A stretch of DNA of 36,786 nt from Frankia nepalensis (GTDB lineage Bacteria > Actinomycetota > Actinomycetes > Frankiales > Frankiaceae): positions 1 through 36,786 of the forward strand of contig NZ_JADWYU010000118.1 in NCBI RefSeq assembly GCF_016786325.1. The letters run 5' to 3'. Under the pieces are notes generated by a model. It ran no database searches, had not been told where the DNA came from, and saw only the letters and a list, made by a program, of their open reading frames with translations. Positions 1 to 36,786 of this stretch are shown in pieces. Numbering within the stretch: position 1 is the first letter of the stretch; every line of letters starts with the position of its first letter. The position numbers and the translations under genes were made by a program.

Positions 1-26
1 CCGCTCCGCACCCGACAACGCCATGA

Positions 27-61
27 TCCTCGAACCCCCAGAAGCCTGGGTGTTGCGAGGA
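27..61. terminator. Possible hairpin downstream of the amidohydrolase gene
   Basis: Outer arms TCCTCG (27-32) and CGAGGA (56-61) can pair, and an inner ACCC/GGGT pair extends the stem. It lies about 90 bases past the stop of the reverse-strand amidohydrolase, so it could end that transcript. There is no T-tract, which is common in high-GC actinomycetes. Nothing else is seen in bases 1-147. Confidence 0.25.
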
Positions 62-147
62 CCGCTAGAAGACGCCGCCCCGTTCACGACCCCCAGAGGG
101 CACTATCGACGATCACGTGGAACGGCCAAACCCTGACGGTCGCGGTG

Positions 148-960
148 CTACAGGGCGAAGACGCGGCGCGCGTTGCCGGCCAGGAACAGCTCGCGAGCCT
201 CGTCGTCGAGCCCCAGGTCGTCCAGGTGCTCCAGCGCCTTCACGGGCATGATCATCGGATAGTTCGAGCCGAAGAGGACCTTGCGGCGCCCCCGGCCGCG
301 CAGGTAGTCCACGAATTCCGCCGGGTAGCGGCGGGCGGTGTAGGCGCTGGTGTCGATGTAGACGTTGGCGTGCTTGTCCGCCACGGCGATCATCTCGGTG
401 GTCCACGGGTAGCCGAGGTGACCGCAGACGATGGTCAGCTCCGGGAAGTCGAGCGCGACCTGGTCGATGTACGGGATCGGCCGGCCGGTCTCGGACGGCC
501 GCAGCGGGCCGGTGTGGCCGACCTGGGTGCAGAACGGGACACCGAGGTCGACGCAGGCGGCGTACAGCGGGTAGTAGCGCCGGTCCGTGGGCGGGAGCTC
601 CCAGAGCCAGGGCAGGAGCCGCAGCGCCACGAAGCCGAGCTCCGTCACGGCCCGGCGCAGCTCCCGCACGGCCTGGACCGGTCGGGTGAGGTCCGCGCCA
701 GCCACTCCACGCAGCCGTCCGTCGGACTGGGCGACGAACTCGGCCACCTCGTCGTTGCTGATGAGTGGCCCCTGTGGGCCGTACCAGGCCGTGGTCAGCC
801 CGATCTGGACGTCCGCGGCGTCCAGCGCGGCAACCGTCGCCGCCACCGGCAGCGGGTCCGTCAGCGGCTCGCGCCCGGTCCACCTCCGCAGGGAATCGAA
901 CATCTCGTGGTCGGAATGCCGCGGTGTCGGATGCTGTATCCACGCGTCGATGACCGGCAC
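148..960 (-). CDS. Amidohydrolase family protein (amidohydrolase_2 / ACMSD-like TIM barrel)
   Basis: A 270-residue protein of the amidohydrolase-2 family, a metal-dependent TIM-barrel group that includes decarboxylases and hydrolases of small carboxylic acids. The N-terminus begins VIDAWIQHPT, where classical members carry an HxH metal motif; here only the QHP version is present. A GHLGYPW motif (metal His) lies near residue 180, followed by YIDTSAY, and the late strand ends LFGSNYPM, with Asn where many members have the metal-binding Asp. These variants are common in one actinobacterial subgroup, so catalysis may differ from ACMSD. The open frame extends further upstream, but I chose the GTG at 960 because AAGGAG sits nine bases before it and the protein fold starts there. 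It is a single gene with no clear operon partner. The substrate is unknown. Confidence 0.85.
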   Translation of the reverse strand: MPVIDAWIQHPTPRHSDHEMFDSLRRWTGREPLTDPLPVAATVAALDAADVQIGLTTAWYGPQGPLISNDEVAEFVAQSDGRLRGVAGADLTRPVQAVRELRRAVTELGFVALRLLPWLWELPPTDRRYYPLYAACVDLGVPFCTQVGHTGPLRPSETGRPIPYIDQVALDFPELTIVCGHLGYPWTTEMIAVADKHANVYIDTSAYTARRYPAEFVDYLRGRGRRKVLFGSNYPMIMPVKALEHLDDLGLDDEARELFLAGNARRVFAL

Positions 961-1413
961 GGTAATCCGCTCCTTCGTCCGCCGCCGCGGACGGCGCCGC
1001 GTGGCCACTGAACAAACGCTTACCCGGGCCACAGGGTAGCCGGCCAGACCGGTCCACCAACCGACCAGAGGTCGCCACATCACGACCGGATCTATTCGAA
1101 AAATGTTCTCTCGCGACAGGCCGCGGAGTTCGTCTCGCGACCGGCGACGGACGCGGCGACGTGCTCGCCTCCTCCGGCGCGCTTGCCCTGATCCGGCCGG
1201 TGATCATCGCGAAAAACGTTCGGAATCGGTGTCGCCGTCACGGCGCCGCACGATCCGCGCCGGGGCCATCGCCACCCGCGCGGCGGACCGGCTCGGCCTG
1301 GCGCCAGGTCTCGCCCACCCGCCGGGCCTCGACGGTGGCGCGGCGGCGCGAGACGCCAGGACAACGGGCAGTCCCCGGACACATGGGTTCAGCCGCGACA
1401 ATAGAATCCCGCC
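961..1413. other. Non-coding gap between divergent genes
   Basis: About 450 bases between the reverse-strand amidohydrolase and the forward lipoprotein gene. Open frames here are Arg-rich shadows without ribosome binding sites or recognisable protein features. The only signal I can support is a -10-like TAGAAT at 1402-1407, six bases before the lipoprotein start. Confidence 0.5.
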
Positions 1414-1416
1414 GTG
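1402..1416 (+). promoter_or_regulatory. -10 element giving a probable leaderless start
   Basis: TAGAAT at 1402-1407 is followed after six bases by the GTG start at 1414. No Shine-Dalgarno sequence lies between, so transcription probably starts at the GTG itself (leaderless mRNA, frequent in actinobacteria). The -35 region is weak. Confidence 0.4.
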
Positions 1417-2004
1417 AGCCGTCGCCGAATCTCTGGCCTGTCGTACCAGCTCGGCGTGACGTGCCTCGCTGTCGCCGCGTTCGCGGGTTGTTCCACTGAT
1501 TCGGGCGGGGATGCCTCCTCGCAGCCACCCCCGCCCGCGTCGAGCCCATCCGTCGCGAGCAGCGCGGCCGGGCCGGCCTCGTCGACACCGCCGGTCTCCC
1601 CGACACCGCTGCCGTCTCCGACACCGTTGCCGAGTTCCGCCTACCCGCCGCTGCGCGGCTTCGGCGAGGTCCATGAGCTCGGCGGCATCGTCGCCATCTC
1701 CGACGACACCGACCGTCCCGTACTGAGCTTCGAGCCGAAGGCATACATCCACTGCGTCCCGCGGGCCGGCGACCTGGAATCCTGCCTGGACGGCTACCGC
1801 ATCGAAGACGTCGGGACGGGACAACGCGGCTACGTGGTGGCGCCGACGGTCAGGGTCACCCTTGTGGTCGGGCCTGAGGAGTACCGGACCGGCGGCCTCG
1901 CGGACCTGCGTGAGTTCGTGGCCGGCCATCCGTCCAACCTGGTGATCCTGCGCCTTGACGCCGACGGACAGGTGATCGCCGTCGGCCAGCCCTGGCTTCC
2001 GTGA
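1414..2004 (+). CDS. Small secreted lipoprotein of unknown function
   Basis: A 196-residue protein with a classical lipoprotein leader: Arg-rich n-region (MSRRR), a hydrophobic stretch, and a lipobox ending FAGC with the acceptor Cys near residue 26. A Ser/Pro/Thr-rich spacer with repeated PLPSPT follows to about residue 75, typical of a flexible tether above the membrane. The folded C-terminal part (about 80-196) contains two Cys residues in the stretch IHCVPRAGDLESC, which could form a disulfide outside the cell. I do not recognise the domain. It starts with GTG, apparently leaderless, and stands alone, followed by the SoxR-type promoter of the next gene. Confidence 0.7.
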   Translation: MSRRRISGLSYQLGVTCLAVAAFAGCSTDSGGDASSQPPPPASSPSVASSAAGPASSTPPVSPTPLPSPTPLPSSAYPPLRGFGEVHELGGIVAISDDTDRPVLSFEPKAYIHCVPRAGDLESCLDGYRIEDVGTGQRGYVVAPTVRVTLVVGPEEYRTGGLADLREFVAGHPSNLVILRLDADGQVIAVGQPWLP

Positions 2005-2032
2005 TCTGCGTCGAAGACCGGGCCGACTCGCC

Positions 2033-2063
2033 TTGACCTCAAGGAAACTTGAGGTTCGACGAT
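2033..2063 (+). promoter_or_regulatory. SoxR-type operator/promoter
   Basis: A perfect dyad CCTCAAG (2037-2043), GAAA, CTTGAGG (2048-2054), extendable by one A/T pair on each side. This is the known SoxR box architecture (7-4-7), differing from the enterobacterial box only in the central four bases. It lies between a -35 TTGACC (2033-2038) and a -10-like GACGAT (2058-2063), giving the long 19-base spacer typical of MerR-family activated promoters. The ATG of the next gene begins seven bases after this -10, so the transcript may be leaderless. Confidence 0.8.
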
Positions 2064-2069
2064 AGGGTC

Positions 2070-2984
2070 ATGACGACCACGAACCAGCGGACAGTCCTGG
2101 TAACCGGCGCGACCGGCAACGTCGGACGGCATGTGGTGGCAGGTCTGCTGACGGCCGGCGCGCGGGTCCGCGCCCTCACGCGCGCCCCCACACGCACCGA
2201 CCTGCCGGCGGCCTGGCACCCGACCCCCACCCCGACCGGCTCACCCGTCTCCGTGGAGGTCCTCGGAGGTGATCTCCTCGACCCCGCGTCGATACGCGCC
2301 GCGGCGGCCGGCGTCGACGCCGCCTTCCTGCTCTGGCCATACCTGACCACCGACGGCGCCGCCGCCGCGGTGCGCGCACTCGCCGAGCAGGCCCCTCACC
2401 TGGTCTTCCTGTCTGCGACAGCCGTCCGCGACGACGCCCCGCCAGGACAGGGCGACGTGTACGCGCAGGTCGAGGAGCTGATCCGCGAGGCCACCGCCGC
2501 GACCGGCGGAACCTGGACCTTCCTGCGCGCCAGCGGATTCGCGACCAACACCCTCGGCTGGGCCGAGCAGCTCGCCACCACCGGGGCCGTGTCCTGGGTG
2601 TACGGCAAGGCGGCCAGGTCACTGATCCACGAACGCGACATCGCCGACGTCGCCGTCGCGACGCTGCTGGACGACCGGCACGCCGGCGCGCGCCACGTCC
2701 TCACCGGACCAGAGTCGATCACACAGCTCGACCAGGTCCGCATCCTCGGCGAGGCGGCCGGCGTCCCGGCCCGCTGGGAGGAGATTCCCACGGAGGCGGC
2801 CCGCGAGCAGATGTCCGCCTTCGCGCCACCCGCATTCGTCGACGACGCGCTGCGCTACTGGGCCACCCTCGTCCACGAACCCGAGCCGGTCACCGACGAC
2901 GTCGAACGGATCACCGGCCACCGGGCGCGCACCTTCCGAACCTGGGCCACCGACCACGCCGACGCCTTTCGCCGATCGACCTGA
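2070..2984 (+). CDS. NmrA/NAD(P)-dependent atypical short-chain reductase, SoxR-regulated
   Basis: A 304-residue Rossmann-fold protein of the NmrA-like family. The N-terminal nucleotide-binding motif is VTGATGNVGRHV. There is no YxxxK catalytic pair in the usual place, as expected for atypical SDRs. Family members reduce quinones or small electrophiles or act as redox sensors. The upstream SoxR box says the gene is induced by redox-cycling compounds. In Streptomyces coelicolor the SoxR regulon, as I recall it, also contains a NAD-dependent epimerase/dehydratase-type protein, which fits. I use the ATG at 2070 (MTTTNQRTVLV); an earlier TTG at 2049 lies inside the operator and is rejected. No SoxR gene is visible in this window. 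Confidence 0.85.
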   Translation: MTTTNQRTVLVTGATGNVGRHVVAGLLTAGARVRALTRAPTRTDLPAAWHPTPTPTGSPVSVEVLGGDLLDPASIRAAAAGVDAAFLLWPYLTTDGAAAAVRALAEQAPHLVFLSATAVRDDAPPGQGDVYAQVEELIREATAATGGTWTFLRASGFATNTLGWAEQLATTGAVSWVYGKAARSLIHERDIADVAVATLLDDRHAGARHVLTGPESITQLDQVRILGEAAGVPARWEEIPTEAAREQMSAFAPPAFVDDALRYWATLVHEPEPVTDDVERITGHRARTFRTWATDHADAFRRST

Positions 2985-3130
2985 CGGCCCACCCCGCATC
3001 TCCAGTCAGCCCACCAACCGACCCCGGAGGTCCAAGAAGGCGCCCCAAGAACTCCCCGCCTCTCGGCAGGCTCCGTCTTCCGATACCCGCCAACGGAGCT
3101 CCCCCAGGCCCACAGGCCTCCTCCGCTCTT

Positions 3131-3160
3131 GAGGAGCGGGCGAAGGTCCGCTTGCTCCTC
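3131..3160. terminator. Hairpin in the gap before the P450 gene
   Basis: GAGGAGC (3131-3137) and GCTCCTC (3154-3160) are perfect inverted repeats. A shorter overlapping hairpin CCGCTC/GAGCGG lies immediately upstream. These could end the reductase transcript or act in the leader of the P450 operon. No T-run follows. Confidence 0.3.
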
Positions 3161-3171
3161 GGAACGTCGAC

Positions 3172-3210
3172 CTGTACGAACGTAAGGCACGATGCTATAC
3201 GTTCGTACAG
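3172..3210. promoter_or_regulatory. Large double-palindromic operator upstream of the P450 operon
   Basis: Two 13-base arms, CTGTACGAACGTA (3172-3184) and TACGTTCGTACAG (3198-3210), are perfect reverse complements separated by 13 bases. Each arm is itself nearly palindromic (TACG-AA-CGTA), so the site could bind two repressor dimers side by side, as some TetR-family proteins do. A TATA-containing stretch (3196-3201) lies in it, and the ribosome binding site of the P450 gene follows about ten bases later. The cognate regulator is not in this window. Confidence 0.7.
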
Positions 3211-3232
3211 AGATGTCCAGGGAGGCCAGGCA

Positions 3233-4423
3233 GTGGGCGCAGGCGACCTCTACTACGACCCGTACGACGTCGCGATCGACGCGGACCCGTACCCCGTCTA
3301 CCGGCGGCTGCGCGACGAGGCGCCGCTGTACCACAACGAACGCCTTGACTTCTGGGGTCTCAGCCGTTACGACGACGTCGCCGCGGCCCTCAAGGACCTC
3401 AAACGTCTGACCTCGACGAAGGGCGACATCCTCGAGGTCGTCCAGGCCGCGCCCGTCATGCCGCCGGGGATCTTCATCAACGAGGATCCGCCGCTGCACA
3501 CGATTCACCGCGCCCTGGTCTCCCGGATGTTCACACCGAAGAAAATCAAGGCGCTCGAGGAGAAGATCCGGGCGTTCTGCGCGGCCTGTCTGGACCCGCT
3601 GGTCGACGAGGGCCGCTTCGACTTCGTGCTCGACCTCGGCGCCGAGCTGCCGATGCGCACGATCGGAATGCTGTTCGGCATTCCCGACTCGGAGCAGCCG
3701 TCGCTGCGATCCACCGCCCAGCGCGCCCTGCGCAACCAGCCGGGCAAGCCGCTGCCGGTCACCAAGGAGAAGTACTTCGACGGCGGGAACTACGGCGAGT
3801 ACGTGAAGTGGCGGGTCGACAACCCGTCGGACGACATCATCACGGAGCTGCTCACGCTGGAGTTCACCGACCTGTCTGGGATGGTGCGCAAGCTGACCCG
3901 GCAGGAGGTCCAGATCTTCGTCGGTGTCATCGCGGGCGCCGGGGTCGAGACCACCGGCCGCCTGTTCGGCTGGATGGGCAAGGTGCTGGCCGAGCATCCC
4001 GACCAGCGCGCCGGGTTGGTCGCCGACCCTACGCTCATCCCGCGCGCGGTCGAGGAGCTGCTGCGCTACGAGCCGCCCGGCCCGCATGTGGCCCGCTACG
4101 TCACCGAGGACGTCGAATACCACGGGCAGACGGTCCCGGCCGGCAGCGCGCTGCTGCTCATGCTCTCGTCGGCCAATCACGACGAGCGTCAGTTCCCCGA
4201 CCCGGAGCGGTTCGACATCCACCGCGACTTCAGCCAACTCGTCACGTTCGGAATCGGCGCGCACTTCTGCCTCGGCGCGGGCCTGGCCCGCCTCGAAGGG
4301 CGCATCGCTCTGGAGGAGGTCCTCAAGCGCTTCCCGACCTGGGAGATCGACGTGGCCGCCGCCCGCCGCGCGCCCACCTCGACGGTCCGGGGATGGGACT
4401 CCATGCCCGCCCTCGTCGGCTGA
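3233..4423 (+). CDS. Cytochrome P450
   Basis: A 396-residue soluble bacterial P450. Visible signatures, in order: the I-helix AGAGVETTGR (oxygen activation; Glu-Thr in place of the commoner Asp-Thr), the K-helix ExxR in EELLRYEPP, and the haem-binding loop FGIGAHFCLGAGLARLE with the thiolate Cys. Length is normal. I chose the GTG at 3233, preceded by GGGAGG at seven bases; the protein then starts GAGDLYYDPYDVAIDADPYP, a typical P450 beginning. It is first in an operon with two short-chain dehydrogenases and an NTF2-like protein, suggesting hydroxylation then oxidation of a hydrophobic substrate (steroid, terpenoid or similar; inference). No ferredoxin gene is adjacent. It is unlikely to be the tetronate-cluster P450, being about 10 kb away in another operon with its own operator. 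Confidence 0.95.
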   Translation: MGAGDLYYDPYDVAIDADPYPVYRRLRDEAPLYHNERLDFWGLSRYDDVAAALKDLKRLTSTKGDILEVVQAAPVMPPGIFINEDPPLHTIHRALVSRMFTPKKIKALEEKIRAFCAACLDPLVDEGRFDFVLDLGAELPMRTIGMLFGIPDSEQPSLRSTAQRALRNQPGKPLPVTKEKYFDGGNYGEYVKWRVDNPSDDIITELLTLEFTDLSGMVRKLTRQEVQIFVGVIAGAGVETTGRLFGWMGKVLAEHPDQRAGLVADPTLIPRAVEELLRYEPPGPHVARYVTEDVEYHGQTVPAGSALLLMLSSANHDERQFPDPERFDIHRDFSQLVTFGIGAHFCLGAGLARLEGRIALEEVLKRFPTWEIDVAAARRAPTSTVRGWDSMPALVG

Positions 4424-4491
4424 TACGCCCACCGCGGGATCCGGACGGTGGCTGGCTTCCGGTCTCTCCTACTGGAAAGGAAACGCGATAC

Positions 4492-5235
4492 ATGACGCAT
4501 GTGGCGGTTGTGACGGGCGGAGCGTCCGGCGTTGGTCTGGCGGTCTGTCAGCACCTGGCTCGCGCCGGTCTGGCGGTGGCGGTCTTCGACCTGGATGGAG
4601 CCGCTGCCAAGGACGCGGTGGAGAAGCTGCGCGCCGCGGGCGCGACGGCGTTCGCGGCCGAGGTCGACGTCGCGGACCGCGCGTCGGTCGACGCGGCGTT
4701 CGAGCGAGTGCGCGCCGAGCTCGGGCCCATTCGGATTCTCGTGACCAGCGCGGCGGTCTCCGGGTTCGCTCCGTTCGAGGAGATCTCCCTTGAGCTGTGG
4801 GACCGGTTCGTCGCGGTGAATCTCACCGGCACCTTCCACTGCATCCAGTCCGCGGTCCCGGACATGGTGGCGGCCTCCTGGGGCCGCATCGTGACGATCT
4901 CGTCGGCGGCGGGCCAGACCGGCACCGCCCGACAGGGCCACTACTCGGCGACCAAGGGCGGTGTCATCGCCCTCACCAAGGCCGTCGCGCTCGAGTACGC
5001 CGCCCGCGGCGTCACCGCCAACACGATCCCGCCGTTCGCCGTGGACACGCCGCTGATGCGCGGCCAGCAGGGTGCGCAGAACCTGCCGAAGACCGAGGTC
5101 ATCGCCCGGATGATCCCGGCGAGGCGGGTGGGCACACCCGACGACATCGGCGCGACCTGCGCCTTCCTGTGCTCGGACGCCGCGGGCTACATCACCGGCC
5201 AGGTCATCGCCGCGAACGGAGGTGCGGTCCTGTGA
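4492..5235 (+). CDS. Short-chain dehydrogenase/reductase (SDR), first of two
   Basis: A 247-residue classical SDR. It has the cofactor motif TGGASGVG, an Asp after the second strand (VFDLDG) suggesting NAD(H), the catalytic Ser in ISSAAG and YSATK for the Tyr/Lys pair. Where most family members have the PG motif, this one has IPPFAVDTP. The ATG at 4492 follows GGAAAGGA by about ten bases and lies 68 bases after the P450 stop, so it is probably co-transcribed. It probably oxidises the alcohol made by the P450 or a related intermediate; the substrate is not identifiable. Confidence 0.92.
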   Translation: MTHVAVVTGGASGVGLAVCQHLARAGLAVAVFDLDGAAAKDAVEKLRAAGATAFAAEVDVADRASVDAAFERVRAELGPIRILVTSAAVSGFAPFEEISLELWDRFVAVNLTGTFHCIQSAVPDMVAASWGRIVTISSAAGQTGTARQGHYSATKGGVIALTKAVALEYAARGVTANTIPPFAVDTPLMRGQQGAQNLPKTEVIARMIPARRVGTPDDIGATCAFLCSDAAGYITGQVIAANGGAVL

Positions 5236-6080
5236 ACGACAGGTTCTCGCTTCAGGGGCGGGTCGCCGTCGTGACCGGCGGGGGCACCGGGATCGGCCGC
5301 GGCTCGGCGCTGGCGCTCGCCGAGTACGGCGCCGACGTGGTGCTGGCCGCGCGGCGGCCGGAGCCGCTGGAGTCGACCGCGGGGGAGATCGAGGCGCTGG
5401 GCCGGCGCACGGTCGCCGTGGCGGCCGACGTGACGAAGGCCGAGGAATGCCAGCGGATCGTCGACGTCACCCTCGCCGAGTTCGGCCGACTGGACATTCT
5501 TGTCAACTGCGCCGGCGGCGCGGAGACCAAATCGATCAGGAAGTGGACCGAGGACGAGTGGCACCAGGTCCTCGCCCTCAACCTCGGCTCCGTCTGGTTC
5601 CTGTCCCGCGCCGCGTCCGTCCCGATGCTCGCGGCGGGCCGGGGCGCGATCGTGAACATCTCGTCGGGCGCCAGCCTGCTCGGCATGCCGCAGGCCGCGC
5701 CCTACGGGGCGGCCAAGGCCGGGGTGAACAACCTGACGGCCTCGATGGCCGCGGCCTGGACCCGTAAGGGGATCCGCGTCAACTGTGTCGCCGTCGGCGC
5801 GGTCCGGGCCGCGACCCTGACCGACGACGCGGCCCGCTACGGGCTGGACCCGGAGGCCATCGGCCTGATGAACGGCGCCGGCCGGCTCGGCGAACCCGCC
5901 GAGATCGGCAATGCCGTGCTGTTCTTCGCCTCCGACGCCGCCAGCTTCTGCTCCGGCCAGACCCTCTACGTCCACGGCGGCCCCGGCCCCGCCGGCATCC
6001 GACACGGCCATCTCCCGCCGCGCCAAGAGGAACCGGTACACCGAAGACGCCCGCCCCCATCGGGCGATCACCGCAGGTGA
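5232..6080 (+). CDS. Short-chain dehydrogenase/reductase (SDR), second of two
   Basis: A 282-residue SDR with TGGGTGIG cofactor motif, NISSGAS (Ser) and YGAAK (catalytic Tyr/Lys). Its GTG start overlaps the stop of the preceding SDR as GTGA, indicating translational coupling. The normal family C-terminus is reached around YVHGGPGPAGI (about residue 256); about 25 extra Arg/Pro-rich residues follow. This suggests that the original stop was lost where the downstream region was rearranged (see the chimeric remnant that begins at 6077). It resembles 2,4-dienoyl-CoA reductase or 3-hydroxyacyl-type SDRs in layout, but the substrate is unknown. Confidence 0.88.
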   Translation: MNDRFSLQGRVAVVTGGGTGIGRGSALALAEYGADVVLAARRPEPLESTAGEIEALGRRTVAVAADVTKAEECQRIVDVTLAEFGRLDILVNCAGGAETKSIRKWTEDEWHQVLALNLGSVWFLSRAASVPMLAAGRGAIVNISSGASLLGMPQAAPYGAAKAGVNNLTASMAAAWTRKGIRVNCVAVGAVRAATLTDDAARYGLDPEAIGLMNGAGRLGEPAEIGNAVLFFASDAASFCSGQTLYVHGGPGPAGIRHGHLPPRQEEPVHRRRPPPSGDHRR

Positions 6081-6443
6081 GGACGACGAGCACACGACCG
6101 TTTCGTTTCGCCGTTCAGGGAACACGGGCGACATCCGCCCGTGAGTGGTACGACCTGGCCCGCGGGGCTGAAGACCTCGGGCATTCGACGCTGTTCGTCG
6201 CCGACCACTACCTCGGGCCCGGCCCGGCGACGATGGACATGGTGTTTCTCGCCGACCCCGATGGCACCCGCATCGAACTGGTCCAGGACACCACCAAACC
6301 GTTCCACCATTCCAAGCCCGCGGGCGCTGATGGCCCGCAACGTCGTCAGCGAGCGGCTCCTGGCTGGCATGCCCCGGGAACCCGCCCTCGCCCGCGACCG
6401 GCCCTTCCGGGACGTCCCCCGCAGCCCGGGCACTCGCACCTGA
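6077..6443 (+). pseudogene. Chimeric gene remnant: LLM oxidoreductase + glyoxalase + acyl-CoA dehydrogenase pieces
   Basis: Three unrelated protein ends are joined within about 370 bases. In the frame starting GTG 6077, residues 9-52 (FRFAVQ...AREWYDLARGAEDLGHSTLFVADHYLGPG) match the N-terminus of F420-dependent LLM oxidoreductases. The same frame then jumps to MVFLADPDGTRIELVQD, the C-terminal strand of a VOC/glyoxalase domain. In another frame, from about 6321 to 6443, ARNVVSERLL and GMPREP followed by RDVP resemble the C-terminus of an acyl-CoA dehydrogenase. No domain is complete. I read this as deletion scars left from a lost catabolic operon, not a functional gene. Assignments rest on motif recognition only. 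Confidence 0.6.
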
Positions 6444-6481
6444 CACGCCGTGCCACCACGCATCGACCGTAGGAGACCCGC

Positions 6482-7039
6482 ATGACCGCCGAAACCGAGC
6501 TCGAGGAACTACGCCGCGAGATCCGGTACGTGAAGGACCGGATCGAGATCCTCGACTGCGTCAACAAGCAGGCCCGCGGCCACGACCGGCACGACGCCGA
6601 CCTGATGACCAGCGTCTACGCCCCCGACGGGATCGACGAGCACGGCCCGGATGTCAACGCCGGCCCCGAGTACGGGGCCTGGGCCAACGCCCGGCACTCG
6701 CTGGTGTTCGCCGACCACCTGCACAACATCACGACGCACACCTGCGAAATCGACGGCGACGAGGCACACGCCGAGAGCTACGTCATCGGCACGATGGCCG
6801 GCAAGGACGGCAAGACGCTCGCCTTCATGGGGGGCCGCTACCTCGACCGCCTCGAACGCCGCGACGGCGCCTGGAAGATCACCCTGCGGCGCTGCACGAT
6901 CGAGTGGGCCTTCACCGCCGACGCGTCCTTCCTCAACTCCGGCGCCTTCAAAGGATTTCTGAAAGGCACGTGGGACACCAACGACCTTTCCTATGCCCGT
7001 CCGCTGAACCTCGACACGGAGCCCGCCGTCCGCTGGTGA
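6482..7039 (+). CDS. NTF2/SnoaL-like domain protein
   Basis: A 185-residue protein of the SnoaL_4/NTF2-like group (cone-shaped fold shared by ketosteroid isomerases, dehydratases and ring-hydroxylating dioxygenase beta subunits). It begins with a coiled N-terminal helix (ELEELRREIRYVKDRIEILDCVN), then a YAPDGIDEHG motif, HNITTHTCEID, and GGRYLDRLERRDGAWKI, all typical for the family. The ATG at 6482 follows TAGGAG at the right distance. It is the last complete gene of the P450/SDR group. Such proteins often act as small isomerases or dehydratases in catabolism of cyclic compounds; the specific role is not shown. Confidence 0.85.
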   Translation: MTAETELEELRREIRYVKDRIEILDCVNKQARGHDRHDADLMTSVYAPDGIDEHGPDVNAGPEYGAWANARHSLVFADHLHNITTHTCEIDGDEAHAESYVIGTMAGKDGKTLAFMGGRYLDRLERRDGAWKITLRRCTIEWAFTADASFLNSGAFKGFLKGTWDTNDLSYARPLNLDTEPAVRW

Positions 7040-7084
7040 CAACGCCCCACCGGCCCTGGCGGCCAAGGCCGGCGTGTGGCGCCA

Positions 7085-7601
7085 GGAGAGCCGTCGGCCA
7101 GCTCGCCAGCCACCCGCGGCAGCCGCGGGCCGAGCGCGGCGAGAAGCACCGGCACCGGCTGCACCGTCGGTGCCGTCTCGTCCTTCGCCGTCCAGTCCAC
7201 GCCCTCGAACGTCACGGTCTCGCCGCGCAGCAGGCCCGTCAGGACGCGGAGGTACTCCTCAGTGTTGCGGCCTGGGTGGTCGTAGGGCAGGCCGTACAGA
7301 CCAGTGATCCCGGACGCGTGCGACGGCCCGATGCCCAGGGTGAAACCGGGCCGTCCCATCGCTTCCGCGAGCTGGCGGCCCGGTTCGCTTGGAGGACCGG
7401 ATGGCACGGGTACGCCTGGAGGACCGCCGTGCCCAACTCGATCGTGGCCGTCTCCCGGCCCGCGACCGCTATCGCCGCCAGCGGGTCAGCGAGCACGGTG
7501 CTGTCCAACCAGATGGAGCTGAACCCGTCCTTCTCGGCCTCCGTCGCCTGCGCGACGAGCCTTCCCGTCGTCGACGGCCGTCCTGTCAGACCAATTCTCA
7601 C
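7085..7601 (-). pseudogene. Frameshifted and truncated F420-dependent LLM oxidoreductase
   Basis: From the GTG at 7601 the frame reads MRIGLTG, then EAEKDGFSSIWLDSTVLADP, a typical LLM-class F420-dependent start. It continues to LQANRAAS near 7371, where the frame breaks. The next part (LAEAMGRPGFTLGIGPSH, ITGLYGLPYDHPGRNTEEYL) continues in another frame, consistent with loss of one base in the AGCTC at about 7369-7373. Homology-like sequence stops after VAGELADG near 7090, so roughly the C-terminal half is missing. Two independent lesions make this a pseudogene unless the sequence is wrong. Confidence 0.75.
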
Positions 7602-7651
7602 GTGACAATATCCTCAGCGTCGAAATCCATGATCGGCAATGAAGGTGTCGT

Positions 7652-7807
7652 TCAGGCTCGGACGAGGGCTGACCCGGCGCTACCCGCAGTCGTCGGCCGC
7701 GTTCCCACCTGCACCGGCAGTAGAAACACCGCGTCCGACACCCCGACCGGCGCGGTGACGACCGCGACGACCAGGCCCGCGACGAACCCGAACAGCACCG
7801 TCGTCAC
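7652..7807 (-). pseudogene. N-terminal remnant of a TauE/SafE-type membrane exporter
   Basis: A 51-residue reading frame starting GTG 7807, with a strong GGGAGGGG ribosome binding site six bases upstream. It reads VLFGFVAGLVVAVVTAPVGV then SDAVFLLPVQV, which matches the first membrane segment and loop of TauE/SafE (DUF81) permeases. After VQVG the frame leaves the family and stops at 7652. The rest of the roughly 250-residue permease is absent. The intact start signal indicates a recent 3' deletion. Confidence 0.55.
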
Positions 7808-7981
7808 TGACGCCCCTCCCTGCGTCGTCGCGCGTCTCGTGGCTGGATTCCGCCGGCCGCGGGTAGCGGGACGGTGCCCCTGACGCCGGCGGCGAACAGG
7901 CCTTCAGGCGAAGGTCCGACGGCTCGCGATCTGGCACCGTAGGAGCCTGAGCCCGCACCACCCCAGGCCCGGGAGGCAGCC

Positions 7982-8431
7982 GTGGATTCCTCGCTCTACG
8001 ACGACGTCGGCGGCCTCGACGGGCTACAGCGCCTGTCCAAGGCCTTCTACGACCGAGTGCTCGCCGACGAGCTGCTGGTCCCCGTCTTCGCGCACTTCAC
8101 ACCCACCCATCTCGACCATGTCGCCATCTGGCTCACAGAGGTCTTCGGCGGCCCCGCGGACTTCACCGCCCGCCTCGGCGGCCATCAGGCGCTGCTACGC
8201 AGCCACCTCGGCCTCGGCATCCGCGACGAACACCGCCAGCGCTGGCTGGACCACATGGCCGACGCGATCAACGAAGTGCTGCCGGGCCGGCCCGAGCTGG
8301 CCAGAACGCTCATGGACTACTTCGACTGGGGCACCGCCATCGCCCAGGACGTATCCCAGAATCCCGTCGGCACGGACCTCGGCGACCCCGGCCCAACTCC
8401 TCGCTGGGGGCACCAGGGCCTCGTCCACTAA
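7982..8431 (+). CDS. Truncated haemoglobin (2-on-2 globin, probably group II)
   Basis: A 149-residue globin. YDDVGGLDGLQRLSKAFYDRVLAD is the family's opening helix, VFAHF the B/CD corner, and GGHQALLRSH, then LGLGIRDEHRQRW, the E-F region with candidate haem-ligating His. DYFDWGTAIA closes the fold. Length is normal for group II truncated haemoglobins, which bind O2 or NO and are usually linked to nitrosative or oxidative stress. It starts with GTG 7982 after GGGAGG at five bases. It stands alone between decayed genes and an intergenic gap. Confidence 0.9.
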   Translation: MDSSLYDDVGGLDGLQRLSKAFYDRVLADELLVPVFAHFTPTHLDHVAIWLTEVFGGPADFTARLGGHQALLRSHLGLGIRDEHRQRWLDHMADAINEVLPGRPELARTLMDYFDWGTAIAQDVSQNPVGTDLGDPGPTPRWGHQGLVH

Positions 8432-8800
8432 ACCGGGCCGCGCCGAGCCAGCCCCGGCTACTCACGGCGCGCTGCCTACTGCCGCATCGCGGCGGCTCAT
8501 TCGCATGCTGTCCATGCGGTTCAGGGTGAACCTGACGGTTTCCTGTCGACGGATCTTCGCGGGACTGGTGGCCGACGCGCCGTCGAGTGGGCATGCGACT
8601 ACGCTGGCGCCAGTTGGCGGTCTGGATCGAGGAGTGCAACCGGGCGGCAAGCGCTCCTCCGCGCCTTCTGACGATCACTGGTTCCTCCGACGAGAAGCCA
8701 TGATCGGCAGGAGGTCGTTCCGCGTCAGGACGACGCGCGGGACCACGTCTTTCCACCTGCACCTATCACGTGGTGTGACGGCCGGTGGTAGAAGGCAAGC
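8432..8800. other. Intergenic stretch, no gene recognised
   Basis: About 370 bases between the globin stop and the stop of the convergent Sel1 gene. Open frames here lack ribosome binding sites and recognisable motifs. A small perfect palindrome GGTTCA-GGG-TGAACC sits at 8519-8533, of unknown meaning. Confidence 0.4.
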
Positions 8801-10015
8801 TTAGGTCAGGCCGGCTCGACGGGCTTGGGCGAGCCAGTAGTTCGCGTCGCGGTGGCGCCCGGTGGAGCGGAGCAGGACACCGAGGTTGTAGGCGGCCAGG
8901 GCGTCGCCCGCTTCGGCGCCGCTCCGCAGCCAACGTTCGGCCTCGCGCTCGTTGCCGTTCTGCTGGAGCAGGACACCGAGAGGTGACATCGCCGCGACCG
9001 CTCCGGCCTCGGCCGCGACACGCAGCCATTTTTCGGCTTCCGGCCGGCCGGCCTCAAGCAGGAGGGCGCCGAGATTGTTGGCGGCGTTGCGATCTCCCAG
9101 CTCGGCGCCTTTGCGTAACCAGGTCTCCGCCTCGCGCGGGTTGTCGCGGTGCCTTTTGATCAGAAGTCCGAGATCGGACATCGCCTGGCCGTGTCCGGCT
9201 TCGGCGGCGCGTCGGAACAGGCGTTCTGCCTCGTCGACGCGGTTGCCGGCTCGCGCGATCACGCCGAGGTTGTAGGCCGCTCGCGGGTCGCCGGCGTCGT
9301 CCGCGCTCCGCCACCACAGAACTGCCTCGGTCCGTCGACCGGTGTGGTGAAGCAACTCGCCGAGCGCTGTCATCGCCTCGACGATGTCGCCCTGCGCCGC
9401 GCGGCGCAGGAGCGGCTCTAGCTCGTCAAAGTTCATGCGCCCGTTCTCGACGATGCGGACGGCTTGGGCCCAGGCCGCTTCGGCGGCTGGTGCCCGCCCT
9501 TGCCCCTTGGCGGCGGCCCGGGCAGCCTCGCTGTCTCGTGCCCGCGGGTCCGCCGCACGGACTTCGGGGCCGGAGTGGACGTCGACCTCGCCCACGAACT
9601 CGGCATCCCGGGCGCCGCCGGCCTCAGCCCCCCGTCTCGCCCAGGCCGCGCCTTCCGCTGCCCGGCCGGAGACCTGCAGCAGGTGCGCCAGCCCGATCGC
9701 GGCGTGGGCATGTTCCGCCTCGGCGGCCTTCCGCCACCATTGTTCTGCTTCCTGCCGCCGGTCGGCGTCGAAGTGCAGCAAGCCCAGGTTGTAGGCGGCC
9801 TCCACGTCCCCGACGGTCGCCGCATCCTTGAGCAGCCCCGTCGCTCCCACCTGGTCGCCCTCCTCCAGGAGACGAGCGGCGAGGACCAGAATTGCCTGGA
9901 CATCACCCGTAGCCGCGCGTCGGTCGAGCTCCCGGGTCGTGGTCGTGGGATCCGGGGTGGGCAGCGTGCGCGGAAGTGATACCTCGTAGCCGTAGAAGCG
10001 CTCGGTTTCTGCCAC
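8801..10015 (-). CDS. Sel1-like/TPR repeat protein
   Basis: A 404-residue helical-repeat protein. About eight to ten copies of a 35-36-residue Sel1-like unit are visible, with the recurring pattern AYNLGxLxxxxGxxxEAExWxRxAAEAG. They occur in two blocks (about residues 35-140 and 205-404), separated by a charged Ala/Arg-rich linker (about 140-200) without repeats. Such proteins are scaffolds for protein-protein contacts. The first 35 residues contain no signal peptide, so it is probably cytosolic. The GTG at 10015 follows a purine-rich AAGGGAAGG. It stands alone, so no partner can be proposed from context. Confidence 0.88.
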   Translation of the reverse strand: MAETERFYGYEVSLPRTLPTPDPTTTTRELDRRAATGDVQAILVLAARLLEEGDQVGATGLLKDAATVGDVEAAYNLGLLHFDADRRQEAEQWWRKAAEAEHAHAAIGLAHLLQVSGRAAEGAAWARRGAEAGGARDAEFVGEVDVHSGPEVRAADPRARDSEAARAAAKGQGRAPAAEAAWAQAVRIVENGRMNFDELEPLLRRAAQGDIVEAMTALGELLHHTGRRTEAVLWWRSADDAGDPRAAYNLGVIARAGNRVDEAERLFRRAAEAGHGQAMSDLGLLIKRHRDNPREAETWLRKGAELGDRNAANNLGALLLEAGRPEAEKWLRVAAEAGAVAAMSPLGVLLQQNGNEREAERWLRSGAEAGDALAAYNLGVLLRSTGRHRDANYWLAQARRAGLT

Positions 10016-10390
10016 CCGTTGGCCTTCCCTTCCCGGTCAGAGGTGTCGGGTGATGGCCCGGACGCGGCGGCCATCGGTCCTGATGTCCAGGATCCACGTG
10101 GCGGCAGGGATGGGCAAGGTTATGCCAATGGCCCCGCGTGTGCTGAACAAACCGTCGATTCCCACGGCTCCCGGTGTGCGGCGTCGCGTCGTATTCAGGA
10201 TTCAGGCACGAGTCTGGGCCCGAGGTGGGACGCTGACCAGGCAGTCCGTGAATGTCAGCGCTGCCCCGACCCCGACGAACCTGATCGCCGGCGGCCTGGG
10301 CGGGGGACGAAGGGGACGTCACCTCCAGCTACCGTTCAGTATTGCGGTGGCACCGGCCGGGCATCGCCATTCACGTCAGGTGGCAGGACA
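10016..10390. other. Divergent intergenic region
   Basis: About 375 bases between the Sel1 gene (reverse) and the pyrophosphatase-like gene (forward). It holds a short direct repeat ATTCAGG ATTCAGG near 10195 and the sequence TTCAGTATTGC near 10337, which may contribute to a promoter. Forward open frames cross it, but they have no ribosome binding site or recognisable domain. Confidence 0.35.
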
Positions 10391-11311
10391 ATGCCCATCG
10401 TCCTGGACCACTTCGTGTCCGTGGTCTCCTTGACGGACGTCCCCGATCTGGTGGAGATCATGGTTGACACGTCCCGCGCACGACTGTTCGGCAACCTCGA
10501 CGAGTTGGCGGCTACCTGGCGGCTGGTGGTGGACCGCCCGGCTGGCAGCAGGCATCCGCGGGTGCCGCAGGCCGTGTATCCCGTCGACTACGGCTACCTG
10601 GAGGGCACCGTCGCCGCGGACGGTGACGGCGTGGACGTCTTCCGCGGCAGCGCCGTCGGCGCCGGCGTGGTGGGATTCCTCGTGACGACGGATCCGGGCA
10701 AGCGTGACGTAGAGGTCAAGATCCTGATCGACTGCACCGCCGACGAGATCGAGCGCGTGCGGCGACTGCTCGACGACGTCCTGGGCATCGGCGGCCTGCT
10801 CGTGCGGCGGGACCTGGAGACGCCACTGGCTCAGACAGCCCGGCGGCCGGCGAAAAGCCGGGGGCGCAGACGTAGCGGCAGCAGGGACGATGAGGCGCCT
10901 GGCGCAAGACGGGATGCCTTGAGGACCGCCGCCACGAACCGGCTCGGTCTGGCCGAGCCCGTCGACCCTACGCCGCGACGCTTTCATTCCCGAGACATCC
11001 AGGTACTCGGCGCGCAACGCCTCACCCGCGCACTGACCGATGCGATCAGCGATCCGCGGCTGCGAGCCCTCCTCACCCGGCTCGGACACCGCCCCGACGG
11101 CCCACTCGGCCATCTCCCCGGCGCGATCGACCAGGCCACCGACAGCGTCGAGATCCTCACCCAACCGAGCCGCCGCCGCGAATATGCTGCCCTACTCGGA
11201 CTCCGGGCCCGAATCTCGGCAAGATGCCCGCAGAGTGGATCAATAAACTGGGGCGGCGCCGGCGACTGGGACGCAGAACAGATGCCCCTCGTCCGTCGGA
11301 CTGTCTCGTGA
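10391..11311 (+). CDS. Inorganic pyrophosphatase-like protein with long extra C-terminal tail
   Basis: A 306-residue frame. Residues about 35-145 match the family I inorganic pyrophosphatase fold: VVDRPAGSRHPRVPQAVYPVDYGYLEG, then DGDGVDVFRG (metal-binding acidic loop, DGDG in place of the usual DGDP). KRDVEVKILIDCTADEIERV and LVRRDL follow, where such proteins normally end (about residue 145). The remaining 160 residues are Arg/Gly-rich at first, then helical-looking (RLTRALTDAISDPRLRALLTRLGH), with no domain I can name. The tail has weaker codon bias, so loss of an original stop is likely. The start is uncertain: ATG 10391 or the internal ATG at about 10460, which fits the family better. 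A substrate other than pyrophosphate is possible. Confidence 0.65.
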   Translation: MPIVLDHFVSVVSLTDVPDLVEIMVDTSRARLFGNLDELAATWRLVVDRPAGSRHPRVPQAVYPVDYGYLEGTVAADGDGVDVFRGSAVGAGVVGFLVTTDPGKRDVEVKILIDCTADEIERVRRLLDDVLGIGGLLVRRDLETPLAQTARRPAKSRGRRRSGSRDDEAPGARRDALRTAATNRLGLAEPVDPTPRRFHSRDIQVLGAQRLTRALTDAISDPRLRALLTRLGHRPDGPLGHLPGAIDQATDSVEILTQPSRRREYAALLGLRARISARCPQSGSINWGGAGDWDAEQMPLVRRTVS

Positions 11312-11582
11312 CTCTTCAGGTCGCGGCTGCGCGCGCACCATCACGGGCGTCATGCTTCAATCCGATTCGGCGGCCGGTAGCCTGCGGAATCTCGTGTGAG
11401 CTGCGAGTTTCGATCGCAGCAGTCGGACCCCAGCCGTACGCTGCCGTCCGGCTTGCCCTGGTCAGACCCCCACCTTTCAGCAGGCATGGGCATGTCGTGG
11501 ATCACTAGTAGTGTCCTGATGTGATCGTGCGCGAGGGCGTTCTGCTTGTCGGTCGCTGTGGCCCGTGAAGGGAGCTCGGGGC

Positions 11583-12204
11583 ATGTTGCAGGTGTTCGAG
11601 GCGGCGGCCGGTTGGCCGTCCGTGCGTGAGCGATTGGCCAGGCACACCGCGGAACAGGATCTAGCCTCGCTGGATGATGCGGTCGCCTTCGCTGTTCGGT
11701 GGCACGGGGACCAGACTCGGCCGGCGGGTGAGCCTTATGTCGAGCATCTGCTTGAGGTCGTGTGTGTTGGTGGAGGCGATCGGAACGACTGACATCGACG
11801 TGTTGCGCGCGGCCGTGCTCCACGATGTGGTCGAGGACACGGAGTGCTCGCTGGAGGATGTGCGCGAGCGCTTCGGTGACCGCGTCGCGGGCTTGGTCGA
11901 CTGGGTGACCAAGCCCACGCCGTCGGAGGGCCAGACACGTGAGGAGGTGCGGGCGGCATATCTGACACGGTTGCTTGGCGCCCCGGATGATGCACTGTTG
12001 GTGAAGCTGGCGGACCGGCTGAGCAACGTACAGCGGCTGGACACGCATCCTCGGCCGGAGAAACGTCGTTCGTACTATCAGGAGACGGTGCGCGCTGTCG
12101 TCCCGCTCGCGCGGTCCCATCCGTGGTTCCGCCAGTGGTATGCGGCCTGGAGCGACGCTTTCAGCCATTTGGCTGTCGGCAGCCTGGACGCGGGTTCCCA
12201 GTGA
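11583..12204 (+). pseudogene. Frameshifted HD-domain (p)ppGpp hydrolase-like (MESH1/SpoT-type) gene
   Basis: Two overlapping frames together make one HD hydrolase. Frame one (ATG 11583, with GGGAG upstream) gives AVRWHGDQTRPAGEPYVEHLLEVV, matching the first two His motifs of SpoT/MESH1-type alarmone hydrolases, then goes off-family and stops at 11792. Frame two continues with VLVEAIGTTDIDVLRAAVLH-DVVEDTE (the HD motif) and LLVKLADRLSNVQRL to 12204. The break falls in the GTGTGTGTTG-like run around 11758-11768, a slippage-prone dinucleotide repeat. It is either a genuine pseudogene or phase-variable gene, or a sequencing error. If intact the protein would be about 205 residues. Confidence 0.75.
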
Positions 12205-12420
12205 CACGTGCGGTGGGAGTTTCTGGACACGGCTCTTGCCTCATGACCTGTGACCACCTGGGCCTCACCACAAAGTTGGCGGACGGTCGAGCCTTGACGA
12301 AGGGCGGACCACGGGCGAGGGATCACCGGTGGGAGCCCGCATAGGGCTGGCCCGCGAACGACAGTCGCGGCTGGCGTAGTGGTGACACAGTGACGATCCG
12401 GGACAGGCGGTTCGGTCGCG

Positions 12421-13020
12421 TCAGGAGGGCAGTGGACCAGCGAGTGCCGCCGCCACCGTGTACGGCAGGTAGCGCGGCCAGACCAGCAGACCGCGCGCCA
12501 GTGACCGGATCTGCGGGCGCAACGGCGTCAGTGTGGCCACGCAGTGCCGCCAGGCCCCGGCCTCGTCCGCGGCGAACCGGGTCCCGGCCAGCCCCGCCCG
12601 AAACCGCCGCGCGTCCCCGCCGTCGGCGCGCCACGACGCCAGCCACGACCGCACCTCGGCGTCCGACGACGGCAGCGTCCAACCCCGCAGACCCTCCGCG
12701 ACCCGCCCGCCAGCCGCGATCACGAATCCGTCCGCGCCGCCACCCTTGATCGAATGGACCCGGCCGTAGCTACGCCCGCCGGCCCGGATCGACGCCGAGC
12801 TGAACCGCGCCCGGGTGGCCAGCGCCGCCACCGCGTGCCCCGCCTCGTGCCAGGCCGTGGTAACCGCCTCCGCCCGGGCAGGGGCGTAGGTCCCGGCGAA
12901 CCCGCCTTCGTACCGCTGCCTGATCCACACGTCGTGGACCAGCGACTCGTCGTCATAGCGCGCGAGCCGCGCGAGCTCGGCCCGCACGGCCTCCAGGGTC
13001 CGCCGCTCCCCCGGTGTCAC
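12421..13020 (-). CDS. HEAGH metallopeptidase-like protein (M41/FtsH-type zinc site, no ATPase)
   Basis: A 199-residue protein. TTAWHEAGHAVAALATRARF carries the HExxH zinc motif in the HEAGH form typical of FtsH (M41) peptidase domains and related stand-alone proteins. A SSDAEVRSW segment about 65 residues later resembles the position of the third zinc ligand (Asp) in M41. There is no AAA ATPase and no membrane segment, so it is not FtsH itself. It starts with GTG 13020 (MTPGERRTLEAVRAELARL) and is divergent from the carboxyltransferase gene. It is probably a peptidase or a degenerate zinc protein; the substrate is unknown. Confidence 0.7.
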   Translation of the reverse strand: MTPGERRTLEAVRAELARLARYDDESLVHDVWIRQRYEGGFAGTYAPARAEAVTTAWHEAGHAVAALATRARFSSASIRAGGRSYGRVHSIKGGGADGFVIAAGGRVAEGLRGWTLPSSDAEVRSWLASWRADGGDARRFRAGLAGTRFAADEAGAWRHCVATLTPLRPQIRSLARGLLVWPRYLPYTVAAALAGPLPS

Positions 13021-13146
13021 CCCGCGACTATAGGCACCCGGCGGCCACGCCCGACGAACTGCTCAGCCGACCAGGTCAACCACGAAACAGCAGTGCTCTG
13101 GCAGGACCGAATTCCTGGCCCCGACGGGCCACGCCCCGCACGCGGC

Positions 13147-13178
13147 CTCAGCACGGCTTTAGCGCCCGCCGTCACCCT
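13147..13178 (+). promoter_or_regulatory. SARP-type operator and promoter (site 1, carboxyltransferase)
   Basis: Heptamers CTCAGCA (13147-13153) and TTTAGCG (13158-13164) are spaced 11 bp apart. Eight bases after the second one comes CACCCT (13173-13178), a minimal NANNNT -10. The ATG at 13186 lies seven bases further on without a Shine-Dalgarno, so the mRNA is probably leaderless. This matches the layout of SARP sites (direct repeats one helical turn apart, 8 bp before the -10) and of the two other sites in this window. Confidence 0.65.
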
Positions 13179-13185
13179 CGATCGC

Positions 13186-14700
13186 ATGACGGACCTGGAC
13201 AGCGGCATCGCCGCGACGGTGACCATCCCGGCGCAGGATCCGCGCGATCCCCGTCGTCGGTTGTCCCTGCTGTTCGACCCGGGCTCCTTCCAGCCGTTCC
13301 CGGCGCCGGCCGGATCCCGGGTACTCACCGGCCGGGGCCGGGTGGAAGGCGTCCCCGCCATCGCCTACTGCACCGACGGCAGCCGGATGGGCGGGGCGTT
13401 GGGCGGATCGGGCGCCCGGCACATCGCCGCCGCGATCGACCGGGCGGTGCGCGAGGGCGCCCCGGTCATCGGGCTGTGGCATTCCGGCGGCGCGGCGCTC
13501 GCCGACGGTGTGGAGGCGCTCGACGGGATCGGGGAGATCTTCGCGGCGAACGTCCGCGCGTCCGGCCGGGTGCCGCAGGTGTCCGTGGTGCTCGGGCCGG
13601 CGGCCGGCGGCGCCGCCTACGGGCCGGCGCTGACCGATGTGATCATTCTGGCGCCGGCCGGCCGGGTCTTCGTGACCGGTCCCGACGTCGTGCGCAGCGT
13701 CACCGGCGAGCAGGTCGACATGGAGGGGCTCGGCGGCCCGGACGCGCACGGCAGCCGCTCCGGGGTCGTGCACGTCGTGGCCACCTCCGAGGCCGACGCC
13801 CTCGCGCGCGCCCGGCGGATCACCACGCTGCTGGCCGCGCCGGGGCGGTTCGACCTCACGGGCCCGGACGCGCGGGCGGCCGACCCGAGCCCGCGCCTGC
13901 TGCTGCCGGACCGGCCACGGCGCGCCTACGACGTCCGGCCGCTGGTCCGCGCGCTGCTCGACGAGTCCAGCGCGCGGCCCGGGCAGGCGGGGGCGGGGCA
14001 TGCCGTCCCCGTCCAGCATCCGCGGCGCGACGGCCCGGCCCCGGGCGCGTTCGAGGAGATCCAGCCCCGCTGGGCGGCGAACGTCGTCGTCGGGTTCGGC
14101 CGGCTGCGCGGCGCCAGCGTCGGCGTGGTCGCCAACAACCCGCTGCGCAAGGGCGGCTGCCTGGACTCGCTGAGCGCCGAGAAGGCCGCCCGGTTCGTGC
14201 GGCTGTGCGACTCGTTCGGCGTCCCGCTGGTCGTGCTCGTCGACGTCCCCGGCTACCTGCCCGGGGTCCGCCAGGAGTGGGAGGGCGTGGTGCGCCGGGG
14301 CGCCAAGCTGCTCTACGCGTTCGCCGAGGCGACGGTCCCCCGGGTCACCCTGGTGACGCGGAAGTCCTTCGGCGGGGCGTACATCGCGATGAACTCGCGC
14401 TCGCTCGGCGCCACCCGGGTGCTTGCCTGGCCGGAGGCGGAGGTGGCCGTGATGGGGGCCGAGGCGGCCGTCGGCATCCTGCGCCGGCGGGCGCTCGCCG
14501 CCGCCTCCGACGAAGACCGGCCGGGCCTGCTCTCCCAGCTCGCCGAGGAGCACGCCCGTACCGCCGGCGGGATCGAGCGCGGGGTGGAGCTCGGGGTCAT
14601 CGACGCGATCATCGATCCGGCGGACACCCGCGGGCTGCTCGCCGAGGCCCTCGCCGGCGCGCCGGCGCGCCGCGGCGACCACGGCAACATCCCGCTCTGA
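13186..14700 (+). CDS. Acyl-CoA carboxylase carboxyltransferase (beta) subunit
   Basis: A 504-residue biotin-dependent carboxyltransferase of the acetyl/propionyl-CoA carboxylase beta family, of normal length. The N-half has GLWHSGGAALADGVEALDG and LGPAAGGAAYGPALTD (oxyanion loop). The C-half has NNPLRKGGCLDSLSAEKAAR, LVDVPGYLPGVRQEWEGVVR and TRKSFGGAYIAMNSR. It transfers CO2 from biotin to acetyl- or propionyl-CoA, giving the malonyl- or methylmalonyl-CoA used by polyketide synthases. No alpha (biotin carboxylase) or epsilon subunit is adjacent, so it must use one encoded elsewhere. The start is ATG 13186; the open frame runs upstream, but the SARP-type promoter just before this ATG fixes the start. 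Context suggests it belongs to the polyketide cluster as an extender-supply gene (inference). Confidence 0.93.
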   Translation: MTDLDSGIAATVTIPAQDPRDPRRRLSLLFDPGSFQPFPAPAGSRVLTGRGRVEGVPAIAYCTDGSRMGGALGGSGARHIAAAIDRAVREGAPVIGLWHSGGAALADGVEALDGIGEIFAANVRASGRVPQVSVVLGPAAGGAAYGPALTDVIILAPAGRVFVTGPDVVRSVTGEQVDMEGLGGPDAHGSRSGVVHVVATSEADALARARRITTLLAAPGRFDLTGPDARAADPSPRLLLPDRPRRAYDVRPLVRALLDESSARPGQAGAGHAVPVQHPRRDGPAPGAFEEIQPRWAANVVVGFGRLRGASVGVVANNPLRKGGCLDSLSAEKAARFVRLCDSFGVPLVVLVDVPGYLPGVRQEWEGVVRRGAKLLYAFAEATVPRVTLVTRKSFGGAYIAMNSRSLGATRVLAWPEAEVAVMGAEAAVGILRRRALAAASDEDRPGLLSQLAEEHARTAGGIERGVELGVIDAIIDPADTRGLLAEALAGAPARRGDHGNIPL

Positions 14701-15231
14701 CCACCGGCGTCCTCGGGCACCGGCTCGCCGCCCCGCGGCACCTTCGCCTCACCGCCTTCGCCTCACATCAGCCCGCTCGCGTAGCTCAGCCACAGCTGGC
14801 GACGGCGCGTCAGCGCGGCGCCGACCCAGCTACCTCACCGGCCCTGACCCAGCCCGGCGACGGCCAGCTTCCTCGACCCCGAACCAGGTGGGGAGGGCGC
14901 ACGGCGCACGGCAGGCGGGCGCCACAGCGCCCGCCACAGGTACGTAGTTCCTCTGATGTGAAGCAGCCGATCAGTCTGCGAACCTGAGCCCGCGGCGCGG
15001 CCACGCGGACCCGCGACCAGCGCGTACCCGCGCGGGCGGGGCGACGGTTCGCCGTGCCCGACCCCACCACGAGCACGCCGGTCCCGGCATCCCACGCCGG
15101 GCGCGGCACAGCGCGCCACGGCCGCCACGCCGCCTTGACGCGCGGCACCACCCGAACGGCACCGCACGAACGGCACCGCACGAACGGCACCGCATCAGCG
15201 GCACCGCGCCGCACCGACCGGTAAGGAAGTC
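14701..15231. other. Non-coding gap before the ABC transporter operon
   Basis: About 530 bases without a supportable gene. It contains the 14-bp tandem repeat annotated separately (15140-15209). The ribosome binding site AAGGAAG lies just before the binding-protein start. Reverse-strand open frames across it extend as shadows through neighbouring genes. Confidence 0.5.
15140..15209. repeat. 14-bp tandem repeat upstream of the binding-protein gene
   Basis: The unit GAACGGCACCGCAC occurs at 15154, 15168 and 15182, the first two copies perfect and the third differing only in its last base. A degenerate copy follows at 15196 and another precedes at 15140. The array ends about 22 bases before the ATG at 15232. 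It lies in the leader or promoter region of the transporter operon and could affect expression. Function is unknown. Confidence 0.8.
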
Positions 15232-16914
15232 ATGAACATCAGGATCCAGGGGGGCGGACGGCACGCGCGGGCCATCCGGCGGACCTCCACCGTCCTCGCC
15301 GCGCTGGCCTTGACGAGCGTCACCGCCGTCGCGTGCGGCTCGGACGACAGCTCCGACACCCCGGCCGCCGCCAGCGCCACGCCGGTCGCGGGCGGGAAGC
15401 TCACCTACGCGACCGTCCAGGAGCCGAGCTGCATCGACCCGGGCTACGACCCGAGCACGGTCACCGGCGTCATCGACCGCAACATCTTCGACTCCCTCGT
15501 CTCGCAGACCGCGACGGGCGAGACGAAGCCCTGGCTGGCGACCAGCTGGACGGTCTCCCCGGACGGCAAGACCTACCGGTTCTCGCTGCGTGACGGCGTG
15601 ACGTTCCACGACGGGACGGCGTTCGACGGCGCGGCGGTGAAGGCGACCTTCGACCACGCCGTCGACCCGGAGACGAAGTCGCTGTACGCCGCCGCGCTGC
15701 TGAGCGCCTACCAGGAGACCCGGGTGATCGACCCGCGGACCATCGAGGTGGTGCTCACGCGGCCGAACGCCTCGTTCCTGCAGAGCGTCGGGTCGCCGTT
15801 CCTCGGCATCCAGTCGCCCGCGTCGCTCGAGCGCTCCGCCGAGGAGCTGTGCACCAAGCCGGTCGGCTCCGGCGCCTTCACGTTCGTGAGCTGGACGAAG
15901 AACCGCGACCTGGTGCTGGCCAAGAACCCCGCCTACCAGTGGGCCCCGGACGCCGCCGACCACGACGGCCCGGCCTACCTCGACGGGATCACCTTCCAGT
16001 TCATCTCCGACGACACGGCCCGGTTCGGCGCGCTGACCTCCGGCCAGGTCAACGTCATCAACAACGTCCCGGCGGCGAACATCCGCGCGCTGAAGGCCAA
16101 CGGGTCCCTGCAGTACCTGCGCGCCGACTCGCCCGGCCTCGCCTACTCGCTGATCCTCAACACCGGCCGCGAGCCGCTGTCGGACGTGCGGGTCCGCCGG
16201 GCGCTGCTGCGCTCGGTGAACCTCGACGCGCTGGTCGAGTCGGTGTACTTCGGCGAGTACAACCGGGCCTGGAGCCTGCTGAGCCCGACCACGATCGGCT
16301 ACGACAAGTCCCTCGAAGGCACCTGGAAGTTCGACGCGGCGCTGGCGAACAAGCTGCTCGACGAGGCCGGCTGGACGCAGCGCGACGGTGACGGCTTCCG
16401 TACCAAGGACGGGAAGCGGCTGACCATCGTCTGGCGGACCGGCGCGCAGCTCGACCGGGACGGCCGCGGCGTCGTGGCCCAGGGCGTCCAGGCGGACGCC
16501 AAGAAGGTCGGCATCGACCTGCAGTACATCAGCGAGGACGTCGGCACCTTCAGCCAGCACATCTTCGCCGGTGACCTCGACATCTGGGGCGGCAACTACC
16601 AGCGGCCGGACGGCGACATCCTGCGGTTCGCGTTCGCCTCCGACCAGGGGATCACCAAGGGCGGCGGCAACCTGTTCGGCCTACAGGACCCCACCCTGGA
16701 CCGGCTGCTGAACGAGGCGTCGACGACCACCGACGAGGCGGTCCGGGAGAAGAACTGGGCCGACGCCCAGCAGTACGTGATCGACAACGCGCTGGCGGTG
16801 CCGCTCACCGTCGGGGCGAACCTGGTCGGCGCGTCGAACAAGGTGCAGGGCCTGCGCTTCGAGCAGTCCTCGAACCTGACGTTCTTCGACACCTGGCTGG
16901 ACCCGACGAAGTGA
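15232..16914 (+). CDS. ABC transporter substrate-binding lipoprotein (peptide/nickel family, SBP_bac_5)
   Basis: A 560-residue extracytoplasmic solute-binding protein. The twin-Arg-containing leader RHARAIRRTSTVLAALALT ends in VTAVAC, with lipid-acceptor Cys 35, then an Asp/Ser-rich tether. The mature part has the SBP_bac_5 landmarks TYATVQEPSCIDPGYDP, WTVSPDGKTYRFSLRDGVTF-HDG, SLILNTGREPLSDVRVRRAL, and a C-terminal ADAQQYVIDNALAVPL. ATG 15232 is preceded by AAGGAAG. It is the first gene of a four-gene transporter operon. The aby cluster as I recall it also has four ABC genes (abyF1-F4). Family members import oligopeptides or other small ligands; why the antibiotic cluster carries an importer-type system is not known. 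Confidence 0.93.
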   Translation: MNIRIQGGGRHARAIRRTSTVLAALALTSVTAVACGSDDSSDTPAAASATPVAGGKLTYATVQEPSCIDPGYDPSTVTGVIDRNIFDSLVSQTATGETKPWLATSWTVSPDGKTYRFSLRDGVTFHDGTAFDGAAVKATFDHAVDPETKSLYAAALLSAYQETRVIDPRTIEVVLTRPNASFLQSVGSPFLGIQSPASLERSAEELCTKPVGSGAFTFVSWTKNRDLVLAKNPAYQWAPDAADHDGPAYLDGITFQFISDDTARFGALTSGQVNVINNVPAANIRALKANGSLQYLRADSPGLAYSLILNTGREPLSDVRVRRALLRSVNLDALVESVYFGEYNRAWSLLSPTTIGYDKSLEGTWKFDAALANKLLDEAGWTQRDGDGFRTKDGKRLTIVWRTGAQLDRDGRGVVAQGVQADAKKVGIDLQYISEDVGTFSQHIFAGDLDIWGGNYQRPDGDILRFAFASDQGITKGGGNLFGLQDPTLDRLLNEASTTTDEAVREKNWADAQQYVIDNALAVPLTVGANLVGASNKVQGLRFEQSSNLTFFDTWLDPTK

Positions 16915-16964
16915 CGCGGCCGACCGCGGGAGCCCACCGCGCGAACGGCGCGGATTCCCGCCGC

Positions 16965-17020
16965 GCAAGGTCCACCGAATGAGGCCCACCGAATGAGGTC
17001 CATGGCATGAGGTCCACCAC
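16965..17020 (+). repeat. 14-bp tandem repeat duplicating the start-codon region, with two coupled mini-ORFs
   Basis: Four copies of a 14-bp unit (consensus ATGAGGTCCACCGA; copy 0 at 16965 lacks the ATG) run into the permease gene. Copies at 16979, 16993 and 17007 each begin ATGAGG. Because 14 is not a multiple of three, each ATG is in a different frame. ATG 16979 reads MRPTE then TGA (16994-16996). ATG 16993 reads MRSMA then TGA (17008-17010). Each stop overlaps the next start as ATGA, leading to the true start at 17007. Confidence 0.85.
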
Positions 17021-17942
17021 GTGGTGGCTGGCCCGGCGCCTCGCGCTCGCCGTCCTGGTCGTCGTCGGAGCGGCGACGGTGGCCTTCGGGGCCCTGCAGC
17101 TCGTTCCCGGCGACCCGGTGCACGTGATGATGGGCGGCGCGGCCCCGAGCGAGGAGGTCTACGAACGGACCCGCCACGAGCTCGGGTACGACCAGCCGCT
17201 GCCCGTCCGCTACGGCGAGTTCCTGGGCCAGCTGCTGCGTGGTGACCTCGGCCAGTCCTACCAGCTGCACCAGCCGGTGGCGGACGTGATCGGCAGCCAG
17301 CTGTGGCCGACCGTCCAGCTGGCGCTGGCCGCGTTCGGGCTCGCGTTCGTGGTGGCGGCGGCGCTCGCCGTCACCACGGCCGGGCGCCGGTCCGGGTGGC
17401 GACGGGTGGCGTCGGCCGCCGAGCTGCTGATGATCTCGACGCCTGGCTTCTGGGTCGGCGTGCTGCTGCTGACGTTCTTCTCGTTCCGGCTGCACCTGTT
17501 CCCGGTGGCCGGCGGCGACAGCCTGGCCGGGCTCGTGCTGCCCGCCGCCACCCTGGCGATCGGCCTGATCGGGGTGTTCGCGCAGGTCATGCGGGAGGGC
17601 CTGGAGCGGGCGCTGGAGCAGCCGTTCGTGCTCAGCGCCCGGGCACGCGGCACCGGGGAGACCGCGGTGCGGCTGCGCCACGCGCTGCGCCACGCGCTGA
17701 TCCCCATGGTCACCCTCTCCGGCTGGATCGTCGGCTCGCTGCTCGGCGGGGCCGTGCTGATCGAGACGATCTTCAGTCGGGAGGGGCTTGGGCGGATCAC
17801 CGCGACCGCCATCGCCGGGCGTGACCTCCCGCTGGTCACCGGCGTCGCGGTGGTGGCGGCGACGATCTTCGCTCTGCTCAACATCGCCGTGGACCTGCTC
17901 TACCGGGTCATCGACCCCCGGATGAAGGAGGTCGTCCGGTGA
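17007..17942 (+). CDS. ABC transporter permease, DppB/OppB type
   Basis: A 311-residue inner-membrane permease of the peptide/nickel family. The N-terminal helix (WWLARRLALAVLVVVGAATV) is followed by the periplasmic LVPGDPVHVMMGG motif. The EAA loop, with the pattern ARARGTGE...ALIPM, contacts the ATPase, and the C-terminus ends DLLYRVIDPRMK. About six membrane segments are visible. The start at 17007 lies at the end of a 14-bp tandem array with two 5-codon mini-ORFs coupled to it. Its stop overlaps a GTG (GTGA, 17939-17942) that would begin the second permease, although the frame there is interrupted. Confidence 0.93.
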   Translation: MRSTTWWLARRLALAVLVVVGAATVAFGALQLVPGDPVHVMMGGAAPSEEVYERTRHELGYDQPLPVRYGEFLGQLLRGDLGQSYQLHQPVADVIGSQLWPTVQLALAAFGLAFVVAAALAVTTAGRRSGWRRVASAAELLMISTPGFWVGVLLLTFFSFRLHLFPVAGGDSLAGLVLPAATLAIGLIGVFAQVMREGLERALEQPFVLSARARGTGETAVRLRHALRHALIPMVTLSGWIVGSLLGGAVLIETIFSREGLGRITATAIAGRDLPLVTGVAVVAATIFALLNIAVDLLYRVIDPRMKEVVR

Positions 17943-18065
17943 GCACCCCGGAGCTGACGACATCGAAGCTGGCCACATCGAAGCTGACCCCGTCGGAGCT
18001 GGGGGCGCCCGAGCTGGGGGCGTCCCGCCCCGAGGGCGCCGGCGCCGCGGGGGGGGCCGGCGGCC
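17939..18065 (+). other. Possible true N-terminal extension of permease 2, out of frame at a G8 run
   Basis: A GTG at 17939 overlaps the stop of permease 1 (GTGA), the usual sign of coupled translation. It opens a frame reading MSTPELTTSKLATSKLTPSE and an Ala/Gly-rich stretch. This frame is +2 relative to the permease domain. The two frames meet at a run of eight G (about 18049-18056). Removing one G would fuse them into a single permease with a repeat-rich cytosolic tail. As written, the permease must use the internal GTG at 18066. Confidence 0.5.
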
Positions 18066-18923
18066 GTGGCCGGCGTGGCGCGCCGATCCGCCGGGCGGGG
18101 CCGCCGGCGGATCGGCCCCGGCGTGGCGGTCAGCGCGCTGCTGGTCGCCCTGATCGCCCTGGCGGCGCTCTGGCCGGGCCTGCTCGCCCGGGCCGACCCG
18201 AACGCGGCGGAACCGGTCGACGCGCTGCTCGGGCCGAGCGGCGCGCACTGGTTCGGCACCGACCAGCTCGGCCGGGACGTGTACAGCCGGGTGGTGCACG
18301 GCGCCCGGGTGTCGCTGTTCATCGGCGTCGGCGCGACCGGCATCGCGCTGCTGCTCGGCTGCCTGATCGGGATGCTGGCCGCGACCTGCGGCCGGCTCGT
18401 CGACGAGATCCTGATGCGGATCACCGACGTGCTGCTGTCGTTCCCCGGGCTGCTGCTGGCCCTGCTCGTCGTCGCCATGCTGGGGCCGAGCAGCACCAAC
18501 GCGACCATCGCCATCGGCCTGTCCAGCGCGCCCGGGTTCGCCCGGCTGGTACGGGGCGAGGCGCTGGCGATCCGCGAGGCCGGCTACGTGCGCACCGCGG
18601 TCACGTTCGGCGCGGGGCGGGCCCGCGTGTACCTGCGTCACCTGCTGCCCAACGCGCTCACCCCCCTGCTGGTGCTCGCGCTGCTGAGCGTCGGCGCGGC
18701 GATCATCGCGGGCTCGTCGCTGAGCTATCTCGGCCTCGGGCCGCGGGTGCCCACCGCCGAGTGGGGCTCGATGCTGGCCCAGGGCAAGGACTTCCTCACC
18801 ATCTCCTGGGCGATGGCCGTCTTCCCAGGGCTCGCGATCACCGTGACCGTCATCGCCATCAACATCGTCGGCCGTGACCTGCAGCGGCGCTTCGAGGGGA
18901 GACACCCCGTTGGCCGATTCTGA
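18066..18923 (+). CDS. ABC transporter permease, DppC/OppC type
   Basis: A 285-residue permease partner of the preceding gene. After a basic N-terminus it has a first membrane helix (VSALLVALIALAALWPGLLA), the conserved HWFGTDQLGRDVYSRVVHGAR motif of DppC proteins (split here as HWFGTDQLGRD and VYSRVVHGAR), and the EAA loop FARLVRGEALAIREAGYVRTA. SSLSYLGLGPRVPTAEWG follows near the C-terminus. The start is uncertain: GTG 18066 has a G-rich sequence upstream that could serve as ribosome binding site, but a coupled GTG at 17939 lies in another frame across a G8 run (see separate entry). The end overlaps the ATPase gene by 14 bases. Confidence 0.88.
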   Translation: MAGVARRSAGRGRRRIGPGVAVSALLVALIALAALWPGLLARADPNAAEPVDALLGPSGAHWFGTDQLGRDVYSRVVHGARVSLFIGVGATGIALLLGCLIGMLAATCGRLVDEILMRITDVLLSFPGLLLALLVVAMLGPSSTNATIAIGLSSAPGFARLVRGEALAIREAGYVRTAVTFGAGRARVYLRHLLPNALTPLLVLALLSVGAAIIAGSSLSYLGLGPRVPTAEWGSMLAQGKDFLTISWAMAVFPGLAITVTVIAINIVGRDLQRRFEGRHPVGRF

Positions 18924-20964
18924 TCCGCTGCTCGCCGTGGACGACCTGCGGGTCTCGTTCGCCACCCGCGGCGGCCCGCTCGCGGCCGTGCGCGGGGTGA
19001 GCTTCACGCTGGCGGCGGGCGAGTGCCTCGCGATCGTCGGCGAGTCCGGCTCGGGCAAGAGCGTGACCGCCCGGGCGCTCGTCGGCCTGGTCGGGGCCGG
19101 CGCGGCCGTGTCGGCGCGCCGGCTCGAGCTCGCCGGGCAGGACCTGCTCGCCCTCGGCGAGCGGGACTGGCGCCGGGTCCGTGGCCGGCGGGTCGGGCTG
19201 GTGCTCCAGGACGCGCTGTCCTCCCTCGACCCGGTCCGGACGGTCGGCGCCGAGATCGCCGAGACCCTGGGCAACCATCGCCTGGTCCCCCGCTCCGCGC
19301 GGCCCGCCCGGGCGGTGGAGTTGCTGGCCGAGGCCAGCGTCCCGGAGCCGGCGCTGCGCGCCCGGCAGCGTCCGTTCGAGCTGTCCGGCGGGCTGCGCCA
19401 GCGGGCGCTGATCGCCTCGGCGCTCGCCGGGGAGCCGGCGGTGCTGCTCGCGGACGAGCCGACCACCGCGCTGGACGTGTCCGTGCAGGCGCAGATCCTC
19501 GACCTGCTCGCCGCGCGCAGGGCGGACGGGGTCGCGATCCTGCTGATCAGCCACGACCTGGCGGTCGTCGGCCGACTGGCCGACCGGGTCGCGGTGATGT
19601 ACGCGGGCACGATCGTCGAGGAGGGCGGCGTCGACGACCTGCTGCGCTCGCCGCGTCATCCCTACACCCGGGAGCTGCTCGCCGCCGTGCCGTCCGCGCA
19701 CGCCCGCGGCACCCGGCTGGCGGTCCACCGGGACGCGGCGGCGGCACCGGCCGTCGCCGCGCCGGACGCGGCCGGCTGCCGGTACGCGGCCCGTTGCCCG
19801 CTGGCCGAGGACCGCTGCCGCATGGCCGACCCGCCGGCGATCGACGTCGGGCATCCGGCGCCCGGCGCGGGGCTGTCCGCGGACGTCCCGCGCCCAGCGG
19901 CCGTGGATCTGGGTCTGCCGGCGGTCGAGAAAGGTCCGCCCGCGGCGGCGGCCGGCCCGGCCCGGGGCGGGGGAACGGCGGCCGCCGCCGTCGCGCATCG
20001 CGCCTGGTGCTGGCGGATCGACGAGCCATGGCCGGCCCCGCCGGCCGGCCCGGCCCGCGGCCGGGTACAGCACGCCGACGACGTCGTCATCGAGGTCGAC
20101 ACGGTCTGGAAGAGCTTCCGCGGCCCCGACGGGTCACGCAGGCCGGCCGTGCGCGGCGTGTCGTTCCAGCTGCGCGTGGGCGAGACGGTCGGCCTGCTCG
20201 GCGAGTCCGGCTCCGGCAAGAGCACGACCGCGGAGATGGTCCTGGGCCTGCTGGAGCCGGACGAGGGCGCGGTCCTGCTGCGCGGACGGCCCTGGTCACG
20301 GCTGGGAGAGTCGGCTCGGCGGCCGGACCGGCACCGGATCCAGCTCGTCCCGCAGGACCCGCTCGGCGCGTTCGACCCCCGCTACACCGTCGAACGGCTC
20401 ATCGGGGAGGCGCTGCGCGCGCCGGGCCGGCGGGCGGCGGCACGCCAGCGGGGCCGGATCGTCGAGCTGCTCGGCCTCGTCGGCCTCGACGCCTCGGTGC
20501 TGCCGCGGCGCGCCACCCAGCTCTCCGGCGGCCAGCGGCAGCGGGTCGCCATCGCCCGGGCGCTGGCTCCCGAGCCGGACGTGCTGGTCTGCGACGAGCC
20601 GGTGTCCGCGCTGGACGTGTCCATCCAGGCGCAGATCCTCGACGTGTTCGCCGACGTCCAGGACGCCCTCGGCGTGGCGATGCTGTTCATCTCGCACGAC
20701 CTGGGCGTGATCTACCACACCTGCGACCGGGTCCTGGTGATGCGGGACGGCGAGCTGCTGGAGCAGGGCGACGTCGAGCGGGTGCTGCGCGCGCCCGCGC
20801 ACGACTACACCCGGGCGCTGCTGGCGGCCGTGCCGCGCCTCGGCCCCGCCACCGGGCAGGTACCCGCCGGCTCGGGCGCCGGCGACGCCGCGCCCGCCGA
20901 CGGTCTCGGTGTCGGCTCCAATGTGGGCTTCGGTGTCGGCTCCGGCGTGGGCCCGCGCCGCTGA
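18910..20964 (+). CDS. Fused double ABC ATPase of the peptide transporter (DppD-DppF type)
   Basis: A 684-residue protein with two complete ABC domains. First domain: Walker A GESGSGKS (about residue 42), signature LSGGLRQR, Walker B VLLADEPTTALD. It ends in an oligopeptide-transporter C-terminal box with Cys pairs (GCRYAARCPLAEDRC). An Ala/Gly/Pro-rich linker (about 310-390) precedes the second domain: GESGSGKS, LSGGQRQR and VLVCDEPVSALD. The C-terminal tail repeats GVGS/GFGVGS. It drives transport by the two permeases. The start is TTG 18910, in the last codons of the permease gene, with GAGGGGAG upstream. This single fused gene replaces the separate DppD and DppF. Confidence 0.92.
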   Translation: MADSDPLLAVDDLRVSFATRGGPLAAVRGVSFTLAAGECLAIVGESGSGKSVTARALVGLVGAGAAVSARRLELAGQDLLALGERDWRRVRGRRVGLVLQDALSSLDPVRTVGAEIAETLGNHRLVPRSARPARAVELLAEASVPEPALRARQRPFELSGGLRQRALIASALAGEPAVLLADEPTTALDVSVQAQILDLLAARRADGVAILLISHDLAVVGRLADRVAVMYAGTIVEEGGVDDLLRSPRHPYTRELLAAVPSAHARGTRLAVHRDAAAAPAVAAPDAAGCRYAARCPLAEDRCRMADPPAIDVGHPAPGAGLSADVPRPAAVDLGLPAVEKGPPAAAAGPARGGGTAAAAVAHRAWCWRIDEPWPAPPAGPARGRVQHADDVVIEVDTVWKSFRGPDGSRRPAVRGVSFQLRVGETVGLLGESGSGKSTTAEMVLGLLEPDEGAVLLRGRPWSRLGESARRPDRHRIQLVPQDPLGAFDPRYTVERLIGEALRAPGRRAAARQRGRIVELLGLVGLDASVLPRRATQLSGGQRQRVAIARALAPEPDVLVCDEPVSALDVSIQAQILDVFADVQDALGVAMLFISHDLGVIYHTCDRVLVMRDGELLEQGDVERVLRAPAHDYTRALLAAVPRLGPATGQVPAGSGAGDAAPADGLGVGSNVGFGVGSGVGPRR

Positions 20965-21005
20965 GAGCCCGCGCCTCCCGCCGGCTGGCGGGCATCCCTC
21001 GTCGG

Positions 21006-21037
21006 CTTAGTCCGCCTTTAGCGCCTCCTCGGATTCT
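21006..21037 (+). promoter_or_regulatory. SARP-type operator and promoter (site 2, abyU operon)
   Basis: Heptamers CTTAGTC (21006-21012) and TTTAGCG (21017-21023) are 11 bp apart. Eight bases later comes GATTCT (21032-21037), a NANNNT -10. The ATG at 21044 follows seven bases after it, so the mRNA may be leaderless, although a GGAG is also present. The same layout occurs at 13147 and 32866. Confidence 0.7.
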
Positions 21038-21043
21038 GGAGCC

Positions 21044-21469
21044 ATGTCACAGCACCCCAGCGGTCTCATCGTCATCGGTCCCCTCACCGAGGTGACCACC
21101 GAGCTCAAGGTCGGCGACGGGGTTCTCGGCGCGCCGAAGGTCGGTGACTACGGCACGTACCAGGACGACCTGATCGACGCGGACGGCAACAAGATCGGCG
21201 AGGTGTTCGGGCGCGCCGAGGGCGTGTACCAGCGCCCGTCCGACGGCCACCTGTTCAGCTGGTACGTGGAGGACATCACCCTGCCCGGCGGCACGGCGGT
21301 GTACGAGGGGCCACTCGACGTCACCCTGGCGCAGACCGGAACCCCGGTGAAGGTGCCGATCGTCGGCACCGGCGGCAGGTACGAGGGCCTGCTCGGGACC
21401 CGCGAGGTCACCGTCGTGAGCCCCGATCGCTATGTCGACGTGAAGTTCGTGTTCTTCCCCGAGGTCTAG
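21044..21469 (+). CDS. abyU: AbyU-like spirotetronate [4+2] cyclase (Diels-Alderase), beta-barrel
   Basis: A 141-residue protein, the same length as AbyU of the abyssomicin pathway as I remember it, and alignable with it over most of its length. Shared blocks are VGxxGxxxDxLxDxxGxxIG, YxRPxDG, the near-identical WYVEDITL (YYQEDITL in AbyU) and GGRYEGLLG (SGRYLGLTG). The family is an eight-stranded barrel related to allene oxide cyclase that encloses the linear tetronate and catalyses intramolecular Diels-Alder closure. The pocket Tyr 76 of AbyU corresponds to Tyr 74 here, whereas AbyU Trp 124 appears to be Val 122. It is first gene of the abyU-A1-A2 operon behind a SARP-type promoter. The reaction is inferred from homology and context; the alignment was made from memory. 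Confidence 0.88.
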   Translation: MSQHPSGLIVIGPLTEVTTELKVGDGVLGAPKVGDYGTYQDDLIDADGNKIGEVFGRAEGVYQRPSDGHLFSWYVEDITLPGGTAVYEGPLDVTLAQTGTPVKVPIVGTGGRYEGLLGTREVTVVSPDRYVDVKFVFFPEV

Positions 21470-21473
21470 CCCG

Positions 21474-22544
21474 ATGAGCGGCCGTGAGGTTCAGCTGCGC
21501 TCGGTCGGCACCGCGCTGCCCGGGCCGGCGATCGACAACGCCACGCTCGCGCGGCGGTTCGGGGTCGGCGAGGTGTGGGAGCAGTGGGTCGAGGCGTTCC
21601 TCGGCACCCGCACCCGCCACCTGTCCGTCGACCTGTTCACCGGCGAGGTGGACGGGTGGCTGGCCGACCTGGGCGCGCTGGCCGGGCAGCGCGCCCTGGC
21701 CGCGGCGGGGGTGGCGCCCGGCGAGGTCGACCTGATCGTGCTCGCCACCTCCTCCCCCGACCAGCTGATGCCCGCCACCGTGAACGTCATCGCCGACCGG
21801 CTCGGCATCGACGAGATCCCGAGCTTCCAGCTCCAGTCCGGCTGCTCGGGCGCGCTGCAGGCGCTCGACCTGGCCCGCCAGCTGCTGCTGGGCGGCCGGC
21901 ACCGGACCGCGCTGGTGCTCGGCGGCGACGTGTCGGCCAAACAGTGGGACCTCACCGCCGACCCGCGCACGGTGCCGCAGGCCCAGCTCGTCAACGCCGC
22001 CATGTTCGGCGACGGCGTCGGCGCGGCGGTCCTCGGCGTCGACGCCGAGCCCGGCACGCAGCCCGGCACGCAGCCCGGCGCCGGCTCGGTGGTGCTGCGG
22101 GAGGTGCGGGTGCGTCTCGGCGGGCTGGGCCGACCGTCGGGGCACGTGGTCGAGTGGTTCGGCGTCGCCGACCGGCACCGGCTCGGCCCCGGCGTCGACG
22201 AGGACTACAAGGCCATCGAGCAGCTCGTGCCGGGACTCGCGGAGCAGGTGCTCGACGAGCTGCTCCACGACGTCGGCTGGAAGCGCTCCGACGTCGACTA
22301 CCTGCTGCCCCCGCAGCTGTCCGGCCGGATGACCGCGAAGATCGTCGAGACGCTGGCGGTCCAGGGGGCGGTGGAGGTCACCGTGGTGCCCGACGTCGGC
22401 AACACCGGCAACGCGCTGCCGTTCTTCCAGCTCGAGCGGCTGCTGCCGCGGCTTTCGCCCGGCGACCGGGCGGTGGCGCTGGCGATCGAGTCGAGCAAGT
22501 GGATCAGGTCCGCGTTCGCCCTGGAGAAGGTGGCGGCACCATGA
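21474..22544 (+). CDS. abyA1: KASIII-like tetronate-forming synthase (AbyA1/Agg1 type)
   Basis: A 356-residue 3-oxoacyl-ACP synthase III homologue. The active-site Cys is Cys 124 in LQSGCSGALQAL, and the Asn of the triad is in VGNTGN (Asn 310). The catalytic His of FabH, normally in a PHQAN-like motif, is Pro 280 in LLPPQLSGRM. In tetronate clusters this enzyme couples glyceryl-ACP to the finished polyketide chain, forming a C-C and an ester bond. A 12-bp in-frame repeat (22047-22082) inserts PGTQPGTQPG in a loop. The start lies four bases after the abyU stop, and the stop overlaps the next start as ATGA, so the three genes are coupled. Confidence 0.92.
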   Translation: MSGREVQLRSVGTALPGPAIDNATLARRFGVGEVWEQWVEAFLGTRTRHLSVDLFTGEVDGWLADLGALAGQRALAAAGVAPGEVDLIVLATSSPDQLMPATVNVIADRLGIDEIPSFQLQSGCSGALQALDLARQLLLGGRHRTALVLGGDVSAKQWDLTADPRTVPQAQLVNAAMFGDGVGAAVLGVDAEPGTQPGTQPGAGSVVLREVRVRLGGLGRPSGHVVEWFGVADRHRLGPGVDEDYKAIEQLVPGLAEQVLDELLHDVGWKRSDVDYLLPPQLSGRMTAKIVETLAVQGAVEVTVVPDVGNTGNALPFFQLERLLPRLSPGDRAVALAIESSKWIRSAFALEKVAAP

Positions 22545-24709
22545 CGGCCACGCCCACCGAACACGCCTCGCCCGGCGGGAACCCCGGCCACGCCCCGCCC
22601 GGCCCGCCCGCCGGGCAGACTACGCCCGCCGGTCACACCGCGCCCGCCGGGCGCCCGGCGGCGGACGAGCTGACCACGCTGGCCCGGGCGGGTGAGCTCG
22701 CCGCCGCGTTCCCGCGCCTGGCCGGCCTGCTGGCCGGCGCGACCGACGCCGAGCTGGCCCGCGCCGGCCGGCTGCTGGCCCGGCTCGACCCGGCCGACGT
22801 GCTGGGGGCACACCCGCGGACACCCATCGTCCGGATCGCCGTCACCGGGCACGGCACGCTCGCCCCGCTGGTGCCGGCGCTCACCGGAGAGCTGGCCCGG
22901 CACGGCCTGCTGGCGATCCCCCGGCTCGGCGACTTCGACTCCTGGGTCTTCGAGCTGGGCGACCCCGCGAGCGCGCTGTACCAGCACAAGCCGGACCTCG
23001 CCCTGGCGGTGCTCGACCCGGCGGTCGTGTTCGACGAGGTCGGGCTGCCCTGGGGGCCGGACGACGTCGAGCGGGTGCTCGCGGACAAGCTCGAGCTGAT
23101 CGAGCGGCTGGTCGCCGGCTTCGCCGCGGCGAGCCGCGGCACGCTGGTGCTCAACACGCTGCCGCTGCCGCGCCGGTACGCCGCCCAGCTCGTCGACCAC
23201 CGGTCACGGGCCAGGCTCGGGGCGGTGTGGCGCGCGGCGAACACCCGCCTGCTCGGCCTGGCCGAAAGCCAGCCCTCGGTGATCGTGCTGGACCTGGACC
23301 CGCTGGTGGCCGAGGGCGTGCGGGTCATCGACCCGCCGCTCGCCGCGTACGCGAAGGCGTACCTGTCCGGCGAGCTGCTGGCCAGCTACGCCCGGGAGGT
23401 CGGCCACCTGGCCCGCGGCGTCACCGGCCGGACCAGCAAGTGCCTCGTCCTCGACCTGGACGGCACGGTGTGGGGCGGCATCCTCGGCGACGACGGCATC
23501 GAGGGCATCGAGGTGGCGGAAAGCTTCCGCGGCGAGGGCTTCCGGGCCTTCCAGCGGGTGGTCCGCCAGCTCGGCTCGCAGGGGGTGCTGGTCGCCGCCG
23601 TCAGCAAGAACGAGGCGGCGAACGTGCGCGCGGCGCTCGCCCACCATCCCGCGATGACGCTGCGCCAGGACGACTTCGTGCGGGTCATCGCGAACTGGGA
23701 GCCGAAGCACGACAACCTGCGGGAGCTGGCCGCCGGTCTGAACCTGTCGGTCGACAGCTTCGTGTTCGTGGACGACAGCGCCTACGAGCGCGGCCTGGTC
23801 CGCGAGACGCTGCCCGGCGTCGCGGTGGTGGCCGTGGACGACGACCCGGCGGGCCACGTGGACGCGCTGCTGCGCGACGGCTGGTTCGACACCCGCGAGC
23901 TGACCGCCGAGGACCGGGCCCGGCCCGGCGACTACCGGGCCGAGGAGGCCCGGCGGGAGTTCACCGCGTCGGCCTCCTCGCTGGAGGACTACCTGCGCGG
24001 GCTCGGGGTCGAGGTGTGGCTCGCGCCGGTCCGCGACGGCGAGGTGCCCCGGGTCAGCCAGCTGACGCTGCGCACGAACCAGTTCCACACCACGACGCGC
24101 CGGCTGCAACCGGCCGAGCTGCGCGCGTACGCCGACTCCCCCGGCCGCGCCGTGCTCGCCGTCCGGTCGCGGGACCGGTTCGGCGACAACGGCCTGGTGG
24201 GGGCGGTCTTCCTGCGCCGGGAGACCGATCCGGCGGCCGGGGCCGACGCCGTGGTGCTGGAGAACTTCCTGCTGAGCTGCCGGGTGTTCTCCCGGGGCAT
24301 CGAGCAGGCCGTGCTCGCCGCCGTGCTGCGCCGCGCCCGCGAGGCCGGCGCCGCGGCGGTCGTCGCGCGCTACCGGCCGACCGCGAAGAACGTCATCGTC
24401 GCCGACCTGTATCCGCGGCACGGCTTCACCGGCGCGGCCGGGCGGGCCGACGCGGGCTCCGGCGCGGCCGGACCGGCGCCGGGCACGGGCGAACGGAGCT
24501 TCACGCACGACCTCACCGAGCTGCCGGACGTGCCAGGCCACGTCACCCTGCACGACACGGTCACCCTGCACGACACGGTCACCCTCCACGACACGGCCGC
24601 CCCGCATGACACGGCCGCCCCGCGCGCGGACGGCCTAGCGCCCGGCCTCGCACAGGGCGAGCAGCACGTCGTCGACGATCGAGGCCAGGTACGGGTCGGG
24701 GACCGGTGA
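22541..24709 (+). CDS. abyA2: FkbH-like glyceryl transferase/phosphatase (AbyA2/Agg2 type)
   Basis: A 722-residue FkbH-family protein. A Pro/Ala-rich N-terminal tail (1-45) is followed by the N-terminal FkbH domain. The HAD phosphatase core starts CLVLDLDGTVWGG, with nucleophile Asp 305 and acid/base Asp 307, then VAAVSKNEAANV and VFVDDSAYERGL. A GNAT-like C-terminal part contains RTNQFHTTTRRL and RDRFGDNGLVG. In tetronate pathways this enzyme takes 1,3-bisphosphoglycerate, removes phosphate and loads D-glyceryl onto the discrete ACP (encoded here at 32928). The C-terminus is odd: an 18-bp repeat (24542-24613) encodes repeated VTLHDT, and the frame continues 75 bases into the convergent tetR gene, well beyond the usual FkbH end. 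Confidence 0.93.
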   Translation: MTATPTEHASPGGNPGHAPPGPPAGQTTPAGHTAPAGRPAADELTTLARAGELAAAFPRLAGLLAGATDAELARAGRLLARLDPADVLGAHPRTPIVRIAVTGHGTLAPLVPALTGELARHGLLAIPRLGDFDSWVFELGDPASALYQHKPDLALAVLDPAVVFDEVGLPWGPDDVERVLADKLELIERLVAGFAAASRGTLVLNTLPLPRRYAAQLVDHRSRARLGAVWRAANTRLLGLAESQPSVIVLDLDPLVAEGVRVIDPPLAAYAKAYLSGELLASYAREVGHLARGVTGRTSKCLVLDLDGTVWGGILGDDGIEGIEVAESFRGEGFRAFQRVVRQLGSQGVLVAAVSKNEAANVRAALAHHPAMTLRQDDFVRVIANWEPKHDNLRELAAGLNLSVDSFVFVDDSAYERGLVRETLPGVAVVAVDDDPAGHVDALLRDGWFDTRELTAEDRARPGDYRAEEARREFTASASSLEDYLRGLGVEVWLAPVRDGEVPRVSQLTLRTNQFHTTTRRLQPAELRAYADSPGRAVLAVRSRDRFGDNGLVGAVFLRRETDPAAGADAVVLENFLLSCRVFSRGIEQAVLAAVLRRAREAGAAAVVARYRPTAKNVIVADLYPRHGFTGAAGRADAGSGAAGPAPGTGERSFTHDLTELPDVPGHVTLHDTVTLHDTVTLHDTAAPHDTAAPRADGLAPGLAQGEQHVVDDRGQVRVGDR
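24542..24613. repeat. 18-bp tandem repeat at the 3' end of the FkbH gene
   Basis: Four consecutive 18-bp units start at 24542, 24560, 24578 and 24596. The first two are identical, the third differs by one base and the fourth is degenerate. They encode repeated VTLHDT then AAPHDT, so the reading frame is kept. Confidence 0.85.
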
Positions 24710-25324
24710 GCTGTCCACCATCGAGCGGCGCAGGATCATGGCCGGGCCGATCTGGGCCACCAGGGGCGACACGGCCTCGGCCCGGACGACGCCGCGCGCG
24801 GCTCCCGCCCGCAGCACCTCCAGGATCCGGCTCTCGCAGGGCCCCATCACCAGCTCGCCGACGAGCGACTGGCAGTCCGCGCCCGCGTCCACCGCCGCCA
24901 TCTGCAGCACCGCGCCGTGGGTGGAGTTGACCGACCGCTGCACGCAGCCGAGCAGCGCGAGCAGGTCCACCCGCAGGTCGCCGGTGAGCCGGACGGCGCT
25001 GGGCGCGGGCAGCAGATGGCGGACGGTCGCGAGGACCAGGTCCTCCTTGCTCTGCCAGCGGCGGTACAGGGCCGCCTTGCCGGTGTGCGCCGCGGCCGCG
25101 ACGCCGTCCATCGTCAGCCGGGCGTAGCCGACGGAGCCCAGCTGGTCGAGCACCGCCTGGAAGATCGCCGTCTCCAGCGCCGAACCGCGGCGCCGGGTCG
25201 CCGGCGCGGCGGCGACCGCGGACCCGGTGGCACCTGGGTCGGTGGCGCCTGGGTCGGTGGCGCCTGGGTCGGTGGCTCCCGCGTGGGTGGTCTCGGCCGC
25301 CGCGGGTGCCCCAGTGGTCGTCAC
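24635..25324 (-). CDS. abyC: TetR-family repressor, divergent from the MFS exporter
   Basis: A 229-residue TetR-family regulator. The helix-turn-helix lies at about residues 60-105 (YARLTMDGVAAAAHTGKAAL then YRRWQSKEDL), followed by a ligand-binding C-terminal half. The N-terminus carries a 15-bp repeat (25226-25270) encoding repeated GATDP. Two GTG codons are possible starts; I prefer 25324 because GGGGGG lies eight bases upstream, while the one at 25333 has no spacing. A perfect palindrome in the divergent MFS promoter is its likely operator, suggesting product-induced derepression of export. Its 3' end overlaps the FkbH gene on the other strand. The symbol follows the aby TetR gene by position and type. 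Confidence 0.9.
   Translation of the reverse strand: MTTTGAPAAAETTHAGATDPGATDPGATDPGATGSAVAAAPATRRRGSALETAIFQAVLDQLGSVGYARLTMDGVAAAAHTGKAALYRRWQSKEDLVLATVRHLLPAPSAVRLTGDLRVDLLALLGCVQRSVNSTHGAVLQMAAVDAGADCQSLVGELVMGPCESRILEVLRAGAARGVVRAEAVSPLVAQIGPAMILRRSMVDSSPVPDPYLASIVDDVLLALCEAGR
25226..25279. repeat. 15-bp tandem repeat in the tetR N-terminus
   Basis: The units at 25226, 25241 and 25256 (GGTGGCGCCTGGGTC on this strand, the first with one change) are near identical, with a partial fourth from 25271. On the coding strand they give a five-residue repeat, GATDP, without changing the frame. Confidence 0.85.
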
Positions 25325-25359
25325 TGCGCGCACCCCCCAACTGGATCGTCACCAGGCCG

Positions 25360-25389
25360 TTGCCGTCGGCGACCGACGGCTCCTATAGT
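25360..25389 (+). promoter_or_regulatory. MFS promoter with palindromic TetR operator in the spacer
   Basis: A -35 TTGCCG (25360-25365) and a -10 TATAGT (25384-25389) are 18 bp apart. Between them lies a perfect 8-3-8 palindrome, GCCGTCGG-CGA-CCGACGGC (25362-25380), which overlaps the -35 and fills most of the spacer. A repressor bound there would block RNA polymerase. The neighbouring divergent TetR gene is the obvious candidate to bind it. Confidence 0.75.
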
Positions 25390-25446
25390 AGACATCGTCG
25401 TTCCCTAATGCCGCTGCCTCCGGGTGGCCACTGCTTGGAGGTATCA

Positions 25447-27099
25447 GTGTCCACGTCATCGATACCCAGCACGGAGGTACGCGCGCCGGCGGACGGGTTC
25501 ACCCGCCGGCCGGGGATCGCGCTGATCGTGATCGCGGTCTCCGAGCTGATGGTCGCCCTCGACGCGACGATCGTGAACGTCTCGCTGCCGGCAATCCAGC
25601 GCGACCTTGGCTTCTCGGCCACCGACCTGTCCTGGGTCCCGAACGCCTACACGCTCGCGGCCGGCGGCCTGCTGCTCCTCGGCGGCCGGATCGGCGACAT
25701 CCTCGGCCGCCGCCGGGTCTTCCTCGCCGGCATCACGCTGTTCACCCTCGCCTCCGTGTTCGCCGGGCTCGCCCCGGACGCGAGCTGGCTGCTGGTCGCC
25801 CGGGCGCTGCAGGGGGCTGGCGCCGCGCTGACCGCCCCGAACGCGCTCGCCCTGGTCACCACGAACTTCCGGGAGGGACCGGAGCGCGACCGCGCCGTCG
25901 GCGTGTACGCGGCGGTGACCGGGTCGGGCGCCGTGCTCGGCATGATCGGCGGCGGCATGATCACCACCTGGGCGTCGTGGCCGTGGATCTTCTACATCAA
26001 CGTGCCGGTCGGCATCGCGGTCCTGGTCCTCACGCCGCGGTTCCTCAACGAGTCCACGCGCACCCCGCACCGCCTCGACCTGCCGGGGGCCTTCACCTCG
26101 ACGGTCGGCGTCGCCGCCCTGGTGTACGGGCTCGTCCAGGCGGCCTCGGAGGGCTGGCGCGACGGCCGGGCGCTGATCGCCTTCGCCGTCGCCGCCGTGC
26201 TGCTGGTGTCGTTCCTCATCATCGAGCCACGCACGCGGGAGGCTCTGACCCCGCTGCACCTCTTCCTCAGCCGCAACCGCTCCGGCGCCTACGCGGTGAA
26301 CCTGCTGATGATCGCCAGCATGCTCGGGATGCTGTTCTTCCAGACCCAGTTCTTCCAGGAAGTCCTTAACTTCAGCCCGCTGCGCGCCGGCCTCGCCTTC
26401 ATCCCCATGACGCTGGTGATGGTGCCGTCGACCCAGCTCGCCGCGAAGCTGATGACGCGGTTCGGCCCGCGGCCCGTGATCGCCTCCGGCGCCCTGGTCG
26501 CCGCGATCGCCGCGATCTGGCTGTCCCAGGGCCTGTCGGCCGACAGCGGCTACGTCGACACCATCCTCGGCCCGCTGCTGCTCATCGGCCTCGGCATCGG
26601 GCTGATGATGGTTCCGCTGACGGCGGTCGCCGTCTACGGCATCCGCCCGGAGGAGTCCGGCGCCGGCTCCAGCCTGCTCAGCGTCACCAACCAGGTCGGC
26701 GGCAGCCTGGGCCTCGCGATCCTGGTCACCGCGTTCGGGACGGCGAGCCGCGACGCCGCGCGCTCGCCGGAGGGCGCCACACCCGTCGAGCAGGCCCACC
26801 ACGTGCTGGCCGAGGGCGTCGTCGGGGCCTTCCAGCTCGCCTCGATCTTCCTGGTGGCCGCCACCGTGCTGGCGATCGTCGTGATCAACGCCAAGGCGTC
26901 CGAGCTCGGCTCGGCGGACCCGCACGGGGCCGCCGCCAGCCCGCCGCCGGCCAGCCCCGCGCCCGCGGCCGTGCCACCCCCCGTTTCGGCCGCGCCACCC
27001 GCCACGTCGGCCACGCCGCCCGCCACCGCGGCCGGAACCGCGCCGGCGGCCGAGCCCGCCGTCAGCACGCTCAACCCCGGTGAGCCCGCCAGCCGGTAG
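25447..27099 (+). CDS. abyD: MFS drug-efflux transporter, DHA2 (14-helix, EmrB/QacA) family
   Basis: A 550-residue membrane transporter. It has the DHA2 opening motif [19 protein letters not shown], motif A in [14 protein letters not shown], and motif C-like [15 protein letters not shown]; fourteen hydrophobic segments fit. The C-terminal 60 residues are an Ala/Pro-rich cytosolic tail of low complexity. GTG 25447 is preceded by GGAGG at five bases. It is probably the proton-driven exporter and self-resistance determinant for the cluster product. It is transcribed away from its TetR repressor and followed 37 bases later by the LLM monooxygenase, likely in the same operon. Confidence 0.94.
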
Positions 27100-27136
27100 C
27101 CGGCGCGCGACCGACGACCCGAAGGGAACCACGGCC

Positions 27137-28195
27137 TTGCCTGACGCCTCGCCCCCCAGCCCCCACCCGACGCTGTCGGTGCTCGACATCGCGCCGGTGA
27201 TGAGCGGCGCGTCCCCGTCGACGACGCTGAACAACACCCTCGACCTGGCCCGGCGGACGGAGGCCCTCGGCTACCACCGCTACTGGCTCGCCGAGCACCA
27301 CAACACGCCGAGCATCGCGAGCTCGTCGCCCGCCGTCCTCATCGGCCAGATCGCCGCCGCGACCTCGACGCTGCGGGTCGGCGCCGGCGGCGTGATGCTG
27401 CCCAACCACCAGCCGCTCGTCGTCGCCGAGCAGTTCGGCACGCTCGCCTCGTTCCACCCCGGCCGGATCGACCTCGGCCTCGGCCGGGCGGCGGGCACCG
27501 ACCCGCTGACCGCCCAGGCGCTGCGCCGCGGCGGCGGGCAGCCGCACGGCGACGACTTCCGGGAGCAGATCGACGAGGTGCTGGGCTTCCTCGGCGCCGG
27601 CCGGCGGGGACCGGTGGCCGCCTACCCACAGGCCGAGGCACCGCCGCCGGTGTGGGTGCTGGGGTCGAGCCCGGGCGGCGGGCGGCTGGCGGGCGAGCTC
27701 GGCCTGCCGTTCGCCACCGCGCACCACTTCAGCCCGCAGAACACGGTGAACGCGGTGACGGCCTACCGCCGCTCGTTCCGGCCCACCGGGCACGCCGCGG
27801 CGCCGTACGCGATCGTCGCGGCACTCGTGATCGTCGGAGAGGACGACGCGCGGGCGCGCCGGCTCGCCAGCTCCGTCGAGATCGCCCACCTGGAGCTGTT
27901 CACCGGCAACCTCGGCCCCTACCTGAGCCCGGAGGAGGCCGACCGGACGCCGTACTCCCCCCAGGAGCGCCAGCTCGCCCGGGACTCGTTCGCGCCGCAG
28001 CTCATCGGCGGGCCCGAGACGGTCCGCCGCGCGGCGCGCAAGCTGCTCGCGGAGTCCGGCGCGGACGAGCTGATGGCAATGACGATCATCCACGACCACG
28101 CCGCCCGGGTGCGCTCCTACGAGCTGCTCGCCGAGGCCTTCGCGGACGTGCCCGCCGCGGTGCCGACCCAGCCGGCGGCGCTCGGCCTGAGCTGA
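27137..28195 (+). CDS. abyE: LLM-class flavin-dependent monooxygenase (luciferase-like)
   Basis: A 352-residue TIM-barrel protein of the bacterial luciferase-like family, FMN subgroup (group with LLM class flavin-dependent oxidoreductase, MsnO8-like). Landmarks: LDIAPVMSG near the N-terminus, [40 protein letters not shown] and [16 protein letters not shown]. It ends with a segment containing [10 protein letters not shown], then YELLAEAF. I chose TTG 27137, preceded by AAGGGA; the upstream part of the frame belongs to the MFS end. In the aby cluster a monooxygenase (AbyE) sits next to the exporter; its exact step is not fixed. It may oxidise the tetronate product or an intermediate (inference). 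Confidence 0.88.
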
Positions 28196-28221
28196 CCTGG
28201 CTCGGCGCCGCGCCGGCGCCG

Positions 28222-28268
28222 CGGTGTGTGGTCACCTGTCCAGGACCCCGACGGGTGACCACACACCG
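28222..28268. terminator. Strong bidirectional hairpin between convergent operons
   Basis: GGTGTGTGGTCACC (28223-28236) and GGTGACCACACACC (28254-28267) are perfect 14-base inverted repeats, extendable by one C-G pair, around a 17-base loop. It lies between the ends of the LLM gene (28195) and the convergent LuxR gene (28401), so it can terminate both. A direct repeat GCCGCGATCCTCC follows within 60 bases. Confidence 0.8.
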
Positions 28269-28400
28269 GGCGGCGCGGCGCCGCGATCCTCCGTCGTCGA
28301 GACGCCGCGATCCTCCAGCGGAAACGGGCCCGAGCCCGCGCCGCCCAGCCAGCCCGCCGGGCTCAGCCCGCCGGACTCGGTCAGCCCGCCACGCCCCGGC

Positions 28401-31400
28401 TCAGTCGATCTCGCTCATGAGCCGGGCCAGCGCGGCGCGGGACGGGACGTTCAGCTTCCGGTAGATCCGGGTCAGGTGCACGTCGACGGTGCGTGGGCTG
28501 AGATAGAGTTCCGCCGCGATGTCCCGGGTCTTCTTGCCCGTCCCCGCGATCCTGGCGATCTCCCGCTCCCGCTCGGTGAGGACGGCCAGCGGGGACTCGG
28601 TGGCCCGGCCGGCACGCGCGCCACGGTCGGCGTCGGCCTGGTCGGCCGCGAGCTGGGCGAGGCGTCGCTGCTGCTTGTCCGCCTCCTCGTAGATGCTCGT
28701 CGCCCCGCACTCCCGGGCCAGCTCGCGCGCCCGCTGGAACATCACCGCGGCGTCCGGGGTCCGGTCCACCGCGGCGGCGCACTTGGCCGCGAGGATGAGC
28801 GCCCACGCCTCCAGGTAGACCATCCCGGCGGCCGCGAACGACGCCGCGGCGTTCTCGTAGAGCTCGGCGGCGGCCGCCGGCCCCAGCCGGGCGCGCACGA
28901 CGTGCGCGTGCACCGTGCGCGCGTAGCCGTGCTCGCACGACAGCGCCAGCGCGTCCGCGTCCAGCGGCCCGTCCAGCTGCTCGACCCAGTCCGGCGCCGG
29001 CCGGCTGCCCTGGATGTTCTCCAGGGCGGTCATCAGCAGCTCCTGGCAGGCAGAGCGCAGGAACGACGGCACCGACGGCAGGTCCGGGCCGCCGCCCGCG
29101 GTGACCAGCAGCCCGACGCAGCGCTCCGGGTCACCGGCGATGGTGGTCGCGTTCGCCAGCGAGATCGTGGCGACGTAGCTCCACCAGGAGCCGCTGCCCC
29201 GCAGGGTGCCGACCGCCTGCTCGGCGATGGACACCGCCCGGGTGGCCCGCGGGTCGGTCCACGAGCCGCACAGCGAGGTCAGCGCCAGCGCCAGCCCACG
29301 GATGTGGTGGGCGTCGATCTCCCGGGCGAGCTCCCTGGCCTCGCCCGCGGCCTGCTGCGCCTCGGCGAGCCGGCCCACCCGGTAGCAGGTCACGCTCAGC
29401 CCCACCAGCAGCAACGGCCGGACGTGCCGCTGGCCCGCGCGGGCGGACAGGGCCATCCCGCGCCGGAAGTGCCGCTCGGCGCCGTCGGTGCGGCCCAAAT
29501 AGGTCTCCGTCCAGGCGAGCGCGGCGACGTACTCGGGGTGGCGGGCGAGCTCCGTGTCGGGCAGCCCGTCCACCAGCGACGCGCAGGACGCGACGGTGCG
29601 CAGCGCGGCCGCCTTGTCGCCGCTCAGCGTCGCGTTGAGGCCGTCCAGGGCCAGCGCGCCGACCAGCGCGGTCCGGTCGCCGCGTGCCCGCGCCGTGCGC
29701 ACCGCGAACGCGACGTCGGCCTCGGGGGTCAGCTGGCCGTCGAAGACCCCGGCGATCCCCTGGGCGGTGATCATGCGCAGCGCGTCGGCTGGCCGGTCCC
29801 GCCCGCCGAGCTCGAGCTCCGCCGCGACCAGCGCGCGGGCCTCCTCGTACCGGCCGAGCAGGCACTCCATCAGGGAGCAGAAGGTCACCGCCTCGACCCG
29901 CGGGCCCGGCGACCCGACCGGGGAAGCCCGCAGGATCTCGTGCAGGATGTCCCGGCTGTCCGCCAGCCGTCCCGACGCGCCGAGCGCCTGGGCGAGCAGC
30001 AGCCGCAGCCGGAACTCGCGGTCGGGATCGGCGACGTCGCCGTGGGCGTCGCGGGGCAGCACCCGCAGCGCCACCCGCAGCCACCGCGCGGCCAGCCTCG
30101 GGTCGGACCTCGCCGCGTCCTGAGCCGCCAGGGTGAGCACGGCGAGGTCGTCGGCGTCGGAGCCGGCGAGCGACCGCTCGATGTGCACGGCCAGCTCACC
30201 GGCCGGCGCGCCCTGCTCGGCCAGCAGCAGGCGGGCCCGCCGGTGCGCCGGCACCCGCCAGCACGGGTCGATGTTCGCGTAGACGAGCATCCGCAGGAAC
30301 GGGTGCCGGAAGCAGTACTGCGGGGTGCCCTCGACGGGGCGCAGGACATCCCGGCGGACCAGCTCGGTGAGCGTCGCGCAGGCGGTGGTGGCGTCGAGGT
30401 CCGCGACGGCGGCGAGCCCCGGCAGGTCGAACCGGTCACCGAGCACGGCCGCGGCGTCGACGAGGCACCCCTGAGCACCGCCCTGGATCGCCAGGTCGCC
30501 GAGCACCAGCGCCGCGTACCGGTCGAAGACGGCGTCGCCGACCGGCAGGCGCGACGCCGACCCGGTGTGCGCCCCGGCCCGGGCCAGCGCGAGCAGGTAG
30601 AGCGGGTTGCCGCTGCTGTCCCGGTGCAGGTCACGCAGCCGCTGGCTGCGTGCCGGCAGCCCGGTGACCTGCGCCGCCTCGGCCAGCGACAGCCCGCGCA
30701 GCTCCAGGCGCTCGACGGTTCCGAGCGCCACGCCGCGGGCGAGGCTGCTGCGCAGCCGGGCATGCGCCTGGCGGCCCCGGTGCGCGACGACCACCAGCAG
30801 CGGTGCCTCGACCGGACGCCGGATCAGATAGTCGAGGAACTCCACGGAGCTGTCGTCCGCCCAGTGGAAGTCGTCGAGGACGAGCAGCAGCCCGCCGCCG
30901 GCCAGCTGCTCGAGCAGCGTGCGCGCGGCGCGGTACAGGGAGAACCTGGTCGAGTCCGCGGGTACGGCCGGGGCCTCGGCGGCACCGAGCGCGCCCTGGG
31001 GGCCGAGGTTGCGCGTGAGCACCTCGGCGGTCACGGGCGGCAGACCGGCCAGCGCCTCGGTGGTGAGCCGCTCCGCCAGCACGCCCGCGAGCACGCCGAA
31101 CGGGATGTCCTGCTCGAACTCGGTGCACCGCTCGGAGAGCACGGTGACGCCCTGGGCCCGCGCGTGCTCCGTTATCTCGGCGAGCAGGAACGTCTTGCCG
31201 ATGCCCGGCTCGCCGGAGATCTCCAGGATCCGGCCGGCCGCCCCGGGGACGGGCCACCGGAGCCGGTCGACCTCCCGGGCGACCCGTTCTCGTTCCGCGC
31301 CCCGGACGGGAACCGGTCCGGTGGCCGCCCTGTCCGGCCGGTCGGACCCGTCCGCCGGGCCGGCCGGGCTCGCCTCTGGAGTGCTGGCGCGGGCGCGGGT

Positions 31401-31487
31401 GAGGCCCGCGGCCGGTCGGGCGTTGGCCGCCCGGCCGCCGGGTGAACGGTTGGCCTGTGCTCGGATGATCGTGTCGACGCGGCTCAC
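28401..31487 (-). CDS. abyH: Large ATP-binding LuxR-family (LAL) transcription activator
   Basis: A 1028-residue regulator. An N-terminal AAA/NB-ARC-like ATPase has Walker A GEPGIGKT (residues 92-99) and Walker B LLLVLDDFHWAD. A long helical TPR-like middle region follows, then a C-terminal LuxR helix-turn-helix (last 65 residues: LTEREREIARIAGTGKKTRD, then LSPRTVDVHLTRIYRKL). LAL proteins activate antibiotic clusters and sense a ligand or ATP state. I chose the GTG at 31487 (MSRVDTIIRAQ); AAGGGAG lies about 12 bases upstream, a little far. The open frame extends farther, but that part is Arg-rich and off-family. It lies downstream of the SARP gene on the same strand, with a 356-base gap. Confidence 0.9.
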   Translation of the reverse strand: MSRVDTIIRAQANRSPGGRAANARPAAGLTRARASTPEASPAGPADGSDRPDRAATGPVPVRGAERERVAREVDRLRWPVPGAAGRILEISGEPGIGKTFLLAEITEHARAQGVTVLSERCTEFEQDIPFGVLAGVLAERLTTEALAGLPPVTAEVLTRNLGPQGALGAAEAPAVPADSTRFSLYRAARTLLEQLAGGGLLLVLDDFHWADDSSVEFLDYLIRRPVEAPLLVVVAHRGRQAHARLRSSLARGVALGTVERLELRGLSLAEAAQVTGLPARSQRLRDLHRDSSGNPLYLLALARAGAHTGSASRLPVGDAVFDRYAALVLGDLAIQGGAQGCLVDAAAVLGDRFDLPGLAAVADLDATTACATLTELVRRDVLRPVEGTPQYCFRHPFLRMLVYANIDPCWRVPAHRRARLLLAEQGAPAGELAVHIERSLAGSDADDLAVLTLAAQDAARSDPRLAARWLRVALRVLPRDAHGDVADPDREFRLRLLLAQALGASGRLADSRDILHEILRASPVGSPGPRVEAVTFCSLMECLLGRYEEARALVAAELELGGRDRPADALRMITAQGIAGVFDGQLTPEADVAFAVRTARARGDRTALVGALALDGLNATLSGDKAAALRTVASCASLVDGLPDTELARHPEYVAALAWTETYLGRTDGAERHFRRGMALSARAGQRHVRPLLLVGLSVTCYRVGRLAEAQQAAGEARELAREIDAHHIRGLALALTSLCGSWTDPRATRAVSIAEQAVGTLRGSGSWWSYVATISLANATTIAGDPERCVGLLVTAGGGPDLPSVPSFLRSACQELLMTALENIQGSRPAPDWVEQLDGPLDADALALSCEHGYARTVHAHVVRARLGPAAAAELYENAAASFAAAGMVYLEAWALILAAKCAAAVDRTPDAAVMFQRARELARECGATSIYEEADKQQRRLAQLAADQADADRGARAGRATESPLAVLTEREREIARIAGTGKKTRDIAAELYLSPRTVDVHLTRIYRKLNVPSRAALARLMSEID

Positions 31488-31843
31488 AGCGGAACAACGC
31501 TCCCTTCGCCGAAAGTGACCGCCCGACTGGTCGTCCGTCTCGACGATCGTGGCCAGTGCGGCGTTGCTGGTCCCCCGACGACGAGTTGTGGCCGCGCACG
31601 AACCACGGCGGCAGCGGGCGGTGCGATCGCCTACCGGGCTGACTGTGCGGCGCGGAACTACTCGGCGATCTGACGACAGAGCGAAGACGCGATCAACGCC
31701 ATGTCGATGTAATGGCGTTTGGTGAGGATCCGGAACCGGCCCATGGGCAGTGACCTTACCTCCCCCCACCAAGGCATGTTGCTACTTCACCTCTTTTCCC
31801 ATCGACGTGGTGGTAATCACGTTGCGTGGCATCGCCCTCCCGG
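31488..31843. other. Gap between the SARP and LuxR genes
   Basis: About 356 bases, less GC-rich than its surroundings. It holds a perfect inverted repeat AACGCCAT (31695-31702) / ATGGCGTT (31712-31719) with a nine-base spacer, and a possible 28-codon reading frame (entered separately). A separate promoter for the LuxR gene is probable here, but I cannot place it with confidence. Confidence 0.45.
31658..31744 (-). CDS. Possible small peptide gene between SARP and LuxR genes
   Basis: ATG 31744 opens a 28-residue frame, MGRFRILTKRHYIDMALIAS and eight more residues, basic at first then hydrophobic. A GGGGGAGGT lies upstream, but at about 13 bases, longer than ideal. The inverted repeat at 31695-31719 lies inside it. 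I do not recognise it, and it may be chance. Confidence 0.2.
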   Translation of the reverse strand: MGRFRILTKRHYIDMALIASSLCRQIAE

Positions 31844-32614
31844 TCAGCCAGCGCGCCGCAGGTCCAGACGGCCGTCGGCGGCGAGGATGGCGTCGTGCAA
31901 CTCGCGCAGCGCCCGCCCCGGGTCCAGGCCCAGCTCACCGCGCAGGATGTCGCGCACGCGGCGATAGGCGTGCAGGGCGTCGGCCTGCCTTTCGGAGCGG
32001 TAGAGGGCGAGCATGAGCTGACGGTGAAATGATTCACGCTGCGGGTGCTCGGCCGTCAGGGAATAAAGCTGGCCGACCAGTTCCCGATGACGACCGAGCA
32101 CCAGGGCGGAATCGATGCGGGCCTCCAGGCATTCGAGGCGCATTTCCTCGATCCAGGTGACGAATCCGGCGATCATTCCGCTCTCCCGCAGATCCGCGAG
32201 CACCGGCCCGCGCCCCATCCGCAGGGCGGCGTCGAAGTTCTCGACGGCTTCGGCGTGCCGGCCGGCACGGACGTCGGTGCGGCCACGCTGCACGAGTTTC
32301 TGGAAATCGTGCAGATCGAGTTCGTCGTCGCCCCGCCGCAGCAGGTAGCCACCGGGCCTGGTGACGATCGGACTGCCCGCCACATCCGGCCTGACCAGGA
32401 ATTTTCGCAGCTGGGACACGTAGACGTGCATCGCCGTGGTGGCCCGCCGGGGCGGCTCGCCGTCCCAGATCTCCTCCATCAGCCGGTCGGTGGTGACGAG
32501 CTGGTCGGCGCGGATGAGCAGGACGGACAGCAGGATCTTCACCTTGCGCGCGCTGATGGTCGGGCTTCCGGGCTTCCCGAGGACACGCAACGGGCCAAGG
32601 ACCTCGTATCTCAC
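31844..32614 (-). CDS. abyI: SARP-family transcription activator (AfsR/DnrI/AbyI type)
   Basis: A 256-residue SARP. It has an N-terminal OmpR-like winged-helix DNA-binding domain (MRYEVLGPLRVLG, DRLMEEIWDGEPPRRATTAM then HVYVSQLRK). A bacterial transcriptional activation domain (BTAD) of helical repeats fills the rest (ADLRESGMIAGFVTWIEEMR, ESFHRQLMLALYRSERQADA, YRRVRDILRGELGLDPG). I chose GTG 32614, with the purine-rich GGAAGAGAG upstream and the family's typical beginning. SARPs bind direct heptamer repeats 11 bp apart just before the -10 of antibiotic genes. Three such sites occur in this window, one in the divergent region right next to this gene, so it is the likely pathway activator. 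Confidence 0.93.
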   Translation of the reverse strand: MRYEVLGPLRVLGKPGSPTISARKVKILLSVLLIRADQLVTTDRLMEEIWDGEPPRRATTAMHVYVSQLRKFLVRPDVAGSPIVTRPGGYLLRRGDDELDLHDFQKLVQRGRTDVRAGRHAEAVENFDAALRMGRGPVLADLRESGMIAGFVTWIEEMRLECLEARIDSALVLGRHRELVGQLYSLTAEHPQRESFHRQLMLALYRSERQADALHAYRRVRDILRGELGLDPGRALRELHDAILAADGRLDLRRAG

Positions 32615-32927
32615 GACACTGCTCTCTTCCGACCGATGAACAGGCAACCGAATCACCGGGATGGCACGCGGCGCATCCCGGAGTGCTGGTGAAATCGTCC
32701 GGCCGCGGACCTGGCGTTCGAAGCGGCGGCGGCGCACCCATCGTCACACGTAGGCCCACCGGCCACATCCGCGAAATTACGTACTTCTCCGCCCCCAGGC
32801 GGCCGCCATGCCGGTCACCCACCGACTCCTGCTGTGACGCCGGTCACCGGATTGCCCGCCTGGCTATTAGCAGCGCTTTAGCGGGCGCCCGCAGGATGCG
32901 GTCGACCGATCGACGGAGGACGACCGC
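32615..32927. other. Divergent control region between the SARP and ACP genes
   Basis: About 313 bases. It holds the SARP-type site for the ACP operon (entered separately) and a less GC-rich stretch near 32771-32787 (GCGAAATTACGTACTTC) centred on TACGTA, which could contain the promoter for the SARP gene. No gene is seen. Confidence 0.5.
32866..32897 (+). promoter_or_regulatory. SARP-type operator and promoter (site 3, abyA3-A4-A5-PKS operon)
   Basis: Heptamers ATTAGCA (32866-32872) and TTTAGCG (32877-32883) are 11 bp apart. Eight bases later comes CAGGAT (32892-32897), fitting NANNNT. Here the start codon is 30 bases further, with a GGAGG ribosome binding site, so this transcript has a normal leader. 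Confidence 0.7.
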
Positions 32928-33155
32928 ATGGACAGCATCGAGGACTTCCTGGACCTCGTCCGCGACGAACTGGGCCTACCCGTGGCGACGCCGGAGGCCG
33001 GCACGGCCTTCGACGAGCTCGCCGGCTGGGACTCCGTCCACCTGCTCGCCCTGGCCACCGCCCTGGAGCGGGAGACCGGCCGGCGGCTGTCGCTGCCCGA
33101 GGTGCTGGAGACCACCAGCCTGGCGGAGCTGTACCAGCTGGCGGTGGGCCGATGA
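32928..33155 (+). CDS. abyA3: Discrete acyl carrier protein (glyceryl carrier, AbyA3/Agg3 type)
   Basis: A 75-residue acyl carrier protein. The phosphopantetheine attachment site is Ser 36 in GWDSVHLLALA, the usual DSL motif with Val in place of Leu. Four-helix ACP spacing is evident (FLDLVRDELGL at the start, LPEVLETTSLAELYQLA at the end). In tetronate pathways this carrier receives the glyceryl unit from the FkbH protein and presents it to the KASIII-like enzyme. ATG 32928 is preceded by GGAGG. The stop overlaps the start of the next gene as ATGA, so translation is coupled. Confidence 0.93.
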   Translation: MDSIEDFLDLVRDELGLPVATPEAGTAFDELAGWDSVHLLALATALERETGRRLSLPEVLETTSLAELYQLAVGR

Positions 33156-34198
33156 GCCCGCGCGGCCGGCGGCCCGCCGGCGCGGCCAACGGCGACGCGG
33201 CCAGTGACGGTGTGACCAGTGACGGCGTGACCAGCGGCGGCGTGACCAGCGGCGGCGTGACCAGCGGCGGCGTGGACGTGCGCCCGGTACGCCGGGAGCG
33301 CCGGCACACCCTGTACTTCCTCGGCGACGTGCGCCGGTTCTCCCCCGTCCACCTCGACACCGAGGTCGACATGAGCGCGGTGCTGCGGCACCGCGACGAG
33401 GCGGCGCGCGCGGGCCGGCGGTACTCGGTCGTCAGCTACGTGCTGCACGCCGGCGGCCGCACGCTCGCGGCGCACCCGGAGGCGAACGCGGCGATCGGCG
33501 GCCGCCTTCGGCCGAAGGTCGCGCGGTTCGCCACGGTCAGCGGCAAGCTGACCCTGGACCGGACCCTGTCCGGGCAGCGGGTGGTGCTCGCCGCCGTGCT
33601 CCAGGGCCTGGACCGCGCGACGCTCGACGAGATCCAGGCGACGGTCGACCACTACCGCGACGGCGACCCGGAGTCGATGCCGGAGTTCGCCGGCACCCGG
33701 GCGCTGCACCGGCTGCCCGCGCCCGTGGCGCGCGCCGCCTACCGGCGCGTCGCCAGTCCCTTGGCCCGGCGCGCGGCGGTGCGCGGGACGTTCTCGGTGA
33801 CCTCGCTGGGGCACCGCCCGGTGGACGGGTTCCACTCCGTCGGCGGCACCACGATCACCCTTGGCGTCGGCCAGATCGCCGAGCGCCCGGTGGTGCGCGC
33901 CAGCGCGGTGACGACCGCCCCGCTGCTGCGGCTCAGCCTGACCTTCGACCACCGGGTGATCGACGGCGCGGAGGCCGCCGACGTGCTGGCCGACCTGCGG
34001 GCCGCGCTGGAGACCTTCGGCGCGGCCGAGCCCGACCAGCCGTCCACGGACCCGGCCGCCACCGGCTCGGCCGCGACCGGCTCGGCCGCGACCGGCTCGA
34101 CTCCGGCCGGCCCGGCCGCCGCCGGCTCGGCCGGACCGGCGGCGGCGAGCTCCCCGGACGGCTCCCTGAACGGCTCCCTGGAAGGACTGCCCCGATGA
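33152..34198 (+). CDS. abyA4: E2-type acyltransferase acting on the tetronate (AbyA4/Agg4 type)
   Basis: A 348-residue protein with the catalytic domain of 2-oxoacid dehydrogenase acyltransferases but no lipoyl or subunit-binding domain. The catalytic motif is FDHRVIDGAEAADVL (His and Asp of HxxxDG), and the trimer-forming GTFSVTSLGHRPVDGFHSV precedes it. In agglomerin and abyssomicin pathways this enzyme acetylates the primary hydroxyl of the tetronate, preparing it for elimination. Both ends carry low-complexity repeats: a 15-bp unit encoding GVTSG near the N-terminus (33206-33271) and another encoding AATGS near the C-terminus (34055-34099). It is coupled to both neighbours by ATGA overlaps. 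Confidence 0.92.
   Translation: MSPRGRRPAGAANGDAASDGVTSDGVTSGGVTSGGVTSGGVDVRPVRRERRHTLYFLGDVRRFSPVHLDTEVDMSAVLRHRDEAARAGRRYSVVSYVLHAGGRTLAAHPEANAAIGGRLRPKVARFATVSGKLTLDRTLSGQRVVLAAVLQGLDRATLDEIQATVDHYRDGDPESMPEFAGTRALHRLPAPVARAAYRRVASPLARRAAVRGTFSVTSLGHRPVDGFHSVGGTTITLGVGQIAERPVVRASAVTTAPLLRLSLTFDHRVIDGAEAADVLADLRAALETFGAAEPDQPSTDPAATGSAATGSAATGSTPAGPAAAGSAGPAAASSPDGSLNGSLEGLPR
33206..33271. repeat. 15-bp tandem repeat in the abyA4 N-terminus
   Basis: Four units of GGCGGCGTGACCAGC type start at 33206, 33221, 33236 and 33251, with a partial fifth. They encode repeated (G/D)GVTS ahead of the catalytic domain. The reading frame is kept. Confidence 0.85.
34055..34099. repeat. 15-bp tandem repeat in the abyA4 C-terminus
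   Basis: Three units of GCCGCGACCGGCTCG (first with one change) start at 34055, 34070 and 34085 and encode AATGS repeats after the catalytic domain. Confidence 0.85.
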
Positions 34199-35271
34199 GC
34201 GACGTGGCCGAGCTGCGGCAGTACGCGCTGGTGCACGCCCGCAGCCAGGGCATCGGCCCAGACGTCTACGGCCCGGTACTCGACGGCGTCGACAACGACT
34301 CCGACGGCGCCGAGGGCTCGTGGGCGCTCGCCTGGAGCCGGGCCGCCGCCGACGCCGAGCGCCGCGGCGAGCTGCTCGACGCCGTCCGGCTCTACAACCT
34401 GGCCCGGTTCCCCTACGTGGACGGGCCGGTGCGCCGGGAGGCGCACGCCCGCTCGGTCGCCGCGTTCGACGCGTGGCGGCGGGCCGGCACCGATATCCAG
34501 TCCCTGGAGCTGGACCTGCCCGGCGGCCGGGTCCGGGCGTGGGGCGCCGGGCTGTCCGCCACCGAGCGCCGGCCGCTGGTGATCCTGATGGGCGGCATCG
34601 TCAGCACCAAGGAGAGCCACGCCCCCGCGCTCGCCGAGGCGGACGTGCTCGGGATGGCCGGCATCGCGACCGAGATCCCCGGGATCGGCGAGAACGGCCT
34701 GGCCTACGGCCCGGACAGCTGGCGGCTGCTGCCCGACCTGCTGGACGCGGTCGCCGACCAGGCCGACGTGGCGAACACCTACGCGCTGACGCTGAGCTTC
34801 AGCGGCCATCTGGCGCTGCGCGCCGCGGCCGCCGACCCGCGCATCCGCGGGGTGGTGACGACGGGCGCGCCGGTGCACGACTTCTTCACCGACGCCGACT
34901 GGCTGGCCCAGGTCCCGCGGATCACCCTGGACACCCTCGCCCACCTGACCGGCGCCAAGGTCGCCGACCTGCCCGCCCACCTGCGCGACTGGGTGATCCC
35001 GGACGAGGAGCTGGCCGGTCTCGACATCCCCGTCGCCTACGCCGCGAGCCTGCGCGACGAGATCATCCCGCCCGGTGACCTCGCCCGGCTGCGCCGCCAC
35101 CTGCGCCGCCTCGAGGTGCTGGAGAAGGACGACGTGCATGGTTCCCCGGCCCACGTGGCCGAGGTCCGGCTCTGGACGATCCTCACCGTCCTGCGGCAGC
35201 GGGGCGTCACCGGTCCCGTCGTCGACGGGCTGACCGCCGCGGTCGAGGCGGCTCGCACGAAGGAGCACTGA
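34195..35271 (+). CDS. abyA5: Alpha/beta-hydrolase for acetate elimination (AbyA5/Agg5 type)
   Basis: A 358-residue alpha/beta-hydrolase of the FrsA/esterase-like group. An N-terminal helical segment (1-100) is followed by LVILMGGIVSTKESH (oxyanion strand) and the nucleophile elbow LTLSFSGHLAL, with probable Ser 203 (SxSG in place of the usual GxSxG). Asp 288 in ASLRDEIIPP and His 315 or 320 in DDVHGSPAH are the candidate acid and base. In tetronate pathways it eliminates acetic acid from the acetylated intermediate, leaving the exocyclic methylene that serves as dienophile in the later cyclisation. The start overlaps the abyA4 stop (ATGA); seven bases separate it from the PKS gene. Confidence 0.9.
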   Translation: MSDVAELRQYALVHARSQGIGPDVYGPVLDGVDNDSDGAEGSWALAWSRAAADAERRGELLDAVRLYNLARFPYVDGPVRREAHARSVAAFDAWRRAGTDIQSLELDLPGGRVRAWGAGLSATERRPLVILMGGIVSTKESHAPALAEADVLGMAGIATEIPGIGENGLAYGPDSWRLLPDLLDAVADQADVANTYALTLSFSGHLALRAAAADPRIRGVVTTGAPVHDFFTDADWLAQVPRITLDTLAHLTGAKVADLPAHLRDWVIPDEELAGLDIPVAYAASLRDEIIPPGDLARLRRHLRRLEVLEKDDVHGSPAHVAEVRLWTILTVLRQRGVTGPVVDGLTAAVEAARTKEH

Positions 35272-35278
35272 CCCCGCG

Positions 35279-36786
35279 ATGGGATCCGAGAAGAACCGCG
35301 CGACCGCCCCGGCCGTAGGCGCCGACACCAGCCCCGGCTCGAACCGGGGCACCGGCATCAGCGGCGCCCGCGAGCCGATCGCGGTGGTCGGACTGTCCTG
35401 CCGGCTGCCCCAGGCCGCGAGCCCCGCCGAGTTCTGGCGGCTGCTGCGCGACGGGGTGGACGCGGTGACCGACGCGCCGGCCGACCGCTGGGACCTGGAG
35501 CTGCTCGCCGAACTCGGCCTGTCCGAGTACGGCCGTGGCGGGTTCCTCGACGCCGTCGACCGGTTCGACGCGGGCTTCTTCGGGATCTCACCGCGCGAGG
35601 CCGCGGCGATGGACCCCCAGCAGCGCCTCGTGCTGGAGCTGGCGTGGGAGGTGCTGGAAGACGCGGGCGTCGTGCCGGAGACGCTGCGCGGCAGCCGGAC
35701 CGGTGTGTTCGTCGGCGCGGTCGGCTCCGAGTACGCGAGCCTCACCGGGCGGTACGGGCCGGCGGCGATCGACCGGCATACCATGACCGGCCAGGCCCGC
35801 GGCCTTATCGCCAACCGGGTCTCCTACCTGCTCGGGCTGCGCGGGCCGAGCCTCGTCGTCGACGCCGCCCAGTCCTCCGGCCTGGTCGCGGTCCACCTGG
35901 CCTGCGAGAGCCTGTGGCGGGGCGAGACGACACTCGCCATCGCCGGCGGCGTCAACCTGAACCTGCTCGCCGACACCAGCGTCGCGGCGGCGCGGTTCGG
36001 CGCGCTGTCCCCCGACGGGCGCGCCTACACCTTCGACGCCCGCGCGAACGGCTACGTGCGCGGTGAGGGCGGGGCGACGGTCCTGCTCATGCCGCTGTCG
36101 CGGGCGATCGCCGAGGGCTGGCGCGGCTACGGGGTGATCCTGGGCGGCGCGGTGAACAACGACGGCGGCGGCGCGGGACTGGCCGTGCCCGACGGCGCCG
36201 CGCAGGCCGCCGTCCTGCGGGCCGCCTACGCCGACGCCGGCGTGGACCCGGCCGAGGTCCGCTACGTCGAGCTGCACGGGACGGGCACGAAGGTCGGCGA
36301 CCCGGTCGAGGCGCGGGCGCTCGGCGCGGTGCTCGGCGCCGGCCGCTCGGAGGACCGCCGGCTGCGGGTCGGCTCGGCGAAGACGAACGTCGGGCACCTG
36401 GAGGGCGCCGCCGGCATCGTCGGGCTGCTCAAGGTCCTGCTCGCCCTGCGCCACCGCCAGCTTCCGGCCACCCTGCACCACGCCGAGCCGAACCCGGCGA
36501 TCGGGCTGGCCGACCTCGGCCTCGCCGTCCAGGACCGGCTCGGCCCCTGGCCGGCCGGCGGCGGCCGCGGCGACGGTGACGACGGCGACGGCGACGGCGA
36601 CGGCGACACGCTCGTCGCGGGCGTGAGCTCGTTCGGCATGGGGGGCACCAACTGCCACCTGGTCGTCGCCGGGGCGCCGGGCATCCCGGCGCCGCGCCCC
36701 CCCAACCAGGAGCCGCCCCCGGGCGGCCCGCGGGCCCGGCCCCGGCCGGTCACCCGGCCCCCCCCGCCCCCCCTGCGGCCCGGGGG
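35279..36786 (+). CDS. abyB1: Type I modular polyketide synthase, loading KSQ domain (3'-truncated by window end)
   Basis: 502 codons run open to the end of the window. After about 30 residues the ketosynthase domain begins (EPIAVVGLSCRLP). The active-site segment reads VDAAQSSGLVAVHLA: Gln 198 (codon 35870-35872) replaces the catalytic Cys, marking a KSQ loading domain that decarboxylates malonyl- or methylmalonyl-ACP to make the starter. Both His motifs are intact: ELHGTGTKVGDP and KTNVGHLEGAAG. The domain ends SSFGMGGTNCHLVV, after an Asp/Gly-rich insert (GDGDDGDGDGDGD). The final 80 bases are a Pro/Arg-rich linker with long C and G runs and may contain base-call errors. The start is ATG 35279, with AAGGAG about 13 bases upstream, overlapping the end of abyA5. 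An AT domain should follow. Confidence 0.93.
   Translation, partial: MGSEKNRATAPAVGADTSPGSNRGTGISGAREPIAVVGLSCRLPQAASPAEFWRLLRDGVDAVTDAPADRWDLELLAELGLSEYGRGGFLDAVDRFDAGFFGISPREAAAMDPQQRLVLELAWEVLEDAGVVPETLRGSRTGVFVGAVGSEYASLTGRYGPAAIDRHTMTGQARGLIANRVSYLLGLRGPSLVVDAAQSSGLVAVHLACESLWRGETTLAIAGGVNLNLLADTSVAAARFGALSPDGRAYTFDARANGYVRGEGGATVLLMPLSRAIAEGWRGYGVILGGAVNNDGGGAGLAVPDGAAQAAVLRAAYADAGVDPAEVRYVELHGTGTKVGDPVEARALGAVLGAGRSEDRRLRVGSAKTNVGHLEGAAGIVGLLKVLLALRHRQLPATLHHAEPNPAIGLADLGLAVQDRLGPWPAGGGRGDGDDGDGDGDGDTLVAGVSSFGMGGTNCHLVVAGAPGIPAPRPPNQEPPPGGPRARPRPVTRPPPPPLRPG

Follow-up and report, generated by a model that had tools for sequence, protein, structure and literature searches.

The tetronate cluster and its extension beyond the window

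The window, i.e., the whole stretch of 36,786 nucleotides of Frankia nepalensis DNA that was analysed, ends inside a polyketide synthase (PKS) gene, and an earlier note had read its right-hand part as an abyssomicin-type spirotetronate cluster lacking little more than the PKS body. That description of completeness holds for the window alone; when the sequence was extended rightward, the contig (C341) ran 26 kb further, to 62,863, with PKS modules and an FAD enzyme. The features are as follows, those beyond the window being given in the numbering of the window's contig.

15,232-16,914, + strand, ABC substrate-binding protein, AbyF1-like (PF00496, 1.1e-81; 86-88% at the amino acid level in the relatives EI5c and Cc1.17)
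17,007-17,942, + strand, ABC permease 1 (PF00528, 9.3e-29)
18,066-18,923, + strand, ABC permease 2 (PF00528, 2.2e-29)
18,874-20,964, + strand, fused double ABC ATPase (two ABC_tran stretches, 1.6e-56)
21,044-21,469, + strand, AOC-barrel [4+2]-cyclase homologue of 141 aa (PF18678, AOC_like, 3e-40)
21,474-22,544, + strand, tetronate A1, KASIII-like ketosynthase (PF08545, 1.3e-10; Cys kept in QSGCSG)
22,541-24,709 (predicted start), + strand, tetronate A2, FkbH-type glyceryl-ACP synthase (TIGR01686, 6.6e-86)
24,635-25,333, - strand, TetR regulator (PF00440, PF16859)
25,306-27,099, + strand, DHA2-family MFS exporter (PF07690, 1.5e-52; TIGR00711 above its cut-off)
27,080-28,195, + strand, luciferase-like monooxygenase (LLM), MsnO8 family (PF00296, 2.6e-40; TIGR03558, 7.5e-120)
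28,401-31,772, - strand, LAL regulator (AAA_16 and LuxR HTH)
31,844-32,737, - strand, SARP regulator (BTAD, 6.1e-48)
32,928-33,155, + strand, tetronate A3, discrete ACP (PF00550, 3.7e-8; serine in GWDSVHL)
33,152-34,198, + strand, tetronate A4, E2-type acyltransferase (PF00198, 3.9e-19; DHRVIDG motif present)
34,195-35,271, + strand, tetronate A5, alpha/beta-hydrolase (PF06500, 4.2e-11)
35,279-36,786, + strand, KSQ of the PKS loading module (KS profile match; Gln replaces Cys)
36,787-36,796, scaffold gap of 10 N at the window end, inside the KSQ-AT linker
36,933-55,994, PKS ORF, beyond the window
56,074-61,194, terminal PKS module, beyond the window
61,230-62,813, FAD enzyme (FAD_binding_3) after the last PKS module, beyond the window

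Every gene named in the earlier note gave a significant profile match. The note's reading is supported in that the locus encodes a tetronate polyketide pathway and combines a cyclase gene of the spirotetronate type with regulator and exporter genes like those of the abyssomicin (aby) cluster. The tetronate gene set is complete, as judged by profile matches and motifs (KASIII, FkbH, discrete ACP, E2-type acyltransferase and alpha/beta-hydrolase), and the coordinates confirm that the cassette is split, with A1-A2 at 21,474-24,709 and A3-A5 at 32,928-35,271. The loading-module ketosynthase is assigned as KSQ because it carries Gln instead of Cys in VVDAAQSSG. The Pfam profile search returned no match for the A2 FkbH ORF, nor for an ORF at 17,939-18,877 that overlaps permease 2. 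A P450 gene lies further upstream, at 3,152-4,423.

By domain order, the PKS on the contig consists of a KSQ-AT-ACP loading module and four extension modules, and the fused PKS ORF stays open over 6,353 codons. The earlier note had named two findings that would speak against its reading, i.e., a lack of PKS modules downstream and a chain unable to form the diene needed for cyclisation; the modules are present, and the assembled PKS, read collinearly, is predicted to yield no conjugated diene, which is the second of these findings.

Orthologous clusters in two relatives hold additional PKS modules

Orthologous clusters were found in Parafrankia colletiae Cc1.17 (NZ_MBLM01000112.1), where the cluster is complete, and in Frankia sp. 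EI5c (NZ_LRTK01000008.1), where it is spread over four contigs with three PKS stretches uncovered (EI5c matches were counted above 82% and 250 bases). Both keep the F. nepalensis gene order, beginning with the ABC genes and ending at KSQ, and with it the split of the cassette. Over their aligned parts, the 15 genes that precede the PKS are 76-95% alike at the amino acid level; Cc1.17 has about 5.5 kb of extra DNA between the ATPase and cyclase genes. The first and last PKS modules also correspond, as does the FAD enzyme (86%). The difference lies in the middle: Cc1.17 encodes a complete PKS of a loading module and nine extension modules, and in EI5c the middle modules are for the most part present, distributed over separate contigs, whereas the F. 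nepalensis contig is without them. In alignments above 78% and 200 bases, C341 is collinear with Cc1.17 to about 46.1 kb and resumes about 29.1 kb further on, nearly to the contig end. Set against the same cluster in its two relatives, the F. nepalensis PKS seems to be missing five of its ten modules, apparently through a single clean recombination event.

For the Cc1.17 line, the predicted chain has a pentaene linked by a four-atom tether to a methyl-enone, the pattern anticipated for class II (decalin) spirotetronates. The predicted dienophile, tether and polyene are shared with class II spirotetronates (chlorothricin) and with pyrroindomycin. The features expected of class II, i.e., dienes for both additions, an enone dienophile and a four-atom tether, are predicted together in Cc1.17 and are not all predicted for the F. 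nepalensis PKS.

Both cyclase-type genes are retained

The AOC cyclase, the sole PF18678 match at E <= 0.001 in the F. nepalensis genome, has orthologues in the two relatives (84 and 83%). Its best PDB match is 9uuv (5e-50), ahead of AbyU (2.6e-16) and AbmU (5.7e-15), and it is far from PyrI4 (0.026). Its subfamily was found in three Frankiaceae genomes and one PDB entry, 9uuv; a literature search on that code found no paper, and the plasmid records searched with the cyclase gave no match. An FAD-fold enzyme paired with an AOC-barrel enzyme is also described for chlorothricin (ChlE3/ChlL) and pyrroindomycin (PyrE3/PyrI4) in a passage of PMC13273814.

Whether the FAD enzyme is a decalin cyclase or a post-PKS oxygenase is finely balanced, and we give the oxygenase a little less than an even chance. 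It is 45-46% identical to ChlE3 and PyrE3, which share 56%, and in an unrooted tree on the aligned parts of five reference enzymes it falls outside the ChlE3/PyrE3 pair. It also keeps Arg22 and Arg49 (aligned positions), as do FlsO1, OxyS and 6j0z, both residues being lost in ChlE3 and PyrE3. PyrE3-type cyclases are said, in a passage of PMC7489565, to have given up several of the four Arg residues that bind NADPH. These features would favour an oxygenase, but the best PDB match is ChlE3 (1.4e-85), albeit by small margins (45.8% to ChlE3, 44.9% to OxyS), and the enzyme has other residues at Arg115 and Arg222, which all five reference enzymes conserve. Genomic position likewise speaks against an oxygenase: in Cc1.17, too, the gene follows the terminal PKS module, and at two other Frankiaceae KASIII loci a homologue is about 5 kb or less away from a PKS region resembling the terminal module.

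The contracted cluster could also be a decaying, silent remnant, a reading that is compatible with a real contraction and that we consider somewhat unlikely. In its favour, the predicted chain is without the diene that the retained cyclases would need. On the other hand, all reading frames, starting with the ABC genes and ending with the FAD gene, are uninterrupted except at the N gap, and dN/dS ranged from 0.07 to 0.53 across the 19 genes or modules compared, a set that leaves out permease 2, the ATPase and LAL and in which the row comparing M4 with EI5c (60%, 954 codons) probably has the wrong partner. Values for the AOC cyclase (0.36-0.41) and the FAD enzyme (0.29) were like those of their neighbours, and therefore give no sign of relaxed constraint, a point that also weighs against the contraction. 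Pseudogenised cyclases were rejected, the frames being unbroken and dN/dS not raised. A recent loss of function would not yet show in frames or dN/dS.

The junction in the assembly joins module 2 to module 7

C341 passes from module 2 sequence to module 7 sequence at about 46,105-46,560, with the best switch point at 46,102-46,105. To the left of this point, the module 2 copy is the better fit at 325 of 425 informative sites, and to the right the module 7 copy at 240 of 370; 230 of the 795 sites contradict this two-part pattern. The switch adjoins a stretch of near-identity, in that modules 2 and 7 of Cc1.17 are 100% identical in three of four 100-nt windows from 46,151 and 86% identical in the fourth, with exact repeats there of 276 and 122 bp at offsets of 29,149 and 29,122. 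Malonyl-type motifs are present in AT2, AT7 and the chimeric AT. The join is in frame and falls at a repeat common to two modules of like AT specificity, as expected of a contraction, the repeat being seen in Cc1.17 and not directly in F. nepalensis. In engineered rapamycin and tylosin strains, modules were removed through repeats, and in the rapamycin set the junctions that fall inside ATs connect ATs of matching specificity (both from passages of PMC5663706); those contractions were made in the laboratory, whereas the present one is deduced by comparing a draft genome with those of relatives.

The F. nepalensis genome is a draft of 398 contigs, and C341 is a scaffold. If both copies were identical in F. 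nepalensis, the junction would be at the very point where short-read assembly can go wrong. The strain might accordingly possess the full PKS of a loading and nine extension modules, the assembler having joined module 2 to module 7 via the repeat and lost a loop of 29 kb. The position of the switch at the Cc1.17 module 2/7 near-identity region would fit such a collapse, as would the N gap and low-complexity flanks of C341 and the breakage of the EI5c assembly inside the same PKS. Yet a loop left out by the assembler would be expected to turn up in other contigs, as in EI5c, whose assembly kept such middle-module contigs, one of only 3,002 bp. When three pieces from the missing segment (C112 of Cc1.17, 42.3-57.9, 57.0-67.0 and 38.5-42.3 kb) were searched against the 10.73 Mb F. 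nepalensis assembly, no match of at least 1 kb above 77%, i.e., none at ortholog level, lay outside C341 among the best 40 of 1,714-2,772 candidates for each piece. Moreover, the C341 PKS contains only three exact repeats of at least 45 bp, the longest being 54 bp.

Consistent with these searches, 20 of 71 windows of 400 nt from the missing segment reached 300 bits in the strain's own PKS contigs compared (19 matching other C341 modules and one matching C135), against 59 of the 71 in the EI5c contigs; among collinear control windows, 51 of 62 reached this score in the strain's own contigs. Contigs C129, C131 and C135 were rejected as a home of the missing modules, at 40-54% amino acid identity to the Cc1.17 modules, compared with 80% for contig C124 of EI5c; they look like another PKS cluster. 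We regard an assembly collapse as unlikely and favour a real in-frame contraction, which we hold to be quite likely.

Comparison with abyssomicin clusters

The aby cluster of Micromonospora maris and the abm cluster of Streptomyces koyangensis share with F. nepalensis the five tetronate genes, an AOC-fold cyclase and the TetR, MFS, LLM, LAL, SARP and ABC genes, but the earlier note's gene-for-gene match to aby does not survive comparison of PKS, cyclase subfamily and gene content. The aby and abm PKSs have seven modules in all (stated in passages of PMC3625739 and PMC5819245); neither the short PKS, with loading and four extension modules, nor the long one, with loading and nine, reproduces that number or order. 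The A1-A5 genes are described as contiguous in abm and type 1 clusters, and abyssomicin clusters as carrying a P450 and a type II thioesterase (passages of PMC5819245, PMC3625739 and PMC7176366); in F. nepalensis the cassette is split, and neither a P450 (AbyV) nor a thioesterase (AbyT) occurs among the ORFs scanned at 15.2-62.9 kb. No FAD_binding_3-type enzyme is named in the abm gene table (PMC5819245) or the aby gene list (PMC7176366). An abyssomicin-type (class I) product is therefore rejected as highly improbable on PKS, a cyclase nearer to 9uuv and the added FAD enzyme, despite the common gene set, the clear homology of AbyU to the AOC cyclase and the Frankia relatives of aby genes noted in 2011 (in a passage of PMC3625739).

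Proposed history and implications

Taken as a whole, the locus is probably best explained as a tetronate cluster of the spirotetronate kind with a contracted PKS. The ancestral PKS, as in Cc1.17 and, in pieces, EI5c, would have paired a KSQ module that loads propionate with nine extension modules, and would build a conjugated pentaene, a CH(OH)-CH(Me)-CH(OH)-CH2 tether and an alpha-methyl enone at the beta-ketoacyl end. FkbH, ACP and KASIII would release this chain as a 3-acyl tetronate, A4 and A5 would form the 5-methylene group, and ring closure by [4+2] additions may fall to the FAD enzyme and AOC barrel. In F. nepalensis, in-frame recombination between nearly identical stretches encoding AT2 and AT7 would have removed about 29.1 kb, five modules net, and left a chimeric KS2-AT7-KR7-ACP7 module; the direction of change, i.e., deletion here rather than gain in the relatives, is inferred from three strains and the chimeric module. 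The shortened line would be chemically coherent, in that KS2 would see the module-1 product and KS8 a beta-hydroxyacyl chain, and its collinear product is predicted to be a C15 acyl tetronate with no diene, C15H18O5 ([M+H]+ 279.12 by our own arithmetic). The long line of P. colletiae would, by our arithmetic too, give a compound isomeric with C26H32O6 (m/z 441.23) ahead of any tailoring.

With five modules lost, F. nepalensis therefore probably no longer makes the caged molecule for which its ring-closing enzymes were built. More tentatively, and at somewhat under an even chance, the contraction may be natural and functional, the AT2/AT7 recombination having turned a ring-forming polyene spirotetronate line into a short line to a linear C15 methylene-tetronate. 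Both [4+2]-type cyclase genes would have survived this change, and their products may act on another substrate. A literature search of titles and abstract starts gave, among the matches listed, no paper on the F. nepalensis cluster or its contraction.

The caution for genome mining is that an aby-like gene set does not mean abyssomicin. The long P. colletiae cluster is, for its part, a candidate source of a new decalin-spirotetronate. If true, such a functional contraction would parallel in the wild what accelerated evolution does in the laboratory, and related strains would still carry the line in its uncontracted form. Comparing tetronate clusters that have the five-module block with those that lack it would make it possible to ask directly which junctions nature accepts in modular PKSs, and also what becomes of dedicated cyclases once their substrate disappears.

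Gene order and predicted product of the cluster

From 15,232, profile matches bore out the gene list of the earlier note, in the order ABC transporter genes, AOC-barrel cyclase (21044..21469, +), KASIII, FkbH, TetR (–), MFS, LLM, LAL (–), SARP (–), ACP, E2-type acyltransferase, hydrolase and KSQ. The tetronate cassette is split into A1-A2 and A3-A5, an arrangement that has no description among cluster types 1–4 in Table 2 of PMC7176366. Upstream of the cluster (3152-14700) are P450, SDR, SnoaL-like, globin, TPR protein and carboxyltransferase genes; in Frankia sp. EI5c, P450 and SnoaL again lie upstream, on the opposite strand. The genome is a 10.73 Mb draft in 398 contigs, and the cluster contig (C341, 62,863 bases) continues beyond the window:

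36,787-36,796: scaffold gap of 10 N at the window end, with low-complexity flanks
to 55,994: loading AT-ACP and three extension modules, one ORF past the N gap
56,074-61,194: terminal PKS module, separate ORF
61,230-62,813: FAD_binding_3 enzyme, with the contig end 50 bases on

By motif reading, the loading module has KSQ and a YASH-type (methylmalonyl) AT, M1 has malonyl AT, DH and KR, M2 has malonyl AT and an A-type KR (lacking the LDD-type Asp) without DH, and M3 has methylmalonyl AT, DH and KR. M4 has a malonyl-type AT and a KR that by eye lacks the catalytic Ser and Tyr, its KR signature being absent in the motif scan; the chain would therefore end as a beta-keto form, as required for tetronate formation. 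Read collinearly, these modules would make CH3CH2-CH=CH-CH(OH)-CH2-CH=C(CH3)-CO-tetronate. Because this chain has no conjugated diene, neither the spirotetronate nor the decalin cycloaddition is predicted, and the spirotetronate product thought likely in the earlier note does not follow from the contig PKS. The abyssomicin label given there fails: the PKSs of Micromonospora maris (aby) and Streptomyces koyangensis (abm) are described as having seven modules, and their clusters as including a P450 and a type II thioesterase (PMC5819245, PMC3625739), whereas this PKS has loading and four extension modules.

Orthologous clusters in relatives

The closest cluster relatives, in EI5c and Parafrankia colletiae Cc1.17, belong to the same family as the window's strain and to a different genus; the third locus returned by that scan was a match of 26 residues in a gammaproteobacterial MAG. 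The Cc1.17 PKS comprises loading, m1-m5 (each malonyl-DH-KR), m6 (methylmalonyl-KR), m7 (malonyl-KR), m8 (methylmalonyl-DH-KR) and m9 (malonyl). The motif scan found DH and KR motifs in m1-m5 and m8 (first DH motif only in m8) and no intact KR signature in m9; the NADPH motif of m4 was unmatched, at the site of an N in the record (52,832). The chain predicted from these domains is CH3CH2-(CH=CH)5-CH(OH)-CH(CH3)-CH(OH)-CH2-CH=C(CH3)-CO-tetronate, in which enone and polyene are spaced by four atoms. With a tether of that length, an intramolecular Diels-Alder reaction yields a decalin. Decalins of this kind are made by ChlE3 and PyrE3 (PMC13273814). In EI5c, matching PKS pieces lie on four contigs, and module order is unproven because three stretches are uncovered. 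In coordinates of the Cc1.17 contig (C112), EI5c contig C8 reaches 35.2 kb, and the further pieces span 38.5-53.2, 56.3-59.1 and 61.0-88.0 kb. The ATPase and cyclase genes, ~80 bases apart in the window, are separated in Cc1.17 by ~5.5 kb of additional DNA (L066:7735-13230) in which convincing genes are few.

The AOC-barrel cyclase and the FAD enzyme

The AOC protein is the sole PF18678 match (E <= 0.001) in its genome. PF18678 occurs in 27/295 genomes including its own, two of the others being orthologues. Among PDB entries 9uuv ranked first (5e-50), followed by AbyU (2.6e-16), AbmU (5.7e-15) and PyrI4 (0.026). Matches above 80% identity were confined to three Frankiaceae among the genomes searched; the protein was matched in 6/393 genomes drawn from the class (own counted; non-orthologues at most 47%) and in 1/394 drawn from another family, at 48%. 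A 2020 paper reported paralogous cyclases in Cc1.17 (PMC7176366), and AOC_like genes form adjacent tandem pairs in two Frankiaceae genomes (G020:C80:154636-155608, in Cc1.17, and G031:C161:1882-2854).

Over aligned parts, the FAD enzyme is 45.8% identical to ChlE3, 45.4% to PyrE3, 44.9% to OxyS and 43.1% to FlsO1. In an unrooted tree of the aligned parts it falls outside the ChlE3/PyrE3 pair, and Arg residues in the alignment are partly kept and partly lost; its function may be that of either a cyclase or an oxygenase. Homologues are common, with 23/58 genomes matching at E <= 1e-60. Same-genus enzymes at L133 (G004:C5:2610-4148) and L136 (G001:C1:5211293-5212756), 49-52% identical to ChlE3 and PyrE3, group with both. 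Two Frankiaceae loci, L130 (G027:C441:24953-26290) and L131 (G022:C118:8983-10323), have KASIII and a FAD homologue ~5 kb or less from a terminal-module-like PKS region; L130 has FkbH and ACP too, and AOC_like was absent among the matches listed for both genomes. They are candidates for a tetrodecamycin-like, decalin-only tetronate, for which TedJ is the comparison point (PMC12380092).

Probable contraction of the PKS

In sequence alignment, C341 tracks Cc1.17 up to ~46.1 kb and resumes ~29.1 kb farther along. The change from m2-like to m7-like sequence falls within M2 at 46,102-46,105, the edge of an AT stretch nearly identical between Cc1.17 m2 and m7, and the fused reading frame stays open. 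Informative sites are m2-like at 325/425 on the left and m7-like at 240/370 on the right; divergence can account for the sites that disagree (100 on the left, 130 on the right), but because of them the switch point is not sharp.

Genome searches with the missing segment, each scoring the best 40 of 1,714-2,772 first-look candidates, found no ortholog-level match elsewhere; among candidates scored, matches of at least 1 kb outside C341 reached at most 77% identity, the top one in a KS region. At 300 bits, 20/71 test windows of the segment matched the strain's own PKS contigs (C341, C129, C131, C135, part of C155, C178), 19 against other modules of C341 and one against C135, compared with 59/71 in EI5c contigs and 51/62 collinear control windows in own contigs. 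Had the assembler skipped a loop, its sequence would normally survive on other contigs; a real deletion is therefore the favoured reading, although a draft assembly cannot prove it. In engineered PKS strains, contraction through repeats is described, and junctions inside AT domains there connect ATs of matching specificity (PMC5663706); the present case looks like a natural instance of such contraction.

Three other PKS contigs of the genome probably belong to a different cluster: C129 (L011) has a second KSQ loading module, C131 (L012) and C135 (L013) have VASH-type ATs, and C131 carries a FAD-enzyme homologue (31%) together with genes judged P450-like by eye alone.

Putative spirotetronate genes in Frankia were noted in 2011 (PMC3625739) and abyssomicin-like clusters in 2020 (PMC7176366). 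A better description is a Frankiaceae spirotetronate family whose full form follows class II chain logic; the window's strain appears to carry a contracted copy.
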